Shown here one piece after another: positions 1 through 64,000 of a stretch of 64,000 bases of DNA. The translations under genes and the position numbers were made by a program. The notes beneath the pieces were generated by a model. That model worked only from the letters and a program-made list of their open reading frames with translations. It did not search any database and was not told the origin of the DNA. Source of the DNA: Microbacterium sp. zg-B96 (GTDB lineage Bacteria > Actinomycetota > Actinomycetes > Actinomycetales > Microbacteriaceae); assembly GCF_030246865.1 (NCBI RefSeq), contig NZ_CP126738.1, positions 3,162,001-3,226,000 on the forward strand, read 5' to 3'. Numbering within the stretch: the stretch's first letter is position 1; each line of letters starts with the position of its first letter.

Positions 1-2
1 GG

Positions 3-923
3 CACGCGCTGTTCTGGATGGCCGCAGGCATGGGCGTCGTGGTGTTCGGTCTCGTGCTGTGGATCATCCCGGTGAGCGTGCTGCGCACCGCCGGCAAGTT
101 CGACTACGTGGGCGCGGCGGGGCTCGCGGTGGGCCTGACCGGCGTGCTGCTGGCGGTGTCCCGCGGCAACGAGTGGGGTTGGACGTCTGCTGCCGTGCTG
201 ATCTGCGGGCTGGGAGGGCTTGCGGTGCTGCTGGCGTGGGGCTGGTTCGAGCTGCGCATCGCCGAGCCGCTGCTGGACCTGTGCGTCGCCGCCCGCCGCC
301 CCGTGCTGCTGACCAACATCGCCTCGCTCGCGATGGGGTTCTCGCTGTTCGCGTCGAACGTGTCCTACCCGCAACTGCTGGAGCTGCCCGCCCCCGCCGG
401 GTTCGGGCTGTCACTGCTGGCGGCGAGCCTGGTGATCGCCCCGGCGGGCCTGGTGATGATGGTGCTCTCGCCGTACTCCGGGCGGCTGGCCCGCACGGTG
501 GGACCACGGCTGCTGCTGGTGGCCGGCGCGATCGCCCTCATCCTCGCGTACGGCTTCACCCTGCTGTTCTCCTCCGAGGTCTGGCACCTGCTGGTGGCGA
601 ACCTGCTGGTGGGTGTGGGCATCGGGTTCGGGTACGCCGCCATGCCCATGCTCATCATGCGCAGCGTCCCGCAGAGCGAGACGGGCGCCTCCAACGGGCT
701 CAACGCGCTGTTCCGGTCGCTGGGCACCAGCACGGCGGCCGCCGTGATCGGCGCCGTCCTCGCGAGCATGTCCGTCACCCAGGACGGTGTGCAGGTTCCG
801 ACGGCGGCCGCGTTCGACCTGGCATTCGTGCTCGGCGGCGGCGCGGCGGTCGTCGCGCTCGTGCTGGCCGTCTTCATCCCGCAACGGCCGGCAAACGAAC
901 CCCATCCCTCTCTGCCCCGGTGA
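3..923 (+). CDS. MFS exporter of the DHA2 (14-TM) type, C-terminal part
   Basis: The frame is already open at the left edge and ends at a TGA at 921-923, so the 5' part of the gene lies outside the window. The visible ~306 residues are almost wholly hydrophobic, with about eight membrane segments separated by short charged loops. An FDYVGA...VSRGNEWGW stretch resembles the linker after the first half of DHA2-family (EmrB/QacA-like) drug:H+ antiporters. Family assignment is from overall pattern; the substrate cannot be read. The next gene starts 16 bases downstream on the same strand. Confidence 0.75.
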   Translation, partial: HALFWMAAGMGVVVFGLVLWIIPVSVLRTAGKFDYVGAAGLAVGLTGVLLAVSRGNEWGWTSAAVLICGLGGLAVLLAWGWFELRIAEPLLDLCVAARRPVLLTNIASLAMGFSLFASNVSYPQLLELPAPAGFGLSLLAASLVIAPAGLVMMVLSPYSGRLARTVGPRLLLVAGAIALILAYGFTLLFSSEVWHLLVANLLVGVGIGFGYAAMPMLIMRSVPQSETGASNGLNALFRSLGTSTAAAVIGAVLASMSVTQDGVQVPTAAAFDLAFVLGGGAAVVALVLAVFIPQRPANEPHPSLPR

Positions 924-939
924 GGGTTAGCCTTGGGCA

Positions 940-2457
940 ATGAGCACCAACGAGCCGGCCCAGGTACCCGTGGGACCTCCCACGCCACCGGCCGATGCCG
1001 TCTCGACAGGTTCCCGAGGCGATAACGACACCCGATTCTTCGGCCAGCCGTGGGCTCTGGCCCACGTGTTCGGCGTGGAGATGTGGGAGCGTTTCAGCTT
1101 CTACGGCATGCAGGGCATCCTGCTGCTGTACCTGTACTACTCCGTCGCCGACGGTGGGCTCGGGATGGACCAGACCGTCGCCGCCGGGATCGTGGGCGCG
1201 TACGGCGGCAGCGTCTATCTCTCCACGATCCTCGGCGCATGGATCGCCGACCGCGTTCTCGGCTCCGAACGGGTGCTGTTCTACAGTGCGATGATCATCG
1301 TGGCCGGGCACATCGCCCTGGCGCTGCTGCCCGGCTTCGCCGGCGTCACGGTGGGCCTCATGCTGGTCGCCCTCGGCTCGGGCGGCCTGAAGGCCAACGC
1401 GACCAGCGTCGTGGGAACCCTCTATCGTCAGGATGACCCCCGACGGGATGCCGGGTTCTCGCTGTTCTACCTCGGCATCAACCTCGGCGCGCTGCTGGGT
1501 CCGCTGCTGACCGGGCTGCTCCAGTCGACCCTCGGCTTCCACTGGGGCTTCGGGCTGGCAGCCATCGGCATGGCGCTGGGGCTGCTGCAGTACTCGTTCG
1601 GCCGCAAGTCGCTGCCCGACGAATCCCGCCACGTGCCCAACCCGCTCCCCCGCAGCCGCTACCCGATGTTCATCGGGATCGCGGTGGCCGCGGTCGCGCT
1701 GATCCTCGTGCTGGTGCTCACCGGCGTGATCCGCGCCGACAACCTGTCGAGCATCGTCATCTACGTCACGATCGCCGCGACCCTCGCCTACTTCGTCGTC
1801 ATCCTCTCCAGCCGCCACATCACCGGCACTGAACGCAGCCGGGTGTGGGCGTTCGTGCCGCTGTTCATCACCTCGGTGGCGTTCTGGTCGCTGTACCAGC
1901 AGCAGTTCACGGTGGTCACCATCTACGCCGACACGAAGCTCGACCGCGACATCTTCGGGTTCGAGATGCCGGTGCCCTGGGTGCAGTCGATCAACCCGAT
2001 CTTCATCATCATCCTCTCCGGCGTCTTCGCGTGGCTGTGGACCAAGCTCGGCGCCCGCCAGCCGTCGACGCCGGTCAAGTTCGGCCTGGGCGTCATGATC
2101 ATGGGAGCGGCGTTCCTGCTGTTCCTGCCGTTCGCCAACGGCGGGGATGGTTCGACTCCGCTCATCGCGATGATCGGCATCCTGCTGGTGTTCACCGTCG
2201 CCGAGCTGCTGCTGTCGCCGGTCGGACTGTCGGTGACGACCAAGCTCGCCCCGGAGCGCTTCCACACCCAGATGGTGGCGCTGTTCTTCCTGTCCGTGGC
2301 GCTCGGCACGGCGATCTCGGGCCAGCTGGCGCAGTACTACAACCCCGAAAACGAGGTGCCGTACTTCTCGATCCTCGGGCTCATCGCCATCGGGGTCGGC
2401 GTGGTGCTGCTGCTGCTCGTCAAGCCGGTGCTGCGGCTGATGCAGGGGGTGCGCTGA
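940..2457 (+). CDS. POT/PTR2-family proton-dependent oligopeptide symporter
   Basis: A 505-residue inner-membrane protein expected to import di- and tripeptides with protons. After a ~35-residue Pro-rich N terminus comes EMWERFSFYG, the ExxERFxYY motif of the POT family that is needed for proton coupling. Roughly 14 hydrophobic segments follow, the usual number for bacterial DtpT-like members, and the length is typical. ATG 940 is the first start in frame. It lies 16 bases behind the MFS gene and converges on pcaF with a 3-base gap. Probably a housekeeping nutrient transporter unrelated to the aromatic genes. Confidence 0.88.
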   Translation: MSTNEPAQVPVGPPTPPADAVSTGSRGDNDTRFFGQPWALAHVFGVEMWERFSFYGMQGILLLYLYYSVADGGLGMDQTVAAGIVGAYGGSVYLSTILGAWIADRVLGSERVLFYSAMIIVAGHIALALLPGFAGVTVGLMLVALGSGGLKANATSVVGTLYRQDDPRRDAGFSLFYLGINLGALLGPLLTGLLQSTLGFHWGFGLAAIGMALGLLQYSFGRKSLPDESRHVPNPLPRSRYPMFIGIAVAAVALILVLVLTGVIRADNLSSIVIYVTIAATLAYFVVILSSRHITGTERSRVWAFVPLFITSVAFWSLYQQQFTVVTIYADTKLDRDIFGFEMPVPWVQSINPIFIIILSGVFAWLWTKLGARQPSTPVKFGLGVMIMGAAFLLFLPFANGGDGSTPLIAMIGILLVFTVAELLLSPVGLSVTTKLAPERFHTQMVALFFLSVALGTAISGQLAQYYNPENEVPYFSILGLIAIGVGVVLLLLVKPVLRLMQGVR

Positions 2458-2460
2458 CCC

Positions 2461-3630
2461 TCAGCGCTCCAGCACCACGGCAAGCCCCTGCCCGACGCCG
2501 ATGCAGATCGCCGCGACCGCCACGCCCCCGCCGCGCCGGCGCAGTTCGTGCGCGGCGTGGCCGATGATGCGGCCTCCGGAGGCGCCCAGCGGGTGACCGA
2601 TCGCCAGCGCGCCGCCGTGGATGTTGAGCTTTTCCGGGTCGAGGTCCGGCCAGCCGGCGAGGCACGCGAGCGACTGCGACGCGAATGCCTCGTTGAGCTC
2701 GACGAAATCGACGTCGGCCCAGGTCTTCCCGGCCTTCACGAGCGCCTTGTTCGCCGCCTCGATGGGGGCGATGGGAAAGTCGTCCGGGTCCACACCGTGC
2801 GCGGCGCGCGAGACGATCCGGGCCAGCGGCTCGGCATCCACCGCCCCCTCCGCCCCCAGCAGCACCGCGGAAGCGCCGTCATTGACGGGTGACGCGTTGC
2901 CCGCCGTGACGGTGCCGTCGGCGGCGAACAGCGGCTTCAACCCGGCGAGCTTCGCCACGGACGAGTCGGGGCGGATCCCCTCGTCGCGGGCGAGCTCGGC
3001 ACCGGGGACCTGCACGATCTCCGGGTCGTAGACGCCGGCGGCCCACGCCTGGGCGGCCAGGCGGTGCGAGCGCACCGCGAAGGCATCCTGCGCCTCCCGG
3101 GAGATCCCCCACTCCCGGGCGATCTTCTCCGCCGACTCGCCGTTGCTGATGGTCCAGTGCGTCGGCAGGGCACGGTTGACCATGCGCCACCCGATCGCGG
3201 TGTTCCACATCGTCTGGTTGCCCACCGCCGGCCACGGCTTGGCCGACTTCTCCACGACGAACGGCGCCCGGCTCATCGACTCGACGCCGCCGGCCAGCAC
3301 GATGTCGGCGTCGCCTGATTCGATCGCCCGCGCCCCCTGGATGACCGCTTCGACCGAGGAGGCGCACAGCCGATTGACGGTGACACCGGTCACCGACGTG
3401 GGAAAGCCCGCCAGCAGCGCGCCGAACCGGGCGACGTTGCGGTTGTCCTCGCCGGCTTGATTGGCGTCGCCGAAGATGACGTCGGCGATGCGGGCCGGGT
3501 CGATCCCGGTGCGCTCGACGGTCGCCTTCATGACGAGGGCGGCCAGGTCGTCCGGTCGCACCCCGGCCAGCGCACCGCCGGCGCGGCCGAACGGGGTGCG
3601 TACGGCGTCGTAGATGAACGAGGCGGTCAT
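2461..3630 (-). CDS. pcaF: 3-oxoadipyl-CoA thiolase
   Basis: A 389-residue thiolase, the last enzyme of the beta-ketoadipate pathway: 3-oxoadipyl-CoA + CoA gives succinyl-CoA + acetyl-CoA. The nucleophilic cysteine is in NRLCASS near residue 90; the C-terminal NIHGGALAIGHPLGASG and CIGVGQG segments supply the catalytic His and second Cys. By sequence alone it could be any degradative thiolase; its place as the last gene of pcaHGBDCIJF makes PcaF by far the best reading. Its ATG overlaps the pcaJ stop codon by 4 bases, so it is translationally coupled. Confidence 0.92.
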   Translation of the reverse strand: MTASFIYDAVRTPFGRAGGALAGVRPDDLAALVMKATVERTGIDPARIADVIFGDANQAGEDNRNVARFGALLAGFPTSVTGVTVNRLCASSVEAVIQGARAIESGDADIVLAGGVESMSRAPFVVEKSAKPWPAVGNQTMWNTAIGWRMVNRALPTHWTISNGESAEKIAREWGISREAQDAFAVRSHRLAAQAWAAGVYDPEIVQVPGAELARDEGIRPDSSVAKLAGLKPLFAADGTVTAGNASPVNDGASAVLLGAEGAVDAEPLARIVSRAAHGVDPDDFPIAPIEAANKALVKAGKTWADVDFVELNEAFASQSLACLAGWPDLDPEKLNIHGGALAIGHPLGASGGRIIGHAAHELRRRGGGVAVAAICIGVGQGLAVVLER

Positions 3631-4280
3631 GGTCGTCCTTCCGTGGCGTCCATCATGGTCAAGCGGGTGAGCTCTTCGAGTCGGGTGATCGTGACATCGC
3701 CGAACAGCTCCCGCACCGCGAACCCGTCGGCGGTGACGTCGAAGACGGCGTGGTCGGTGTACACCCGGGTGACGCAGCCGACGCCGGTGAGCGGATACGT
3801 GCAGGATGCCACGAGCTTGGATTCACCCTGTTTGGTGAGCAGATCCGTCATGACGTAGACGCTCTTCGCGCCGATCGCGAGGTCCATCGCGCCACCGACG
3901 GCCGGGATCGCGCCCGGGGCGCCGGTGGACCAGTTGGCCAGGTCGCCCGACTGCGAGACCTGGAACGCACCCAGGACGCAGACGTCCAGGTGGCCGCCGC
4001 GCATCATCGCGAACGAGTCGGCGTGGTGGAAGTATGCCGCCCCCGGCAGCGCGGTGACCGGCTGCTTGCCGGCGTTGATGAGGTCGGGGTCGATCAGGTG
4101 GGGCTCCGGCGCCTCGCCCATGCCCAGCAGCCCGTTCTCGGTGTGCAGGATGATCTCCTGGTCGCGGGGCAGGTAGTTGGCCACCAGGGTGGGAGCCCCG
4201 ATGCCGAGGTTGACGTACGAACCCTCGGGGATGTCGGCGGCGATCCGCGCCGCGAGCTCGTCCCGTGTGATCCCGGTCAT
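3627..4280 (-). CDS. pcaJ: 3-oxoadipate CoA-transferase, subunit B
   Basis: A 217-residue subunit B that with PcaI moves CoA from succinyl-CoA to 3-oxoadipate. The start is the ATG of MTGITRDEL, overlapping the pcaI stop by 4 bases; the reading frame stays open far upstream but that part is a shadow of pcaI. Near residue 50 is HTENGLLGMG, whose glutamate is the CoA-transferase family-I catalytic residue that forms the glutamyl-CoA thioester. Length and composition match PcaJ/ScoB proteins. Followed directly by pcaF with a 4-base overlap. Confidence 0.93.
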   Translation of the reverse strand: MTGITRDELAARIAADIPEGSYVNLGIGAPTLVANYLPRDQEIILHTENGLLGMGEAPEPHLIDPDLINAGKQPVTALPGAAYFHHADSFAMMRGGHLDVCVLGAFQVSQSGDLANWSTGAPGAIPAVGGAMDLAIGAKSVYVMTDLLTKQGESKLVASCTYPLTGVGCVTRVYTDHAVFDVTADGFAVRELFGDVTITRLEELTRLTMMDATEGRP

Positions 4281-5038
4281 CGCGCCTTCTCCTGTGATGC
4301 CGTGGCCGGTGCGCCCAGCGGGCGCCCCTCGATGTCGACGCCGCCGACGAAGATCCCGTCCTGCAGCCAGGCCCGGGGGCCGACGGCGACGACGCGGTCG
4401 ACGAAGATCCCGGGGGTGACGACCCGCTCCGGGTCCAGCGCCCCCCGGGGCACGATCCGGTCCACCTGCGCGATCGTCGTCGTCGCGGCGGTGGCCATGA
4501 TGGGCCCGAAGTTGCGCGCCGTCTCGCGGTACACGAGGTTCCCCCAGCGGTCGCCCTGCAGCGCGGAGATGAGCGCGAAATCGGCCTTGATCGGGTACTC
4601 CAGCACATAGCGCCGGCCGTCGATCTCGCGCTGCTCCTTGCCTTCGGCCAGCTGCGTGCCCACCCCGGTCGGCGAGAAGAACGCGCCCACCCCGGCGCCG
4701 GCGGCGCGAATGCGTTCGGCGAGGTTGCCCTGCGGCACGATGTCCAGTTCGATCTCGCCGGCCCGGTACAGCTCGTCGAACACCCACGAGTCGTGCTGCC
4801 GCGGGAACGAGCACACGATCTTGCGCACCCGCCTCGCCGCGAGCAGGGCCGCCAGTCCGGTGTCGCCGTTGCCGGCGTTGTTGTTGACGATCGTCAGATC
4901 GGTGGCGCCCTGCGCGATGAGCGCGTCGATGAGTTCCACCGGCTGGCCGGCGCGGCCGAATCCGCCGATCATGACCGTCGCACCGTCGTGGATGCCGGCG
5001 ACGGCCGCCGCGGCATCGGGGACGGTCTTGTCGATCAC
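4277..5038 (-). CDS. pcaI: 3-oxoadipate CoA-transferase, subunit A
   Basis: A 253-residue partner of PcaJ in the heteromeric transferase that activates 3-oxoadipate. The N terminus carries the family-I CoA-transferase glycine-rich segment (TVMIGGFGRAGQP, residues ~20-33) that lines the CoA site. Subunit A lacks the catalytic glutamate, as expected. The start ATG overlaps the pcaC stop by 4 bases and the stop overlaps the pcaJ start by 4 bases. Confidence 0.93.
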   Translation of the reverse strand: MIDKTVPDAAAAVAGIHDGATVMIGGFGRAGQPVELIDALIAQGATDLTIVNNNAGNGDTGLAALLAARRVRKIVCSFPRQHDSWVFDELYRAGEIELDIVPQGNLAERIRAAGAGVGAFFSPTGVGTQLAEGKEQREIDGRRYVLEYPIKADFALISALQGDRWGNLVYRETARNFGPIMATAATTTIAQVDRIVPRGALDPERVVTPGIFVDRVVAVGPRAWLQDGIFVGGVDIEGRPLGAPATASQEKAR

Positions 5039-5439
5039 GACTGGTCCTCAGCAAAGACCTCGGACGCGATGCGGAACGCCGTGTTGGCGGCGGGGACGCC
5101 GGAGTACACCGCCGACTGCAGGATCACCTCACGGATCTCGTCAACGGTGAGGCCGTTGCGCAGCGCCGCGCGCAGGTGCATCGCGAGTTCCTCGTGGTGC
5201 CCGTGTGCGATGAGCGACGACAGCACCGCGACCGACCGGGATCGGCGGTCCAGGCCCGGCCGCGACCAGACATCCCCCCAGGCGACGCGGGTGATGAAGT
5301 CCTGCCAGTCGGCGGTCAGCTCGGTCGTCGCGGCGTTCGCGCGGTCGACGTGGGCGTCCGAGAGCACCGCCCGACGCACGGCCATGCCGTTGTCGTAGCG
5401 CTCCTGGTCGCTCAGTCCTTCGCCCTGTGGTCTGGTCAT
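5035..5439 (-). CDS. pcaC: 4-carboxymuconolactone decarboxylase
   Basis: A 134-residue AhpD-fold protein that decarboxylates 4-carboxymuconolactone to 3-oxoadipate enol-lactone. The start chosen is the ATG of MTRPQGEGL, overlapping the pcaD stop by 4 bases. The core WGDVWSRPGLDRRSRS and AHGHHEELAMHLR segments are characteristic of the CMD family. It is a stand-alone gene, not fused to the enol-lactone hydrolase as in the PcaL proteins of several other actinomycetes, although the two genes touch. Confidence 0.93.
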   Translation of the reverse strand: MTRPQGEGLSDQERYDNGMAVRRAVLSDAHVDRANAATTELTADWQDFITRVAWGDVWSRPGLDRRSRSVAVLSSLIAHGHHEELAMHLRAALRNGLTVDEIREVILQSAVYSGVPAANTAFRIASEVFAEDQS

Positions 5440-6218
5440 CGCGTCCCCTTGCTGTCGAAGAATTCCACCAGCACGCGTGCCACGTCTTCCGGCTGCTCCG
5501 CGGGCGGCAGATGCGCGGCATCCGCGATGCGCGCGATGCGGCCGCCCGGCACCCCGTCGGCGATCTCGCGGGCCTTGGCCTCGGGTGCGACGGCGTCGTG
5601 TTCGCCCCACACCGCCAGCACCGGGGTGGTGATCGCATCGAGCCGGTCGCGGACGTCGTAGTCGGCCAACGCCTCGCAGCAGCGGGCGTAGGAGTCGTCG
5701 TCGGTGTTCTGCAGCGCGTGCAGCAGCCGCCCCGACAGCTCCGGCTCGCGGGCGACCGAATCCGGCGCGAACCAGCGCTGCGCTGACGGGATGATGATGC
5801 TCGACGTGCTCTCGGCGCGCACCTTCGCGGCGCGCTCGTGCCAGCCGGCCGGGTCGCCCAGCTGTGCACCCGACGCGATGATGGCAGCCGCGCGCACGGC
5901 ATCCGGATGCCGCAGCAGCAGTTCCAGCCCGACCGCACCGCCCAGGGAGACCCCGGCGTACCAGAACGGGCCGGCGGAGACCTCGCGTGCCGCGTCCACG
6001 ACGGCATCGGCGAGGTCGGCGACGGTGAAGGGGGCGGATGCCGGTGCCGACCGGCCGTGGCCCGGCAGGTCCCACGTGACGACCCGGTAGCGGCCGGTGA
6101 GGGCGGGCAGCACCTTCTCCCAGAGGATCCCGGTGGTGCCCAGCGACGGACCCAGCACCAGCAGCGCCGCGTCGTCGGGTCCGACGGGGGCGGTGAGGGC
6201 GACGGCGGGACGGGTCAC
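5436..6218 (-). CDS. pcaD: 3-oxoadipate enol-lactonase
   Basis: A 260-residue alpha/beta-hydrolase that opens 3-oxoadipate enol-lactone. The GTG at 6218 is chosen because it overlaps the pcaB stop as GTGA, the same coupling used by other genes in the operon; the frame is open further upstream but no better start fits. The nucleophile is Ser91 in the elbow AGVSLGG, the acid Asp lies in the WGEHDAVAP segment and the general-base His in DAAHLPP near the C terminus. Length matches PcaD (about 260). Confidence 0.92.
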   Translation of the reverse strand: MTRPAVALTAPVGPDDAALLVLGPSLGTTGILWEKVLPALTGRYRVVTWDLPGHGRSAPASAPFTVADLADAVVDAAREVSAGPFWYAGVSLGGAVGLELLLRHPDAVRAAAIIASGAQLGDPAGWHERAAKVRAESTSSIIIPSAQRWFAPDSVAREPELSGRLLHALQNTDDDSYARCCEALADYDVRDRLDAITTPVLAVWGEHDAVAPEAKAREIADGVPGGRIARIADAAHLPPAEQPEDVARVLVEFFDSKGTR

Positions 6219-7594
6219 GGATGCTCCTCGCGATGCGTGCGGGCGATGGCGTCGTCGACGAGGGCGCCGGCAAGACCGACGTAGCCGGCGGGGTCGAGCA
6301 GGTGGGTCACGTCGAGGTCGCTGCCCGCGGTGGCTGCCGTCACGAGGTCGGTGAGCGCCTCGCCGGCCACGGCGCGGGTGAGCAGCTCGGCGGCGGCAGC
6401 CTTCCCGATCACCGGGGTGAGCACCAGGGCCACCCGCTCGGCGACGATGAGACCATCGGTGACCGCGAGGTTGCGCGCGACGGCGGCGGAGTCGACCCGC
6501 AAGCCCCCGACGAGGTCGACGGCGGTCGCGGCGGCGCCGCGGGCGAGCCGCAGCATCTCCCGCAGGGTCGGCCATTCGGCATGCCACGCACCGTCCGGGC
6601 GCTCGTCGACGGCGAGCGCGGCGGCGGTGTGGAGCGTGGCGGACAGGTGCGGCGCCCGCAGTGCCGCGGAGCGCACCAGCACGGCGGCGGCGGGGTTGCG
6701 CTTCTGCGGCATCGCACTGGATCCGCCGCCTGATCCCTCGGCGAGTTCGCCGATCTCGGTGCGGCTGCCGGTCACGACGTCGGCGGCGATGACGCCCAGT
6801 GCGTCGGTGACCTGTGTCAGCGCGTCGCCGAGCTCGGTGACCGGCCACCGGGTGGTGTGCCACGGCGCGTCGGGTGCCGCCAGGCCCAGCTCGGTGGCGA
6901 ACGCCGCGGGCAGTCCTGCCGCGGCATCCGCACCGCCGATCTGGAGGAACGAGGCGAGGGTGCCACCGGCGCCGCCCAGCTGCGCCGGCAGCTCGGCCAG
7001 GACGCCCGTCAGCCGCGACCGGGCACGCGCGATGCCGCGCAGCCAGTTCGCCGCACGCAGCCCGACCGTCGTCGGCACCGCATGCTGGCCGAGGGTGCGC
7101 GCGGCGGCGACCTCGTCGCGATGGGTGGCGGCGAAGGATGCCAGCAGGATCTCGAGCGCGGCGAGGTCGGCGAGGATCAGCGCGCCGGCGCGACGCGCGG
7201 TGAGCATGAGCGCGGAGTCGAGGATGTCCTGGCTCGTCGCTCCCCGGTGCACCCAGTCGCGCCCGTCGGCCGGGGCGCGGTCCTTCAGCGCGCCGACGAG
7301 GGGGATCACCGGGTTGCCGCCGGCACGGGCGGCGGCGGCCAGTTCCGTGGCGGACAGCCACGACACGTCCGGCAGGTCGCCGGCGGCATCCCGGTCGCGC
7401 CCGCCGAGCGCGGCGGCGACGGCATCGGCGGTCTCCTCCGATGCGACGCCCACCTGCGCCCAGGCGCGGGTCAGGGCGATCTCGGCGGCGACGAGCGCGG
7501 CGAGCACCGCGGCATCCGTCGTGTCCTGGTCGTACCGTGCAGTCACCGGCGAGAGCAGCCCGACATCGACGGGGAGGCGTGCATCAGAAGACAA
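6215..7594 (-). CDS. pcaB: 3-carboxy-cis,cis-muconate cycloisomerase
   Basis: Fumarase/aspartase-superfamily enzyme that lactonises 3-carboxymuconate. I place the start at the TTG at 7594: no in-frame ATG or GTG exists near the family start, AAGGAG sits 10 bases upstream, and this gives 459 residues (family about 450), overlapping the pcaG end by 11 bases. WVHRGATSQDILDS (near residue 105) and GSSAMPQKRNP (near residue 285) are the superfamily signatures carrying the active-site His and Ser loop. Stop overlaps the pcaD GTG by 4 bases. Confidence 0.92.
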   Translation of the reverse strand: MSSDARLPVDVGLLSPVTARYDQDTTDAAVLAALVAAEIALTRAWAQVGVASEETADAVAAALGGRDRDAAGDLPDVSWLSATELAAAARAGGNPVIPLVGALKDRAPADGRDWVHRGATSQDILDSALMLTARRAGALILADLAALEILLASFAATHRDEVAAARTLGQHAVPTTVGLRAANWLRGIARARSRLTGVLAELPAQLGGAGGTLASFLQIGGADAAAGLPAAFATELGLAAPDAPWHTTRWPVTELGDALTQVTDALGVIAADVVTGSRTEIGELAEGSGGGSSAMPQKRNPAAAVLVRSAALRAPHLSATLHTAAALAVDERPDGAWHAEWPTLREMLRLARGAAATAVDLVGGLRVDSAAVARNLAVTDGLIVAERVALVLTPVIGKAAAAELLTRAVAGEALTDLVTAATAGSDLDVTHLLDPAGYVGLAGALVDDAIARTHREEHP

Positions 7595-8144
7595 GGAAGA
7601 CGGTCTCCTTCTCCCCCTGCAGCCGGATGTCGTGGCGAAGGTTGCCGTCGGGGGTGCGCGACGCGATGAGCGTAGCGCGCTCGTCCTGATCGAGCGAGGA
7701 CAGCAGCGGGTCGGCATCCAGCGCCGCCTGGTCGTCGGGGAGGTAGATGCGGGTGTGCAGCTTGTCGGGCAGGCCCCGCGCGTAGACGATCGCGGCGATG
7801 AACGGCGCCTTGCCCGCTGCGGCCCCGGGATTGCGCGTCCAGAACTCGTAGTGGCCCTCGTCGTTCGTGAAGGCGCGCCCGAACCCGGTGAAGGTGTGGT
7901 CGTCGCGGCGGAACGCACCTCGGGCGTCCGGGAGCGTGCCGTCCTGGTCGGCGCCCCAGATCTCCACGAACGCGTCGGGGATCGGGTTGCCCTCCCCGTC
8001 GGAGACGGTGCCGCTGAGCAGGATCGCCCCGGGCGAATGCGGGAACGCGACCTCGTGCATCTTGGCGTACTCGACGCCGTAGGCGAAGAACGGGCCGACG
8101 GTCTGACCGGGGCTGGGGACGTGGGTGCGCTCGGGGACGGTCAT
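7584..8144 (-). CDS. pcaG: Protocatechuate 3,4-dioxygenase, alpha subunit
   Basis: A 186-residue alpha subunit of the intradiol dioxygenase that cleaves protocatechuate to 3-carboxy-cis,cis-muconate. It has the conserved N-terminal GQTVGPFF segment and the intradiol beta-sandwich core (FVEIWGADQDG), but lacks the His-x-His iron ligands, which belong to PcaH. Start ATG overlaps the pcaH stop by 4 bases. Length is near the usual ~200. Confidence 0.95.
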   Translation of the reverse strand: MTVPERTHVPSPGQTVGPFFAYGVEYAKMHEVAFPHSPGAILLSGTVSDGEGNPIPDAFVEIWGADQDGTLPDARGAFRRDDHTFTGFGRAFTNDEGHYEFWTRNPGAAAGKAPFIAAIVYARGLPDKLHTRIYLPDDQAALDADPLLSSLDQDERATLIASRTPDGNLRHDIRLQGEKETVFLVF

Positions 8145-8956
8145 GCGTCGTGCTCCTCAGGCTCGAACCAGGTGGCATCCGAACCGTCGACGACGATGTC
8201 GAAGCGGTAGCCGGTGGACCACTCCGGCGAGGTGAGGTCGTGGTCGTAGACGCCGACGAGGCGGTCGCGGTCGCTCTGTCGCCAGATCGTGTTGTAGATC
8301 GGATCGAGGGCGAACAGCGGGTCACCGGGGAAGTACATCTGCGTCACGAGCCGGTGCGTGAACGACGACCCGAAGATCGAGAAGTGGATGTGGGCGGGCC
8401 GCCACGCGTTGACGTGGTTCTTCCACGGATAGGGCCCGGGCTTGATCGTGGTGAACAGGTACTCGCCGGCGTCATTCGTGATCGTGCGTCCCGCGCCGGT
8501 GAAGTTCGGATCCAGGGGCGCGGGGTGCTGGTCGCGCTGGTGGATGTACCGGCCGGCGGAGTTGGCCTGCCAGATCTCGATCAACTGGTTGCGGATCGGG
8601 CGCCCCCACGAGTCGCGCAGCGTGCCACGCACCGTCATCCGCTCTCCCAGCGGCTCACCCGCGTGCTGCAGCGTCAGGTCGGACTCGATCGCGGCGACGT
8701 CACGCTGGCCGAATGCGGGCGAGACCAGTTCGATCGTCTCGGGGTCGACGAGCTTCGGGTTCTTCGTCGGATGCCGCAGGATGCTGGAACGGTAGGGCGG
8801 GAAGTCGTGCATCGTGGCGGGCAGGCGCTCGCCTGACGCCTCGCGCGCGGCGTACTCTGCGTGCCGGTCCCTGATCTCCTGCGTGATCTCGGCCTGCGAC
8901 AACTGATCGGGCGAGGCGAGCAGCGTCTCGGGCGCGGCGGCTGTGGTGTCGGTCAT
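8141..8956 (-). CDS. pcaH: Protocatechuate 3,4-dioxygenase, beta subunit
   Basis: The iron-bearing subunit, 271 residues, first gene of the pca operon. All four Fe(III) ligands known from Pseudomonas PcaH can be placed: Tyr in GRYIHQRD, Tyr in GPYPW, and the two His of RPAHIHFS. The start is the ATG of MTDTTAAAP, preceded by AAGGAG; the frame is open a further 75 bases upstream without a better start. The 116-base gap to the divergent iclR gene must hold the promoter of the whole pcaHGBDCIJF transcript. Confidence 0.95.
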   Translation of the reverse strand: MTDTTAAAPETLLASPDQLSQAEITQEIRDRHAEYAAREASGERLPATMHDFPPYRSSILRHPTKNPKLVDPETIELVSPAFGQRDVAAIESDLTLQHAGEPLGERMTVRGTLRDSWGRPIRNQLIEIWQANSAGRYIHQRDQHPAPLDPNFTGAGRTITNDAGEYLFTTIKPGPYPWKNHVNAWRPAHIHFSIFGSSFTHRLVTQMYFPGDPLFALDPIYNTIWRQSDRDRLVGVYDHDLTSPEWSTGYRFDIVVDGSDATWFEPEEHDA

Positions 8957-9018
8957 GGGTCTCCTTCGACGCCTTGGGTCAGCTCGTCCTATCGTCGCGC
9001 GAGTAAGCGTGCCTGGGG

Positions 9019-9065
9019 AGTGGTGTCCCACTGAATGAAAATCGCCCTTGCCGGGTGTGCCACAC
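9019..9065. promoter_or_regulatory. Two short inverted repeats in the pcaH/iclR divergent promoter
   Basis: AGTGG-tgtc-CCACT (9019-9032) and GTGTG-c-CACAC (9055-9065) are both perfect. They lie between the divergent pcaH and iclR starts, the second only 7 bases before the iclR ATG. They are candidate operators for the IclR protein; the sequence does not show which one, if either, is bound. Confidence 0.4.
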
Positions 9066-9072
9066 TCTGGCC

Positions 9073-9825
9073 ATGGCGAACTCCCCGTCCGGCGAATCCG
9101 GCATCGACCGGCTGGTCCGCGTCCTCGAGACCTTCACGCCCACGCGCACCGTGCAGACGACAGCGGAGATCGGGCGGCGGGCGGGGCTGCCGAGCTCGAC
9201 AGCACATCGACTCGTGGGCGAACTGGCCGACGCCGGGCTGCTCGAGCGCGACGAGAATCGGCGCGTGCGCATCGGGATGCGCCTGTGGGAGCTGGCCACC
9301 CGTTCTTCGTCGGCGCTGCGGCTGCGCCAGGCGGCGCTGCCCTTCATGGAGCGGGTGCAGTCGCGGGTGCGCGAGCACACGCAGCTGGCGATCCTCGAGC
9401 AGGACGAGGCGCTGTTCCTCGAGCGCCTCAGCGGCCCCGATTCCGGCGCCAACATCACACGCGTCGCAGGTCGGCTGCCGCTTCACGCATCCAGCTCGGG
9501 CCTCGTCCTGCTGGCGTTCGGCGGGCCCGCGCTGCAGGAACGGGTGCTCGGCGGTGCGTTGCGGCCCCTGACATCGGCGACGCTGTCGGATCCGGCCGCC
9601 GTGCGCCGCAAGCTCGCGGAGGTGCGCACGCTGGGGCACGCGATCGCGCCCGGATACATCGAGGAGGTCTCCACCGGCATCGCCGTGCCGATTCTGGATG
9701 AGACCGGCAACGTCGTCGCTGCCCTCTCGGTCGTCGTGCCGCGGGGAGCGGAGTCGGAGTTCGCGGTCGTGGAACTGCAACGCGCGGCACGGGACATCGA
9801 GCGCTCACTCGGCTACCGCCGATAG
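9073..9825 (+). CDS. IclR-family regulator, probably of pca/pob genes
   Basis: A 250-residue IclR-type protein. ATG 9073 (MANSPSG) is preferred over an ATG 18 bases upstream because it abuts the helix-turn-helix region. The N-terminal winged HTH (about residues 10-70, AEIGRRAGLPSSTAHRLVGEL) is followed by the effector-binding domain with the family-typical VSTGIAVPILDETGNVVAALSVVVP. Genes of this kind (PcaR, PcaU, PobR) control protocatechuate and 4-hydroxybenzoate genes in other bacteria. The position between pcaH and pobA argues for that role here; the effector is unknown. Confidence 0.88.
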   Translation: MANSPSGESGIDRLVRVLETFTPTRTVQTTAEIGRRAGLPSSTAHRLVGELADAGLLERDENRRVRIGMRLWELATRSSSALRLRQAALPFMERVQSRVREHTQLAILEQDEALFLERLSGPDSGANITRVAGRLPLHASSSGLVLLAFGGPALQERVLGGALRPLTSATLSDPAAVRRKLAEVRTLGHAIAPGYIEEVSTGIAVPILDETGNVVAALSVVVPRGAESEFAVVELQRAARDIERSLGYRR

Positions 9826-9832
9826 GGAAACG

Positions 9833-9851
9833 ACTCCCGTTGAACGGGAGT
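9833..9851. promoter_or_regulatory. Perfect 19-bp palindrome upstream of pobA
   Basis: ACTCCCGTT-g-AACGGGAGT, 9-bp arms around one base, lies 8 bases after the iclR stop and 62 bases before the pobA start. The single-base centre makes it a poor terminator hairpin but a good dimer-binding site, so I read it as an operator for pobA, plausibly of the neighbouring IclR protein (inference). Confidence 0.55.
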
Positions 9852-9913
9852 TCGTGCGGCGTTCGCGCGGCGCGGGGCGACGATGGGGCCTGTCAGCCGT
9901 CGAAGGAGCCGCC

Positions 9914-11095
9914 ATGACCACCATCACGCGTACGCGTGTCGCCATCGTCGGGGCCGGTCCCGCCGGCCTCGTGCTGTCCCAGCTGCTCGCCGACGCGGGG
10001 ATCGACTCCGTCGTCATCGACCAGCGTTCCCGCGAAGAGATCGAGACGACGGTGCGCGCCGGCATCCTGGAGCAGGGGACGGTGGAGCTGCTGCGGCGCA
10101 TCGACCCTGGCACCCGCGTGGACACGGTGGGCCGGCGGCACGACGGGATCGAGCTGCGGTTCCAGGGTGAGGGGCACCGCATCGACTTCGCGGCCCTCGT
10201 GGGGCGCGGTGTCTGGCTGTACCCGCAGCACGAGGCGCTGAAGGACCTGCTGGCGCTGCGCCTGGCCGCGGGGCAGGATCTGCGGTTCGGGGTGACCGCG
10301 ACGCGCGTCGACGACGTCGACACCGACCGGCCGCGGGTGATCGCGACGGATGCCGAAGGCGGCGGGATCGAGATCGACGCGGACTTCGTGGTGGGCGCCG
10401 ACGGCTCGCGCAGCGTCGTGCGCGCCGCCGTGACGGGGTCGGCGACCGGCGGGTACTTCCGCGAATACCCGTTCGCGTGGTTCGGCATCCTGTGCGAAGC
10501 GCCGCCGAGTGCCGAGGAGCTGATCTACTCCAACTCCGACCACGGTTTCGCGCTGATCAGCCAACGCAGCCCCACGGTGCAGCGCATGTACTTCCAGTGC
10601 GACCCGGAGGCCGATCCCGAGGCGCTCACGCAGGAGCAGATCTGGCAGACCCTGCAGGATCGGGTGCCGGGCACGACGCTCGTCGAGGGCCCGATCTTCC
10701 AGCGGGATGTGCTGAGGTTCCGCAGCTTCGTCGCGCACGAGGTGCGCCACGGCCGGGCCGCGCTCGTGGGCGACGCCGCGCACACCGTGCCGCCCACCGG
10801 AGCGAAGGGGATGAACCTCGCCGTTGCCGACGTCGTGCTGCTCGCCGATGCGCTGCGCGCCCTGCTGGTCGACCGCGACGCGGGGCTGATCGACTCGTTC
10901 GCCGAGCGGGCGCTGCGGCGCATCTGGAAGGCGCAGCACTTCTCGTGGTGGATGACGAACATGCTGCACGTCGCGCCGGATGCCACCGACTTCGACCGGC
11001 TGCGGCAGGTCGGCGAGCTGCGGTCGGTGGTCGAATCCGAGGCGGGTCGCACGTATCTCGCGGAGGCGTACACCGGGTGGCCGCTGGAGCGGTGA
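9914..11095 (+). CDS. pobA: 4-hydroxybenzoate 3-monooxygenase
   Basis: A 393-residue FAD monooxygenase converting 4-hydroxybenzoate to protocatechuate, the substrate of PcaHG; Pseudomonas PobA has 394 residues. Visible motifs are the Rossmann GAGPAG near residue 15, the DG fingerprint VGADGSRSVVR near residue 160, and the FAD-ribityl motif ALVGDAAHTVPPTGAKGMNLA near residue 290. ATG 9914 follows AAGGAG at 8-base spacing. It faces away from the pca operon and shares the regulator gene between them. Confidence 0.94.
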   Translation: MTTITRTRVAIVGAGPAGLVLSQLLADAGIDSVVIDQRSREEIETTVRAGILEQGTVELLRRIDPGTRVDTVGRRHDGIELRFQGEGHRIDFAALVGRGVWLYPQHEALKDLLALRLAAGQDLRFGVTATRVDDVDTDRPRVIATDAEGGGIEIDADFVVGADGSRSVVRAAVTGSATGGYFREYPFAWFGILCEAPPSAEELIYSNSDHGFALISQRSPTVQRMYFQCDPEADPEALTQEQIWQTLQDRVPGTTLVEGPIFQRDVLRFRSFVAHEVRHGRAALVGDAAHTVPPTGAKGMNLAVADVVLLADALRALLVDRDAGLIDSFAERALRRIWKAQHFSWWMTNMLHVAPDATDFDRLRQVGELRSVVESEAGRTYLAEAYTGWPLER

Positions 11096-11159
11096 GGTCG
11101 GGGCGGCGCGCGGCGCCGGCCCACTCGGCTCCCCTGTCCTGCGATGTCGCTTCGGCACC

Positions 11160-11178
11160 CGCGAAGCCACGCTTCGCG
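11160..11178 (+). terminator. Hairpin downstream of pobA
   Basis: CGCGAAGC-cac-GCTTCGCG, a perfect 8-bp stem with 3-base loop, 65 bases after the pobA stop. There is no T-run, so this is a possible terminator only. The rest of the 205-base gap up to the next gene is GC-rich and shows nothing else apart from a CTCCCCTGTC half-element at 11129. Confidence 0.4.
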
Positions 11179-11300
11179 GCAGGCGAGCGGCGCCGCGGGT
11201 GGGCTGCGCCGCTGCGTGACGGTACATGACGGCCGCTTCGGGCCGCCGCCGGAGCCGCCGATAAGCTCGCGGCGCCCCCCGAACGAAAGCGCAGCAGTTC

Positions 11301-12494
11301 ATGACCGAGATCCAGACCACCACCGCCGGCAGCCTGCCCCGCACGCAGGCTCTCATCGACGCGAACGGTGCCCGCACCTTCGCCGACGACGGCTTCACGC
11401 TGCAGTCGACGCCGGAGTTCGAGCAGCTCACGGCGCAGGCGGTGGCCGACGTCGTCGAGCGTCAGCGCGACGCCGGCATCACGCTGGTCGGCGACGGTGA
11501 GTTCGGCAAGGCGATGTCGAACGCCGTCGATTACGGGGCGTGGTGGTCGTACTCGTTCCAGCGCGCCGCCGGGCTGTCGCTGACCGAGGTCAACGCGTTC
11601 AACGAGCCGCCGGTGCGCTCCGAGCCCGGCGACATCAAGCTCACCTCGTTCCTGGACCGCCGTGACCGGCAGCTGTTCCCTGCGGTGTACGCCGAGGTCG
11701 TCGAGGTGGGGCGCAACGCCACCGGGTTCCCGACCACGACGGGGCCGATCACGTACCGCGGCCAGGCGGCCGTGGCATCCGACATCCGGCACCTCAAGGC
11801 GTCGCTGCGCGAGGGCGAGCAGGGCTTCCTCACCGCGATCGCGCCGGGGTCGGCCGCCCGCGTGCGCAACGACTACTACGCCACCGAGGAGGAGCACATC
11901 TGGGCGTGGGCGGACGCGCTGCGCGAGGAGTACCGCGCGATCGTGGATGCCGGGCTCATCGTGCAGCTGGACGACCCGTCACTGGCGGAGAACTTCGACC
12001 AGATCAGCCCGGAGCCGTCGATCGCCGACTACCAGGCGTTCACGAAGATCCGGGTCGACGCGATCAACCACGCCATCGCGGGGCTCCCCAAGGAGCAGGT
12101 GCGCCTGCACCTGTGCTGGGGCTCGTGGCACGGGCCTCACACGACCGACGTCGAGCTGCGGCACATCCTGCCGGTCGTGCTGGGGGCCAACGTCGGGTCG
12201 ATCTCGTTCGAGGCCGGCAACGTCCGCCACGAGCACGAGTACACGGTGTGGGGCGAGCAGGCGCTGCCCGACGACCTGGTGCTCGTGCCCGGTGTCGTGA
12301 GCCACGCGACGAACGTCGTGGAGCACCCCGACCTCGTCGCGCAGCGGATCGCCCGGTTCGCCGGCATCGTGGGTGCCGACCGCGTGATCGCCTCGACCGA
12401 CTGCGGCCTGGGCGGCCGGGTACACGCGGACATCGCGTGGGCCAAGCTCGCGTCCCTCGGCGAGGGCGCCCGCCGCGCCGCCGCGCGGGTCTGA
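11301..12494 (+). CDS. MetE-like (YxjG-type) zinc methyltransferase
   Basis: A 397-residue protein homologous to the C-terminal catalytic half of cobalamin-independent methionine synthase, without the N-terminal half. The zinc ligands of the family can be placed: His270 and Cys272 in LHLCWGSWH and Cys368 in STDCGLGG. Relatives use methyl-folate or methylated thiols; the same fold also includes epoxyalkane:CoM transferase, so the acceptor is open. It is followed 113 bases later by purU and lies next to pobA, which hints at one-carbon units released in aromatic catabolism (inference). Confidence 0.8.
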   Translation: MTEIQTTTAGSLPRTQALIDANGARTFADDGFTLQSTPEFEQLTAQAVADVVERQRDAGITLVGDGEFGKAMSNAVDYGAWWSYSFQRAAGLSLTEVNAFNEPPVRSEPGDIKLTSFLDRRDRQLFPAVYAEVVEVGRNATGFPTTTGPITYRGQAAVASDIRHLKASLREGEQGFLTAIAPGSAARVRNDYYATEEEHIWAWADALREEYRAIVDAGLIVQLDDPSLAENFDQISPEPSIADYQAFTKIRVDAINHAIAGLPKEQVRLHLCWGSWHGPHTTDVELRHILPVVLGANVGSISFEAGNVRHEHEYTVWGEQALPDDLVLVPGVVSHATNVVEHPDLVAQRIARFAGIVGADRVIASTDCGLGGRVHADIAWAKLASLGEGARRAAARV

Positions 12495-12509
12495 CCCGCG
12501 GCATCCACG

Positions 12510-12560
12510 CGCTCCCCTGTCGCGTATGGGCCGGCGGCGGCCACCTGCGACAGGGGAGCG
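12510..12560. repeat. 14-bp inverted repeat between the MetE-like gene and purU
   Basis: CGCTCCCCTGTCGC (12510-12523) and its exact complement GCGACAGGGGAGCG (12547-12560) flank a 23-base spacer. It may form a terminator-like stem after the MetE-like gene, but the long loop and the partial copy CTCCCCTGTC at 11129-11138 suggest a small repeated palindromic element instead. Confidence 0.5.
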
Positions 12561-12607
12561 GATGCCGGGTGTCGGCGGCATCCACCGCGGCACGGCAGAA
12601 TCGAAGG

Positions 12608-13486
12608 ATGGCCGTGCACACACCGCACCTTCTCCCCGCCCACGCGTGCCTCATCGTGCACGGTAAGGACCAGCCCGGCATCGTCGCGGCGGTCTCGGCG
12701 ATGATCACCCGCATCGGTGGCAACATCGTCGCGTTCGACCAGTACTCCGACGACCCGATCGGTGGCGCGTACTTCCAGCGGGTTGTGTTCCACCGCCCCG
12801 ACTTCGCGGCCGACCGCCCGCAGATCGAGGCGGAGATCGCCGGCGTGCTCGACGAGTTCGAATTGCAGTGGTCGCTCACCGATCAGTCGGTGCCCAAGCG
12901 CATGGCGATCCTCGCGTCCAAGCAGGACCACTGCCTGCTCGACCTGCTGTGGCGCCACCGCCGGGGCGACCTCCCGGTGACGGTGCCGATGGTCATCTCC
13001 AACCACACCACCGCCGCGGAGGACGTCCGCTCCTTCGGGGTGCCGTTCTTCCACGTACCGTCGAACCCGGGGCCGGACAAGTCCGAATCCGAAGCGAAGA
13101 TGCTCGAGCTGCTGGTCGGCAACGTCGACTTCGTCGTGCTGGCGCGCTACATGCAGATCCTCTCGTCGGACTTCCTCGACAAGCTCGGGGTGCCGGTGAT
13201 CAACATCCACCACTCATTCCTGCCCGCCTTCATCGGCGCGGAGCCCTATAAGAAGGCCAAGCAGCGCGGGGTCAAGCTGATCGGTGCGACGAGCCACTAC
13301 GTCACAACCGACCTCGACGAGGGTCCGATCATCGAGCAGGACACCGTGCGCGTGACCCACGCCGATTCCGCGGCCGAACTCGCCCGACGCGGCGCCGATG
13401 TCGAGCGTCAGGTGCTGTCCCGCGCCGTGCTGTGGCACGCGCAGGACCGCGTCATCCGCCACGGCAACCACACGATCGTGTTCTGA
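12608..13486 (+). CDS. purU: Formyltetrahydrofolate deformylase
   Basis: A 292-residue hydrolase converting 10-formyl-THF to THF and formate. Residues ~12-85 form an ACT domain (IVHGKDQPGIVAAVSAMI), the regulatory part that senses methionine or glycine in E. coli PurU. The rest is a formyltransferase-type domain with INIHHSFLPAF and the catalytic Asp in SHYVTTDLDEGPIIEQD. GAAGG directly precedes the ATG at 12608. Length fits the family (about 280). Its role beside the MetE-like gene is probably folate recycling. Confidence 0.93.
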   Translation: MAVHTPHLLPAHACLIVHGKDQPGIVAAVSAMITRIGGNIVAFDQYSDDPIGGAYFQRVVFHRPDFAADRPQIEAEIAGVLDEFELQWSLTDQSVPKRMAILASKQDHCLLDLLWRHRRGDLPVTVPMVISNHTTAAEDVRSFGVPFFHVPSNPGPDKSESEAKMLELLVGNVDFVVLARYMQILSSDFLDKLGVPVINIHHSFLPAFIGAEPYKKAKQRGVKLIGATSHYVTTDLDEGPIIEQDTVRVTHADSAAELARRGADVERQVLSRAVLWHAQDRVIRHGNHTIVF

Positions 13487-13528
13487 CGCGAGTCGGTCGG
13501 ATGCCGGCACGCAAACCACACCGGCGGG

Positions 13529-13534
13529 TATAGT
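13529..13534 (+). promoter_or_regulatory. -10-like hexamer just upstream of the MFS gene
   Basis: TATAGT lies 9 bases before the ATG at 13544, so transcription would start at or almost at the start codon and give a leaderless mRNA, common in actinobacteria. No clear -35 is seen. Confidence 0.4.
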
Positions 13535-13543
13535 CCCGTACTG

Positions 13544-14785
13544 ATGACCCCCGATGCCGTGGCCACGCGACGCACCGCGTCCGTCGCGCTCATCGTGGCG
13601 GTGTGCCTGGTCGCGGCGAACATGCGGCCCACGATCACCGCAGTCGGCCCGCTGCTGGAGCAGATCGGCGAGGGCACCGGCATGGCGCCGGGCGCGCTGG
13701 GCCTCATCGCCTCGGTGCCGCTGGTCGCCTGGGCGATCTTCTCCCCGCTCGCGCACGACCTCACCCGCAGGTTCGGGATGTCCCGCGTCATGCTGTGGTC
13801 GCTCCTGCTCCTGGCCGTCGGCACCGTCGTCCGCTCCGTACCCGGACCGGTGGCGAGCCTGTGGATCGGCGCCGCGCTGATCGGTATCGCACTGGCGATC
13901 GTCAACGTGCTGATGCCGGCTGTCGTCAAGCGCGACTTCCCCGGCAACGTCGCGTCGATGACGGCGGTGTACTCCGCGCTGCTCGGCGGATTCGGGGCCG
14001 TCGCTTCCGGGCTCGCCGTGCCGATCTCCGAGGCTCCCTGGCCACAGGATCCGGCCGGCTGGCAGTTCTCGCTGCTCGTGACCGGCGGCGCCCTGCTGCC
14101 GTTCGCGATCGTCGCGTGGGCGTGGGCGACGCGCGGGCCCGCCGACGTGCCGGTGCCGGACCAAGGTCGTGGCCCGGCGCCCGGCCGGGGACGCCGGCGC
14201 GTGCCGACCGGCATCTGGCGCGACCGGACGGCCTGGCTCGTCGCCCTCTACATGGGCCTGCAGGCATCCGTGTTCTACATGATCGTGACGTGGCTTGCGC
14301 CGCTGTCCGTCTCGATCGGCCGCTCCGCGATCGTCGCGGGCCTGGACGTCATGCTCTACCAGCTCTTCTCGATCGCAGGTTCACTGATCCTGCCGCTGTT
14401 GCTGCGCGGGCGCGCGCGCACCCGCATCCCGGCCCTCGTCCCCTCGCTGGCGGTCGTCGGGGTGGTGGGCCTCATGGTCGCACCTGACCTCGTGCTGCTG
14501 TGGGCACCCATGCTCGGGCTGTCCTCTGGCGCATCCCTCGGTATGACGCTGACCTTGATGGCGCAGCGCGCCCGCGACCATGACACCGCGGCGGCACTGT
14601 CGGGCATGGCACAGTCAGTGGGCTACGTGATCGCGGCCATGGGCCCGGTGGTGTTCGGCTGGCTGCACGACGCTACCGGGGCGTGGCTGGCATCCCTCGC
14701 TCTGCTGCTGGTGGTGCTGGCGGCGCAGAGCATCACCGGGATCTTCGCCGGACGCGACCGCTACGTCCTCGCCGGCCGGCAGTGA
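13544..14785 (+). CDS. CynX/NimT-type MFS transporter
   Basis: A 413-residue membrane protein with about 12 hydrophobic segments. The early NMRPTITAVGPLLEQI stretch and the Arg/Gly-rich central loop near residue 215 match the CynX/NimT subgroup of the major facilitator superfamily (cyanate, 2-nitroimidazole and related small organics). Substrate is not predictable. It converges on marR with a 15-base gap and may have a leaderless start. Confidence 0.82.
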   Translation: MTPDAVATRRTASVALIVAVCLVAANMRPTITAVGPLLEQIGEGTGMAPGALGLIASVPLVAWAIFSPLAHDLTRRFGMSRVMLWSLLLLAVGTVVRSVPGPVASLWIGAALIGIALAIVNVLMPAVVKRDFPGNVASMTAVYSALLGGFGAVASGLAVPISEAPWPQDPAGWQFSLLVTGGALLPFAIVAWAWATRGPADVPVPDQGRGPAPGRGRRRVPTGIWRDRTAWLVALYMGLQASVFYMIVTWLAPLSVSIGRSAIVAGLDVMLYQLFSIAGSLILPLLLRGRARTRIPALVPSLAVVGVVGLMVAPDLVLLWAPMLGLSSGASLGMTLTLMAQRARDHDTAAALSGMAQSVGYVIAAMGPVVFGWLHDATGAWLASLALLLVVLAAQSITGIFAGRDRYVLAGRQ

Positions 14786-14800
14786 CGGCGCCCCGGCCGC

Positions 14801-15292
14801 CTAAACGGTGACGGGGTCGACGGCGAGACTGCGCAGCAGCGCCGTCAGCCGCTCGCGGTCGTCCGGGGCGAGGGTGCCGAACGTATCGACCTCCGCCGCC
14901 TCGACGGCAGCGCGGGCGCGACGGTGCAGTTCCCGGCCCGCCGGCGTTGCCACCACGACGTTCGCCCGCCGGTCGTTCGGGTCGGGCTCGCGGCGTGCGA
15001 GCCCACGCGACTCAAGATCGTCCACGAGCGCCACGATCTGGCTCGGATCCAGCCGCAGGAACTCCGACAGCTCGCGCTGGGTCGGCCGCGCATCGTCGGC
15101 GACCAGCGAGAGCACCGAGTAGGAGCGCACCTTCAACTCGTACTCGGCCAGCGCGCGATTGGCACTGGCCACGGAACGGGCGTTCGCGCGCGCCAGCAGG
15201 AATGCGGTGTCGCCCCCCGCTGCGGTGGCCCACAGTCGCTCTGAGCCGGCGGATGATCGCAGCTCGGACGGCGACGGCGAGGCGGAGGACAT
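14801..15292 (-). CDS. MarR-family transcriptional regulator
   Basis: A 163-residue dimeric winged-helix protein. The recognition region (PTQRELSEFLRLDPSQIVALVDDLESRGLARREPDPNDRR, around residues 70-110) is typical of MarR, with the beta-hairpin wing ending in DPNDRR. An operator-like palindrome lies 37 bases upstream, suggesting autoregulation. A near-copy lies in front of the operon at 52,045, so that operon is its likely target. MarR relatives in such operons often respond to aromatic acids or their CoA esters; the effector here is unknown. Confidence 0.88.
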   Translation of the reverse strand: MSSASPSPSELRSSAGSERLWATAAGGDTAFLLARANARSVASANRALAEYELKVRSYSVLSLVADDARPTQRELSEFLRLDPSQIVALVDDLESRGLARREPDPNDRRANVVVATPAGRELHRRARAAVEAAEVDTFGTLAPDDRERLTALLRSLAVDPVTV

Positions 15293-15324
15293 GACTGAAT
15301 GCTAAAGGTCCGAACCTGGATCCC

Positions 15325-15358
15325 TCAAATTATTGACTTCCTCAACAATGGGAGTTTC
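15325..15358. promoter_or_regulatory. MarR-type operator, copy 1
   Basis: The core ATTATTGA-N5-TCAACAAT (15329-15349) is an imperfect palindrome, 7 of 8 arm positions complementary, within a longer block from TCAAAT to GGGAGTTTC. It sits in the 91-base gap upstream of marR. The same block with three substitutions and one inserted base recurs at 51,986-52,020. Confidence 0.7.
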
Positions 15359-15383
15359 GTCGGCCGTGGAGTGGGGGCACTCC

Positions 15384-16601
15384 TCAGGACAGTCGCTCGA
15401 GGACCACGGCCATGCCCTGGCCACCGCCGACGCAGAGCGTTGCCATGCCGAGGGTCTGGTCGCGCGTGCGCAGGCCGTTGAGCAACGTGCCGATCAGCCG
15501 GACGCCGGTCGCCCCGAAGGGGTGGCCGATCGCGATCGACCCACCGAAGGGATTCACCTGCTCCTCGAGGTCGAGCCCCAACTCGCGCGCGCTGGCGACG
15601 ACCTGGACGGCGAACGCCTCATTGATCTCGACGATGTCCATGTCCCCCGTCTGCAGGCCGGCACGGGCGAGCGCGCGGCGCGACGACTCGACCGGACCGA
15701 GACCCATGATCTCGGGGCTCAGCCCGGTCACAGCGGTGGAGACGACACGCGCCAGGGGGGTGATCCCCTTCTCCTTCGCGTATCGACCCGACACCACGAG
15801 CGCGCCCGAAGCACCGTCGTTGAGCGGGCAGGCGTTGCCCGCGGTGATCGTGCCGGCCGGCGAGAAGATCGGCTCGAGCGCCGCGAGGCCTTCGGCTGTG
15901 GTGCCGCGGCGCAGGGAGTCGTCGGCCTCGAAGACCGAGCCGTCCGGACGTACCACCGGCACGATCTCGCGGGCGAAGAAGCCGTCCGCCTGCGACTGTG
16001 CCGCCCGCTGCTGCGAGCGCAGCGCGAACGCATCCTGCTCGGTCCGGGTCACGCCCGTCACCCGCGCGACGTACTCGGCGGTATGCCCCATCTGGATGTA
16101 CGCATCCGGCATCCGGCCGTCCTCCCGAGGATCGTGCCAGCCTGCGTCTGTGAGCATCGCCTGGCGCGTGCGCTCGGCTGCCGCGTCGAATGCGGGGTTG
16201 CCGGCGGAAGCCGGAGGCTGAGCGCGAGACGTCGACTCGGTCCCGCCGACGAGGAAGGCGTCGCCCTCACCCGCCTTGATCGCGTGGAAGGCCATCCGCG
16301 TGGTCTGGATGGACGAGGCGCAGAAACGGTTGACCGTCGTGCCCGGCAGCGAGTCGCGGCCCAGCAGCGTCGCCACCACGCGCGCCATGTTGAACCCCTG
16401 CTCGCCATCGGGGCCGGCGGTGCCGAGCATCAGGTCGTCGATGTCGTCGCCCGCCGCTTCGGGCACTCGGTCGAGGACGGCGCTGAGCACCTGCCGGGCC
16501 AGCTCGTCCCCGCGCACGTCGATGAGCCCCCCTCTGCGGGCCCGTCCGATCGGCGTGCGGGCGATGGAGACGATCAGCGCGTCGTCGTCGGCGAAGTTCA
16601 T
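15384..16601 (-). CDS. Degradative thiolase (acetyl-CoA C-acyltransferase)
   Basis: A 405-residue thiolase, second in the window and clearly different from PcaF. Nucleophilic Cys in NRFCASS near residue 90, the GHPFGATG His motif and the CVGGGQGM C-terminal Cys motif are intact. It is last in the operon VOC-FAH-acetoacetyl-CoA synthetase-hydroxylase-thiolase, so cleavage of acetoacetyl-CoA to two acetyl-CoA is the simplest role. Service in the beta-oxidation-like operon at 52-58 kb is also possible. It lies 2 bases downstream of the hydroxylase gene. Confidence 0.85.
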   Translation of the reverse strand: MNFADDDALIVSIARTPIGRARRGGLIDVRGDELARQVLSAVLDRVPEAAGDDIDDLMLGTAGPDGEQGFNMARVVATLLGRDSLPGTTVNRFCASSIQTTRMAFHAIKAGEGDAFLVGGTESTSRAQPPASAGNPAFDAAAERTRQAMLTDAGWHDPREDGRMPDAYIQMGHTAEYVARVTGVTRTEQDAFALRSQQRAAQSQADGFFAREIVPVVRPDGSVFEADDSLRRGTTAEGLAALEPIFSPAGTITAGNACPLNDGASGALVVSGRYAKEKGITPLARVVSTAVTGLSPEIMGLGPVESSRRALARAGLQTGDMDIVEINEAFAVQVVASARELGLDLEEQVNPFGGSIAIGHPFGATGVRLIGTLLNGLRTRDQTLGMATLCVGGGQGMAVVLERLS

Positions 16602-16603
16602 GG

Positions 16604-18181
16604 TCAGCCTTTCTGTAGGGATCCTGAGGCGGACAGCCCGCCGACCAGCGTGAGTGCTTCGTCGAGCGACACGGCCGAGCCGTAGCCGTGGAAGTCCGGG
16701 CGGTACACGATCACGGCGCGGTCGATGGCGTCGAACAACGCCCCGTAGCGCCCGGTGACGTCGACACCGGAATGCACGGTGGGCCGCTGCGCATCGACCG
16801 GCTCGACCTCGATGATCTTGGCCGGCAGTCCGGCGGGCGTGGCCGATCGGATCGCCGCCGCGTCCTCGGCACTCAGCCGACGGCGGTCGACGAGAATGGT
16901 GAACTCGGCGAAGGCCACCTCATCCAGGAGGGCGACGCGGTCGTCGGGTCCGAGGAGCGGATGCTGCTGTCCGCCGCGCGCCGCCACGGGGTCGGCACCG
17001 GCCTCGCCACCGGGGAAGAACCCGGGGCCGAGCATCTCCGGAGGCATCGGCGGCAGGGCGTTCCACGGCAGCGGACCGCGGGCAAGGAGGTGCGCGTCGC
17101 GCGCCGCGACCTTCTCCGGGTCGGTCTCGCAGATGACCCGGCCGAGCTCTATGGACATGCCCAATGCGTACTGCACGTGAGCGTGCCGCTCGGTGCTGTA
17201 CGTGTCCAGCAGGTGCTCGTCGGCCAGCCCCCGCATCACGAGGTCGATCTTCCAGGTCAGGTTCATCGCATCACGGGCACCGGAGACCATTCCGCGACCG
17301 AAGAACGGGGGCATCCGGTGCGCGGCGTCGCCGGCGATGAACACCCGACCCACGTGCCACGTCGTCGCGCAGTGAGCGTGGAACGTGTACATCGCGAGGC
17401 GCTCGAGCTCCGCGTGGGCGGGGTCGACCCCCCAGGGCTCGACGAGGCGCCACGCGTTCTCCTCCGTGCTGAAGGTCGCGGCATCCTCCCCCGGCATGAG
17501 CATGAATTCGAAGCGCCGGCGGCCGGGCCCGCCCGACACGGACGACCTCGGACGCTTCGGATCGCAGATCTGCCCGTTCTCCGGGGTCCACACCCGCGGT
17601 GGCATCTTCAGGTCCATGACCAGCCAGTCCGAGCTGAAGTCCAGGTCCTGGATCTGGATCCCCACGAGGTCGCGGACCGTCGAGTTCGCGCCGTCGCACC
17701 CGATCACATAGGAAGCCCGGACCTCGGCGGTGCCGTCGGGGCCGACCAGCGTGGCCGTCACACGGTCACCGTCCTGCGAGATCGCCGTGAGTGAAGTTCC
17801 CCACCGCGTCTCGAGCGTCGGGATTCTCCCCTGCTGCCGGCGCAGGGACGCCTCGAGGTCGGCCTGGGAGAACATCGTCGATTCCGGCCAGCCCTGCTCC
17901 CCATCGAGCGGGGCGGGGAAGCTCAGCAGCAGTCGCCCGTCGGCATTCAACCAGTCATAGCTCGCGGCCGGCTCGCTGAAGGTGGCCTGCTCTTCGGCTC
18001 CGATGCCGAGTCCCGCGAGCATCCGATTCACGTCGGGGTCGTAGTGGACGGCACGAGGCAGTGCGTAGGGCTGTGCGTGTCGCTCGACCGCCAGCACCCG
18101 ATGTCCGTGACGCGCCAGCAGCAGGGAGGCGAACTGCCCCACGACCCCCTGCCCGACGACGAGGACGTCGACGTCCGTCAT
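16604..18181 (-). CDS. FAD-dependent aromatic hydroxylase (MhpA/PheA-type)
   Basis: A 525-residue group A flavoprotein monooxygenase. The Rossmann motif is unusual (VGQGVVGQFAS, residues ~7-17); the DG motif IGCDGANSTVRD and the ribityl motif FIAGDAAHRMPPFFGRGMVSGARDAMNL follow, the latter closely resembling 3-(3-hydroxyphenyl)propionate hydroxylase. The C-terminal ~130 residues have the thioredoxin-like extension of this subgroup. Start ATG 18181 overlaps the synthetase stop by 4 bases. It should ortho-hydroxylate a phenolic substrate with NAD(P)H; the substrate is not identifiable. Confidence 0.86.
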   Translation of the reverse strand: MTDVDVLVVGQGVVGQFASLLLARHGHRVLAVERHAQPYALPRAVHYDPDVNRMLAGLGIGAEEQATFSEPAASYDWLNADGRLLLSFPAPLDGEQGWPESTMFSQADLEASLRRQQGRIPTLETRWGTSLTAISQDGDRVTATLVGPDGTAEVRASYVIGCDGANSTVRDLVGIQIQDLDFSSDWLVMDLKMPPRVWTPENGQICDPKRPRSSVSGGPGRRRFEFMLMPGEDAATFSTEENAWRLVEPWGVDPAHAELERLAMYTFHAHCATTWHVGRVFIAGDAAHRMPPFFGRGMVSGARDAMNLTWKIDLVMRGLADEHLLDTYSTERHAHVQYALGMSIELGRVICETDPEKVAARDAHLLARGPLPWNALPPMPPEMLGPGFFPGGEAGADPVAARGGQQHPLLGPDDRVALLDEVAFAEFTILVDRRRLSAEDAAAIRSATPAGLPAKIIEVEPVDAQRPTVHSGVDVTGRYGALFDAIDRAVIVYRPDFHGYGSAVSLDEALTLVGGLSASGSLQKG

Positions 18182-20151
18182 TTCCGATCGACCCCTTCGT
18201 CTTCGATGAAGGCGTCGGCCCGGGTGACGAACCAGTCGAGAGCGCCCGGGTCGACCAGGGCGCCGCGGTTGACCGCTCGCTCGGGTGGGTATCCCAGGAA
18301 GAGCTTCTTCAGCGGGATCTCGATCCGCTTGCCGGCGTGCGTCATCGGAATCGCGGGTGCCGCCTCGATGATGTCGGGCACATGGCGCGCCGAGGCGCGG
18401 GCACGGATGCCGGCACGGATCTGCGCCTCCAGTTCCTCGTCGAGCACCGCGCCGTCGGCGAGCTCCACGAACAGCGGCATCCAGTAGCCTCCAGCAGGCA
18501 GCTCCACTCCCAGCACCACCGCTGCGCGCAGCCCCGGGATGGTCTGGAGCGCGGCGTATATGTCGGCCGAGCCCAGCCGCACGCCGTCGCGGTTGAGCGT
18601 GGCGTCGCTTCGGCCCTCGACGACGATGCCGCCGTGCGCCGTACGGCGGATCCAGTCGCCTTGTGTCCACACGCTGGGGTCCTGCTCGAAGTAGGCGGCG
18701 CGGTAAAGGGCGCCGTCGGGATCGTTCCAGAACGCAACGGGCATCGAGGGAGTGGGCTTGGTGATCGTCATCTCGCCCACCTCGCCGACGCCGGCGGATG
18801 TGCCGTCCTCGCGGCGCACATCGATCGCATGGCCGAGCGTCGGCCCCTGGGACTCGCCGACGATGGCCGGCTGCCAAGGGTTTCCGCCGATGAAGCCGCT
18901 GCAGATATCCGTACCGCCGGAGTCGCTGTGCAGGTGAACGCCCGGTGCGACCGCGTCGAGCACCCAGCGCCAGGTGGACGGCGCGAGCACCGATCCCGTG
19001 GACATGATCTCGGTCAGCGCCGAGAGATCCCAGTCGTCGCCGGGGCGCAGCCCGGACTGCTCGAGCACACCGAGGTAGGCCGCGCCGGTCGACATCATCG
19101 TGGCCCTCGACACAGCGACGATCTCGAACTGCCGATCGAGGCGTGGCCACGTCAGGGCGCCGGCATAGGTGACCACGGACGCACCCGTGAGGAGGGTATT
19201 GCCCAACGTGTTCCACACCATCCAGGAGGTGTTGGCCGCCGTGAAGTACCGGTGACCCGCGCCCAAGCCGTAGTGCAGCCCGATCCCCTTGTACGCCTCC
19301 AGCATCATGCCCCCGTGACCGTGCACGATCCCCTTGGGGGCGCCGGTCGTACCGGAGGAGAACAGCACCCACAGCGGCGCGTCGAAGGGCACGCGATGAA
19401 ACGTCGGCTCCACCAGGTCGCCGGCGGCGTCATCGACCACGAGGACGGTGGTCCCCGGCAAGGCTTCGCCGATCTCGGCCAGAGCCGCGGAGGTGTCGAA
19501 CCAGTCACCCTTGAAGGTGTATCCGCGGACCCCGATGAGCACCTTCGGTGTCAACGGTCGCAGCCGGTCCACGGTCGCCGTGACCGCGAGGTCGGGCGAG
19601 GAGACCGACCAGATCGCTCCGAGGCCGACGGTCGCGAGCATCGCGACGAGCGTCTCGGGGATGTTCGGGAGCGTCGCGCCGACTCGGTCGCCCGGCTGCA
19701 CGTCGGCGGCACGCAGCCGCTGCTGGAAGGCGCCGACGCGCCCGGCCAGCTCACGCCACGACCACTCCTGGACGGTCAAGTCCTCCTCGACGTGGACGAG
19801 CGCGGTATCGTCGGGGCGCTCCGTCGCGTGCCGCAGGACGTTCTCCGCGTAGTTGACCGCTGCATGCGGATACCACACGGCACCCGGCATCCGCTCCTCC
19901 GCAAGGGCGGGGGCTGTCAGCCCGTCTCCGACCATGCCGAAGAACTCGCGCACGGCGTCCCAGAACGTGCCGAGGTCCGTGACCGACCATTCCCAGAGGG
20001 CGGGGTACTCACGAAGGGTGAGCCCGTGCCGCTCCCGGAGCCACTCGCTGAACGCCCACAGCCGGCCCGACCCGATGCTCTCGGGGGTCGGCTGCCAGGC
20101 GATCTCGGGTGCGGGCGCCGGGACTACCCCGGGAACGGCACGGTCACTCAT
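18178..20151 (-). CDS. Acetoacetyl-CoA synthetase
   Basis: A 657-residue ANL-superfamily ligase: acetoacetate + ATP + CoA gives acetoacetyl-CoA. Motifs are the P-loop LFSSGTTGAPKG near residue 265, SDSGGTDICSGF near 410, and the C-terminal AGKRIE lysine near 615. Length, the N-terminal ACAS-like extension and the SDSGGTDI motif fit acetoacetate-CoA ligase rather than acetyl-CoA or 4-coumarate ligases. It sits between an FAH-type hydrolase that can release acetoacetate and a thiolase that can split the product. 4-base overlaps on both sides. Confidence 0.87.
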   Translation of the reverse strand: MSDRAVPGVVPAPAPEIAWQPTPESIGSGRLWAFSEWLRERHGLTLREYPALWEWSVTDLGTFWDAVREFFGMVGDGLTAPALAEERMPGAVWYPHAAVNYAENVLRHATERPDDTALVHVEEDLTVQEWSWRELAGRVGAFQQRLRAADVQPGDRVGATLPNIPETLVAMLATVGLGAIWSVSSPDLAVTATVDRLRPLTPKVLIGVRGYTFKGDWFDTSAALAEIGEALPGTTVLVVDDAAGDLVEPTFHRVPFDAPLWVLFSSGTTGAPKGIVHGHGGMMLEAYKGIGLHYGLGAGHRYFTAANTSWMVWNTLGNTLLTGASVVTYAGALTWPRLDRQFEIVAVSRATMMSTGAAYLGVLEQSGLRPGDDWDLSALTEIMSTGSVLAPSTWRWVLDAVAPGVHLHSDSGGTDICSGFIGGNPWQPAIVGESQGPTLGHAIDVRREDGTSAGVGEVGEMTITKPTPSMPVAFWNDPDGALYRAAYFEQDPSVWTQGDWIRRTAHGGIVVEGRSDATLNRDGVRLGSADIYAALQTIPGLRAAVVLGVELPAGGYWMPLFVELADGAVLDEELEAQIRAGIRARASARHVPDIIEAAPAIPMTHAGKRIEIPLKKLFLGYPPERAVNRGALVDPGALDWFVTRADAFIEDEGVDRK

Positions 20152-20996
20152 GACGCGGCGAGGAACTCGTTGGTGAACGAGCCGAAGCCGTCCAGGACAG
20201 TCGTCAGCCGGTCGCCGGGGCGCAGCATGAGCCCCCGCGCCTTGCCGACACCGGCCGGGGTGCCGGTGAACAGAATGTCACCCGGCAGAAGGGTGACGAT
20301 CTGCGAGAGGCGGTGGACCGTCTCCGCGATCGGGAAGAACATCTGCGCCGTGTCACCGGTCTGCAGCGCGATCCTCTCCTGCCCTCGCTGGAGCGAGGCC
20401 GAGAAGCTGATGGCGTCACGGTCGAGGAACTCGTCAGGCGTCACGACGTACGGCCCGAAGGGGCCGAAGTTCGGGTACGACTTGCCGAGCGAGAACTGCG
20501 GAACGGGAGGACGGAGTTGGACGGCGCGGTCGCTGTAGTCCTGGCCGACGGCGATGCCGGCGACATGGTCCCACGCATCCTGGCGGGGGATGCGGTGTCC
20601 TCCGCGTCCGATCACGACGACGATCTCCGTCTCGTAGTCGACGTCGTCGCCGGTCAGCGACACCGTCGCATTGGGGGCCGCCAGGGAGGAGACGAACTTC
20701 GTGAACACGATGAGATCGTCGGGGGCGGGGATGCCGGCCTCCTCCGCGTGATCCTTGTAATTCGCACCGATGGCGAGCACCTGCGGCGGCCGGGGCACCG
20801 GCACCCCGAGGTCTGACTCGGCCCAGGGAGTCCGGTCGCCGGCGGGCTCTGCGTCCGCCCAGTCGACGAAGGAACTCCAGTTCTCGTAGACGCTCATCGG
20901 GTCGGGGCCGAACCGCCCGTCGGAGGCAGTTGCAATGTCCAGGGCGCCCGTGTCTGTGATGAGGGCAGCCCGGCCGCGGAGATTTGCGATCCGCAT
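20148..20996 (-). CDS. Fumarylacetoacetate hydrolase-family protein 1
   Basis: A 282-residue FAH-fold enzyme. Residues ~75-275 form the catalytic domain with the metal-binding glutamates in DYETEIVVVIG, the Asp in GQDYSDRAVQ, and PGDILFTGTPAGVG. The family hydrolyses acylpyruvates or fumarylacetoacetate, or decarboxylates or hydrates related keto-acids. Immediately upstream of acetoacetyl-CoA synthetase (4-base overlap), which favours an acetoacetate-releasing reaction (inference). It lies 3 bases downstream of the VOC gene. Confidence 0.85.
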   Translation of the reverse strand: MRIANLRGRAALITDTGALDIATASDGRFGPDPMSVYENWSSFVDWADAEPAGDRTPWAESDLGVPVPRPPQVLAIGANYKDHAEEAGIPAPDDLIVFTKFVSSLAAPNATVSLTGDDVDYETEIVVVIGRGGHRIPRQDAWDHVAGIAVGQDYSDRAVQLRPPVPQFSLGKSYPNFGPFGPYVVTPDEFLDRDAISFSASLQRGQERIALQTGDTAQMFFPIAETVHRLSQIVTLLPGDILFTGTPAGVGKARGLMLRPGDRLTTVLDGFGSFTNEFLAAS

Positions 20997-20999
20997 AGG

Positions 21000-21689
21000 T
21001 CAGGCCCCCGTCGGGAACGGCACGCCGGCGGCGAGCGCCGGGTTGGCCGCAATGCGGTCGGCCCACACCTCGGGGAAGGCGGGGTTGGGCACTTCGACGG
21101 CTGGGCGGTACTCGCCGGCGTAGGCGCGGCGGTGGATCTCGTCGTGGTCCAGCCCGGCGGCACGGGCCTCGACCAGTTTGTCCGGGTCGAACTGCGGCCC
21201 GAGCTGATCTTCTGAGAATTCGCGTGACGCCCACATCCACTCGGTCGACTTGCCCCAGTCGTGGAAGTTGTCGACCTGGATCTCGATGCCGTTGCCATCG
21301 GGGTCGTTGTAGTAGATGGACATGGTCATGCCGTGATCCATGGAGAAGGCCGGGACGATGTTCATGTCGCGCAGTCGCACGTAGTTGTCGAGCCACTGGT
21401 CGAAGTCGGGGTACTCGAACGCGGTGTGGTGAAGCCCCGCGGTGTGCGGCTTGTCCACCGGCGCCTTCGTACCGGGAATGCGCAGCAGCGCGATGCGGTG
21501 GTTGGCCTCGTCGTTGGTCAGCCAGGCAGCATCCTGCGAGTAGAAGACGGGCTGCAAGCCGCACACCGCCTCGTAGAACCGGACCATGGGGTCGATCTCG
21601 AGGGTCATGAACGTGGCGTGGTGCAGTTTGGGCACGCGGATCGGGCGAGGTTTGGGCGACGTGGCGTAGACGGATGTCTCGGTGCTCAT
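21000..21689 (-). CDS. VOC-family ring-cleavage dioxygenase-like protein
   Basis: A 229-residue single-module VOC protein. Candidate metal ligands are the His of KLHHATFM (residue ~22), His in GLHHTAFE (~90), and Glu in GNGIEIQVDN (~137), the His-His-Glu pattern of type I extradiol dioxygenases. At half the size of two-module BphC enzymes it resembles single-domain catechol dioxygenases, but a glyoxalase or isomerase role cannot be excluded. First gene of the minus-strand operon down to the thiolase; its promoter carries a GTAC-type operator. Confidence 0.75.
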   Translation of the reverse strand: MSTETSVYATSPKPRPIRVPKLHHATFMTLEIDPMVRFYEAVCGLQPVFYSQDAAWLTNDEANHRIALLRIPGTKAPVDKPHTAGLHHTAFEYPDFDQWLDNYVRLRDMNIVPAFSMDHGMTMSIYYNDPDGNGIEIQVDNFHDWGKSTEWMWASREFSEDQLGPQFDPDKLVEARAAGLDHDEIHRRAYAGEYRPAVEVPNPAFPEVWADRIAANPALAAGVPFPTGA

Positions 21690-21822
21690 GGGTGTCCTCA
21701 GTTCAATCGTCAGCGGTGACCGCGGCTATCGCCGGGATCAGGTCGGCAACGTCTTGCCCGAGTCGGACGGTCCGCATGGGTCGTCGTCACACCGGAGCAT
21801 TTGCCACTCACCGAACGACACC

Positions 21823-21836
21823 GTACAGTACCGTAC
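21823..21836. promoter_or_regulatory. GTAC-type operator, site A
   Basis: GTACAGTACCGTAC, three GTAC units at 5-base spacing, in the 175-base gap between the divergent VOC operon (start 21689) and the FMN reductase gene (start 21865). The internal TACAGT also fits an actinobacterial -10 hexamer for the rightward gene, so a bound repressor would block it. Confidence 0.65.
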
Positions 21837-21864
21837 GCACCTAGATCCACGATCGGAGATCACT

Positions 21865-22500
21865 ATGCCTGAACTGCTCGTCATCATCGCCAGCACCAGA
21901 CCAGGGCGCGTCGGGGGCGCCATCGGCGACTGGGCCGCCCAGGGCGCCCGCGAGCACGGCGGCTTCAACGTCACGGTCGCGGACCTGGCGCAACTCGACC
22001 TGCCCATGCTGGATGAGCCGAATCATCCGCGCATGGGGCAGTATCTGCGCGATCACACGAAGGAGTGGAGCCGACTCGTGGCCTCCGCCGACGCGTTCCT
22101 GTTCGTGACCCCGGAGTACAACTACGGGCCACCGGCGAGCCTGCTCAACGCGATCTCCTATCTTTTCTGGGAGTGGGCGTACAAGCCGGTCGGATTCGTC
22201 AGCTACGGCGGGATCGCAGCCGGCCTGCGGGGTGTCCAGGTGCTCAAGCAGATCGTCACGACACTGCGCATGGTGCCCATCGGCGACAACGTCTGCATCC
22301 CCTTCGTCGCTCCCCTTGTGAAGGACGGCGTGTTCAACCCGACTCCGATCGTCGCCGACACCCTGCCGTTCCACCTCGACGAGGTGCTGCGCTGGACGGA
22401 GGCGCTGCTCCCCCTGCAGGCGCAGGTGCCCGAGCGACGCATGGAGCTGCCGCCCGGCGCTCCGAAGCCGGGTCAGATTCCCGCACCCGTCGGCGTCTGA
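21865..22500 (+). CDS. NADPH-dependent FMN reductase (flavodoxin-like)
   Basis: A 211-residue protein of the FMN_red family. The start MPELLVIIASTRPGRVG is the FMN-phosphate loop, and TPEYNYGPPASLLNAISYL near residue 80 is the second family hallmark. ATG 21865 is the first sensible start, preceded by CGGAG at 8 bases. Such enzymes supply reduced FMN to two-component monooxygenases or reduce quinones. It is the only plus-strand gene amid minus-strand operons and shares the GTAC-type promoter region. Confidence 0.87.
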   Translation: MPELLVIIASTRPGRVGGAIGDWAAQGAREHGGFNVTVADLAQLDLPMLDEPNHPRMGQYLRDHTKEWSRLVASADAFLFVTPEYNYGPPASLLNAISYLFWEWAYKPVGFVSYGGIAAGLRGVQVLKQIVTTLRMVPIGDNVCIPFVAPLVKDGVFNPTPIVADTLPFHLDEVLRWTEALLPLQAQVPERRMELPPGAPKPGQIPAPVGV

Positions 22501-22510
22501 ACGGATCCCA

Positions 22511-22554
22511 CGGGGCCTCGCCTTCGACGCTCAGCGCTCGAAGGCGGGGCCCCG
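22511..22554. terminator. Bidirectional terminator between FMN reductase and FAH 2
   Basis: A 17-bp stem (22511-22527 with 22538-22554, one G-T wobble) with a 10-base loop between convergent genes. The right arm overlaps the last codons of the FAH gene. It can serve both directions. Confidence 0.65.
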
Positions 22555-23403
22555 CGGTGCGCGCTCAGGCCGAAATGTGTTCCGCATCTCTCCGATGCCC
22601 TCTACCCACGTGGTGAGCACCTCGCCGGGCTGAAGGAACCGCTTGGGCTCGCGCGCGTTGCCGACACCACCGGGCGTGCCGGTGAAGATGATGTCACCCG
22701 GGGAGAGCTTCAGGACGCCGGACAAGTGCTCGATGAGCGTCGGGATGGAGAAGATCAGATTCCGGGTGCGCCCGTCCTGCATCACCTCACCGTCGATCGC
22801 ACACCCGAAGCCGAGGTCATCGGGGTTGTCGAATTCGTCGACGCTGACCAACTCTGGCCCCATCGGGCTGAAGCCGGGGAACGACTTCCCGAGACTGAAC
22901 TGCGGGGGATGCGCACCGAGTTGCAAGATCCGCTCGGACAGATCCTGTCCGATCGTGAGCCCGGCGACGTACCGCCACGCATCGGCGGCGCTCACGTTGC
23001 GGGCCGCTGCGCCGATCACGACGACGACCTCCGCCTCCCAATCGGTGTTGCCGCCGTCTGGCAGCACGACCTCGGCGTAGGGCCCGATGACACTGGACGG
23101 GAACTTGGTGAACACCGCCGGCACCGGCGACACGCCCACCGGGCTCTCGTCGACGTGCGACTGATAGTTGAGGCCGATGGCGAAGACCTGCGCCGGCCGA
23201 GGTGTCGGCGCGCCCCAGACGGCGTCGGCGGAGACGTCGACAGCATGGCCGGTGGCATCCTCGGTCCAGGCGGTGAACTCCGCCCACCGCTCGTAGAGGG
23301 CCTGGATGTCCGCCGGGAAGCGGCCGCCGCTGCTGCGTTCGATGTCGAGCCACCCGTCGTCGGTCTTCAGTACGGCGCGGGAGTCGAGATTGGCGATGCG
23401 CAT
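22531..23403 (-). CDS. Fumarylacetoacetate hydrolase-family protein 2
   Basis: A 290-residue paralogue of the FAH protein at 20,148; both begin MRIANL and share architecture, so they probably arose by duplication. Metal ligands appear in DWEAEVVVVIG and GQDLSERILQ, with PGDIIFTGTPGGVG. It lies 25 bases downstream of the extradiol dioxygenase gene on the same strand, so it likely acts on that ring-cleavage product or a derivative. The exact reaction (hydrolase, decarboxylase or hydratase) is open. Confidence 0.84.
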   Translation of the reverse strand: MRIANLDSRAVLKTDDGWLDIERSSGGRFPADIQALYERWAEFTAWTEDATGHAVDVSADAVWGAPTPRPAQVFAIGLNYQSHVDESPVGVSPVPAVFTKFPSSVIGPYAEVVLPDGGNTDWEAEVVVVIGAAARNVSAADAWRYVAGLTIGQDLSERILQLGAHPPQFSLGKSFPGFSPMGPELVSVDEFDNPDDLGFGCAIDGEVMQDGRTRNLIFSIPTLIEHLSGVLKLSPGDIIFTGTPGGVGNAREPKRFLQPGEVLTTWVEGIGEMRNTFRPERAPRGPAFER

Positions 23404-23428
23404 GCGGGTCTTCCTTGTCGGGGGGTGA

Positions 23429-24304
23429 TCAGCGGTCGAACAGCGGGCAGCCGGCGGTGGTCATGCGAACGGGCATGTTGCCGTCCCACTGGTTCAGCCA
23501 GTACTGATCCTCCGGGTCCCAGACGATCTCGGGGCGCTCCTTGTCGTAGATACGCTCGAGATCGGTGTAGAGCTCGATGATCGCGCCGTTGGGCTCTTCG
23601 TAGTAGGCCGCGATGTTATGGCCGGCGCCGTGGCGCACCGGGCCCCACACGAGGCGGGAGCCCGCACGGGCGAGGCGATCGCCCAGGCGGCCGATGTCGG
23701 CGATCGACTGTGTCTCCCAGGCGTGGTGGTGCAGTCCGCTCCAGGTGCTCTCGATGAGAGCGATCCCGTGGTGATCGGGGTTGCAGCGCAGGAAGAACCC
23801 CGCAGACACACCGATCCGGTCGGAGACACGGAAGTCGAAGACGTCGACCAGAAACTTCGCGAAGGCGACAGTGTGCTGCGTGCGGACGGTGATATGGCCG
23901 AGACGGTCGGGGCCGAACCCGCCGGCGCGGACAGCCCAGCGGGTGGGGCCCAGATGCACGTGGAACGTGAAGCCCTCGGGCCCCACGAACGCGAACCCTG
24001 CCTCGATGTAGTCCTCATACGGCTGATCGGCGACGACCCGGTAGCCGGCCCGGTCGACCTTGGCTCGGATGGCGTGGAGCTCGTCGAGGGTGGGTGCGAT
24101 GAGACCGAAGTGGTCGGCACCATCGATATCGGAGACCGTGTAGACCAGGTCGCGCGTGCCCGTGCCGGAACCGAAGTACGCCTTGGTCCCCGTGATCTCC
24201 ACGGGAGTGAGGCCGAGGATGTTCTCCGCGTTCTCGATTGAGGCGCGCAAATCGCGCGTCCCCAGCGAGACGTAGCCGATCTCGGAAATCGATCCGATGG
24301 TCAT
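23429..24304 (-). CDS. Two-module extradiol (catechol-type) dioxygenase
   Basis: A 291-residue type I extradiol dioxygenase related to BphC/HsaC. Start is the ATG of MTIGSISEIG preceded by AGGACC. The two VOC modules cover residues ~5-130 and ~140-265. Iron ligands of the second module can be placed: His in LGHITVR, His in GLHHHAWET, Glu in AIIELYTDL, with Tyr in the NIAAYYEEP active-site segment. It should cleave a catechol next to one hydroxyl. Operon with FAH 2; a TTCCG-N5-CGGAA palindrome lies 71 bases upstream. Confidence 0.88.
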   Translation of the reverse strand: MTIGSISEIGYVSLGTRDLRASIENAENILGLTPVEITGTKAYFGSGTGTRDLVYTVSDIDGADHFGLIAPTLDELHAIRAKVDRAGYRVVADQPYEDYIEAGFAFVGPEGFTFHVHLGPTRWAVRAGGFGPDRLGHITVRTQHTVAFAKFLVDVFDFRVSDRIGVSAGFFLRCNPDHHGIALIESTWSGLHHHAWETQSIADIGRLGDRLARAGSRLVWGPVRHGAGHNIAAYYEEPNGAIIELYTDLERIYDKERPEIVWDPEDQYWLNQWDGNMPVRMTTAGCPLFDR

Positions 24305-24365
24305 GGTGCCGGTCCTCCCGCTGTTGTGAGCCGAAGTCAACGTAGCGAGCGGCGGACGGGAGGGC

Positions 24366-24398
24366 GATGACGGATTCCGGTATCCGGAATCCGTCATC
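24366..24398. promoter_or_regulatory. 33-bp perfect inverted repeat containing TTCCG-N5-CGGAA, site 1
   Basis: 15-bp arms (GATGACGGATTCCGG and its complement) flank TAT. The inner part TTCCG-GTATC-CGGAA (24375-24389) matches two other sites. It lies 8 bases after the iclR stop and 62 bases before the extradiol dioxygenase start, both on the minus strand, so it could be terminator and operator at once. No T-run follows. Confidence 0.6.
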
Positions 24399-24405
24399 CG
24401 ATGTC

Positions 24406-25116
24406 CTATCCCTCGGCGGCCAGCGCCGCCGTTATGCGGCGAGCCGTGACGAGTACCGAGGGCGCCTGCACGCGGGCGGCCCGGTCGCCGTCGACGGTGA
24501 GGACCAGGGCACTGTCGACCTCGCCTCTGGTGCGGATTGCGGCGGCCAGAGTCACACGCCGCCCGTCCAGAGGGTCCGCACGCCGGACCACGCGGCCCGC
24601 GCGCGCGTCACGGATCGCGGCGTCGACGTCGGCCGCCTCTTCCGGCCCTGCCGCGCGGCGGAGCTCCGCCACGCTGTGATCGGAGCGCGCGGCGAGGATG
24701 GCGACCCCCGCGCTCGTACGGTGCAGGGGCACGCCCTCCGGGAGGCTCCGCCAGTCGGCGCGGGTGTGGGTCAGCCCGCTCAAGCGTTCGACCACGCGCA
24801 AGCGCTCGCCATCCAAGAGGACGAGGTCCACCGTCCCTCTGGTGACCTCGTGCAGATCGTGCAGGAACCTCCCCGCGACAAAACGGGTCCGCTCCGTCCG
24901 TGCATGCCTGCGACCAAGCACCCACGTGCGCGTACCGATCATCAACCCGCCACCCTCGCCGCGTTCGATGAGCTGTTCCGCCAGAAGCTGGGCGCACAAC
25001 CGGTGCACTGTGGTCAGCGGCAGCCCGGTGCGGGCACTCAGATCCGTCAGCATCACCGGCGCTCCGGCGGTCGCCAGCTCGTCCATGATCTGAACGCTGC
25101 GTTCGATGACCGACAT
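24406..25116 (-). CDS. IclR-family regulator
   Basis: A 236-residue IclR protein, start ATG 25116 (MSVIERSVQIMDEL) with GAGG upstream. N-terminal winged HTH (residues ~15-65, TDLSARTGLPLTTVHRLCAQL) and a C-terminal effector domain; the family core VTLAAAIRTRGEVDSALVLTV is recognisable but diverged. It follows the GntR gene by 28 bases, same strand. TTCCG-N5-CGGAA palindromes lie around both regulator genes and fit the short symmetric sites bound by IclR dimers, so this protein is a good candidate for them (inference). Confidence 0.85.
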   Translation of the reverse strand: MSVIERSVQIMDELATAGAPVMLTDLSARTGLPLTTVHRLCAQLLAEQLIERGEGGGLMIGTRTWVLGRRHARTERTRFVAGRFLHDLHEVTRGTVDLVLLDGERLRVVERLSGLTHTRADWRSLPEGVPLHRTSAGVAILAARSDHSVAELRRAAGPEEAADVDAAIRDARAGRVVRRADPLDGRRVTLAAAIRTRGEVDSALVLTVDGDRAARVQAPSVLVTARRITAALAAEG

Positions 25117-25144
25117 CAGCGCACCCTCGGCACCCTGGCCGCCC

Positions 25145-25828
25145 TCATGGCCTGTCGTCCGGCCACACGGAGCCGATGACGGCATCCCTCGTGCCGGCCA
25201 AGTGCGTGTGGAGTAGATCTCTCGCCTCGTCGCCCCGCCCAGCGACGGCGAGCTCCATCAGACGCCGGTGCTCGCCCGCGACCTCGACGCGACGCTCGGG
25301 CGTCGACGCGGAGTCGGACAGCTGACGGTAGATCTCGGCTTCATCCCGCAGGATCGCCGCCAGCGCGGTCAGGCGCGCGTTGTGCGCATCGGCGCAGAGC
25401 GCCTCGTGGAAGGCCGTGTGCGCGGCCCGCCAGTCCTCCTGCGTCCCGGGGCGATTCGAGACGCGCTCCACCGCGGCAAGGGCGGAGTAGCTCTCCCGGA
25501 CCCGCTGCACCCACCCGGAGTCGCCGCGCTCCACCGACAGCCGCACGGCAGCGCCTTCGACGATTTGACGCAACTCGGTGAGTTCGGCGAGCTCTGCGCG
25601 GGACGCCTGCGCAACGCGGAACTGGAAGTCGCTGGACTCGATGACGAGGCGCTGATCGGCGAGGCGCGTCAGCGCGTCGCGAGTGGTCGTCATCGCGACA
25701 TCGAGCTGCTCGGAGAGCTCGGCCAGAGCGATTTCACTACCGGGAGCCAGCCGCCCGCTGACGATCGCTGTGCGGATGACGGCGACGACCTCCGCGACCG
25801 CCCCCTCGCCGGTGCCGAGAGACCTCAT
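25145..25828 (-). CDS. GntR-family (FadR/FCD-type) regulator
   Basis: A 227-residue GntR protein: winged HTH at residues ~10-75 (SGRLAPGSEIALAELSEQLDV, RDALTRLADQRLV), then an all-helical FCD effector domain with the conserved FHEALCADAHN metal/effector region. FCD members usually sense small carboxylates. It precedes the iclR gene in one transcript. FadR-type sites often contain GT-N-AC half-sites, so the GTAC motifs in this island are a possible target, but nothing in the sequence proves this. Confidence 0.86.
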   Translation of the reverse strand: MRSLGTGEGAVAEVVAVIRTAIVSGRLAPGSEIALAELSEQLDVAMTTTRDALTRLADQRLVIESSDFQFRVAQASRAELAELTELRQIVEGAAVRLSVERGDSGWVQRVRESYSALAAVERVSNRPGTQEDWRAAHTAFHEALCADAHNARLTALAAILRDEAEIYRQLSDSASTPERRVEVAGEHRRLMELAVAGRGDEARDLLHTHLAGTRDAVIGSVWPDDRP

Positions 25829-25859
25829 CGGATCATCCTAGCGAGGGAACCGGGGTGAA

Positions 25860-25874
25860 TTCCGCTATTCGGAA
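25860..25874. promoter_or_regulatory. TTCCG-N5-CGGAA operator, site 2
   Basis: TTCCG-CTATT-CGGAA, a perfect 5-5-5 inverted repeat, 31 bases upstream of the gntR start and in the 119-base gap behind the monooxygenase gene. Suggests feedback control of the gntR-iclR pair. Confidence 0.6.
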
Positions 25875-25947
25875 GCGCGTGCGTCTCCCAGCGGCGGTGA
25901 CCCCCCGCGCCGACGAGGCGGCCGGGAGCCGGCAGCGCGGCCCGCCG

Positions 25948-27222
25948 TCACTTGCCCGGCGCCTTGTTCTGCAGGCCGGCAGCGAACATGTCGAACGGCG
26001 GCTGGCCGAGCAGCTGGCGCCCGGAGATCTCGGCGAGCGACTCGAGGCGCATCGCGCCATGGGACAGGATCACCGCAGCGTCGCGGAGGTAGCGCTGGAT
26101 CGGGTTGGACAGCGCGTATGCCGAAGATCCGATGATGCGGGCCATGCTCTGAATCGCGTCGTGGCACTGCTGGCCGACGTAGGCGAGTTCCACGCTTGCT
26201 TGCGACTCCTCGGGTCCGCTGAAGTCCGTGCCGGCAACCGCGTGCGCATCGATCAGGTCGGCGTATTTCACGAGCATGGTCTCGGCGATCTCGATCGCGG
26301 CGCGTGCTTTGGCTGCCGTCACCTGTGATGTCGCCATCTCGGCGACCGACGCGTAGGGCGGGCTGAACGGCTTCTTTCCAGTCTGCTTCACGAAGGCGTC
26401 GAAGGATCCTCTGGCCAGGCCGGCCACGATCCCGATCGTGATGATCGAGACCGTGAGCATTGAGGCCCGCATCTTCGCCTGGTAGGCCAGACCCCCGTAT
26501 CGCTGGTGGGCGGAGTCCATATGCCGGGGAAGGTCGGCCATGTCCACGAATCGGTGGTCGGGCACGAACACCTCATCGACGGCGCGCATGCTGTTGCTGT
26601 CGGACGCTGACATGCCCGCGACCGCCCAGTCATCGAGGCGCTCGAGCTGCCCGGGGTCGAACATGACGAGACCGTGTCCCTCCCGCTCACCGTCCACCCA
26701 GTGCATGCCGCCGAAGATCCGGGCAGCGCTGTGGTTGCCGCTGACGAAGGTCCATTTGCCCGTGACCATCCAGCCGCCCTCCACCCGCCGCCCCTCACCG
26801 GTGACAGCCGCAAACGTGGAGCCGCCTGCTGCGATCGGCCCCTTCCAGGTGTCCACTTCGCGGTACAGGTCGTCGACCAACTCCTCGGGGAAGGTGGAGA
26901 TCATGCGGGCACCGCCGGAAACCATGAACACCCAACCGGCGGCGGCGTCGGCGCGACCGAGTTCCATCGCGATCTCGGCGACGTCACGGGCGCCGAGGGC
27001 GAGCCCGCCGTACTCGATGGGCACCACCGCGCGCGTGAGGCCGGTGTCGGCGAGAGCCTCAATGAGGTCGTCCGGCAGCTTTCTGGCTTGCTCGGCAGCC
27101 TGCGCGGCGGCCTGGATCCGCGGACGAAGCTCCGCGACCGCGGCGGCGATGCGCCGGCCTTCGTCGGTGAGGAATCGATCAGTGCCTTGGGCGGGTGGGG
27201 TGTGGTCCACGGTGTCGAACAC
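25948..27222 (-). CDS. Group D flavin monooxygenase 1 (acyl-CoA dehydrogenase fold)
   Basis: A 424-residue protein with Acyl-CoA_dh_N, middle and Acyl-CoA_dh_2-type C-terminal regions, as in HsaA, DszC, HpaB-like C2 and related two-component monooxygenases. These use FMNH2 or FADH2 from a reductase to hydroxylate phenols or heteroatoms. The start is a GTG at 27222 (VFDTVDHTP) with a GA-rich sequence upstream; no ATG fits. C-terminal NPIQRYLRDAAVILSHGAMR is typical of this branch. The extradiol dioxygenase upstream of which it lies could use its catechol product. Confidence 0.83.
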   Translation of the reverse strand: MFDTVDHTPPAQGTDRFLTDEGRRIAAAVAELRPRIQAAAQAAEQARKLPDDLIEALADTGLTRAVVPIEYGGLALGARDVAEIAMELGRADAAAGWVFMVSGGARMISTFPEELVDDLYREVDTWKGPIAAGGSTFAAVTGEGRRVEGGWMVTGKWTFVSGNHSAARIFGGMHWVDGEREGHGLVMFDPGQLERLDDWAVAGMSASDSNSMRAVDEVFVPDHRFVDMADLPRHMDSAHQRYGGLAYQAKMRASMLTVSIITIGIVAGLARGSFDAFVKQTGKKPFSPPYASVAEMATSQVTAAKARAAIEIAETMLVKYADLIDAHAVAGTDFSGPEESQASVELAYVGQQCHDAIQSMARIIGSSAYALSNPIQRYLRDAAVILSHGAMRLESLAEISGRQLLGQPPFDMFAAGLQNKAPGK

Positions 27223-27294
27223 GGGCGACGCTCTCTCTCGTTGCGGGCGACTCGACAGCGCTGTCGCAGCCGGGAAGGCGCGTCGCCGTACTGA

Positions 27295-27306
27295 ACTGTA
27301 CAGTAC
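27295..27306. promoter_or_regulatory. GTAC-type operator, site B
   Basis: ACTGTACAGTAC followed by CGGTA, in the 220-base divergent region between the monooxygenase (start 27222) and the ABM gene (start 27443). Contains a self-complementary ACTGTACAGT. Confidence 0.62.
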
Positions 27307-27341
27307 CGGTAATGTGACGGCAATCAGTGCCTGCCGACGGC

Positions 27342-27356
27342 TTCCGATTATCGGAA
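27342..27356. promoter_or_regulatory. TTCCG-N5-CGGAA operator, site 3
   Basis: TTCCG-ATTAT-CGGAA, extended to the perfect CTTCCGAT-t-ATCGGAAG (27341-27357). It lies 35 bases from GTAC site B, so this promoter region may answer to two regulators. Confidence 0.62.
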
Positions 27357-27442
27357 GTAACCCCTGGTCCCCGTCACCGGCTCGTATTGGATGGGCGAGG
27401 GGTCCCGCCGCCGGGACCGCCGAATGAGAAGGAGAACGAGAC

Positions 27443-27736
27443 ATGGCATTCATCTGCAGCGCGACGTGGACCGCCAAGGACGGCGAGGCCGAGACCGTGA
27501 GCGCGGCCCTGGAACAGCTTGCGCCGGCCAGCCGCACGGAGGCGGGCAATCTCTACTACCAGCCGTACCAGGACCCGGCGGAGCCGAACGTGTTCCGCAT
27601 CTTCGAGGTCTATACCGACGAGGCGGCCTTCAAGGCGCACGCCGAGTACGACCACTTCAAGACGTGGGCCCTCGGGCAGGCGATCCCCGCCCTGGAGACG
27701 CGCCAGCGGGAGTTCTACGAGACCCTGGATTACTGA
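27443..27736 (+). CDS. ABM-domain quinol monooxygenase-like protein
   Basis: A 97-residue single-domain antibiotic-biosynthesis-monooxygenase (YgiN-like) protein. The ferredoxin-like fold is indicated by ARDED-type spacing: AFICSATWTAKDGEAETVSAAL, NLYYQPYQDPAEPNVFRIFEVYTDEAAFKAH. Members oxidise quinols or polyphenols without cofactor. AGAAGGAGAACGAGAC precedes the ATG, a strong ribosome site. The FAH 3 gene follows after 3 bases. Confidence 0.82.
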   Translation: MAFICSATWTAKDGEAETVSAALEQLAPASRTEAGNLYYQPYQDPAEPNVFRIFEVYTDEAAFKAHAEYDHFKTWALGQAIPALETRQREFYETLDY

Positions 27737-27739
27737 GCG

Positions 27740-28684
27740 ATGCGCGTTGCCCGGTATCGCGAGGGCGGCGCGATCCGCGTCGCCCTCGTCGAAGCAGACA
27801 CGCTCCGACCGCTTCCGGTCGGCTCGGACGTGCTCGACATCCTGAATCTTCCCGCCGACGCCCGCGAGGAGCTGTCTGCCCAGGCTGGCGAGGCGGTCCC
27901 GCTCGACCGAGCCGCCCTCGTTGCCCCCATCGACCCGCCTGCCATGCGGGACTTCGTCGCTTTCGAGAGGCACGTCGAAGGTGTGAACGCCACGGTCGGC
28001 GGCGGTGCGGCGGGAGTGCCGGACGCCTGGTACGAGGCGCCGGTGTTCCTGTTCATGAACCCGCACGCGCTCACCGCGCCGTTCGGCGACATCCCCATGC
28101 CGCCATTTACTACGGCCTTGGACTTCGAGCTCGAGGTGGCCGCGATCGTCGGCACCCGCGTGCGCGACGCTGCACTGGACGAGGCGGAATCGCTCATCGT
28201 CGGCTACGCCGTTTTCAACGACTGGTCGGCCCGAGACGTCCAGCGCCGCGAGATGCAGGTCGGCCTCGGCCCGAGCAAGGGCAAGGATTTCGCCCACACC
28301 CTGGGTCCGTGGATCACGACCCCGGACGAACTGGAGCAATGGCGTACCGCGGATCGCTACGACTTGACCATGCAGGTGAGCGTCAACGGCCAGTTGGTCG
28401 GCGGCGACAGCCTCGCCACCCTGGCCTGGAGCTTCCCCGAGCTGCTCGTGCACGCCTCGCGCGACGCCTGGGTGGGTGCCGGTGATGTGCTCGCTACCGG
28501 AACGGTCGGAGGCGGCGCCCTCGCCGAGTGGTGGAGTCGGCGAGGCGAGCAGACGCCGCCACCGCTCCAGGTGGGCGACGTCGTGACGATGACCGTTGCG
28601 GGTCTCGGCACGATCGAGAACCGGATCGTCACGACGGCCAGTCCGGGCCATCGGGCACCGGCAGCGCGGCGGATGGGTGCCTAG
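27740..28684 (+). CDS. Fumarylacetoacetate hydrolase-family protein 3
   Basis: A 314-residue FAH-family protein from a different branch than the two minus-strand copies: it has a longer N terminus and resembles FAA1-like hydrolases. Metal ligands are the glutamates of DFELEVAAIVG near residue 132 and Asp in NDWSARDVQRRE. It is coupled to the ABM gene (3-base gap), suggesting hydrolysis of a product of quinol oxidation (inference). It converges on the QorB-like gene with 7 bases between. Confidence 0.84.
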   Translation: MRVARYREGGAIRVALVEADTLRPLPVGSDVLDILNLPADAREELSAQAGEAVPLDRAALVAPIDPPAMRDFVAFERHVEGVNATVGGGAAGVPDAWYEAPVFLFMNPHALTAPFGDIPMPPFTTALDFELEVAAIVGTRVRDAALDEAESLIVGYAVFNDWSARDVQRREMQVGLGPSKGKDFAHTLGPWITTPDELEQWRTADRYDLTMQVSVNGQLVGGDSLATLAWSFPELLVHASRDAWVGAGDVLATGTVGGGALAEWWSRRGEQTPPPLQVGDVVTMTVAGLGTIENRIVTTASPGHRAPAARRMGA

Positions 28685-28691
28685 CGCCCCG

Positions 28692-29555
28692 TCAGCCAGC
28701 TGCCTGCGCGCTCACCAGGACGGTGCGCAGCGGGGTCGCCTCGCGGCCGGTCAACCGCGAGACGACTCCACTGACGGTCGCGAAAGCTCCCTCCCGGGTG
28801 GCGCCCCCGATGCCCGAGACCATGGCCAGCGCGACCGGGAACGGCGCGCCGCCGGCCGCGGCGAGCTCCCGAGCCAAGGTCTCGTCATCGACATGGCGCA
28901 CGGGGACCGGCCGGCTGCTGACCTCGGAGAAGAGGCGCGCGCGGTCCTGCGCATCCAGCGCTGCAGGGCCGGTGACGTCATACACCTGACCGGCGTGACC
29001 GCTCGTGGTCAGCACCGCCGCTGCCACCGCCGCGCAGTCCGCCCGGGAGACGAACGCCGTGCGCCCGGCCCCCGTGTTCGAGACCAGCTCGCCGCGCGCG
29101 ACGGCCTCCGCCAACGCGCGCGTCTCGCCTTCGGCATAGGGGAAGTTCCGCAGAATGCACCACTCCAGCGGACCGTCCTTGAGAGATTGTTCCGTGGCCG
29201 CGTGATCTGCGGAGATGACGTCTCCGGACCCCAGAACGGGGAAGGAGGTATAGGCGATGAAGGTCGCACCGGCGCGCGTCGCGGCATCGATTGCGGCCTG
29301 ATGCTGCACCCCGCGGCGACCCAACGCGTCCGTGGAGATCAGGAGGACGCGATCGACACCCAGGAACGCGCCCGGCAGGGTCTCCGGGCGGTCCAGGTCG
29401 AGTTCGCGCACCTCGGCACCGCGCGCCATGAAGTCCGTGAGAGCGTCGGGGCTCCGGGTACCCAGGACCACGTCCGCCGGCGCCAGCCGCTCCAGCAGAA
29501 GGCCGGCCACCGCGCGCCCCAGGTGTCCGGACGCCCCCGTGATGAGCACCTTCAC
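28692..29555 (-). CDS. QorB/NmrA-like NAD(P)H quinone oxidoreductase
   Basis: A 287-residue atypical SDR. The GTG at 29555 (VKVLITGASGHLG) is chosen because GGAGG lies 9 bases upstream and the protein then begins directly with the nucleotide-binding GASGHLG. The following GTRSPDAL, LDLDRPETL and VDRVLLIST segments match QorB-type quinone reductases. A sensor-type NmrA function is less likely in this context. Its divergent promoter holds GTAC site C. Confidence 0.8.
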   Translation of the reverse strand: MKVLITGASGHLGRAVAGLLLERLAPADVVLGTRSPDALTDFMARGAEVRELDLDRPETLPGAFLGVDRVLLISTDALGRRGVQHQAAIDAATRAGATFIAYTSFPVLGSGDVISADHAATEQSLKDGPLEWCILRNFPYAEGETRALAEAVARGELVSNTGAGRTAFVSRADCAAVAAAVLTTSGHAGQVYDVTGPAALDAQDRARLFSEVSSRPVPVRHVDDETLARELAAAGGAPFPVALAMVSGIGGATREGAFATVSGVVSRLTGREATPLRTVLVSAQAAG

Positions 29556-29590
29556 TCGATCTCCCTCCGTCTGCTGACAACACAAGAACA

Positions 29591-29604
29591 GTACCGTACA
29601 GTAC
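29591..29604. promoter_or_regulatory. GTAC-type operator, site C
   Basis: GTACCGTACAGTAC, three GTAC units at 5-base spacing, between the divergent QorB-like gene (29555) and monooxygenase 2 (29678). TACAGT inside it fits a -10 for the rightward gene. Confidence 0.65.
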
Positions 29605-29677
29605 GTTTAGTCCCACATCGGAACGCCGCCAAAGCGACCGACTCGTGCGAGGACGCGCGAATGAGAAGCGAGGAATC

Positions 29678-30838
29678 ATGACGACGATCGGGGCACCACA
29701 CGGCGTGCGAACGGCGATGGAGGACGTGGTCGGCGAGATCCGTGAGCGGATCGAGGAGATCGAGCGGCTCCGCCGGATTCCGGCCGACTTGCATAAGACG
29801 CTCCGTGACGCGGGGATGTACCGGCTGCTGCTGCCGTCCAGCCACGGCGGACTGCAGGCGAGTTCGGATGAGGTGCTCGACGTCATCGAGACCCTGGCCG
29901 CGGTCGACGGGTCGGTCGCCTGGGCCACCTCGATCGGCATCCAGAGCCCCGCGGTGCTCTCCTGGCTGCCGCGCGCAACGTTCGAGCGGATCTACGCCGA
30001 GGGCTCCGACATCACCGTCGGGGGCGCCTTCGGTCCGCAGGGGCAGGCAGAGGTCGTCGACGGCGGCTACCGCGTCACCGGACGCTGGGGGTTCGCCAGC
30101 GGCTGCGACAACTGGGACTTCCTGTTCGCGAACTGCGTGGTCACGCAGGGTGGGCAGCCGCGGCCGGGTGGACCGGACGGTCCGCCCGGCCAGCCGGCGA
30201 CCCGTGCCATGCTGGTGCCCCGCGCGGACGCCGAGATCATCGACACCTGGCACACGCTGGGCATGCGCGGCACGGGTAGCAACGACTTCACCCTGCAGGA
30301 TGTGTTCGTGCCGGAGGAGTTCACCTTCGGGCTGGGCGCAGAACCCTGCATCCCCGGCATCACGCGGTACCCGCTCATCGAGTTCGGCTTCGAACTCGCC
30401 TCCATCGCCATCGGCGTCGCACAGGGGGCGCTGAACGACGTCGCCGACTCCGCCGCCGGTCGTCAACGCGTGATGGCCCGTACCCGCATCGCGGATGACG
30501 CCGTCGCCCAGCACCGCATCGGCCGCGCGCACACCGAACTGCGCGCCGCTCGGGCCTTGATCCGCGCAAGCGCCCTCTCCCTGCGGGAGAACCCGGAGCA
30601 GGACTTCATCGGTCTCATGACCGAGGCTTCCGCCGCGAACGCTTCAGTGATCGACACCTGCATCGACGTGGTCGGGATGTGCTTCCGCACCTACGGCGCC
30701 CGCGGCATCTACAGCGACTCATCGCTGCAGCGTCGGCTACGCGACATCTATACGATCGCCCAGCACGCGACGCTCAACGACAGCGCGTGGACCCGCCAGG
30801 GCGTTGCGCTCTTCGGCGGTCCCGGCGGCCCCTCCTGA
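29678..30838 (+). CDS. Group D flavin monooxygenase 2 (acyl-CoA dehydrogenase fold)
   Basis: A 386-residue relative of the proteins at 25,948, 40,378 and 41,692. ATG 29678 (MTTIGAPHG) follows AGCGAGGA. The middle domain has the family's TGRWGFASGCDNWD and LGMRGTGSNDF, where true acyl-CoA dehydrogenases bind FAD and substrate. The C-terminal region lacks a recognisable catalytic Glu motif. A Pro/Gly-rich insert (GGQPRPGGPDGPPGQP, ~residue 160) is unusual. Ends at a strong bidirectional terminator. Confidence 0.82.
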   Translation: MTTIGAPHGVRTAMEDVVGEIRERIEEIERLRRIPADLHKTLRDAGMYRLLLPSSHGGLQASSDEVLDVIETLAAVDGSVAWATSIGIQSPAVLSWLPRATFERIYAEGSDITVGGAFGPQGQAEVVDGGYRVTGRWGFASGCDNWDFLFANCVVTQGGQPRPGGPDGPPGQPATRAMLVPRADAEIIDTWHTLGMRGTGSNDFTLQDVFVPEEFTFGLGAEPCIPGITRYPLIEFGFELASIAIGVAQGALNDVADSAAGRQRVMARTRIADDAVAQHRIGRAHTELRAARALIRASALSLRENPEQDFIGLMTEASAANASVIDTCIDVVGMCFRTYGARGIYSDSSLQRRLRDIYTIAQHATLNDSAWTRQGVALFGGPGGPS

Positions 30839-30855
30839 GCCGTCGTCTCTGCAGA

Positions 30856-30898
30856 GTGAGGAGGGCCACCCGGAACGACTCCGGGTGGCCCTCCTCAC
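30856..30898. terminator. Strong bidirectional terminator
   Basis: A perfect 19-bp stem (30856-30874 with 30880-30898) and 5-base loop between the convergent monooxygenase 2 and propeller lipoprotein 1 genes. Confidence 0.8.
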
Positions 30899-30917
30899 CG
30901 CAGATGAAGCAGCGGGG

Positions 30918-31799
30918 TCACCCCTGCCAGACGATGAGCGCGCCCGGGCCCTGAGCCCCCGTCAAGAAGTCGGGGTCGGCGTCACTCCCGTCGAGGTTCG
31001 CGCGGCCGACGGTGCCGTCGCTGCTGGTCCAGTAGAGGTACGAGTCGGTCACCGCGACGCCCGCGGGCGTGTTCGCGCCGGAGATGATGTCCGGCTCCGG
31101 CTCGCTGCCATCCAGGTTCGCCCGGCCGACCGTGCCGTCGCTGCGGCTGGTCCAGTACAGGTGTTCATCCGTCACCGTCAGGCCCGCCGGCGTGACGACA
31201 CCGGTCATGAAAGCCTGGTCCGGGTCGGAGCCGTCGAGGTTGGATCGGCCGATGGTGTTGTCGCCGTTGTTGGCCCAGTAGACGAAGTCGTCGTCGACGG
31301 CGATCGCGTTGGGAAAGTCAGCGCCACTGAGGAAGGCGTCGTTCACATCGGAGCCGTCGAGGCTCGATCGTCCGATCGTGTTGTGGCTGGCGTTGCTCCA
31401 GTAGAGGTAGTCACCGTGAATCGCCAGGCCGGCGGGCGAACTCAGCTCGGCGAGGAACTGCTGGTCGACCTCCGAGCCGTCGAGCGTCGCGCGGCCGATC
31501 GTGTTCTGATCTCCGTTGCTCCAGTAGAGGTATTCGCCGTCTGTGGCCACGCCGATCGGGAAGCTCGCCCCGGTGATGAACTCGGGGTTCGACTCACTGC
31601 CGTCCAGGTTGGCGGCCCCGATGGAGTTGATCCCCTCGTCCCGGTTGGGGACACCGACCTCGGTGCCGCTGTTCGTCCAGAAGATCTGGCCGCCTCCGCC
31701 GCCGGCGCTGCACGATGCCAGCACGGCGGCGAGACCGACAGCCAGCCCGGCGGCGACGATGCGCCGCATCCTTCGGTGCTCGTGAAGGGAAAACCCCAT
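30918..31799 (-). CDS. Six-bladed beta-propeller lipoprotein 1
   Basis: A 293-residue secreted lipoprotein: signal peptide with lipobox LASC (Cys30), then six repeats of about 40 residues of the form YWSN..NTIGRA.LDGS...FLSGA..P.GIAV. These match the YWTD/LDLR class B propeller repeat. Start ATG 31799 follows AAGGAG. Anchored outside the membrane, such a propeller would bind a ligand or partner; no catalytic motif is visible. Two further copies lie at 34,444 and 35,393. Transcribed divergently from the heme peroxidase, across GTAC sites D and E. Confidence 0.85.
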   Translation of the reverse strand: MGFSLHEHRRMRRIVAAGLAVGLAAVLASCSAGGGGGQIFWTNSGTEVGVPNRDEGINSIGAANLDGSESNPEFITGASFPIGVATDGEYLYWSNGDQNTIGRATLDGSEVDQQFLAELSSPAGLAIHGDYLYWSNASHNTIGRSSLDGSDVNDAFLSGADFPNAIAVDDDFVYWANNGDNTIGRSNLDGSDPDQAFMTGVVTPAGLTVTDEHLYWTSRSDGTVGRANLDGSEPEPDIISGANTPAGVAVTDSYLYWTSSDGTVGRANLDGSDADPDFLTGAQGPGALIVWQG

Positions 31800-31887
31800 G
31801 CTCTTGCTCCTTCGTCTCACTTGACCGGACGCCGGCACGCCCTCGTGCGGACAGAACCCGGCGACGCACTCCTTCGTGCTCGCGTGA

Positions 31888-31905
31888 ACTGTACAGTACG
31901 GTACT
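31888..31905. promoter_or_regulatory. GTAC-type operator, site D
   Basis: ACTGTACAGTACGGTACT. On the minus strand TACTGT within it fits a -10 hexamer for the propeller lipoprotein gene. Confidence 0.68.
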
Positions 31906-31946
31906 AAAATCTCCAGGAACCTCAATATCGCATTTCTGGGATCTGT

Positions 31947-31966
31947 ACTATACGGTACCGTACAGT
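31947..31966. promoter_or_regulatory. GTAC-type operator, site E
   Basis: ACTATACGGTACCGTACAGT, a 20-bp palindrome with one mismatched pair around a perfect TACGGTACCGTA. The best symmetric example of the motif, 37 bases before the peroxidase start. TACTAT at 31946-31951 fits its -10. Confidence 0.72.
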
Positions 31967-32002
31967 GCTCGATTGGCGGGCGAAGGGTCAAGGAGGATCC
32001 GA

Positions 32003-33802
32003 ATGACTTCTGGAGAGCGGGCAGACGCTGCGCCGGAGCAGAACGCACAATCGGGTGCAGGCTCCTCCCGCCGCAACTTCCTGAAGGTGCTCGGCGTGAC
32101 CGGGGCGGGCCTGGTCGCCGGCGGGGCCGGCATCGCCGCCGCCATCTCGGGGCAGGGCGGCGGCACCCCCGTACCGGCGCCGACGCCCTCGCAGACCCTC
32201 GCGGCGTCAGCATCGAAGGGGATCCCGCAGAACGCCGGAAAATTCGGCATCATGTTCCCCTCACTGCGCACCGAACCGTTCGCACACCCTGACGACATCG
32301 TTCGGCAGGCGCTGATGGAGGTCGGCAAGCGCGGCGGCATCATGGACGCCATGGACGACCTCACCGTCGCCCCCGAGCGCCTGCTCTTCGACCCCGCCGT
32401 GAACGGCACTCCCACGGCGACGGACACCTTCGGACGCAACCCTTTCAACCCGACGCAGACGGTCGGGACGACATTCTTCGGCCAGTTCATCACGCACGAC
32501 ATCACGTTCGACGCGACCTCGGTGCTGGGGGCTCCGGCCAACCCGCTGCTCACGCCCAACGAGCGGACACCGTCACTCGACCTCGACGCGGTCTTCGGCG
32601 GTGGCCCCGGCACATCCCGCAGGTTGTACGAGTCCGATGGCAAGGTCAAGATCGGCACCGGCGGCGTCTACGAGACAGTGCCTTTCACCTCCAAGTCCGA
32701 CGGCTCCTACGAGACCCTCGCCCCGGACGGCCGCAACACCCAGACGTTGACGCTCGAGGGCCTCATGGCGGCATACATGATGGCGTACAACCGCGTTCTG
32801 GACGACCTGTCGGAGATCGACCTCAAGCCCTACTCCACCGCACGCGACGCAGACCTCACCAACGTGAACGAACGTCACCTGGTGGCCAAGGAGGTCATCC
32901 TCTGGCACTACCACTGGCTGATCATCAACGAGTACCTGCCGCAGGTCGTCGGGCAGGCCGTCGTCGACGATGTGCTCGCGAACGGCAACCGCTATTACAA
33001 GCCGCCGGCGGGAAACGCCTTCATGCCGATCGAGTTCAACTCGGCCTCGTTCAAGTTCGGTCACAGCCAGGCCGACGCCGCCTACCGAGCCAACTTCTCC
33101 AGCGGTACAGGCGCCAGCGCCGACCCGGCGAAGGCCCCCTTCTACGGGCTCGGATTCAATGCAGCCATTCCGACCACGCGCTTCGACAACAACACCTTCG
33201 ACCGTGACGACATGCTCGGCGGGTATCCGGCACCGCGGCGGTACCTCGGGTGGCAGTCGTTCTTCGACTTCGGCGACGGTCAGGTCGTGCACAACCGGCG
33301 CATCACGCCCAAGATCACGAGCGTGCTGTTCACGCTGCCCGGTCCGGCCATCCCCGGAGGGCTGGAGACCGAGTTCAGCATGCTGACGCAGCGTGACCTC
33401 CTGCGCGTACTCACGTGGGCCCTGCCTCCCGGGCAGGCCGTCGCGCGCGAGATGGGGGTCGATGCCCTCACCAAGGCCGACCTCGAGGAGATCGGCAGCG
33501 TCTACGAGCCCTTCGCGACCAAGACCCCCATGTGGTACTACGAGATGGCCGAGGCCAAGGTGGCCGCCGGCGGTCTGACCCTCGGTCCCGTCGGCGCACG
33601 CATCGTGACCGAGACACTCATCGGCATCATGCGCGACGACGGCCGCTGCTACCTCAATCAGCAGCCCGGTTTCACCCCGTTCCTCGGTGCGGACCTGGAG
33701 TACGGCCCGAACCGGGTGGCCACCATGGGCGGCAGTCACGAGTACACCCACGCCAACTTCCTCTACTACGCCGGGGTCGTCGAGCCCGGTCTGTACCGCT
33801 GA
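32003..33802 (+). CDS. Tat-secreted heme peroxidase (animal-peroxidase family)
   Basis: A 599-residue exported protein. The twin-arginine signal is SSRRNFLKV (Arg23-Arg24) followed by a hydrophobic stretch and a Pro-rich linker. Two animal heme-peroxidase landmarks are visible: distal FFGQFITHD (His165), matching the GQ-x-x-DHD loop of myeloperoxidase-type enzymes, and proximal FKFGHS (His354). It should oxidise phenols or other donors with H2O2 outside the membrane, folded and heme-loaded before export. ATG 32003 has AGGAGG upstream. Followed 9 bases later by the PF03640 lipoprotein gene and two propeller lipoproteins, apparently one operon. Confidence 0.85.
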   Translation: MTSGERADAAPEQNAQSGAGSSRRNFLKVLGVTGAGLVAGGAGIAAAISGQGGGTPVPAPTPSQTLAASASKGIPQNAGKFGIMFPSLRTEPFAHPDDIVRQALMEVGKRGGIMDAMDDLTVAPERLLFDPAVNGTPTATDTFGRNPFNPTQTVGTTFFGQFITHDITFDATSVLGAPANPLLTPNERTPSLDLDAVFGGGPGTSRRLYESDGKVKIGTGGVYETVPFTSKSDGSYETLAPDGRNTQTLTLEGLMAAYMMAYNRVLDDLSEIDLKPYSTARDADLTNVNERHLVAKEVILWHYHWLIINEYLPQVVGQAVVDDVLANGNRYYKPPAGNAFMPIEFNSASFKFGHSQADAAYRANFSSGTGASADPAKAPFYGLGFNAAIPTTRFDNNTFDRDDMLGGYPAPRRYLGWQSFFDFGDGQVVHNRRITPKITSVLFTLPGPAIPGGLETEFSMLTQRDLLRVLTWALPPGQAVAREMGVDALTKADLEEIGSVYEPFATKTPMWYYEMAEAKVAAGGLTLGPVGARIVTETLIGIMRDDGRCYLNQQPGFTPFLGADLEYGPNRVATMGGSHEYTHANFLYYAGVVEPGLYR

Positions 33803-33811
33803 CAGGAGAGC

Positions 33812-34447
33812 ATGACGATGAGAATCCACCGCCTGATAGTGCCCGTGCTGCTGGCCTCCGGCCTCGTTCTGGGCACCGCCGCGTGCAGCAGCCCGGCGGC
33901 GCCCGAGAACGAGTCCACCGCCCCCGTTGAGACACCGGCGGGGACACCGCCCGAGGGCGTCGAACCCCCCGAGGGCGTCGAACCCCCCGACGGCGCCGAC
34001 GCCCCGCAGGGCGCCCCGGCGGCGCCGCCGACTGCGCCACCCGCGGACGCCACCGTGTTGCAGACCGCGACGGTCGCGCTCAAGGATGGCAGCGAGGCCG
34101 AGGTGCTGGTGGACTTCGAGGGGAATGTCGTATACCTGCTCACGGAGGACAGCACCGAGGATCCCGCGTGCAACGCTCTGGACTGCCTGGGTTTCTGGCC
34201 GCCTGTGCTGACCGGCGCGCCCGAGCTCAAGCTCGGGGAGGGCGTCACCGCGACCGTCGGGGTCTGGAATCACGACAACCTCGACCACCTGACCCTCGAC
34301 GACCGTCCGCTGTACACCTTCGGCGGCGACAACAACCCCGGTATCGCGGGCGGTCATGGTCTGGCCAGCAACTTCGGCGGTGGAGTGTGGGCGGCCATCG
34401 GTGCCGACGGGACGCCCCTGTCGACCGAGGGCATCGCTGCGCCGTGA
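33812..34447 (+). CDS. PF03640-type secreted-repeat lipoprotein
   Basis: A 211-residue lipoprotein: signal peptide with lipobox GTAAC (Cys25), then a Pro/Glu/Gly-rich low-complexity linker that includes an 18-bp tandem repeat (33947-34000, PPEGVE type), then two copies of the COG4315/PF03640 motif. Markers are DFEGNVVYLLTEDS, ACNALDCLGFWPP and DDRPLYTFGGD, with two Cys that may form a disulfide. Function of the family is unknown. It sits between the peroxidase and a propeller gene, whose GTG overlaps its TGA. An ATG 6 bases downstream is an alternative start. Confidence 0.82.
   Translation: MTMRIHRLIVPVLLASGLVLGTAACSSPAAPENESTAPVETPAGTPPEGVEPPEGVEPPDGADAPQGAPAAPPTAPPADATVLQTATVALKDGSEAEVLVDFEGNVVYLLTEDSTEDPACNALDCLGFWPPVLTGAPELKLGEGVTATVGVWNHDNLDHLTLDDRPLYTFGGDNNPGIAGGHGLASNFGGGVWAAIGADGTPLSTEGIAAP
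33947..34000 (+). repeat. 18-bp tandem repeat, three units
   Basis: Three in-phase units of 18 bases, the third diverged, encode the PPEGVE-PPEGVE-PPDGAD linker of the PF03640 lipoprotein. The linker length is likely to vary between strains. Confidence 0.75.
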
Positions 34448-35349
34448 CCACCCCGCGCACCCTCACCCGCGCAGCCGCTGTCGGCGCCTCCACCCTGGTC
34501 ATCCTGCTGCTCACCGCGTGCGGTGCGGCCGCGGGGGGCGGCGCCGACGATGGGCCGACGCACCTGTACTGGGCCAACAACGGGATCCACGAGAATGAGC
34601 CCCTGTCGGCGACCGCCCACACGATCGGGGTGGCGGCCATCGACGGCACCGAGACGAACCAGGAGCTGATCAGCGACGTCACGTTCCCGACGGGGGTCGC
34701 CGTCCACGGCGACTACGTCTACTGGACCGACATCGAACAGGGCGGCATCGGACGCGCCAAGCTGGACGGCAGCGTGGCCGACCCGGAGTTCATCACCGAC
34801 GGCGTCCGCCTGCCCAACGGCATCGCCGTGGACGGCGAGCATGTGTACTGGTCGAACAACGGCACGAACTCGATCGGCCGGGCGAACATCGACGGCTCAG
34901 AGGTCGACGGCTTCTTCATCAAGGGGATTCAGGTGCCCAACGGCATCGCCGTGGATGGCGACTACATCTACTGGACCAACTGGGTAAACGCGATCGGGCG
35001 GGCCAACCTCGATGGCAGCGGAATCGACGAGGAGTTCATCGTGGATGCCCGCACCCAGAGCGAACAGATCCTGTCACCCATCCCCATCGGGCTCGCCGTC
35101 GACGGTGAATTCATCTACTGGTCGAATCAGCAGGAGAACACCATCGGTCGGGCGAACATCGACGGAACCGAGCCGGACGTCGCTTTCATCACCGGTGCGA
35201 CGTTCCCCGCTGGCATCGCCCTCGACGATGAACACATCTACTGGGCCAACAACAACGACACGATCGGCCGGGCGAAGCTCGATGGTTCACAGGCCAACCA
35301 GAGCTTCATCGAGGGCGCAGACGCCCCAGCCGGCCTCGCCGTCCGGTGA
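34444..35349 (+). CDS. Six-bladed beta-propeller lipoprotein 2
   Basis: A 301-residue lipoprotein starting at GTG 34444, overlapping the previous stop as GTGA. Lipobox LLTAC (Cys26), then six YW(T/S/A)(N/D) repeats of about 40-50 residues, each with NTIGRA-x-(L/I)DG-(S/T) and P-x-G(I/L)AVD. A longer fourth repeat holds an insert (TQSEQILSPIP). It is a paralogue of the copies at 30,918 and 35,393; the insert is shared with the latter (GSQSGAVLSPLP), so these two are the closer pair. Confidence 0.85.
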   Translation: MTTPRTLTRAAAVGASTLVILLLTACGAAAGGGADDGPTHLYWANNGIHENEPLSATAHTIGVAAIDGTETNQELISDVTFPTGVAVHGDYVYWTDIEQGGIGRAKLDGSVADPEFITDGVRLPNGIAVDGEHVYWSNNGTNSIGRANIDGSEVDGFFIKGIQVPNGIAVDGDYIYWTNWVNAIGRANLDGSGIDEEFIVDARTQSEQILSPIPIGLAVDGEFIYWSNQQENTIGRANIDGTEPDVAFITGATFPAGIALDDEHIYWANNNDTIGRAKLDGSQANQSFIEGADAPAGLAVR

Positions 35350-35392
35350 GGCCGGCGAGCGATGCTGCAGGAGACGGGATGAAGGAGCGTAA

Positions 35393-36397
35393 ATGAGATC
35401 TTCCACGGGGACCACCCACCTGGCGAGGCGGCGATCACTCATGATCGGCGCCTCGGCGCTGTTGATCGCGCTCCTCTCGGGATGCGGTGGCGCCGCCGCG
35501 GACCCCGGCAGAACCGCTGCGCCGACGGCCACCGACAGCACGCCGACCGCCACGCCCGCCCCCGGCCCCGGCCCCGAAAGCGAGCCGCACGAGCCGACCC
35601 ACATCTACTGGGCGAACAACGGCATCGCCAAGGGGGACGCGCTGATGGCCACAGCTGAGACCATCGGCTGGGCGAACATCGACGGGAGCGGCGCCGACCA
35701 GAGTCTGATCGACGGCATCGACTATCCCAGTGGTATGGCCGCTCAGGGGGAGTACATCTACTGGACCGACATCTTCAGCAACACGATCGGGCGGGCCAAG
35801 CTGGACGGCACGGAGGCGAACCACTCCTTCATCGCCGAGGGGGTCTACTTCGCCGTCGGTGTCGCCGTCGACGATGAGTACATCTATTGGGCCAACAACG
35901 GCACGCTCTCAGTCGGTCGCGCCAGGTTGGACGGTTCGCGGATCGACGAGGAATTCATGAAGTTCTCGGCCGGCATCCGGATGCCGAATGCGATTGCAGT
36001 CGACGACCGTCACATCTACTGGTCGAACGTCGCGAGTCAGATCGGGCGGGCGAACATCGACGGCACCGAGATAGACGAGAACTTCATGATCAACACCGGC
36101 AGCCAAAGCGGCGCCGTACTCTCACCCCTACCGGTGGGCCTGACAGTGGACGACAACTACATCTACTGGTCGAACATGCAGCAGAACACCATCAGCCGGG
36201 CGAACCTGGACGGCACGGAGGGGGACTACAGCTTCATCACCGGGGCTGACTTCCCGGGCGGCGTCGCCGTCGACGGACGGTACATCTACTGGTCCAACAA
36301 CAACGGCACCATCGGCCGCGCGCACCTCGACGGCACCGAGGTTAATCAGAGCTTCATCACCGGCGCCGACGGGCCCGGGGGTCTCATCGTCTGGTGA
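35393..36397 (+). CDS. Six-bladed beta-propeller lipoprotein 3
   Basis: A 334-residue lipoprotein: signal with lipobox LLSGC (Cys31), a Thr/Pro-rich linker, and six YWxN/YWTD propeller repeats like its two paralogues, again with a long fourth repeat. It is 43 bases downstream of lipoprotein 2 and ends the peroxidase operon at a strong terminator. Duplication within the operon is the likely origin; what it binds cannot be read. Confidence 0.85.
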   Translation: MRSSTGTTHLARRRSLMIGASALLIALLSGCGGAAADPGRTAAPTATDSTPTATPAPGPGPESEPHEPTHIYWANNGIAKGDALMATAETIGWANIDGSGADQSLIDGIDYPSGMAAQGEYIYWTDIFSNTIGRAKLDGTEANHSFIAEGVYFAVGVAVDDEYIYWANNGTLSVGRARLDGSRIDEEFMKFSAGIRMPNAIAVDDRHIYWSNVASQIGRANIDGTEIDENFMINTGSQSGAVLSPLPVGLTVDDNYIYWSNMQQNTISRANLDGTEGDYSFITGADFPGGVAVDGRYIYWSNNNGTIGRAHLDGTEVNQSFITGADGPGGLIVW

Positions 36398-36422
36398 CCT
36401 GAAGGCCCGGCCCCTCACGCGA

Positions 36423-36468
36423 CGAAGGGGGCGGTGGTCCGGATGACTCCGGACCACCGCCCCCTTCG
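36423..36468. terminator. Strong bidirectional terminator
   Basis: A perfect 20-bp stem (36423-36442 with 36449-36468), 6-base loop, between the convergent propeller 3 and flavin reductase genes. Confidence 0.82.
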
Positions 36469-36479
36469 TTGTCGGCCGG

Positions 36480-37058
36480 TCAGACCGTCAGCGCGGAGCT
36501 CCCGTCCAGCTGGTGCCATGTGCGGTTGTGATAGACCAGCGGCGGCTCATCAGCCGCCTGCCCGACGTGCGTGTCCAGCACGTGCACGACGACGACGGTC
36601 GAGCTCCCGGCATCCAAGCGGTCGATGATCCGACCGCGCAGTAGGACTGCGGCATCCAGCAGGTAGGGCTCGCCGCCGGGCAGTCGGCCCCACGTGGAGA
36701 CGTCGGCGAAGCGGTCGATCCCGCTCGTCGCGAAGCGTTTGGCGGCCATATGCTGCCTTGCCCCCAGAAGATGGACGACGACGGTGTCTGCAGCCACGAT
36801 GGTGGGCGTACTTGAGGACAGTGTCGACAGGGAGAAGATCAGCAGCGGCGGTTCAGCACTGATCGAGAAGACGCTCGTTGCGGTCAGACCTGCTGGGCCC
36901 TGGCCCGCGTCGGCGGTGATCACCGCGACACCGGCGGGGTGATTGCGGAAAGCCAGCTTGAACTCCTCGGGCGACACGCCGCCCGGCAGCGCAACGGTCT
37001 CACCGCCAGGGCGAGGGGATCCGCTGACGCTGGCGGCGTGCGCGTTCGCAGTGCTCAT
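36480..37058 (-). CDS. Flavin reductase (HpaC-type)
   Basis: A 192-residue flavin_Reduct-domain protein (residues ~30-185, FRNHPAGVAVITAD, GLTATSVFSISAEPPLLIFSL). It should give FMNH2/FADH2 from NAD(P)H to the group D monooxygenases of this island. ATG 37058 (MSTANAH) has GGGAG about 12 bases upstream. Downstream partner of the double SnoaL gene, 43 bases apart. Confidence 0.87.
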   Translation of the reverse strand: MSTANAHAASVSGSPRPGGETVALPGGVSPEEFKLAFRNHPAGVAVITADAGQGPAGLTATSVFSISAEPPLLIFSLSTLSSSTPTIVAADTVVVHLLGARQHMAAKRFATSGIDRFADVSTWGRLPGGEPYLLDAAVLLRGRIIDRLDAGSSTVVVVHVLDTHVGQAADEPPLVYHNRTWHQLDGSSALTV

Positions 37059-37101
37059 ATCGATTTCTTGCTCCCTCAGCACGCGCCCGTCAGACATGGC
37101 C

Positions 37102-37971
37102 TCAGCCATGCTCAGGGCGTGCGTGCTTGTCGATACCGCTCCAGTGCTCCGCGAGCTTTCCGTCGCGCACGCGGTAGGCGTCGTACGCGAAGTAGTTCCA
37201 CGTGCCGCCAGAGCCATCGCGCAGAGGCTGCGGCAGACCGGCCGCGATGACGACCATGTCCCCCTCGGCGTGCAGGACGTCGGGGGCGGGCGCGACCGGC
37301 GGCGCCCCGTCCTCGGCGGGGGCGGGCGGGGGCGGAGCCTGAGCTGCCAGGCTCTCGACGAACGCCTCGAGCCCGCGCCGGCCCTGCGGCATGTGCTTCA
37401 CGTGCTGGAGGTAGTCGTCGGTGACGAAATCCTTCACCGCCTCCGCGTTCAGCGGACCGAAGACCTCCGCGTAGAAGCCCGCGACCAGCGCTTTGTTGGC
37501 CTCGAGGTCGGTGCCGCCGACGTGTTCCGGCCCGGTGGCTGGATTGCCGAGTGCCATTTCGGGGAGGAACTGCGGCCGCGCATAGCGGTGCTCGTTCGTC
37601 CACCGTTCGGCGATTTTGCCGTCCGTGATCCGGTACGTGTTGAAGCCGTAGTAGTCGTAGGCGGCACCCGCCTCATCCGGTTCGGCCATCGGCATGTAGA
37701 ACGCGATGGTCACCAGGTCACCCTCGGCGAGCACGAAGGCGGGCGGCAGCATCTTGACGTCGGCGGGGTCCAGCGGCGGATGGCCGGCGAAATCGCGCAA
37801 CAGGATCTGCTCGAATGCGTCGATTCCCACGAGATCGTCGGCACCGTGCAGCACGAAGTCCCGCGCGATGAAATGTTCGAGCGGGCGTACGTCGAACGCC
37901 GCGACGACGTCGCGGAAGTAGTCGAGCACGACCTGCTTGTTGGCCGCGAGCTGGTCCGCACTGTCGGTCAT
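37102..37971 (-). CDS. Tandem double SnoaL-like protein
   Basis: A 289-residue protein made of two SnoaL-like (NTF2-fold) domains, residues ~10-140 and ~155-285, separated by a short linker. Both repeat the pattern NKxxVxxFYxxV....F.......H....GxxxxE, and both end in YRxxDGKxAExW. Single-domain SnoaL proteins are dimers, so this may be an internal dimer. SnoaL folds do aldol cyclisation, hydroxylation or isomerisation. Start ATG 37971 after GGGGTGAAG. Divergent from the ABC binding-protein gene. Confidence 0.8.
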   Translation of the reverse strand: MTDSADQLAANKQVVLDYFRDVVAAFDVRPLEHFIARDFVLHGADDLVGIDAFEQILLRDFAGHPPLDPADVKMLPPAFVLAEGDLVTIAFYMPMAEPDEAGAAYDYYGFNTYRITDGKIAERWTNEHRYARPQFLPEMALGNPATGPEHVGGTDLEANKALVAGFYAEVFGPLNAEAVKDFVTDDYLQHVKHMPQGRRGLEAFVESLAAQAPPPPAPAEDGAPPVAPAPDVLHAEGDMVVIAAGLPQPLRDGSGGTWNYFAYDAYRVRDGKLAEHWSGIDKHARPEHG

Positions 37972-37987
37972 CTTCACCCCTTTGTAA

Positions 37988-38004
37988 ACTGTACGAAAGC
38001 GTAC
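37988..38004. promoter_or_regulatory. GTAC-type operator, site F
   Basis: ACTGTACG-aaag-CGTAC: perfect GTACG/CGTAC arms with a 4-base centre, 17 bases upstream of the double-SnoaL start. On the minus strand TACAGT fits a -10. Confidence 0.55.
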
Positions 38005-38107
38005 GCTATGCTCACGCAATCTCCTAGCAACGGAGTTGCACATAGATACGTGGTAAACCGCGGCCGAATTGACATTGGAAAAGCCTCCCACTGAGGAGAA
38101 CGATTCG

Positions 38108-38116
38108 GTACAGTAC
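38108..38116. promoter_or_regulatory. GTAC-type operator, site G
   Basis: GTACAGTAC, two units only, in the 216-base divergent region, 72 bases before the ABC binding-protein start. TACAGT fits a -10 for the long rightward operon. Confidence 0.5.
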
Positions 38117-38187
38117 ACTTGCGCTGCCGCCCGAACCAGAGTCGGATCGGGCACCGGCGGCCGCCATGACACCGTTTGGAGCAGACA

Positions 38188-39801
38188 ATGAAGTCACAGC
38201 ATCGAGCGATCCCGGGCTCACCGCCACGGCGCCGCATCGGTCTCACCGCCCTTGTAGCGGCCGCAGCCCTGGCGCTGGCGGGCTGCGCGGGTTCCGACCC
38301 GGCCGACCCGGCGGGCGAGGGTGAGGAAGGCGGGACGCTGACGATCGGCCTGACGCAGGACGTCGGCAAGTTCGACCCCATCTTCTCCAACCTGCCGACC
38401 TACAACACGTTCGCGTACGCGACGCCGCTCTTCCAGACCGCGGACGGCGAGTTCGGCGGGTACCTGGCGGAGTCGTGGGAGCTCGCCCCAGACTCGAAGG
38501 CACTCTCCTTCACGCTCCGGGACGACGCGAAGTTCAGCGATGGCACCGCCGTCACCGCGGACGCCGCCGTCGCCTCGATGACCCGATTCCTGACCACACC
38601 GTCCGCAAAGCTGCCCCAGTACGGCGCCCAGATCGCCGGCGTCTCGGCCACCGATGAATTCACCGTCGAGATCGCCTTCAAGATCGCGGTCCCGCAGTCC
38701 TACGCGTTCGCCCTGGTGAACCAGGACAGCGCCTTCGCGATGATCACCTCCGAGGCGGGCGCCGCCGACCCCGACGCTCTCAACACCGAGACGATGGGCG
38801 CAGGGCCCTACGTTCTCGATCAGGCGAAGTCGGTGAGCGGCACCGAGTACACGTTCGTTCCGAACGAGCACTACTTCGCCCCCGAGACGAGGACGTACGA
38901 CGAAATCGTCATCAAGCCGTTCAGCGACCCGTCAGCGCTCGCGAACGCCCTCACGAGCGGCCAGGTCACGTACGCAGTGTCCCTGCTGGCCCCCCTCGCT
39001 CAGCAGGCCGAGACCGCCGGGATGCAGCTGTCCACGGGCGCGCTCGGCATCGGAGACTCCGGTACGGCCATGCTCGTCTTCGGCAACCGCACCACCGGGC
39101 CACTGGCCGACGTGCGCGTGCGTCAGGCGATCGCCCACGCCATTCCGCGCGATGACCTCAACACCTCGCTCCAGGCTGGGATGGCGACAGCCACCAGCTC
39201 CGCGACGCCCGCAGGGGTCGGAGGACACACGGGCGAAGATCCCTTCCCGTATGACGTCGACGCGGCCAAGGCGCTGCTCGCGGATGCCGGCTACCCGGAC
39301 GGCTTCGAGCTGACGATTACCTCTCCGTCCGCCGCCGACCCGGGCAACCTCATCGGGCTCGCCCTGCAGAGCGCGCTCGGGGAGATCGGCGTCGCCGTGA
39401 CCCTCGACCGCAACGACGACCCGTTCACCGCCCTGATGGGCAAGATCCTGGGCGGCGGCGGCTTCGAGGCCTACGTCTACACCGAACCCGGCGAGAGCGT
39501 CTTCACGCTCGTCACGAGCAGCATGACCGGTGTCGCTCCGCTCAACCCGAACGCGGAGGAGATCCCGGCATCGGTGTCGGACGCCATCGCGGCGGTTGCG
39601 GCCGCGCCGGCGGAAGAGCAGGACGAGGCGCTCGCCGACGTCACCCGCGCCGTCGACGAGCTGCAGTGGTCCACCACCCTGCTCTCGATTCCCCGGCTCA
39701 CGGTCGTCCAGCCCGGCGTCACCGGCGTCCCGGCCAGCTACGTCACCGCAGAGCCGGCCCCGTACTCCCCGAACGAGGGCGAGTCATGGTCCGGGAACTG
39801 A
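38188..39801 (+). CDS. ABC transporter substrate-binding lipoprotein (DppA/OppA type)
   Basis: A 537-residue SBP family 5 lipoprotein. ATG 38188 follows TTTGGAGCAGACA; lipobox LALAGC gives Cys33. Mature protein shows the family pattern (GTLTIGLTQDVGKFDP, YNTFAYATPLF, GGYLAESWEL). This family carries peptides, nickel, opines and also various oligosaccharides or aromatic conjugates. It opens an operon to 47,252 that holds two monooxygenases and two SnoaL proteins between itself and its permeases, so the imported compound is probably their substrate. Confidence 0.87.
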   Translation: MKSQHRAIPGSPPRRRIGLTALVAAAALALAGCAGSDPADPAGEGEEGGTLTIGLTQDVGKFDPIFSNLPTYNTFAYATPLFQTADGEFGGYLAESWELAPDSKALSFTLRDDAKFSDGTAVTADAAVASMTRFLTTPSAKLPQYGAQIAGVSATDEFTVEIAFKIAVPQSYAFALVNQDSAFAMITSEAGAADPDALNTETMGAGPYVLDQAKSVSGTEYTFVPNEHYFAPETRTYDEIVIKPFSDPSALANALTSGQVTYAVSLLAPLAQQAETAGMQLSTGALGIGDSGTAMLVFGNRTTGPLADVRVRQAIAHAIPRDDLNTSLQAGMATATSSATPAGVGGHTGEDPFPYDVDAAKALLADAGYPDGFELTITSPSAADPGNLIGLALQSALGEIGVAVTLDRNDDPFTALMGKILGGGGFEAYVYTEPGESVFTLVTSSMTGVAPLNPNAEEIPASVSDAIAAVAAAPAEEQDEALADVTRAVDELQWSTTLLSIPRLTVVQPGVTGVPASYVTAEPAPYSPNEGESWSGN

Positions 39802-40331
39802 ACGAGACGGAGGTCGCCGGATCCCCGGCGGCCTCCGCCCCCTACTCCTTCGCCGGTCCGCTGGCGACCATCCACGACGAGGCGTTCTTCCGAACGTGGA
39901 TCGACGACGAATCGTTCATCGAACGACTCATCGCCGCCGACGACCCCGACGTGCGCGAGGTCAAGCGCCTCGCCGTCGAGTTCCAGCGCCGCATGGCGGG
40001 GGTCGTCGCCACCGGAGACATCCCCGGCCACATCGATGCGCTCCTGGAGGAGTTCCTCGACGAGGGGTACAAGCAGCACGATGCGCACCTGACCGACGGC
40101 CGTGAGCCCCTGGCCGCCTTCTTCAAGGGTGCGGCTGCGGCGGGGATCGACATGTGGCCGCCGATGCCGGTGGCGGTCGTCGTCGAGGGCGACATCGCCG
40201 CCCTCTTGCTGGAAAGGGTCACACCGGACGGCGGACGCAAGAACATCCCCACGATGTTTCGCGTGGGCGGCGGGCGCATGACCGAGCACTGGAGCGCGGC
40301 GTCCCCGCCGCCCGGCTCCACCCCCCGCTGA
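39786..40331 (+). CDS. SnoaL-like protein
   Basis: A 181-residue protein whose start ATG 39786 (MVRELNE) lies inside the end of the SBP gene (16-base overlap). Residues ~60-175 match an NTF2/SnoaL fold: LLEEFLDEGYKQHDAHLTDGREPLAAFF and a final FRVGGGRMTEHW like that of the double-SnoaL protein. The N-terminal ~50 residues are extra. Function cannot be assigned beyond the fold. Confidence 0.75.
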   Translation: MVRELNETEVAGSPAASAPYSFAGPLATIHDEAFFRTWIDDESFIERLIAADDPDVREVKRLAVEFQRRMAGVVATGDIPGHIDALLEEFLDEGYKQHDAHLTDGREPLAAFFKGAAAAGIDMWPPMPVAVVVEGDIAALLLERVTPDGGRKNIPTMFRVGGGRMTEHWSAASPPPGSTPR

Positions 40332-40377
40332 CACGGCTCGCGACAGCGATATCACCCCCGATCGAAGGAACATCATC

Positions 40378-41655
40378 GTGACCGACAACGCCATTGCGAC
40401 GCCGACGCGCGAAACCTCGGCGCCGGAGTCGACCCTGACCGAAGGCGCGCGCCGCATGCGCGACGAGGTACTCGAGTTCGCCGCGGAGATGCAGCGGCAG
40501 GGCCTCGAGGCCGAACAGAGGACCGCACTGACCGACGAGGTCAACGTCCGACTCAAGGCGATCGGTGTGTGGGACCTGGGCACGCCTTTCGAGTACGGCG
40601 GCACGGCGTCGGGGGCGCGCGACCTCGCTGAGGTGCTGCAGGCCGTCGGCAAGGGTGACGGCTCGGCCGGCTGGCTCGCTCAGGCAGCCGCGACGAACCA
40701 CACCCTCGCTCTCGCCTACTCCGACGAGGCCGTCAAAGAGGTGTTCGAGTCCTCTGCCGACGTCCCCGGCCCACGGCTGACCGGCGCATCGGTGTTCGCC
40801 CGTAAGGTCGGCTCCGCAGTCGCCGTCCCCGGTGGCTGGAAGGTGAAGGGCACGTGGGGGTTCGGCACGGGGTGCCGCACGGCCACGTGGAACATGGTGG
40901 GCGCGGACTTCGAGAAGCCCGACGGCACCCCGGGCCGCGGGCTCGCCCTCATTCCGGCCGCGGCCTGCCGGGTCGTGGAGGACTGGAAGGTGACCGGGAT
41001 GGCCGCCACCGGCAGCAACACCCTCGTGGCCGACGAGGAAGTGTTCATCCCGGACGGCCGCTTCTTCGACCTTCGGGAGATGCCGGAGCGGATGAATGCG
41101 TTGCGGGACCGGTTCACCGGGCCCACGTTCTCCTGGGGCTCCGAAGCGCGCATCGTCGTCATCACCCTGAACCTCGCCAGCGTCGCCGTCGGCATGGCGC
41201 AGGGCGCCCTGGAGTCGTTCATCGGCACCGCGCCCAAGCGGACGCCGTTCAATCTGCCCTACGCGACCATCGCGGATGCCCCGGGCACCCAGATCGCGGT
41301 CGGGCGGTCGCAGGCGGCGATCGACGTGGCGCGGGCCGCCGTGGAGCGGGTGGCAGACACCGTTGATCGGATGAGCGCCGAGGGCATCGACTTCTCGCCG
41401 GTGGACGCGACGCGCACCCACATGGAGCTCGTCTACACGATTCGGCTGTGCCGCGACGCGATCGCCGACATCGAGGAGGCACTCGGATCCTCCGCCGCCA
41501 TCCTGACGAATCAGATCCAACGCGCGCACCGCGACATCCGTGTCCTCGCTTCGCACGGCGCCATCCGGTTCGATCCCCTCGCCGAACTCACGGGGCGCGA
41601 CGCCCTCGGGCGTACGAACCACAACACAGCCGGCGGCCTGCCCGGCCTCCCCTGA
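40378..41655 (+). CDS. Group D flavin monooxygenase 3 (acyl-CoA dehydrogenase fold)
   Basis: A 425-residue protein starting at GTG 40378 with GAAGGAA upstream. Three acyl-CoA-dehydrogenase regions are recognisable; the C terminus NQIQRAHRDIRVLASHGAIRFD parallels monooxygenase 1 (NPIQRYLRDAAVILSHGAMR), so these two are the closest paralogues. It should use reduced flavin from a separate reductase. Located inside the ABC transporter operon, 46 bases after the SnoaL gene. Confidence 0.83.
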   Translation: MTDNAIATPTRETSAPESTLTEGARRMRDEVLEFAAEMQRQGLEAEQRTALTDEVNVRLKAIGVWDLGTPFEYGGTASGARDLAEVLQAVGKGDGSAGWLAQAAATNHTLALAYSDEAVKEVFESSADVPGPRLTGASVFARKVGSAVAVPGGWKVKGTWGFGTGCRTATWNMVGADFEKPDGTPGRGLALIPAAACRVVEDWKVTGMAATGSNTLVADEEVFIPDGRFFDLREMPERMNALRDRFTGPTFSWGSEARIVVITLNLASVAVGMAQGALESFIGTAPKRTPFNLPYATIADAPGTQIAVGRSQAAIDVARAAVERVADTVDRMSAEGIDFSPVDATRTHMELVYTIRLCRDAIADIEEALGSSAAILTNQIQRAHRDIRVLASHGAIRFDPLAELTGRDALGRTNHNTAGGLPGLP

Positions 41656-41691
41656 GCGGGCGCCGAGCACAGAAGACACGGAGAACCGATC

Positions 41692-42876
41692 GTGACCCAC
41701 ACCACCATGACCGCCGCCGACGGGGCGACCCTGCTCAGCCGCGCGGAAGAGCTCGTGCCGCTGCTGCGCGAGACAGCTGCCGAGGCGGAGACACTGCGGC
41801 GCCTGCCTGACCGCGTCATCGACGCCTTTGAAGCGGCGGGGTTCTTCACGGCGATGCGCCCTGTGGACACCGGCGGCTCGGCGATCGACTTCGGCACCTT
41901 CATCGACATCGTCCGCACCCTCTCCCGCGGGGACGCGTCGGCGGGGTGGGTGGGCGCGTTCCTGCTTTCGCACAACTGGTTGCTGTCGCGGCTCAACACG
42001 CAGGCGCAGGAGGAGATCTTCGGCGCCGGGCCTGGGCTGGCCGCAGCGGTCGCCGCCCCTCCCGGGCAGGCAGTGCCCGTCGAGGGCGGCTACCGCGTGA
42101 CCGGGAGGTGGCGCTTCGCGTCCGCGATCCTGCACTCGAACTGGGTCGTGGTCGCCGCCGCCGGAGAGCACGGACCGCTCGCGGTGGTCGCGCGCGTCGA
42201 TGACGGGACGATCATCGACACCTGGCGCGTGCCCGGAATGCGGGCGACCGGGTCGAACGACTTCGAGCTCACCGATGCGTTCGTCCCCACCCATCGGGTC
42301 GTCGACTTCATCGCCTACTCATCCCGCGACAACGACGGCGCCGCCCTTCACCCGTCATACGACTTGCTGCAGTATCCGATGTACCGCGTCCTGTCCCTCA
42401 TCCACAGCGCCGTCGCCGTCGGCACGGCCGAGGCCGCACTGGAACTGTTTCCGCAGGCGATGGGCACGCGCGTGCGCCCGGCGAGCCGCGTGCCGTACCT
42501 GCACGAGCCCGAAACTCACGCCGCGTACGGTCAGGCGGCGCAGCAGGCGCTCATCGGCCGACTGCTGCTGGATGACGCCGTCTCCCGCACCGAGCGGCTG
42601 TACGCGCCCGGCAGCCCGGAGCCGTCGATGGCGGAGCGTGCGAAGCTCAACCTCGACGTGGCAGCCAGCGGCACGGAGGCGTTCGCCGCCGTCGACACCA
42701 TCGTTCAGGCTGCGGGCGCCAGCGTCCTGCGCGACGGCACCGACTACGACCGCATAGCCCGCAACACGCTGGTCATGCGCAATCACACCACCCTGGACTG
42801 GCGCCACGCACAGCTACTCGCAGGCCGAGTACTGCTCGGACAGAGCCTCGGCGACCACGCCGATGCCCTGTATTGA
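41692..42876 (+). CDS. Group D flavin monooxygenase 4 (acyl-CoA dehydrogenase fold)
   Basis: A 394-residue member of the same fold, starting at GTG 41692 after GGAGAAC. Core features: GGSAIDFGTFIDIVRTLSRGDASAGW, TGRWRFASAILHSNW, MRATGSNDFELTDAFVP. It is a diverged paralogue of the other three. Tandem with monooxygenase 3 (36-base gap): the pair may act in sequence or as a hetero-complex. A 13-bp tandem repeat runs across its stop codon. Confidence 0.82.
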   Translation: MTHTTMTAADGATLLSRAEELVPLLRETAAEAETLRRLPDRVIDAFEAAGFFTAMRPVDTGGSAIDFGTFIDIVRTLSRGDASAGWVGAFLLSHNWLLSRLNTQAQEEIFGAGPGLAAAVAAPPGQAVPVEGGYRVTGRWRFASAILHSNWVVVAAAGEHGPLAVVARVDDGTIIDTWRVPGMRATGSNDFELTDAFVPTHRVVDFIAYSSRDNDGAALHPSYDLLQYPMYRVLSLIHSAVAVGTAEAALELFPQAMGTRVRPASRVPYLHEPETHAAYGQAAQQALIGRLLLDDAVSRTERLYAPGSPEPSMAERAKLNLDVAASGTEAFAAVDTIVQAAGASVLRDGTDYDRIARNTLVMRNHTTLDWRHAQLLAGRVLLGQSLGDHADALY

Positions 42877-42913
42877 TGACCTGTATTGATGCGCTGTACT
42901 GATGCGTTGATTC
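42862..42913 (+). repeat. 13-bp tandem repeat across a stop codon
   Basis: Four 13-base units beginning GATG (GATGCCCTGTATT, GATGACCTGTATT, GATGCGCTGTACT, GATGCGTTGATTC), progressively diverged. The stop TGA of monooxygenase 4 (42874-42876) spans the junction of units 1 and 2. Because 13 is not a multiple of 3, unit gain or loss leaves the protein end unchanged but alters spacing to the next gene. Confidence 0.7.
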
Positions 42914-42935
42914 GCCGCGGAAGAGGACCGAGAGC

Positions 42936-43583
42936 ATGACCGACGAGGATGTCCTGCGACGCCTGGACCGGCTGGAGGCGGCCCAGGCCGTGCAGAACGT
43001 GATGGGCACGTACGAGTACCTTCATTCCGCCTACCGCAACGCCGAGATCGTCGACCTCTTCGCCGACGTCGATGACCTGCTCATCGAGATGCCCGCCGGG
43101 ATCTGGCGGGGGCGGGATGCCGCGTACCGCTGCTTCGGCGTGACATTCGAGCAGGAGCTCACCCGGCCCGACCGCCGCGGCGAGCTCGTCGAGCACACTC
43201 TGACGACCCCTGTCATCGAGGTGGCCGCCGACGCGCAGACCGCCAAGGCGGTCTGGAACTCACCCGGCCACGAAGCACATCGCTTCTTCTGGGTCGAGGG
43301 AAGCCCGCAGATCGAGTTCTGGTACTGGTGCACCTACTCGGTGGACTTCCTGCGCACGGAATCCGGCTGGAAGATCTGGCACCTGCACGTCTACCAGACG
43401 TGGGCCAGCGAGGTCGGAAAGAGCATCCTGGACGCTCCCCCGCCGCCGGAACCGCCCATCCCGAACGGCCCGGGGCGCCCCGATGAGCCCATCTCATTCG
43501 AGACGAAGTACAGTCGCAATCGAGCACCGGCGCTCGTTCCGGTCCCACCGAAGCCCTACGACACATTCATCGCGGAGGACTGA
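42936..43583 (+). CDS. SnoaL/NTF2-like protein
   Basis: A 215-residue SnoaL_4-type protein: helical start VLRRLDRLEAAQAVQNVMGTYEYLHSAYRN, then beta-sheet segments ending in SGWKIWHLHVYQTW near residue 150, and a Pro-rich tail. Proteins of this type occur as ring-hydroxylating or cyclase-like partners. ATG 42936 follows GAGGACCGAGAGC. The DppB-like permease gene starts 14 bases after its stop. Confidence 0.78.
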   Translation: MTDEDVLRRLDRLEAAQAVQNVMGTYEYLHSAYRNAEIVDLFADVDDLLIEMPAGIWRGRDAAYRCFGVTFEQELTRPDRRGELVEHTLTTPVIEVAADAQTAKAVWNSPGHEAHRFFWVEGSPQIEFWYWCTYSVDFLRTESGWKIWHLHVYQTWASEVGKSILDAPPPPEPPIPNGPGRPDEPISFETKYSRNRAPALVPVPPKPYDTFIAED

Positions 43584-43597
43584 GAGATGGTCCTTCC

Positions 43598-44539
43598 ATG
43601 ACCCGCCTCATTCTGGGACGCCTCGCACTTGCCGTGCCGCTGCTGTTCATCGTCTCCTTCCTCACCTTCCTCCTCATCGCCATCGCGCCGGGGGACCCCG
43701 CCGCGACGGTGCTGGGCAACGCCGCCACCCCCGAACGGGTCGCGGAGGTGCGCACTCAGCTGGGCCTCGATCAGCCGCTCCTCCTGCAGTACTGGAACTG
43801 GCTGACTGCCGCGCTGCACGGCGACCTCGGAGTGTCTTTGCTGACCGCTCAGCCTGTGCTGGACACGATCGGCCAGCGCATCGGGGTCACCCTCAGCCTC
43901 GTCCTCGCCGCGCTCGCCCTGTCCACGATCGGCGGTGTCCTGATCGGCATGCTGGGTGCGCTGCGCGGGGGGTGGCTGAGCCGCGCGCTCGAGTGGGCGG
44001 CGGTCGTCGTCTCGGCGATCCCGCCCTTCTGGCTCGGCTTCCTCCTGATCGCCTGGTTCGCCCTTCAGATGCCTCTCCTGCCGGCAACCGGATACGTCCC
44101 GCCGACGCAGTCGATCGACGGCTGGATCCGTTCGCTCATCCTCCCGGTGGCGACCTTGGTGGCCGCACCCCTGGTGGGAATCGCGAAGCAGACCAAGGAC
44201 TCCATGCAGGAGGCCCTCGCCAAGGACTTCGTCGCGGCGCTGCGCGCGGACGGCAGGTCCGAGATGCGCATCATCTGGGCGCATGTGCTCAAGAGCGCAG
44301 CGATTCCCATCGTCACCATCGTGGGCGTGTTCTTCATCGCCATGATCGGAGGCACCGTCTTCGCCGAGACGGTCTTCTCCCTCCCGGGTCTGGGCACCCT
44401 GGTGGTCGGCGCGGCGCAGACCGGTGACTTCCCCCTCGTGCAGGGGGTCGTCGTCGTACTCTGCCTCGGTGTGGTCATCGTCAACCTCGTCGTAGAGATG
44501 CTCTACGGCTGGCTCAACCCGAAGGCGAGAATGTCATGA
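43598..44539 (+). CDS. ABC transporter permease (DppB type)
   Basis: A 313-residue inner-membrane permease with six predicted helices. The N-terminal MTRLILGRLALAVPLLFIVSFLTFLL segment and the EAA-like loop (EALAKDFVAALRADGRSEMRI) identify the DppB/OppB group. ATGA overlap with the next gene shows translational coupling. Confidence 0.88.
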   Translation: MTRLILGRLALAVPLLFIVSFLTFLLIAIAPGDPAATVLGNAATPERVAEVRTQLGLDQPLLLQYWNWLTAALHGDLGVSLLTAQPVLDTIGQRIGVTLSLVLAALALSTIGGVLIGMLGALRGGWLSRALEWAAVVVSAIPPFWLGFLLIAWFALQMPLLPATGYVPPTQSIDGWIRSLILPVATLVAAPLVGIAKQTKDSMQEALAKDFVAALRADGRSEMRIIWAHVLKSAAIPIVTIVGVFFIAMIGGTVFAETVFSLPGLGTLVVGAAQTGDFPLVQGVVVVLCLGVVIVNLVVEMLYGWLNPKARMS

Positions 44540-46452
44540 CGATGACCCGCTCCCTCGTCATCCCCCGACGCCGAGCCGTACGAAGCCCGTTCTCCCGACT
44601 GATCCGCCGCCCTGCCGCGATCGTCTCCGGGGCGGTGTTGGCCGTCGTCATCATCGCGTGCCTGCTCGCTCCGGTCCTCCCCTTGCCCGACCCCAACCAG
44701 GTCGACCTGCTCGCCGCGCTGGCCGCCCCCAGCGCCGAGCACCCGCTCGGCACGGACCAGCTGGGCCGCGACCTCCTCAGCCGCCTGCTGTTCGGCGGCA
44801 TCCCGTCGCTCGGCTACGCGAGTGTCGTCCTCATCGTCGCCCTGCTCTTGGGCGTCCCGCTGGGGATCCTCGCCGGTTTCCAGGGCGGCTGGTGGGACCG
44901 GGTCATCACGACGAGCGCCGATATCGGCCTGGCCATGCCGGTGCTGGTCATGACCATCGTCATCCTGAGCGTGTTCGACGGCGTTTTCCTGGTCGCCATG
45001 GTGCTGCTCGGCGTGCTGATGTCCCCACCGGTTGTGCGCAACATCCGGGGCGCCGTGATCGCCGTGCGCCGGGAGAACTTCGTCGACGCGGCTCGAGTGG
45101 CGGGCCTCGCGCCCCTGAAGATCATGGCCTCGCACATCCTGCCGCGCATCGTCGGCCCTCTGCTCGTCCAGGCGACGCTGATCGCCGGAGTCGGCGTCGC
45201 GTTCACCGTAGGCCTCGCCTTCCTCGGATTCGGCCCGCAGCCTCCGGACGCGACGTGGGGCGGCATGATCCAGGATGCCGTCCTCGCCCTTTCCCGGTCG
45301 CAGGGACCCATGATCGTCGCCGGCGCCGCCGTGGCGGTCACCGTGCTGGCACTGAACGTCCTCGGTGACACCCTGCGGGAGGCGAGCGTTGACCCGTGGA
45401 CGGGCGCGTCCCGCAAGGCCGCGACCGCCACCCGTCCCGCCAAGGTCGAGGCCGGCTCCGCGCTCGTCTCAGTCCGCGACCTCGACGTGCACTACACGGC
45501 CGGGTCACGAGACGCCCTCGTGGTCGACGGCATCAGCTTCGACATCGCCCCGGGGGAAGCCGTGGGGCTGGTCGGCGAGTCCGGGTGCGGCAAATCCACA
45601 GTGGCGCGGGCGCTCGCGCGCATCCTGCCGGCAGCCGGCCGAACCACCGGCGGCGGGGTTCGCTTCCGCGACCAGGCCGTGCTCGAACTCACCGGCAAAG
45701 AACTGCGCACCTACCGCGGAGGTTCCGTCGCCTACGTCTTCCAGGACCCGATGGCGACCCTGGAGCCCACAATCCGGGTCGGCCAGCTGCTCACCCAGGT
45801 CCTTCGCCTGCATCACGACATCACCAAACGCGAGGCGCGGACGCGCGCACTCGACCTGCTCCGTCGCGTGCAGATCACCGACGCGGAGACGATCGCCCGA
45901 CGGTACCCGCACGAGCTTTCCGGAGGCCTCGCGCAGCGCGTCGCGATCGCACGGGCGATCGCGGGCGAGCCTGATCTCCTCATTGCGGATGAGCCGACGA
46001 CCGCTCTCGACGCCTCCATCCGGCTGGGCGTGCTGGACCTGCTGCGCAGCCTGCAGCAGGAGTCCGGCATGGCGCTCCTGATCGTCAGTCACGACTGGGA
46101 CGTGATCCGCCACCTCTGCGACCGGGCCATGGTGATGTACTCCGGGCAGATTTCCGAGGAGGGCCGAGTCGACGACCTGCTCGAGCACAGCGCGCACCCC
46201 TACACGCGGGCGCTGCTGGCCTGCCGGCCCCGCGCCGACGCCGACCGTTCCCTACCGCTCGTGTCCACGCCCGGGCAGGTCGCCGCCCCGGGATCATGGC
46301 CGAGCGGCTGCCGGTTCGCCCCGCGATGCCCGATCGCGCGGGTCGAGTGCCGGAGTGCACCGGTTCCCCTGTTCGACCTCCCGGGCGACCAGGCGAGTCG
46401 CTGTCTGTTCGCGCACGAGGTCCGTGCCCAGACCGTGGAGGTCGCCCGATGA
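44536..46452 (+). CDS. Fused ABC permease-ATPase (DppC-DppD)
   Basis: A 638-residue fusion. Residues ~1-285 are a DppC/OppC-type permease with about six helices and the loop NFVDAARVAGLAPLKI. Residues ~310-638 are a DppD-type ATPase with Walker A GESGCGKST (347-355), signature LSGGLAQRV, Walker B LLIADEPTTALD and the C-terminal Cys-rich oligopeptide-ABC extension (CRFAPRCPIARVEC). The polypeptide is continuous with no frameshift. Such fusions occur occasionally in actinobacteria. Overlaps the next gene by ATGA. Confidence 0.88.
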   Translation: MTMTRSLVIPRRRAVRSPFSRLIRRPAAIVSGAVLAVVIIACLLAPVLPLPDPNQVDLLAALAAPSAEHPLGTDQLGRDLLSRLLFGGIPSLGYASVVLIVALLLGVPLGILAGFQGGWWDRVITTSADIGLAMPVLVMTIVILSVFDGVFLVAMVLLGVLMSPPVVRNIRGAVIAVRRENFVDAARVAGLAPLKIMASHILPRIVGPLLVQATLIAGVGVAFTVGLAFLGFGPQPPDATWGGMIQDAVLALSRSQGPMIVAGAAVAVTVLALNVLGDTLREASVDPWTGASRKAATATRPAKVEAGSALVSVRDLDVHYTAGSRDALVVDGISFDIAPGEAVGLVGESGCGKSTVARALARILPAAGRTTGGGVRFRDQAVLELTGKELRTYRGGSVAYVFQDPMATLEPTIRVGQLLTQVLRLHHDITKREARTRALDLLRRVQITDAETIARRYPHELSGGLAQRVAIARAIAGEPDLLIADEPTTALDASIRLGVLDLLRSLQQESGMALLIVSHDWDVIRHLCDRAMVMYSGQISEEGRVDDLLEHSAHPYTRALLACRPRADADRSLPLVSTPGQVAAPGSWPSGCRFAPRCPIARVECRSAPVPLFDLPGDQASRCLFAHEVRAQTVEVAR

Positions 46453-47252
46453 CTGCTGACTCACTGCTCCGGGTGGAAGATCTCACGGTCGACTACGGCT
46501 CTGGCCGACGGCGACATCGGGCCGTCGACAGCGTGAGCTTCGAGATCGCCGAGGGCGAGACGCTGGGTCTGCTCGGCGAATCCGGCTCGGGCAAGTCGAC
46601 GATCGGGCGGGCCCTTCTGGGACTCGCACCCATCACCTCGGGGAGGATCTTCTTCCGCGGGACAGAACTGTCGGCATTGTCGGCGGCCCGCCGCCGCGCG
46701 TTCGGCTCACAGATCCGTGCGGTGTTCCAGGACCCCAACAGCACGCTGAACCCCGTCAAACGCGTCCGGAGCGCATTACTGGAGGGCATCCCTCGCACGG
46801 AGCGAGATGCGACGACGCGGATCCAGGACCTCCTCGACCGGATGGGTCTGCCCGCGGGCGCCGCGGACAGCTTCCCCGCCGCATTCTCCGGCGGTCAACG
46901 TCAGCGCATCGCCATCGCACGAGCGATGATGAGTCGTCCCGCCCTGGTCGTCTGCGATGAGCCGGTGACGGCGCTGGACGTGTCGGTCCAGGCCCAGGTA
47001 CTGAACCTGCTGCGCGAGGTGCAGCGCGACACCGGCGTGAGCTTCCTGTTCATCGGCCACGACATCGAGATCGTCCGCTTCATGTCCGAGCGCATCGCCG
47101 TCCTGCAGCATGGCCGGATCGTGGAGATCGGCGCCGCGGACGACGTCGTGCGGTCGCCCCAGCACCTGTACACGAAGGAGCTCGTGGCCGCGATGCTCGC
47201 CACCGGTGAGCGCCCGGAGCCTCTCGAGCGTGCGGTCGGCGTCACTCAGTGA
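46449..47252 (+). CDS. ABC transporter ATP-binding protein (DppF type)
   Basis: A 267-residue ATPase with Walker A GESGSGKST near residue 45, signature FSGGQRQRIAIA near 155 and Walker B ALVVCDEPVTALD. It pairs with the ATPase half of the preceding fusion to power the importer. ATG 46449 overlaps the preceding stop by 4 bases. Last gene of the operon; converges on tetR after 19 bases. Confidence 0.88.
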   Translation: MTADSLLRVEDLTVDYGSGRRRHRAVDSVSFEIAEGETLGLLGESGSGKSTIGRALLGLAPITSGRIFFRGTELSALSAARRRAFGSQIRAVFQDPNSTLNPVKRVRSALLEGIPRTERDATTRIQDLLDRMGLPAGAADSFPAAFSGGQRQRIAIARAMMSRPALVVCDEPVTALDVSVQAQVLNLLREVQRDTGVSFLFIGHDIEIVRFMSERIAVLQHGRIVEIGAADDVVRSPQHLYTKELVAAMLATGERPEPLERAVGVTQ

Positions 47253-47271
47253 CGGCGCCCCGACGCGGCAG

Positions 47272-47919
47272 TCAGGAATCCTCGGACGGCTCCCGCGACG
47301 CGGTGGCGAGGGGAAGCAGGATATCGTCCAGCAGGTAGTCCAGGAAGGCGTCGTCGATCGGCTCGTTCCAGACCGCGCGGTGGTGCATGATCGGCAATGC
47401 GATGTCCGGCACGAGGTCGAGGTTGACCCCGGGGCCGACCTCGCCGCGAGCGATCGCTCGCATGAGAGGTCGTTGGGTTGCCTCCCGCACACTCTCCTGC
47501 GTCTCCTGCCGCATGAGACGAAAGACCGTCTCATCGCGCTGCGCCCCGTCCAGCAGGGCGATGATGAGCCGGCGGTTCTCTCGGAGCATCTGCGCTGCCC
47601 CATCCAGGATCACGCGAAGTTCCGGCCGCAGGGCACCCAGGTCACCAGGGTCGCTCGGACGCTGACCGCCGAAGGACATTTCGATCGCCTCGCGGATGAG
47701 GTCCACCTTGGTGGGCCAGCGCCGGTACAAGGTCGCTTTGGATGCCTTCGCGGCCGCGGCGATCGCGTCGACGGTGACGCCCTCGATGCCACGCGCCGCC
47801 ACGAGCTCGAGAACGACCCGCTGGATGTCTTCGCGCCGTTCCTCGCCGCGCGACCGTGCGGCGCCCTTCGCCTTCGGCTTCACGTTGCTCATGCTGGTCC
47901 CGCCCTTCGCTTCGCTCAC
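47272..47919 (-). CDS. TetR-family regulator
   Basis: A 215-residue TetR protein with a basic N-terminal tail, HTH GVTVDAIAAAAKASKATLYRRWPTK (residues ~48-72) and a TetR_C-type ligand domain. Start ATG 47919; an ATG 27 bases further in is an alternative. The perfect ACGAAAC-g-GTTTCGT palindrome in its divergent promoter is the obvious operator. It should repress the SDR-VOC-ALDH-reductase operon until a ligand binds. Confidence 0.87.
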   Translation of the reverse strand: MSEAKGGTSMSNVKPKAKGAARSRGEERREDIQRVVLELVAARGIEGVTVDAIAAAAKASKATLYRRWPTKVDLIREAIEMSFGGQRPSDPGDLGALRPELRVILDGAAQMLRENRRLIIALLDGAQRDETVFRLMRQETQESVREATQRPLMRAIARGEVGPGVNLDLVPDIALPIMHHRAVWNEPIDDAFLDYLLDDILLPLATASREPSEDS

Positions 47920-47994
47920 CCCCCGAGCGTAGTCTCAAGAACCGTCGCGTACTGCCTCCCGCGCCTCATTAGAGCGGGACCCGCGCGCTTATAT

Positions 47995-48017
47995 ACGAAA
48001 CGGTTTCGTTCTATAGT
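47995..48017 (+). promoter_or_regulatory. TetR operator and leaderless promoter
   Basis: ACGAAAC-g-GTTTCGT (47995-48009) is a perfect 7-1-7 palindrome ending 2 bases before TATAGT (48012-48017). That -10 is 6 bases from the ATG at 48024, so the mRNA should begin at or next to the start codon. The operator fills the -35/-10 spacer; the -35 (TTATAT) is weak. Confidence 0.7.
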
Positions 48018-48023
48018 TGTCGC

Positions 48024-48806
48024 ATGGCCGATGACGTGACCGCTGCTGAACTCTTCTCCCTGCACGGGCAGGTCGCAATCGTGACCGGAGCGACAACCGG
48101 ACTCGGGCGGGAGACGGCACGCCTTCTCGCTTCCGCAGGAGCCACGACGGTGCTGAGCGGCCTGGCTTCGGAGCATCCCGAGCGCGTCGCCGCGCAATTC
48201 GCCGACCGTGGGCTGCCGATCGTGGGGCGCGTCTGCGACGTATCCTCCGCCGAAGAAGTGACCGCGCTCGTCGACGCCACACACGCAGAGTTCGGCCGTA
48301 TCGACACCGTGTTCGCCAACGCGGGCATCTCACTCGAGGATCGGCCGAGCGACCTGTCATCGGATGAGAAGTTCGACCGGATGTTCGACGTCAATGTCCG
48401 CAGCGTCCTGCACCTGGCCGCGTGCGCCCTCCCCCGGATGGCCGCCGGCGGCGGAGGTGCCTTCATCATCATGTCGAGCCTGGCCGGGATCCGTGGCAAC
48501 ACCAAGATTCCCGTCTACGGCCTCACCAAGGCCGCGAACGCCCAGCTCGCCCGGAACCTCGCGGTCGAGTGGGGACCGTCCGGCATTCGAGTGAACTCCA
48601 TCGCCCCAGGGGTCATCCAGACCGATTTCGCGAAAGTGATAACCGAGGGCCCCCACCGCCAAGCACGGCTTGCGAAGACGCCGATGCGTCGATTCGGCGA
48701 GCCCTACCATGTAGCCGGCACGGTGCTGTGGCTCGCTTCCGCGGCGGGATCCTTCACCTCCGGTCAGAACATCGTCGTCGACGGTGGAACGGTCATCGGA
48801 GACTGA
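48024..48806 (+). CDS. SDR-family oxidoreductase
   Basis: A 260-residue classical SDR: cofactor motif TGATTGLGRETA, NAG in VFANAGIS, catalytic Ser in IMSSLAG and Tyr-x-x-x-Lys in VYGLTKAAN. It oxidises an alcohol or reduces a ketone with NAD(P). Appears to be read from a leaderless mRNA under TetR control. First gene of a four-gene operon; the VOC gene starts 1 base after its stop. Confidence 0.87.
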   Translation: MADDVTAAELFSLHGQVAIVTGATTGLGRETARLLASAGATTVLSGLASEHPERVAAQFADRGLPIVGRVCDVSSAEEVTALVDATHAEFGRIDTVFANAGISLEDRPSDLSSDEKFDRMFDVNVRSVLHLAACALPRMAAGGGGAFIIMSSLAGIRGNTKIPVYGLTKAANAQLARNLAVEWGPSGIRVNSIAPGVIQTDFAKVITEGPHRQARLAKTPMRRFGEPYHVAGTVLWLASAAGSFTSGQNIVVDGGTVIGD

Positions 48807-48807
48807 C

Positions 48808-49320
48808 ATGAAGATCTTCCAGTACGCCTACACCAGCCCCGACATCGAGGCGACAGCGCGGGCCTGGACCGAGACGCTGGGCGTCGGCCCGTGGACGGTG
48901 CGCGGACCCTTCACTGCCCCGGATGCCACCTACCAGGGCGAGCCGTTCCGGGCGAGCCTCACCGTGGCGCGGACGTTCGACGGCCCCGTCATGATCGAGC
49001 TGATCCAGCAGCACGACGACCACCCATCGATCTTCCGCGACGCGGTCCGCTCCCGCGGCCACGGGTTCCATCACGTCGCGATCACGAGTCCGCCCGACCA
49101 GTTCGACGAGCGCGCCGCGGGCCTCGTGGCCGTCGGCGGGCCCGCCACCTTCGAGGACGTGCTCCCCAACGGAGCACGCGTCGCCTTCTTCCCCGGCGCG
49201 CCGGGGTCTGCCGGGCTGATCGAGCTCGTGGAGCTCACCCCTGCGCAGGCCGCCGCCCTCGAGGATCTGCGTGCCATGTGCGCCGGCTGGGACGGCACCG
49301 ACCCCTGGCGCACCGCCTGA
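48808..49320 (+). CDS. VOC-family (glyoxalase-like) protein
   Basis: A 170-residue protein matching the Glyoxalase_4 type: FQYAYTSPDIEATARAWTETLGVGPW at the N terminus and HGFHHVAI near residue 90. Putative metal ligands are His88/His91 region and Glu in LIELVELTP. It resembles epimerase- and isomerase-like VOC members rather than ring-cleaving ones. ATG 48808 chosen; an upstream in-frame ATG lies inside the SDR gene. Confidence 0.75.
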   Translation: MKIFQYAYTSPDIEATARAWTETLGVGPWTVRGPFTAPDATYQGEPFRASLTVARTFDGPVMIELIQQHDDHPSIFRDAVRSRGHGFHHVAITSPPDQFDERAAGLVAVGGPATFEDVLPNGARVAFFPGAPGSAGLIELVELTPAQAAALEDLRAMCAGWDGTDPWRTA

Positions 49321-49334
49321 ACCCGAGGAGAACC

Positions 49335-50711
49335 ATGACCATCGCCACCATCGACCCGCGTACGGGTGAACTCGTGGCCGAGTTCGCGCCGCACGATGCC
49401 AGCGAGGTCGAACGGCGCATCGCCGCGGCGCAGTCCGCGTTCGAGACGCTACGCGAGACCGCTCTCGACCAACGTGCACAGTGGATGCGGCACTCGGCGG
49501 ACCTGTTGGAGGCCGATGCAGACGCGGTCGCCGGCCTGCTGACCCTCGAGATGGGCAAGCCCATCTCCCAGGCGCGCGCGGAAGTCGCCAAGTGCGCGAA
49601 AGCGATGCGGTTCTACGCGGAGCGCGCGGAGGGCTTCCTTGCGGACGAACCGCTGGCCGATCCCTCCGTCGTCGGAGCCCGCATGGCCACCGTCGTTTAC
49701 GAGCCGCTCGGGGTCGTGCTTGCCGTCATGCCCTGGAACTATCCGCTGTGGCAGGTGGTCCGCTTCGCCGCGCCGGCACTGATGGCGGGGAACGCGGGTC
49801 TGCTCAAGCACGCCTCGAATGTGCCCCAGGCCGCCCTGTATCTCGACACGCTGTTCCACCGAGGCGGCTTCCCGGAGGGGGCCTTCGGTGCTCTGCTCAT
49901 CGGTTCCGGTGCGGTGGAAGCGGTCATCCGCGACCCGCGGGTGCGCGCCGTGACCATCACCGGATCCGAGCCGGCGGGTCGCTCCGTCGCAGCGACAGCC
50001 GGCAGCGAGATCAAGAAGAGCGTGACCGAGCTGGGTGGCTCCGACCCGTTCATCGTGATGCCGTCCGCCGACCTCGAAACCGCCGTCGCCACGGCCGTCA
50101 CTGCGCGGTTCACCAACAACGGGCAGAGCTGCGTATGCGCGAAGCGGTTCATCGTGCACGCCGACGTGTTCGACGAATTCGTCCGCCGCTTCTCGGAGCG
50201 CGTCGCCGCCCTCACGATGGGGGACCCCGCGGACGAGAGCGTGGACGTCGGGCCCCTCGCCACTCGTGCCGGAAGGGACGAACTGGCTGAGCTGGTCGAC
50301 GACGCGATCGCGAAAGGCGCGCGCGTGCTGGTCGGCGGAGGCGTCCCCGACGAGCGGGGCTGGTTCTACCCGCCCACCGTGCTCACGGACCTGTCCGGCG
50401 ACATGCGCCTCGTCCTCGAGGAGGCCTTCGGTCCGGTGGCGTCGGTGTATCGCGTCGCGGACCGCGACGAGGCCATCCGCATCGCCAACCAGACACCCTT
50501 CGGGCTGAGTTCGTCCGTGTGGACGCGGGACGCGGACGAAGAGGACTTCTTCCTCCTCCGGCTGGACGCGGGCGCGGTGTTCGTCAACGGCATGACCGTG
50601 TCGTTTCCGGAACTGCCGTTCGGGGGAAGTAAGAACTCCGGCTACGGACGGGAACTCGCCGCGCAGGGGATGCGAGAGTTCACCAACGTCAAAACCGTGT
50701 GGAAGGCCTAG
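49335..50711 (+). CDS. Aldehyde dehydrogenase (succinate-semialdehyde type)
   Basis: A 458-residue NAD(P)-dependent ALDH. Catalytic Cys in NNGQSCVCAKR, general-base Glu in VTELGGSDPF, cofactor-binding MPWNYPLWQV. Length and motifs match the GabD1 group of succinate-semialdehyde dehydrogenases, so a short dicarboxylic semialdehyde is the likely substrate. ATG 49335 after CGAGGAG. Follows the VOC gene by 14 bases. Confidence 0.86.
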   Translation: MTIATIDPRTGELVAEFAPHDASEVERRIAAAQSAFETLRETALDQRAQWMRHSADLLEADADAVAGLLTLEMGKPISQARAEVAKCAKAMRFYAERAEGFLADEPLADPSVVGARMATVVYEPLGVVLAVMPWNYPLWQVVRFAAPALMAGNAGLLKHASNVPQAALYLDTLFHRGGFPEGAFGALLIGSGAVEAVIRDPRVRAVTITGSEPAGRSVAATAGSEIKKSVTELGGSDPFIVMPSADLETAVATAVTARFTNNGQSCVCAKRFIVHADVFDEFVRRFSERVAALTMGDPADESVDVGPLATRAGRDELAELVDDAIAKGARVLVGGGVPDERGWFYPPTVLTDLSGDMRLVLEEAFGPVASVYRVADRDEAIRIANQTPFGLSSSVWTRDADEEDFFLLRLDAGAVFVNGMTVSFPELPFGGSKNSGYGRELAAQGMREFTNVKTVWKA

Positions 50712-50715
50712 CACT

Positions 50716-51948
50716 GTGACACGAACGGCAGAAGACGGCGTCGAGCGAACCGAGTGGTGGAAGGCCGTGCTCGGTGAGTACCCGACCGCGGTCTCGCTGA
50801 TCACCGCGCTCGGACCGACGGGGGAGCCCGTCGGCATGATCGTCGGCAGTTTTGTCGCCGTGAGCCAGGACCCGCCACTGATTGGATTCTTCGGCGACGA
50901 CTCCTCCGCGAGCTTCGCGAAGGTCGTCGACGCCGACCGCTTCGCCGTGAGCGTGCTGGGCGAACGGCAGGACGATATCCTGCGCTCGTTCATCCGCAAG
51001 GAAGCCGAGCGCTTCGAACAGCCGGGACTCATCCGCACCGCACACGGAATCCCGCGCCTGGACGATGCTGTCGCCTGGTTCGAAGCACGTACGGAGAGAG
51101 TCGAGCGGTTCGGCGACCACCGATTCGTCGTCGGGCGTGTCGAGAAGTTCGGCGTCGGGACGCGCGATGCCGGCGATCCACTCCTCTACCGCCGTGGCGG
51201 CTTCGGCGCCTTCGCGATCCCCGCCGACGCGGTCGATGCCCGGCTCGTCGGCGACCGTCTGGCTGCGGCTCGCGCAGCATCGGACGCTCTCACGTCGGTC
51301 GCCGACCGGATCGGGCGGGACATCGCCATCACGACGCTGGTCGGCGAGTCGGTCGTGGTGCTGGCCATCGTTCCGGCTTCGGTGGGCGTCGCCGGCCGCG
51401 ACGAACTGGAGGCGAAGGAACGACGGGTGCGCTCGATCGGCGTCTCCCTGCCTTTTGCCGCGCCGATCGAACCGGTGTTCGCGGCATGGGCCGCGCAGCG
51501 CGATCGTTCGCTGTGGATCGAGCGCGCCCGGCACCTTGTCGGCGCGGTCGATCGGCGCAGCGTGGAAGCCCAGCTGGCGGCGATCCGGGAGCGCGGGTTC
51601 GGCATCTCGGTAGACCGGGATCTCACCGATCGCTTCTACAGCATGCTCACCGATCCCGCCGCCGAGCGCGACTCCTACGCGAAAGTGTGGAGCGAATACG
51701 CCTCCCGCACCATCGAGAACATCACTCCGGGGCTCGCCGCGGACGACATCGCGGCGGTACAGGTACCCGTCTTCGACGGTGCGGGAGAGGTCGTGCTCGT
51801 GCTGACGGTGAGTGACCTCGAACCCGGCAGCGGAGGCCGGAGTCTCGACGACCTCGCGCAGGCTCTCGTGACGGCCGGACGAACCCTCTCGGCGCAGCTC
51901 GCCGTCAACGCGCCGGCACCCGATGGAGCACTCCTCGCCGGTGCATGA
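50716..51948 (+). CDS. Flavin reductase fused to an IclR-type effector domain
   Basis: A 410-residue protein starting at GTG 50716. Residues ~10-165 are a flavin_Reduct domain (YPTAVSLITALGPTGEPVGMIVGSFVAVSQDPPLIGFF). Residues ~175-400 resemble the ligand-binding half of IclR regulators: GVSLPFAAPIEPVFAAW, VEAQLAAIRERGFGISVDRD, AAVQVPVFDGAGEVVLVLTVS. There is no helix-turn-helix. The sensor domain probably makes flavin reduction depend on an aromatic ligand, as the regulator-like C-terminal domain does in the reductase C1 of Acinetobacter p-hydroxyphenylacetate hydroxylase. Last gene of the TetR operon. Confidence 0.8.
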   Translation: MTRTAEDGVERTEWWKAVLGEYPTAVSLITALGPTGEPVGMIVGSFVAVSQDPPLIGFFGDDSSASFAKVVDADRFAVSVLGERQDDILRSFIRKEAERFEQPGLIRTAHGIPRLDDAVAWFEARTERVERFGDHRFVVGRVEKFGVGTRDAGDPLLYRRGGFGAFAIPADAVDARLVGDRLAAARAASDALTSVADRIGRDIAITTLVGESVVVLAIVPASVGVAGRDELEAKERRVRSIGVSLPFAAPIEPVFAAWAAQRDRSLWIERARHLVGAVDRRSVEAQLAAIRERGFGISVDRDLTDRFYSMLTDPAAERDSYAKVWSEYASRTIENITPGLAADDIAAVQVPVFDGAGEVVLVLTVSDLEPGSGGRSLDDLAQALVTAGRTLSAQLAVNAPAPDGALLAGA

Positions 51949-51985
51949 GCGCGGCTCCGCCCCCGCCCAGATCCAGCGTCCCCGC

Positions 51986-52020
51986 TCAAATAATTGACAT
52001 TCTCAACAATCGGGAGTTTC
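51986..52020. promoter_or_regulatory. MarR-type operator, copy 2
   Basis: Core ATAATTGA-N5-TCAACAAT (51990-52010), within the same TCAAAT...GGGAGTTTC block as at 15,325-15,358 (three substitutions, one inserted C). It lies 25 bases before the SDR start at 52,045. TTGACA inside it also fits a -35 box. Confidence 0.7.
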
Positions 52021-52044
52021 ATGTGAGCAACCGAAGGAGCTTGC

Positions 52045-52977
52045 ATGTCACTCGAAGGCAAAGTCGCCATCATCACCGGGTCCGGTCGCGGACTCGGGCT
52101 CGCCTACGCGCAGGAACTCGCTCGCCAGGGCGCATCGGTCGTCGTGAACGACGTCGATGAGACGATCGCCGCCGAAGCGGTCGAGTCCATCGTGTCCGCC
52201 GGCGGCAAGGCCGTCGCCGTGGTCGCGCCGGTGGGACCCACCGACACGGCGAAGCAATTGGTGCAGACCGCAGTGGACGCGTTCGGAGGCGTGGACATCC
52301 TCGTCACCAACGCCGGCGTGCTGCGCGACACCGTGCTGTGGAAGATGAGCGACGACGACTTCGACCTCGTCATCGGCGTGCACCTGCGTGGCACGTTCAC
52401 GTGCGTGCGGGAAGCGGCCACCTACATGCGTGAGAACGCCGTCGCAGGGCGCATCATCTGCATCGGCTCTCCCACGGGCCAACGAGGCAACTTCGGGCAG
52501 ACCAACTACGCCGCCGCCAAAGCCGGCATCGCCGGAATGGTGCGCACCTGGGCCCTCGAGCTGAAGAAGGCGGGGATCACCGCCAACACCGTCATCCCCG
52601 TCGCCGCCACCGCGATGACCGCCACCGTGCCGTACTTCGCCGCCGCCGTCGCCGCGGATGCCGCGGGTGAGGCGATGCCGGAGTTCTTCCGCCACGACCT
52701 CGGCTTCGGCACCGCCGACGACGTCGCCGGGCTCATCGCATATCTGGCATCGGATGCCGCCGCCGGCATCACCGGCCAGGCCATCGGCGTCGGCGGCGAC
52801 CGCCTGCAGGTGTGGTCGCACCCCGAGCCCATCGTCACGGCGTACCGCGAGGGGGGCTGGACGTTCGACGCCCTCACCGAATCAGGCGAGGCACTGCTGG
52901 GCGGCAACCTGCAGAGCGTCGGTGAGAAGTTCCCACCCCTGCCGGAGGAGCTCCAGCAGCCTGCGCCCACCGCCTGA
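52045..52977 (+). CDS. SDR-family dehydrogenase (MFE-2-like)
   Basis: A 310-residue SDR: cofactor motif GSGRGLGLAYA, NAGVLRD, catalytic Ser in CIGSPTG and YAAAKAG. Its length and VLRDTVLWKMSDDDFDLVI segment resemble the (3R)-hydroxyacyl-CoA dehydrogenase part of peroxisomal multifunctional enzyme 2. This fits a beta-oxidation step with the MaoC and acyl-CoA dehydrogenase genes downstream. AAGGAG precedes the ATG. First gene of the MarR-controlled operon. Confidence 0.86.
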   Translation: MSLEGKVAIITGSGRGLGLAYAQELARQGASVVVNDVDETIAAEAVESIVSAGGKAVAVVAPVGPTDTAKQLVQTAVDAFGGVDILVTNAGVLRDTVLWKMSDDDFDLVIGVHLRGTFTCVREAATYMRENAVAGRIICIGSPTGQRGNFGQTNYAAAKAGIAGMVRTWALELKKAGITANTVIPVAATAMTATVPYFAAAVAADAAGEAMPEFFRHDLGFGTADDVAGLIAYLASDAAAGITGQAIGVGGDRLQVWSHPEPIVTAYREGGWTFDALTESGEALLGGNLQSVGEKFPPLPEELQQPAPTA

Positions 52978-53047
52978 TCCGAGCCCTCCGCGGCGGCACG
53001 ACCCCGCAGCACAGGCACCCCCTGCACCCCCTCGCAATGGAGCGACA

Positions 53048-53941
53048 GTGACCCGGTACTCTCCCGCAATCGACCTCGACGCGATCACCGCGATCGACGT
53101 GCACGTGCACATCGAGATCGACCCGCACGGGCACTCGTCCCTTCCAGACGACCTCGCCGACGCCGCGTCGACCTACTTCAGCGCCGACGGCCCGCGCCCG
53201 GACCTCGACGGGATCGCCGCGTACTACCGCGAGCGGCGGATGGCTGCGGTCGTGTTCACGGTCGACTCCGAGACGAACCTCGGCCACGCCCCGATCTCCA
53301 GCGCCGGCATCGCCGAAGGCGCAGCGCGTAACAACGACGTGCTCATCCCCTTCGGCTCCGTCGACCCCCGCAAGGGCGACGCGGCGATCACGCAGGCGCG
53401 CCGCCTCATCGAGGACAGCGGCGTGCGCGGGTTCAAGTTCCACCCCACCGTGCAGGGGTTCGATCCCTCGGATCCGATCCACTTCCCGCTGTACCGGGTG
53501 CTGCAGGATGCCGGCGTCGTCGCACTGTTCCACACCGGCCAGACCGGGATCGGTGCGGGGATGCCGGGTGGGCGCGGGTTCCGGCTGGGCCTGTCCAACC
53601 CGATGCTGTTGGACGTCGTGGCCGCCGAGCACCCCGACCTGCAGATCATCATGGCCCACCCGTCGGTGCCGTGGCAGGACGAGGCACTCTCGGTGGCGAC
53701 CCACAAGCACAACACCTGGATCGACCTGTCCGGCTGGAGCCCCAAGTACTTCCCCGCCGAGCTGGTCCGCTACGCCAACTCGATGCTGAAGAAGCGCGTG
53801 CTGTTCGGGTCGGACTTCCCCATGATCACGCCCGACCGGTGGATCCGTGACGCCGAGCACGCCGCCTTCAAGCCGGAAGTGCTCCCCGGGATCATGAAGG
53901 ACAACGCCGCGCGACTGCTGGGACTCGGGGACACATCGTGA
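53048..53941 (+). CDS. Amidohydrolase_2-family hydrolase or decarboxylase
   Basis: A 297-residue TIM-barrel metal enzyme, GTG start 53048. Metal motif DVHVHIEID near residue 15, GFKFHPT near 128, His in IIMAHPS, and Asp in FGSDFPM. The family includes gamma-resorcylate and ACMS decarboxylases and 2-pyrone-4,6-dicarboxylate hydrolase; which activity applies here is open. Its TGA overlaps the GTG of the acyl-CoA dehydrogenase. Confidence 0.83.
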   Translation: MTRYSPAIDLDAITAIDVHVHIEIDPHGHSSLPDDLADAASTYFSADGPRPDLDGIAAYYRERRMAAVVFTVDSETNLGHAPISSAGIAEGAARNNDVLIPFGSVDPRKGDAAITQARRLIEDSGVRGFKFHPTVQGFDPSDPIHFPLYRVLQDAGVVALFHTGQTGIGAGMPGGRGFRLGLSNPMLLDVVAAEHPDLQIIMAHPSVPWQDEALSVATHKHNTWIDLSGWSPKYFPAELVRYANSMLKKRVLFGSDFPMITPDRWIRDAEHAAFKPEVLPGIMKDNAARLLGLGDTS

Positions 53942-55122
53942 AGACCGCCCCCGGCCCGCTCGGCTTCGACCCCTACGGGTTCGCCGAAACGCACCTGACT
54001 CCGGCTGCCCGCGCGGCACTGGTCGAGCTCGCCGACGTGCTGAAACGCGACGTCACACCGCTCATGCGCGACGCGTGGGAGTCGGCGACGATGCCAGATG
54101 GCGTGCTCGGGGCGCTCATTCCGCTGCACCTCATGGACCCCACCGGTGTCGAGCACCGGGAGGCGACGTCGTCGGTGTTCTCCGGCTTCCGCACCTTCGT
54201 CCTCGCCCGCGCGGACGTGTCGGTCGCGACGATGTACAACGCGCAATCGGGGCTCTTCCGTGCCACGGTCGCGCTGGGCGGTTCACCCGACCAGGCACAG
54301 CGCATGGATGCCGACGTGCGCTCGTTCGCTCTGAAGGGGGTATTCGCGCTCACCGAACCCGACCATGGCTCCGATATCGCCGGCGGGCTGGCCACGACCG
54401 CGCGCCGAGACGGCGACGGCTGGGTCATCGACGGCGCGAAGCGGTGGATCGGCGGTGCGGCCTCCGCCGACGTGCTGGCGGTGTTCGCCCGCAACGTCGC
54501 CGACGGCGAGGTGAAGGCGTTCCTCGTGCCCCGCACCGCCGCCGGCGTCCGCCTCGAGACGATCGAGGGCAAGGTGTCGCTGCGTCCGATGCAGAACGCC
54601 GTCATCCACCTCGACGGCGTGCGCATCGGCGAGAGCGACCGACTGCAGGGTGTGAACTCGTGGCGCGACGTCACCGCGATCCTGCGCACGATGCGCTCGG
54701 ACGCGGCCTGGATCGCCGCCGGGCTGCAATCCGGGGCGCTGGAGGCAGCCGTGCGCTACGTCACCGCACGTGAGCAGTTCGGCCGGCCGGTGGGCGGCTT
54801 CCAGCTCGTGCAGGAGAAACTCGCCCGCATGCTCGGCAACACCGTCGCCTCGCTCGGTATGGCGGTGCAGCTGTCCGCGCGGCAGGATGCCGGCATGGTC
54901 ACCGACGAGAACTCGGCGCTGGCGAAGCTGCAGACCGCACGGCTGGCCCGTGAAACCGTCGCCCTCGGCCGCGAGGCCCTCGGCGGCAACGGCATCCTGC
55001 TCAAGCACGACGTCGCCCGCTTCTTCGCCGATGCGGAAGCGGTCTATTCGTACGAGGGCACGCACGAGATCAATGCCCTCATCGTCGGGCGGGGCCTCAC
55101 CGGCCAGTCCGCATTCGTCTGA
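53938..55122 (+). CDS. Acyl-CoA dehydrogenase (glutaryl-CoA dehydrogenase-like)
   Basis: A 394-residue true acyl-CoA dehydrogenase, unlike the four monooxygenases above: the catalytic Glu is present in YSYEGTHEINALIVGR, a C-terminal pattern close to glutaryl-CoA dehydrogenase. FAD-binding FALTEPDHGSDI and WIGG are intact. GTG start 53938 coupled to the amidohydrolase stop. It should introduce a double bond into the CoA ester formed by the ligase at 56,795. Confidence 0.87.
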   Translation: MKTAPGPLGFDPYGFAETHLTPAARAALVELADVLKRDVTPLMRDAWESATMPDGVLGALIPLHLMDPTGVEHREATSSVFSGFRTFVLARADVSVATMYNAQSGLFRATVALGGSPDQAQRMDADVRSFALKGVFALTEPDHGSDIAGGLATTARRDGDGWVIDGAKRWIGGAASADVLAVFARNVADGEVKAFLVPRTAAGVRLETIEGKVSLRPMQNAVIHLDGVRIGESDRLQGVNSWRDVTAILRTMRSDAAWIAAGLQSGALEAAVRYVTAREQFGRPVGGFQLVQEKLARMLGNTVASLGMAVQLSARQDAGMVTDENSALAKLQTARLARETVALGREALGGNGILLKHDVARFFADAEAVYSYEGTHEINALIVGRGLTGQSAFV

Positions 55123-55142
55123 TCCCGACCCAAGGAGAACCC

Positions 55143-55598
55143 ATGACCACCACCATCGCCTACGCCGACCTGCCCTCGCTCGTCGGGGCCGACCTCGGCT
55201 ACTCCGACTGGCTCGACATCACGCAGGAACGCGTGAACACGTTCGCCGACGCGACCGATGACCACCAGTGGATCCACACCGACCCCGAGCGCGCGAAGGA
55301 CGGCCCGTTCGGCGCACCCATCGCCCACGGCTTCCTCACGCTGTCGCTGCTCATTCCGCTGTGGACCGAGCTGCTCGAGGTGGATGGCGCGGGAACCAAG
55401 GTCAACTACGGGCTGGACAAGGTCCGCTTCGTCTCCCCCGTCCCGGTGGGCTCCCGCATCCGTCTGACCGGCACGATCGCCGACGTCGCCGAGGTCGCCG
55501 GCGGCTACCAGCTCACCGTCGACATCACGATCGAGACGGAGGGCGGCACGAAGCCCGCCGTCGTCGCGCGCAGCCTGCAGCGCCTGTACGCCGCCTGA
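55143..55598 (+). CDS. MaoC-like (R)-enoyl-CoA hydratase
   Basis: A 151-residue hot-dog-fold protein. The hydratase motif DATDDHQWIHTDPERA (Asp and His catalytic, residues ~38-46) and GPFGAPIAHGFLTLS are characteristic. It hydrates the enoyl-CoA from the preceding dehydrogenase. AAGGAG at 7 bases. After its stop a 124-base gap holds a hairpin before the transporter genes. Confidence 0.88.
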   Translation: MTTTIAYADLPSLVGADLGYSDWLDITQERVNTFADATDDHQWIHTDPERAKDGPFGAPIAHGFLTLSLLIPLWTELLEVDGAGTKVNYGLDKVRFVSPVPVGSRIRLTGTIADVAEVAGGYQLTVDITIETEGGTKPAVVARSLQRLYAA

Positions 55599-55668
55599 CC
55601 ACGACACAACCCGACAGCCACACCACAACTCGACAGCCCACACCACAAAACTGAAAATTGCGCTGTAC

Positions 55669-55684
55669 CCGCCGCCTGCGGCGG
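55669..55684 (+). terminator. Hairpin upstream of the NitT/TauT binding-protein gene
   Basis: CCGCCGC-ct-GCGGCGG followed by TTTCT. Possibly a partial terminator after the MaoC gene, or an RNA-stabilising stem before the binding-protein message. The same gap holds two imperfect copies of CACACCACAA. Confidence 0.45.
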
Positions 55685-55722
55685 TTTCTGCACCATCCGT
55701 CAGTGACAAGGGAGTTTCTGAG

Positions 55723-56724
55723 ATGCGCAATCTACGAATGACAGCCGTCGCCGCGATGGCGGTGGCGGGGCTGATGCTGACTGCCTGCGCCGGCAGCGGC
55801 TCACTCAGCGGCGAGACCGAAGAGCCGGGCGGGGGCGGCGAGGGCACCGAGGAGCTCACGCCGGTGACCGTCGGGCTCATCCCCATCGCGGCATCCGCCG
55901 CAGTGCAGATGGGCATCGACGCCGGGGTGTTCGAAGAGCAGGGCCTCGACGTGTCCGTCCAGATCGGCCAGGGGGGCGCCGCGCTGCTGCCGGCCGTCTC
56001 GAACGGCGACATCGAGTTCGCAGTCGGCAACCCGCTGTCGGTGCTCGTGGCCGCCAGCCAGGGCCTGGAGATGAGCATCATCGCGGGCTTTTCCAGCGTG
56101 GACGTCCCCGCCGACATGCTGCCGACCGGCGTGATCGTCAAGGAGGACTCCGGCATCACGACCTGGAAGGACCTCGAGGGCAAGAAGGTCGCCGTCAACG
56201 CCTTCAACACGCAGGGCGACCTCGCCATCATGGAGTCCGTCGCACTTGACGGCGGCGACCCGGCGGCGGTGGAGTTCACCGAGCTCGCCTTCCCTGACCA
56301 GCTCCCGCAGCTCGAGCAGGGCAACATCGATGCCGCCTGGATGCCGGATCCGTTCTTCGGCGCCGGTGCGGCCACCGAGGGCATGACCGTGCTCGGCGAA
56401 CCGATGGGCAACGCGATCCCCGGGCTTGCGTCGATGGTGACATTCACCTCGACGGCGTACGCCGAGGAGAACCCGGAGATCGTCGAGAAATTCCGCGCCG
56501 GCATCGCTGAGTCGCTCGAGATGGCGATGGCCGACACCGATGGCTACCGCGAGGTCGTCGTGACCTTCACCGGAATGGATGCCGAGGTCGTCGAGAACAT
56601 CAACTTCGAGCACCTCTCCGCCGATCTGGACGAGTCGATCATCGAGGACCTCTCCGCCCTCGCCCTGAAGTACGAGTTCCTCGAGCAGGAGCCGGACCTG
56701 GAACAGGTCCTGCTCCTGAACTGA
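55723..56724 (+). CDS. ABC transporter substrate-binding lipoprotein (NitT/TauT type)
   Basis: A 333-residue SsuA/THI5-like binding protein with lipobox LTAC (Cys22). The mature protein starts with VTVGLIPIAASAAVQMGIDAGVFEEQGLDV, the typical opening of this family, which carries sulfonates, nitrate, taurine, pyrimidines and aromatic acids such as phthalates. With an acyl-CoA ligase between it and its permeases, an aromatic or alkyl carboxylate is likely (inference). Followed by a hairpin that probably keeps its expression above that of the downstream genes. Confidence 0.85.
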   Translation: MRNLRMTAVAAMAVAGLMLTACAGSGSLSGETEEPGGGGEGTEELTPVTVGLIPIAASAAVQMGIDAGVFEEQGLDVSVQIGQGGAALLPAVSNGDIEFAVGNPLSVLVAASQGLEMSIIAGFSSVDVPADMLPTGVIVKEDSGITTWKDLEGKKVAVNAFNTQGDLAIMESVALDGGDPAAVEFTELAFPDQLPQLEQGNIDAAWMPDPFFGAGAATEGMTVLGEPMGNAIPGLASMVTFTSTAYAEENPEIVEKFRAGIAESLEMAMADTDGYREVVVTFTGMDAEVVENINFEHLSADLDESIIEDLSALALKYEFLEQEPDLEQVLLLN

Positions 56725-56731
56725 CCCGGCG

Positions 56732-56761
56732 GCCCCGTCGCGGCTCCGGCGGCGGCGGGGC
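56732..56761 (+). terminator. Attenuator-like hairpin after the binding-protein gene
   Basis: 10-bp stem (56732-56741 with 56752-56761, one T-G wobble) and 10-base loop, 8 bases after the stop codon. No T-run; likely partial termination or 3'-end protection. Confidence 0.45.
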
Positions 56762-56794
56762 GTCACCGATCGATTGACTTCGAAAGAGGCCGTT

Positions 56795-58324
56795 GTGCAC
56801 AACCAAGGCATCGGGACCTGGATCTCCCGTCGCAGCGAGCGTTCGCTGGACGACGTCGCGATCTCGTTCCGCGACGAGACGGTCGGCTACTGCACGCTCG
56901 CCCACCGCATCCGCCTGCTCGCCGCGGCCCTCGCCGACCGCGGTGTCTCAGCGGGCGACCGGGTCGCCTACCTCGGCAACAACCACCCTTCTTTCCTCGA
57001 GTCGCTGTTCGCCACGGCGACCCTCGGTGCGATCTTCGTGCCGCTGAACTCCCGCCTGGCCGCTCCCGAGATCGAGTTCGCCCTCGAGGACTCCGGATCC
57101 ACGACCCTCATCCTGCACGCCGACCTACGTGACCGCGCTCGCTCCGGCGCCTGGTCCACCGGCGTCACCCGGCGCATCATCGTCGAGGCCGACGCCTACC
57201 CCGCGGTCGAGTCGTACGACGACCTCATCGCCTCGGGGACGGACCGCGAGATCGACGTTCCCGTCACTCTCGACGACCCGGCGATCATCCTCTACACCTC
57301 CGGCACCACCGGGCACCCGAAGGGAGCCGTCCTCACTCACGGCAACCTCACCTGGAACTGCTTCAACGCCATCGTCGATTACGGCATCCACGCCGCCGAA
57401 CGCGTGCTGCTGATCTCTCCCCTGTTCCACGTCGCCTCGCTGAGCATGGGGGCCCTGCCCGTACTTCTGCAGGGCGGCCAGGTCATCCTGCACGAGAAGT
57501 TCGATCCCGCCGGTGTGCTCCACACGGTAGCCGCGGAGCACGTGACGATGCTCGCGGGGGTGCCGACGACCTTCCAGATGCTGCAGGAGCATCCGGACTG
57601 GGACACCACCGACATCAGCAGCCTGCAGCACCTCACATGCGGCGGCTCCACCATGCCGGAACGGATGCTGGAGGCGTACGAGAAGCGGGGCCTGTCCTTC
57701 TCCTGCGGCTACGGCATGACCGAGACCTCCCCCGGCGCAACGGCCATGCCGCCGCGGATGTCGAAGGTGAAGATGGGGTCGTCGGGGATCAAGCACTTCT
57801 TCACCGATGTGAAGGTCGTGGACGAACAGGGCGGCACGGTGCCCGCCGGAACGGTCGGGGAGATCCTGGTGAGCGGACCCAACGTGATCAAGGAGTACTG
57901 GCGCCGCCCGGAAGCCACCGCGGCCGCGTTCGTGGACGGCTGGTTCCGCTCCGGCGACCTCGGTTCGATGGACGAGGAGGGGTACCTTCGCGTCTCGGAT
58001 CGCCTGAAGGACATGATCATCTCGGGCGGGGAGAACATCTACTCGGCGGAGGTCGAGGGAGTCATCATGGAGATCCCCGAGATCTCGTCGGTCGCCCTCA
58101 TCGGTGTCGCGGACGACAAGTGGGGCGAGGTGCCGCTGGCCGTGGTGAGCCTGAAAGAAGGGGCTCACCTGCCCGCCGAGGCGATCGCCCGGCACCTGGA
58201 CGGCCGACTGGCCAAGTACAAGATCCCCACCCGGGTGGTCTTCACCGAAGAACTGCCGAGAACGGCCAGCGGAAAAGTGCGCAAGGCCGATCTGCGTGCG
58301 CGCTACGGCTCCGGGACGCCCTGA
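56795..58324 (+). CDS. Acyl-CoA ligase (ANL family)
   Basis: A 509-residue AMP-forming ligase. GTG 56795 is preferred to the TTG at 56774 because AAAGAGG lies 6 bases before it. P-loop YTSGTTGHPKGA near residue 175, GYGMTETSPG near 310, SGGENIYSAEVE near 408 and the C-terminal lysine in ASGKVRK are all intact. It activates a carboxylic acid for the dehydrogenase, hydratase, SDR and thiolase steps. Located inside the NitT/TauT transporter gene set, which suggests import and activation are linked. Confidence 0.88.
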   Translation: MHNQGIGTWISRRSERSLDDVAISFRDETVGYCTLAHRIRLLAAALADRGVSAGDRVAYLGNNHPSFLESLFATATLGAIFVPLNSRLAAPEIEFALEDSGSTTLILHADLRDRARSGAWSTGVTRRIIVEADAYPAVESYDDLIASGTDREIDVPVTLDDPAIILYTSGTTGHPKGAVLTHGNLTWNCFNAIVDYGIHAAERVLLISPLFHVASLSMGALPVLLQGGQVILHEKFDPAGVLHTVAAEHVTMLAGVPTTFQMLQEHPDWDTTDISSLQHLTCGGSTMPERMLEAYEKRGLSFSCGYGMTETSPGATAMPPRMSKVKMGSSGIKHFFTDVKVVDEQGGTVPAGTVGEILVSGPNVIKEYWRRPEATAAAFVDGWFRSGDLGSMDEEGYLRVSDRLKDMIISGGENIYSAEVEGVIMEIPEISSVALIGVADDKWGEVPLAVVSLKEGAHLPAEAIARHLDGRLAKYKIPTRVVFTEELPRTASGKVRKADLRARYGSGTP

Positions 58325-58356
58325 GCTGAGTCCACTGCCCACCAAGGAGGTCGACG

Positions 58357-59205
58357 ATGACCATCGCACCACCCGGCGACAACACGGTGACTCGCACCGT
58401 CGCCATCGCGAAGGCGCGCGCTCGACGGCGGTTCTCCCCACGCAAGGCCCTGCTCGGCATCGCGGGCATCGTGCTGTTCCTCGCGATCTGGGAGATGGCG
58501 TCACGGACGGGCCTGGTGGACCCTCGCTATCTGCCGCCACCCACCGAGGTGATCCCCCACCTGTTCCAGATCGCCACGTTCCCCGACTTCTGGGTGGCGA
58601 TCGGCGACACCCTCCTGGCGTGGGGCACGGGCCTGCTCATCGCGTTCGTGCTGGCGACGACCGCCGGTGTCGTGATCGGGCTGTCGCCGTTCCTGCGCCG
58701 TGCGACGAACTCGACGGTGGAGTTCCTCCGTCCGATCCCGTCCGTCGCGCTCATCCCCCTCGCGGTGCTGCTGTTCGGCATCCGGTTCGAGGCGACCCTG
58801 CTGCTGGTGGTGTACGCGGCGTTCTGGCAGATCTTCATCCAGGTGCTGTACGGCGTCGCCGACGTCGATCAGGTCGCCATGAGCACGGGGCGCAGTTACG
58901 GCTTCTCCCGCTGGCAGCTCATCAGGGACATCGTGTTCCCGACGGCGTTGCCGTTCCTCATGACGGGCGTGCGACTCGCCTCGGCGATCGCCCTGATCCT
59001 GGCGATCACCGCGCAGCTGATCATCGGCACGCCGGGCTTGGGCTATCAGATCACGCTCGCCCAGAACGCGGGCAACTACGACACGATGTACGCGCTCATG
59101 ATCGCGACGGGGCTCCTGGGGGTGCTGATCAACGTCGGCGCCCGCGCGGCGGAGCGCCGGCTGCTGTCGTGGCACACGTCGGTGCGGGGGGAGGTGCCGG
59201 CATGA
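58357..59205 (+). CDS. ABC transporter permease 1 (SsuC/TauC type)
   Basis: A 282-residue permease of about six helices. The Arg/Lys-rich N terminus and LPPPTEVIPHLFQI segment, the STVEFLRPIPSVALIPLAVLLFGI loop and EAA-like STGRSYGFSRWQLIRDIVFP are family hallmarks. CAAGGAGG precedes the ATG. Overlaps the second permease by 4 bases. Confidence 0.87.
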   Translation: MTIAPPGDNTVTRTVAIAKARARRRFSPRKALLGIAGIVLFLAIWEMASRTGLVDPRYLPPPTEVIPHLFQIATFPDFWVAIGDTLLAWGTGLLIAFVLATTAGVVIGLSPFLRRATNSTVEFLRPIPSVALIPLAVLLFGIRFEATLLLVVYAAFWQIFIQVLYGVADVDQVAMSTGRSYGFSRWQLIRDIVFPTALPFLMTGVRLASAIALILAITAQLIIGTPGLGYQITLAQNAGNYDTMYALMIATGLLGVLINVGARAAERRLLSWHTSVRGEVPA

Positions 59206-59978
59206 GAAAAACCCTCGTCGCCATCACCTTCACCCTCGGGTTGCCCGTGATCCTCGTCACGCTCTGGTGGATCAACACGATCCTGTCGCCGAACTTCTTC
59301 ATCCCGGAACCCCCCGAGCTGATCGCCGAGTTCTTCGGGCTCTGGTTCGGCCCTCGCCTGTGGGCGGACGTGCTGCCGAGCCTTGCTCGGTTCGGCATGG
59401 GCGTGGCCCTGGCCATCGTCGTGGGGGTGCTCCTGGGCATCGTCATCGGCCTGAACCGCACCCTGCGGGCGATGACCGAGCCGCTGTTCGAGTTCTTCCG
59501 CGCCCTGCCCGCACCGGTTCTGGTGCCGCCGCTGCTGCTGATCATCGGTCCGAACGACGCGATGAAGGTGGTCGTGATCGCCATCGGCGCGGTCTGGCCG
59601 GTGCTGCTGAACACGGTCGAGGGGGTGCGGGCGACCGACCCGGTGCAGAACGACACGAGCCGCTCGTACGGCATCTCCGGATTCAACCGGGTGCGCTACC
59701 AGGTGCTCCCCTCCGCCGCGCCGCAGGTGCTGGCAGGGGTGCGACAGTGCCTGCCGATCGGGCTGATCCTCATGGTGATCTCCGAGATGTTCGCCCCCAC
59801 CGGGGGGCTGGGCGCTGCCATCATCCGCTTCCAGCGCACCTACGCCATCCCCGAGATGTGGTCGGGGATCCTGCTCCTGGGCATCGTCGGCTTCCTCGTC
59901 GCCATGCTGTTCCGCGTCGTCGAACGACGCATCCTCCGCTGGTACTACGGACTGAAGGATCTCGAGAATGCTGTCTGA
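59202..59978 (+). CDS. ABC transporter permease 2 (SsuC/TauC type)
   Basis: A 258-residue permease related to the preceding one (FFIPEPPELIAEFF; FFRALPAPVLVPPLLLIIG; TSRSYGISGFNRVRYQVLP). Two different permeases imply a heterodimeric channel, where most SsuC/TauC systems have one. ATG 59202 is in an ATGA overlap; the frame is open far upstream but that is the shadow of permease 1. Confidence 0.86.
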   Translation: MRKTLVAITFTLGLPVILVTLWWINTILSPNFFIPEPPELIAEFFGLWFGPRLWADVLPSLARFGMGVALAIVVGVLLGIVIGLNRTLRAMTEPLFEFFRALPAPVLVPPLLLIIGPNDAMKVVVIAIGAVWPVLLNTVEGVRATDPVQNDTSRSYGISGFNRVRYQVLPSAAPQVLAGVRQCLPIGLILMVISEMFAPTGGLGAAIIRFQRTYAIPEMWSGILLLGIVGFLVAMLFRVVERRILRWYYGLKDLENAV

Positions 59979-60831
59979 CTCTTCTGCACCACTGCAGACC
60001 GTCTCGTACGGTCGCACCCTGCCCGCTGCGGACACCCTGTTGTCGGTACGGAACCTGAAGAAGGTCTACACCACCGACGGCGGTGACATCGAGGCCGTCC
60101 GCGACCTCACCTTCGACCTCGGCAAGAACGAGCTCACGTGCCTGGTGGGCCCCTCGGGTTCGGGAAAGACGACGCTTCTCAAATGCATCGCGGGCCTACT
60201 TACGCCGACATCGGGTGAGGTCGTGCTCGACGGCAAGAAGGTGACCGCGCCGCCGAAGAAGATGGCGGTCGTCTTCCAGGAGTACGGCCGCTCCCTGTTC
60301 CCCTGGTTGCGGGTCTTCGAGAACGTCGAGCTGCCGCTGAAGAACTCCGGCATGGGCAAGGACCAGCGCCGGGCTCTCGTCGAGGAGGCGCTGGCCAACG
60401 TGGGCCTCGATCACGTACCGCGGTCGTATCCGTGGCAGCTCTCCGGCGGAATGCAGCAGCGCGTGGCCATCGCCCGAGCCATCGCCTACCAACCGGAGGT
60501 GCTGCTCATGGACGAACCGTTCGCCGCTGTGGACGCCCAGACCCGCGCCGACCTCGAGGACCTCGTGCGAGGGGTGCGCAAAACGCTGGGGCTGTCGGTG
60601 CTCTTCGTCACACACGACATCGACGAGTCGGTCTATCTCGGGGAGCGGGTGATCATGCTCTCGAGCTCGCCGACCATCGTGCAGGAGGACCTCCTCGTCG
60701 ACCTCCCCGAGGAGCGCGACCAGCTGGAGACGCGGTCGATGCCGCGCTTCACCGAGCTGCGTCGCCATGTGTACGAGCAGATCCAGCTGGCGAAGAAGGG
60801 GTTCCGTCCGGACGTGGCGACCCGCGCATGA
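59968..60831 (+). CDS. ABC transporter ATPase (SsuB/TauB type)
   Basis: A 287-residue ATPase with Walker A GPSGSGKTT, Q-loop FQEYGRSLFPWL, signature LSGGMQQRVAIA and Walker B VLLMDEPFAAVD. Overlaps the permease gene by 11 bases and the exporter gene by 4. Completes the transporter with the binding protein at 55,723. Confidence 0.9.
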   Translation: MLSDSSAPLQTVSYGRTLPAADTLLSVRNLKKVYTTDGGDIEAVRDLTFDLGKNELTCLVGPSGSGKTTLLKCIAGLLTPTSGEVVLDGKKVTAPPKKMAVVFQEYGRSLFPWLRVFENVELPLKNSGMGKDQRRALVEEALANVGLDHVPRSYPWQLSGGMQQRVAIARAIAYQPEVLLMDEPFAAVDAQTRADLEDLVRGVRKTLGLSVLFVTHDIDESVYLGERVIMLSSSPTIVQEDLLVDLPEERDQLETRSMPRFTELRRHVYEQIQLAKKGFRPDVATRA

Positions 60832-62051
60832 GCCCACCGCGCCCCGTGCCGCGCACCCCGGGACGCATCGATCCCGGACTCATGCTCGCCCTGGGGTTCG
60901 TCGCGATGGCGGGGTCGCTCTCGACCGACGTGTATCTGCCGGCATTCCCGCAGATCGCGGCGGCGTTCCAGGTCGAAGCATCCGCCGTGCAGCTGACCAT
61001 GACGGCCTTCCTCATCGGTTCGGCGGCGGGACAGCTGGTCATCGGCGCATTCTCGGACGCCCTCGGCCGGCGGCGCACGCTGCTGGCCGCCTTGGCGGTG
61101 TTCACCGCCTGCGCCTACCTTGCCGCAGTCAGTCCCTCAGTCGGCGTACTCATCGCCATCCGCGCGGTGCAGGGGTTCGCGGGTTCCGCGGGGGCGGTGC
61201 TGGCACGCGCGATCGTGGCAGATCTGGCCGACCGGCAGCAGGCGGTGCGCGCGTTCAGCCTGCTCTGGGCCATGATCGCCCTCGGCCCCGCCATCGCGGT
61301 TCCCTTGGGTGGCTGGCTCGCCCAGACGGGGGGCTGGCGCGTGACGCTTCTCGGGGTGGCGGTGCTGGCCACGGCGATGCTGCTGGTCGCATCTTTCGTC
61401 ATCCCCGAGAGCCTGCCGCCGGACCGCCGGCATCCGTTCACCTTCGCCGCGATCGGCGGCAACATCGGTCGCCTGCTGCGCGACAGCGCGTTCGTCGGCT
61501 ACGCCGTCGCCTTCGGCCTCGGCTACGGCACGCTCATCGTGTACATCAGCTCGTCGTCGTTCATCGTGCAGAACATCTTCGGGACGACTCCGCTGGGCTA
61601 CTCGCTGACCTTCTCGTTCACGGGCCTGTGCATCATGTCGGGCGCGTGGCTCAGCGGCCGCGTCGCCCAGCGCGTCGGCACCGGCCGCACCCTGCTGGTA
61701 GCCCAGCTGCTGCAGCTGACCGCGGCGGGGATCTCCGGTGTGCTCGCGGTGTCCGGAGCCTTCACCCTGGCCTGGTACCTGCCGCTGATGGGCGGGTTCG
61801 CCGTGGGATGCGGGGCGGTCATGTCGACGGCATCCGCCATCGCCGTCGGCCGCGCCGCCCGGACGGCGGGGGCGGGTTCCGCATTGATCGGCTTCAGTCA
61901 GTTCGCTTTCGGCGCCGCGGCCTCGCCGCTGGGCGGGCTGCTCGGCACCGGCACCGCGGTGCCCGCACTGTTCTTCATGACCCTGCTTCCCCTGCTGGCT
62001 GTCGGGGCAGCCGGTGCCGGGCGCATGCTGGAGCGTCGGAACCCTGCGTGA
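60828..62051 (+). CDS. Bcr/CflA-type MFS exporter
   Basis: A 407-residue 12-TM drug:H+ antiporter. STDVYLPAFPQIAAAFQVEASAVQLTMTAFLIG near residue 25 is the Bcr/CflA hallmark, followed by the motif-A loop GAFSDALGRRRTL. ATG 60828 overlaps the ATPase stop by 4 bases, so it is co-translated with the importer. Its role may be to expel a toxic substrate or intermediate. Confidence 0.86.
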   Translation: MSPPRPVPRTPGRIDPGLMLALGFVAMAGSLSTDVYLPAFPQIAAAFQVEASAVQLTMTAFLIGSAAGQLVIGAFSDALGRRRTLLAALAVFTACAYLAAVSPSVGVLIAIRAVQGFAGSAGAVLARAIVADLADRQQAVRAFSLLWAMIALGPAIAVPLGGWLAQTGGWRVTLLGVAVLATAMLLVASFVIPESLPPDRRHPFTFAAIGGNIGRLLRDSAFVGYAVAFGLGYGTLIVYISSSSFIVQNIFGTTPLGYSLTFSFTGLCIMSGAWLSGRVAQRVGTGRTLLVAQLLQLTAAGISGVLAVSGAFTLAWYLPLMGGFAVGCGAVMSTASAIAVGRAARTAGAGSALIGFSQFAFGAAASPLGGLLGTGTAVPALFFMTLLPLLAVGAAGAGRMLERRNPA

Positions 62052-62154
62052 GAGTGCCGGCCGCGGTTGATCCGGGGACGGTCAGGCCGCAGAATCAAAC
62101 GAATCCATCGACGCCGGCGCGATCTGCGCCGAACACAGAGAGGTGCATGCCGAG

Positions 62155-63651
62155 ATGACTGCAGACGCCATCACCACCGGGGCGCGAACGGGGCTCTACA
62201 TCGGAGGCCAGGAACGCTTCACCGACGAGACCCTGTCGATCCCAGACCCGGCCAGACCTGGCTTGATCGTCGGGGAGGCCGCCGCGGCCTCCGCCGACGA
62301 CGTGAGCGATGCCGTGGCCGCGGCCAAGGCCGCTCACCCCGCGTGGGAGGCGATGGGCGCGAAGGAGCGCGCGCGACTCATGGCCGACGCCATCGCCGGT
62401 ATCGGCGACGACCGCGATGAGGATGCCGCCATCCTGTCGCAGGAGAACGGCAAGGTGCGCTTCGAAGCGTGGGTGGATGCCCTCGTGTTCGAACTGCGCT
62501 GGAACCTCGCGCTCATGCTCGCCGACGAGGTCGACGTGCCGCGGACCCTGCCCGTCGTACCAGGCGCCATCCCGGTGTCCACCGAGGTGTCCTACCAGGC
62601 GCTCGGCGTGGTCACCGTGATCGTGCCGTTCAACTGGCCGATCGCGATCCTCGGCGCCTCCCTGCCGCACGTGCTGCTGGCCGGGAACACCGCGATCGTG
62701 AAGCCCCCGCCGTCGGCGCCGCTGGCCACGACCCGGGTGGTCCAGCGCCTCGCCGAGAAGCTCCCCGCCGGCGTGCTGAACGTCGTGACCGGCCGTGACG
62801 AGAACATGACCGGCCTCATCCAGAACACCGACATCGCCAAGGTGTCCTTCACCGGCTCGGTCAACGGCGGCAAGCGGATCATGGAGATGGCGTCCAAGAC
62901 CCTCACCCGGGTCATGCTGGAACTCGGCGGCAACGACGCCGCGATCTTCCTGGAGGACGCCGTCATCGACGATGTGCACCTCGACCGGCTCTACGCCGCG
63001 GTGTACGACACCACGGGGCAGATCTGCATGAACGCCAAGCGCGTCTACGTGCACCGTTCGCGGCTGGACGAGCTCGTCGCCGGGCTCACGGCGCGGCTCG
63101 AGAACGTCGTCATCGGCTACGGCCTCGACGAGGGCACCACGATGGGGCCGCTCCACCAGCCGGCGCAGAAGGCGTTCGTCGAGGAGATCATCGCCGAGGC
63201 GAAGGATGCCGGTGCCGACGTCCGCGAATTCGGCGAGCTGCCCGGCGGCGACCTCGCGGGCGGCAACTTCCTGCGGCCCGCGATCGTCGTGGACCCCCCG
63301 CTGGGGCTGCGCGTGGTGACCCAGGAGCAGTTCGGTCCTGTCATCCCGGTGATCCCGTTCGACACCGAGGAGCAGGCCGTACGTCTCGCCAACGACACGT
63401 GGGCCGGGTTGTGCGGGTCGGTGTGGACCGGCAGCCCCACCGCCGCCCACCGCGTCGGCAGCCAGTTGCGCTGCGGATATGTCTGGGTCAACGACCACGG
63501 CGCCACTCGCCTTGACCTGCGTGCACCCTTCGGCGGCATGAAGCAGTCGGGGATGGGACGCGAGCAGGGCATCGACGGAATCCGTTCCTTCCAGGACACC
63601 CGCTCGATCGCCACGATCGACCCCGAGGCCCTGGCCGGCATGGCGCACTGA
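62155..63651 (+). CDS. Aldehyde dehydrogenase
   Basis: A 498-residue ALDH with VPFNWPIAILG, general-base Glu in MLELGGND, and catalytic Cys in TGQICMNAKR. The pattern is close to aromatic (benzaldehyde/vanillin-type) and related aldehyde dehydrogenases, but the substrate is uncertain. ATG 62155 is chosen; a GTG 12 bases upstream is possible but would place the purine-rich stretch too close. Separated by 103 bases from the exporter, so it may have its own promoter. Ends at a clear terminator. Confidence 0.85.
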   Translation: MTADAITTGARTGLYIGGQERFTDETLSIPDPARPGLIVGEAAAASADDVSDAVAAAKAAHPAWEAMGAKERARLMADAIAGIGDDRDEDAAILSQENGKVRFEAWVDALVFELRWNLALMLADEVDVPRTLPVVPGAIPVSTEVSYQALGVVTVIVPFNWPIAILGASLPHVLLAGNTAIVKPPPSAPLATTRVVQRLAEKLPAGVLNVVTGRDENMTGLIQNTDIAKVSFTGSVNGGKRIMEMASKTLTRVMLELGGNDAAIFLEDAVIDDVHLDRLYAAVYDTTGQICMNAKRVYVHRSRLDELVAGLTARLENVVIGYGLDEGTTMGPLHQPAQKAFVEEIIAEAKDAGADVREFGELPGGDLAGGNFLRPAIVVDPPLGLRVVTQEQFGPVIPVIPFDTEEQAVRLANDTWAGLCGSVWTGSPTAAHRVGSQLRCGYVWVNDHGATRLDLRAPFGGMKQSGMGREQGIDGIRSFQDTRSIATIDPEALAGMAH

Positions 63652-63665
63652 CCGACAGGCGCGCA

Positions 63666-63699
63666 TGACGGGGTCCGGCCGAAGCGGCGGACCCCGTCA
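63666..63699 (+). terminator. Terminator after the aldehyde dehydrogenase
   Basis: Perfect 12-bp stem (63666-63677 with 63688-63699) and 10-base loop, 15 bases after the stop. Confidence 0.7.
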
Positions 63700-63733
63700 C
63701 GGTGCCTCACGGGTTCGCGCAGTACCTCTTGCC

Positions 63734-63755
63734 ATTACCTATCACCATAGGTAAT
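63734..63755. promoter_or_regulatory. Perfect palindrome upstream of the MetF-like gene
   Basis: ATTACCTAT-cacc-ATAGGTAAT, a perfect 9-4-9 inverted repeat 55 bases before the GTG at 63,811. Its AT-rich symmetric form in a GC-rich background points to an operator; TAGGTAAT may overlap the -10. The cognate regulator is not in the window. Confidence 0.65.
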
Positions 63756-63810
63756 CTGCATCTCGGAGGTGCAATGATGCCCTCTCCCTGAGAGGAAAGG
63801 ACCTCGATCA

Positions 63811-64000
63811 GTGGCCCAGACTTCACCGGCGGCACGCAGCGCCGCCCTCCGCCTCCTCGACGGCTTCTCGCTGGAGATGACCGGGAAGGACGTGCCGGGC
63901 CTCGAAGAGGCACGGGACACGATCCCCGCCGGCACGAAGATCAACGTGACATTCCTCGGCAACGAGGATCTTCAGATGCGGGTCGCCGCCGCCAAGGCCG
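63811..64000 (+). CDS. Methylenetetrahydrofolate reductase-like protein, N-terminal part
   Basis: Open to the right edge; 63 residues visible from GTG 63811 with AGAGGAAAGGACC upstream. SLEMTGKDVPGLEEARDTIPAGTKINVTFLGNEDL matches the beginning of MetF-type reductases, in which the early Glu (of SLEMT) is the catalytic residue. Shorter MetF-like proteins accompany tetrahydrofolate-dependent O-demethylases in some aromatic degraders, so the genes beyond the edge may concern methoxy-aromatics (inference). Confidence 0.65.
   Translation, partial: MAQTSPAARSAALRLLDGFSLEMTGKDVPGLEEARDTIPAGTKINVTFLGNEDLQMRVAAAKA

Follow-up and report, generated by a model that had tools for sequence, protein, structure and literature searches.

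The catabolic island of Microbacterium sp. zg-B96 carries a recurrent GTAC-rich element, here termed M1, between divergently transcribed genes, raising the question of which regulator would read it. In the 64,000-nucleotide stretch analyzed (the window), M1 quite probably represents the operators of a TetR-family repressor, TetRx, whose gene is predicted from sequence comparison to have been lost here, probably by deletion into the gene encoding FAH2.

GTAC arrays in the divergent gaps of the island

M1 sites are GTAC arrays with a 5-bp period that form a 19-bp palindrome, the consensus being GAACtGTACnGTACaGTWC. All seven GTAC sites listed in a first-pass annotation of the window were present where it had placed them; its view that each occupies a divergent intergenic region held for the divergent setting and failed for one region per site, the seven sites being spread over five gaps. 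Each range given here starts with the best 19-mer of its site, and none is assigned to a strand. Arrays were located in the VOC1(−)/FMN reductase(+) gap (21813 to 21836, with a TACAGT −10 box within), the Mox1(−)/ABM(+) gap (27288 to 27311), and the NmrA(−)/Mox2(+) gap (29586 to 29609, again with TACAGT within). Two further gaps hold two sites each, namely LDLb1(−)/peroxidase(+) (31886 to 31904, and a five-unit array at 31945 to 31968) and SnoaL(−)/SBP5(+), where the site at 37986 to 38004 lacks one inner unit and lies 15 bp before SnoaL, and that at 38098 to 38116 precedes SBP5. Putative targets on the minus strand are the run encoding VOC1, FAH1, an acetoacetyl-CoA-synthetase-like ligase, an FAD hydroxylase, and a thiolase (15384 to 21689), the acyl-CoA-dehydrogenase-fold flavin monooxygenase Mox1 (25948 to 27222), which shares its strand with GntR-IclR and lies upstream of them, the NmrA/NAD(P)H-binding protein (28692 to 29555), the LDL-receptor-b/Vgb-like protein LDLb1 (30918 to 31799), and SnoaL with a flavin reductase (36480 to 37971). 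Those on the plus strand are the FMN reductase (21865 to 22500), ABM-FAH3 (27443 to 28684), Mox2 (29678 to 30838), the heme peroxidase with three secreted-type proteins (32003 to 36397), and the SBP5-SnoaL-Mox3-Mox4-SnoaL-Dpp transporter run (38188 to 47252).

Between 15384 and 47252, 19 of 110 GTAC tetramers fall in the five gaps, which span 2.9% of that stretch. The pattern ACNGTACNGTACNG at two or fewer mismatches gave 45 matches in the window, counting both strands and overlapping registers; 100 shuffles averaged 7.4 and never exceeded 15. Across the whole genome, GTACNGTACNGTAC at one mismatch or fewer occurred at 10 places, all 10 in the island and making up the five strong sites (window 21823 to 31968), and a reversed-pattern control at 4 places. 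At two or fewer mismatches this pattern had no specificity in the genome (36 versus 43 in the control), and hence provides no support for 37986 and 38098. A foreign matrix, trained on 13 sites from four other genomes (two of which score 15 or less), gave the seven window sites 27.8, 27.4, 25.6, 24.6, 21.8, 20.3, and 16.4, all above the maximum of 13.8 in the genome's own background (1.2 Mb in 60 stretches, covering some 35% of the remaining genome); by these scores and the single-mismatch places, the motif is not equally common elsewhere in the genome. The weakest site, 37986 (16.4), scored below a variant at 47993 beside a TetR gene (17.2), and 50 random 64-kb sequences reached 17.2 (mean maximum 11.6), so that 37986 is not beyond chance on its own. 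Its odd form was seen again in the orthologous gap of another genome, G195 (L038:11569).

The repression through TACAGT or TACTGT −10 boxes proposed at first pass is plausible. TACAGT −10 boxes with an 8-9/12 promoter match lie inside four of the seven window sites; a −10-like hexamer paired with a −35 element was seen in these four and in 4 of the 15 sites from other genomes (all by sigma-70 consensus, without a shuffle control). Both promoter-like matches in a scan of 21650 to 38250 end in an M1 site; as 1.1 are expected by chance, this overlap is only suggestive.

A TetR-type protein linked to the arrays elsewhere and missing here

At E ≤ 1e-80, the island peroxidase was found in 1 of 295 genus genomes, the present genome itself, in 1 of 5 genomes of the genus of G195, and in six of 394 class genomes besides itself (41 to 45% identical); no close relative of the island was found in plasmid records. 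The orthologous island of G195 (probably Salinibacterium hongtaonis) retains M1 at the counterparts of window promoters, namely VOC1/Mox1 (L037:12142), NmrA/Mox2 (L038:13751), LDLb1/peroxidase (L014:3106 and L014:3202), and SnoaL/SBP5 (L038:11463 for the site at 38098, L038:11569 for that at 37986). A regulon over the accessory catabolic island, as proposed at first pass, is supported by M1 being island-specific here and present at orthologous promoters in another genus. L037:12142 (GAACTGTACCGTACAGTTT) and the listed M1 sites are palindromes of about 15 to 19 bp with a central base; the M1 matrix was itself made symmetric and cannot serve as a palindrome test.

TetRx, a TetR-type protein (type L037:13688-14386), was detected at E ≤ 1e-25 in 4 of 398 family genomes, a sample that is part of a larger family group, and all four carry arrays within the fetched TetRx region. 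Sampling for this link was not motif-led: G036 and G195 were reached via a GntR search, G1331 and G205 via a TetRx search. A window-trained matrix recovered 11 sites scoring at least 19 in seven loci (118.9 kb) of these four genomes, and no site of at least 13 in eight other loci (135.1 kb) or in six 20-kb flanks. Of four places at one mismatch or fewer in G036, one (C2:72877) lies outside the array loci; hits at this threshold in G164 (2), G215 (1), and G080 (1), among eight genomes searched, were level with controls and were discarded. Same-strand genes behind the array are Mox1-TetRx in G195, SBP-ABC-TetRx in G036, and Mox1-SnoaL-ABC-TetRx in G1331, where a second array (score 22.1; L065:380) directly precedes TetRx; TetRx looks autoregulated in these relatives. 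Around the G205 sites (56 kb), of GntR, IclR, TetR11, MarR, and TetRx sought, only TetRx was found; the G205 protein is 34 to 35% identical. The recognition helix VSKTTVYAHF occurs in 17 of 18 TetRx-type rows compared.

TetRx was not found in the present single-contig genome or in the window (the top match of seven in the genome had 30% identity and E = 5e-9), leaving no encoded ortholog to serve the M1 sites here. Plasmid records yielded no TetRx at E ≤ 1e-20, and the assembly may be without a plasmid of the strain. The TetR at genome position 1416509 was rejected as the ortholog on its 30% identity and different recognition helix; a tree was left unused as unreliable, since just 3 of its 20 inner branches carried a star and rows of the present genome sat on very long branches.

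FAH2 (FAA hydrolase family; 22531 to 23403, minus strand) has an unusual C-terminal tail, ending in PRGPAFER*, which is a putative relic of the TetRx 3′ end (22531 to 22557, minus strand). The tail matches the 3′ end of G036 TetRx at 25 of 27 bases, in frame with the stop, and three TetRx ends had no match at six or fewer mismatches in 1.2 Mb of the genome's own background. Among the matches listed, it occurs in 1 of 47 FAH2 homologs, the window's own, and in none of 13 orthologs of 74 to 79% identity. The relic was first spotted among many tblastn matches (E = 12) and tested only afterwards. The main caveat to this reading is that it forms an arm of a strong hairpin (about 22508 to 22557, z −4.1) between convergent genes, and a terminator-like hairpin was seen by eye at the same junction of G195. 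The tail could then be a mere terminator, TetRx never having belonged to this island copy and an unlinked or plasmid-borne regulator serving the intact operators; we consider this unlikely given the in-frame identity that includes the stop, the lack of background matches, and the tailless orthologs. Instead, TetRx seems to have been deleted from the present genome with its putative operators kept. Judged by their scores, the M1 sites are undecayed, as would be expected after a recent loss or with a substitute binder rather than after an old loss.

Resident regulators of the island

One candidate for such a binder is TetR11 (TetR_N/TetR_C_11; 47272 to 47919, minus strand), the sole TetR found in the window's island, which might bind both M1 and a palindrome, M3 (ATACGAAACGGTTTCGTTC; 47993 to 48011, no strand assigned), between its own gene (−) and an SDR gene (+), and so be the present-day regulator of M1. 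M3 shares the 19-bp, 5-bp-period layout of M1 (17.2 by the foreign matrix), the G195 TetR11 promoter has M3 (L038:1622, 17.6) and an M1-like site (L038:1566, 15.4), and TetR11-like genes also occur in loci of G195, G036, and G1331. However, M3 has other inner units, with AAAC/GTTT at the GTAC of M1, and adjoins TetR11-like genes in four loci; TetR11, its promoter palindrome differing from M1, would be a cross-binder at most. No TetR11 homolog lies in the 56 kb around the G205 sites. G195 has TetRx as well as a TetR11 with almost the same HTH, so nothing points to a changed specificity of TetR11 in the present genome. TetR11 as regulator of M1 is therefore doubtful.

The first-pass annotation had named the nearest regulators, GntR/FCD (25145 to 25828, minus strand) or IclR (24406 to 25119, minus strand); both are encoded behind array 27288 on the same strand, and both islands with GntR and IclR (present genome and G195) carry arrays, but binding of M1 by either is very improbable, since homologs of both are missing from fetched array loci with TetRx in G036 (C1), G1331, and G205, no array occurs in six loci of GntR relatives 32 to 46% identical (L015, L024-L028), and a second palindrome, M2, is the better candidate operator for both. 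Co-occurrence of arrays with the island GntR, seen in the present genome and G195, is thus broken at six GntR-only and three array-only loci, and GntR was dropped as M1 regulator on this account. A profile search of genome contigs with the GntR alignment returned two loci only, both irrelevant. M2 (TTCCGnTATnCGGAA) lies upstream of VOC2-FAH2 (TTCCGGTATCCGGAA; 24375 to 24389, plus strand, genome 3186375), upstream of GntR (TTCCGCTATTCGGAA; 25860 to 25874, plus strand), and, with one mismatch, in the Mox1/ABM gap adjoining the M1 array (TTCCGATAATCGGAA; 27342 to 27356, minus strand). Exact copies number two in the present genome, three in G195, and none in G036, all within islands and one directly before GntR per island; GntR and IclR are more likely to use M2 than M1.

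Proposed mechanism and comparison with known systems

Under the favored reading of M1 as TetRx operators, the 19-bp palindrome, overlapping or adjoining the −10 box of catabolic promoters, would be occupied by a TetRx dimer until the protein binds a pathway compound and is released; in relatives, TetRx would also control its own gene. Here, a deletion would have fused FAH2, at its end, with the final eight TetRx codons while the seven operators stayed. With TetRx lost and its operators remaining, the island core is probably derepressed, or else under the control of those regulators that the island still encodes. The balance tilts modestly toward a recent natural repressor deletion, marked by an eight-codon scar fused to an enzyme gene, after which the pathway would be constitutive or the operators would pass to a resident TetR whose own site is related. 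Operators outliving their repressor would be the unusual feature of this locus. An uncharacterized aromatic-breakdown island thereby gains a candidate master switch, with a named protein in a relative; the G195 island, with the repressor kept, and the present one, with it missing, form a natural pair for operator and promoter evolution after repressor loss. Once a ligand has been identified, M1 and TetRx would also be candidate components for a biosensor.

FadR-type GntR proteins usually recognize GT..AC half-sites, with the operator TnGTnnnACnA. M1, too, is a palindrome containing GT and AC; unlike FadR-type operators, its arrays are found at loci that have no homolog of the island's GntR. 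A passage of PMC6018408 describes palindromic TetR operators with one central base, as in M1, and overlapping palindromes occupied by two dimers. In several M1 arrays, a second 19-bp palindrome starts 5 bp after the first, as at 31945 and 31950, an arrangement that may resemble that of QacR-type tandem dimers; unlike in those systems, the second register is weaker, and the 5-bp-periodic matrix by itself lifts the scores of neighboring registers.

A literature search found no operator for any TetRx-type protein; the TACTGTAC string of the lugdunin paper was rejected as an operator, being flank sequence instead. TetRx homologs P0024 (58%) and P0043 (46%) are named TetR/AcrR "mexJK operon repressor", which we take to be MexL. 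Several Pseudomonas-type homologs contain PF14246 and are presumably AefR-like, and among solved structures AefR (3cdl) was a weak match to TetRx (E 2.8e-8). The recognition helix is nearly identical throughout the rows compared. Unlike in mexJK-type systems, the present genome does not carry the repressor gene, and whereas the mexJK type is tied to an efflux pump, TetRx is tied to a catabolic island with several putative operators.

GTAC arrays of the island and their specificity

All seven GTAC-rich sites reported by the first-pass annotation were present (21813, 27288, 29586, 31886, 31945, 37986, and 38098), each built of GTAC-like tetramers with a 5-bp period, and all lay in divergent gaps as claimed, the seven sites sharing five gaps. 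The core of the array (M1), GAACtGTACnGTACaGTWC, was palindromic over 19 bp around a single central base, and its clearest example came from a relative (GAACTGTACCGTACAGTTT). The five gaps make up 2.9% of the stretch 15384-47252 but contain 19 of its 110 GTACs. Genome-wide, GTACNGTACNGTAC at up to one mismatch occurred at 10 places, all inside the accessory aromatic-breakdown genes (the island), compared with 4 for the reversed control; at two mismatches it was unspecific (36 vs. 43 for the control). We then applied a matrix trained on 13 sites from four other genomes, chosen with GTAC patterns and by eye and therefore independent of the letters of the window but not of the idea. Scores of the seven sites ranged from 27.8 to 16.4, all exceeding the maximum of 13.8 in 60 stretches (1.2 Mb) sampled from the remainder of the genome, which upholds the annotated motif. 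Random first-order sequences of window length (n = 50) gave a mean maximum of 11.6 and a largest value of 17.2, hence score alone does not support site 37986 (16.4). With a window-trained matrix, the own-genome background held seven places at 13 or above, two at 15 or above, and none at 17 or above. Among the open-licence papers listed by literature searches, none dealt with an M1 operator.

Island content and its counterpart in a relative

The island is rare: of 295 genus genomes, that of Microbacterium sp. zg-B96 alone encodes its peroxidase (E ≤ 1e-80), and three of 299 family genomes, zg-B96 counted in, encode its GntR (E ≤ 1e-40). In the VOC1 run (15384-21689), the FAD hydroxylase (MhpA-like) and the acetoacetate-CoA ligase passed their NCBIfam cut-offs; a thiolase, an FAA hydrolase (FAH), and a VOC protein are encoded in the same run, a gene content suggesting that ring cleavage yields acetoacetate. 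The flavin monooxygenases Mox1, Mox2, and Mox3 resembled HsaA/HPAH oxygenases below cut-off. A MarR gene (14801-15292) adjoins the VOC1 run; its product matched at 61% that of L065:11510-11929, near the same run in G1331, a genome pointing to Herbiconiux sp. (P0019). At 30918-36397, three LDL-receptor-b/Vgb-like proteins (LDLb) flank an animal-type haem peroxidase carrying a Tat-like signal (SRRNFLK), and G195 has a similar set.

G195, which a protein match (P0007, 100%) points to as Salinibacterium hongtaonis, has the island in a different gene order: VOC1, FAH1, ligase, thiolase, Mox1-4, SDR, ALDH, flavin reductases, TetR11, Dpp, SBP5, SnoaL, NmrA, LDLb, peroxidase, FMN reductase, FAH2, VOC2, ABM, FAH3, IclR, and GntR. 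The G195 stretches that were fetched yielded no FAD hydroxylase. Recurrence of the motif at an orthologous cluster was borne out, with arrays at the G195 island promoters VOC1/Mox1 and NmrA/Mox2, two at LDLb1/peroxidase as in the window, and two at SnoaL/SBP5, including the odd form seen at window site 37986 (inner unit missing).

A candidate M1 reader and its probable loss

GntR (25145) or IclR (24406), proposed by the first-pass annotation as the regulator, fared poorly: the GntR locus (L015) of G036, a genome pointing to Pseudolysinimonas yzui (P0022), and five loci of remoter GntR relatives (L024-L028) had no array. TetRx, a TetR-family protein absent from zg-B96, was found at E ≤ 1e-25 in 4 of 398 family genomes (G195, G036, G1331, and, at 35%, G205), and arrays occurred within the fetched TetRx region in all four. 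With the window-trained matrix, seven loci from the four genomes (118.9 kb in all) held 18 sites scoring at least 13, 11 of them at least 19; two of the 18 lie in the G195 TetR11 promoter (one being the third palindrome, M3) and one is L039:18349 (13.2). No site reached 13 in eight other loci (135.1 kb), among which L041 had been chosen for a single one-mismatch match and L040 is the flank of a positive locus, or in six 20-kb flanks. The compared genomes were picked via GntR and TetRx searches and not by scanning every genome for the motif. Of the four places in G036 that fit the pattern at up to one mismatch, one lies elsewhere. When 56 kb of G205 were searched by tblastn, TetRx was found, and window GntR, IclR, TetR11, and MarR gave no match.

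In G195, TetRx (L037:13688-14386) directly follows Mox1 and is preceded by GAACTGTACAG, a weak match that scores 10.4 on the window matrix; the G036 ortholog (60%, L039:9237-9929) sits between two arrays, and G1331 has an additional array immediately before TetRx. Behind an array and on the same strand ran Mox1-TetRx (G195), SBP-ABC-TetRx (G036), and Mox1-SnoaL-ABC-TetRx (G1331), these being gene orders, not transcripts, with part of the intervening genes covered by the domain scan. The recognition helix VSKTTVYAHF was identical in 17 of 18 TetRx-type rows (13 of 49 listed homologs plus five gene copies). These results make TetRx the best candidate for the protein reading M1. A TetRx paralog in G036 (44%, L039:343-1125) precedes a TetR11-like gene, and no GTAC array was found before it. 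L039:8006-9226 and window 50716-51948 each encode a flavin reductase of roughly 400 aa, the two being 62% alike; at its C-terminus the former has a match to PF01614, the effector domain of IclR proteins (E 2.8e-8), and is possibly ligand-gated, and in the window protein the reductase domain was the only one to show.

Most likely, a TetRx dimer would cover the -10 region and thereby repress. TACAGT with a plausible -35 lay inside four of seven window sites; among the 15 foreign sites, four contained a -10-like hexamer. A consensus promoter scan of 21650-38250 returned two promoter-like sites, both ending in an array; chance alone would give 1.1 such sites.

The zg-B96 genome is a single contig of completeness 100, and its best of seven TetRx matches was 30% identical (E = 5e-9) with a different recognition helix; within the window, the sole match below E = 0.1 was the HTH of TetR11 (47272-47919). 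Window FAH2 ends in ..GEMRNTFRPERAPRGPAFER and a stop, while the 13 listed orthologs (74-79% identity) end at ..FR or two residues beyond; the tail occurred in one of 47 listed homologs, the window's own (8000 best candidates scored). Its last 27 bases matched TetRx 3' ends at 25 (G036), 24 (G195), and 23 (G1331) positions, in frame and with the stop codon included, and among the 18 nearest TetRx proteins, 12 carried GPAFER at or near the C-terminal end. The tail may reflect chance likeness, given that it was first spotted among many weak tblastn matches (E = 12) and tested afterwards, that the tail sequence doubles as one arm of a strong hairpin, and that a terminator-like hairpin occupies the same junction in G195. 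In 1.2 Mb of own background, every place differed from all three TetRx ends by more than six mismatches, and we consider the tail quite probably a deletion scar of TetRx. Without TetRx, the island promoters would be open unless TetR11 binds M1 as well; TetR11's own palindrome has the M1 layout with AAAC/GTTT inner units. The window operators showed no decay by score, and therefore either the loss was recent or something still uses them.

Two further palindromes

M3, with AAAC/GTTT units, adjoins TetR_C_11-like genes at window 47993-48011, L038:1622, L039:1842, and L064:3115, its arms being wider apart in L039 and L064. The second palindrome, M2 (TTCCGnTATnCGGAA), stands in the window before VOC2-FAH2 (24375), before GntR (25860), and, as a one-mismatch copy at 27342, in the Mox1/ABM gap adjoining the GTAC array; in G195 its three copies (L014:7371 and 10168; L037:14438) are spread over the VOC2/ABM gap and the regions before GntR and before SDR. 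Exact copies numbered two in zg-B96, three in G195, and none in G036, all within islands; one mismatch added two places outside islands in each of the first two genomes, and two mismatches were unspecific. Because M2 accompanies both GntR and IclR in both islands, it is probably an operator of one of these two, which it would fit better than M1 does; 15-bp palindromes are known as IclR operators.
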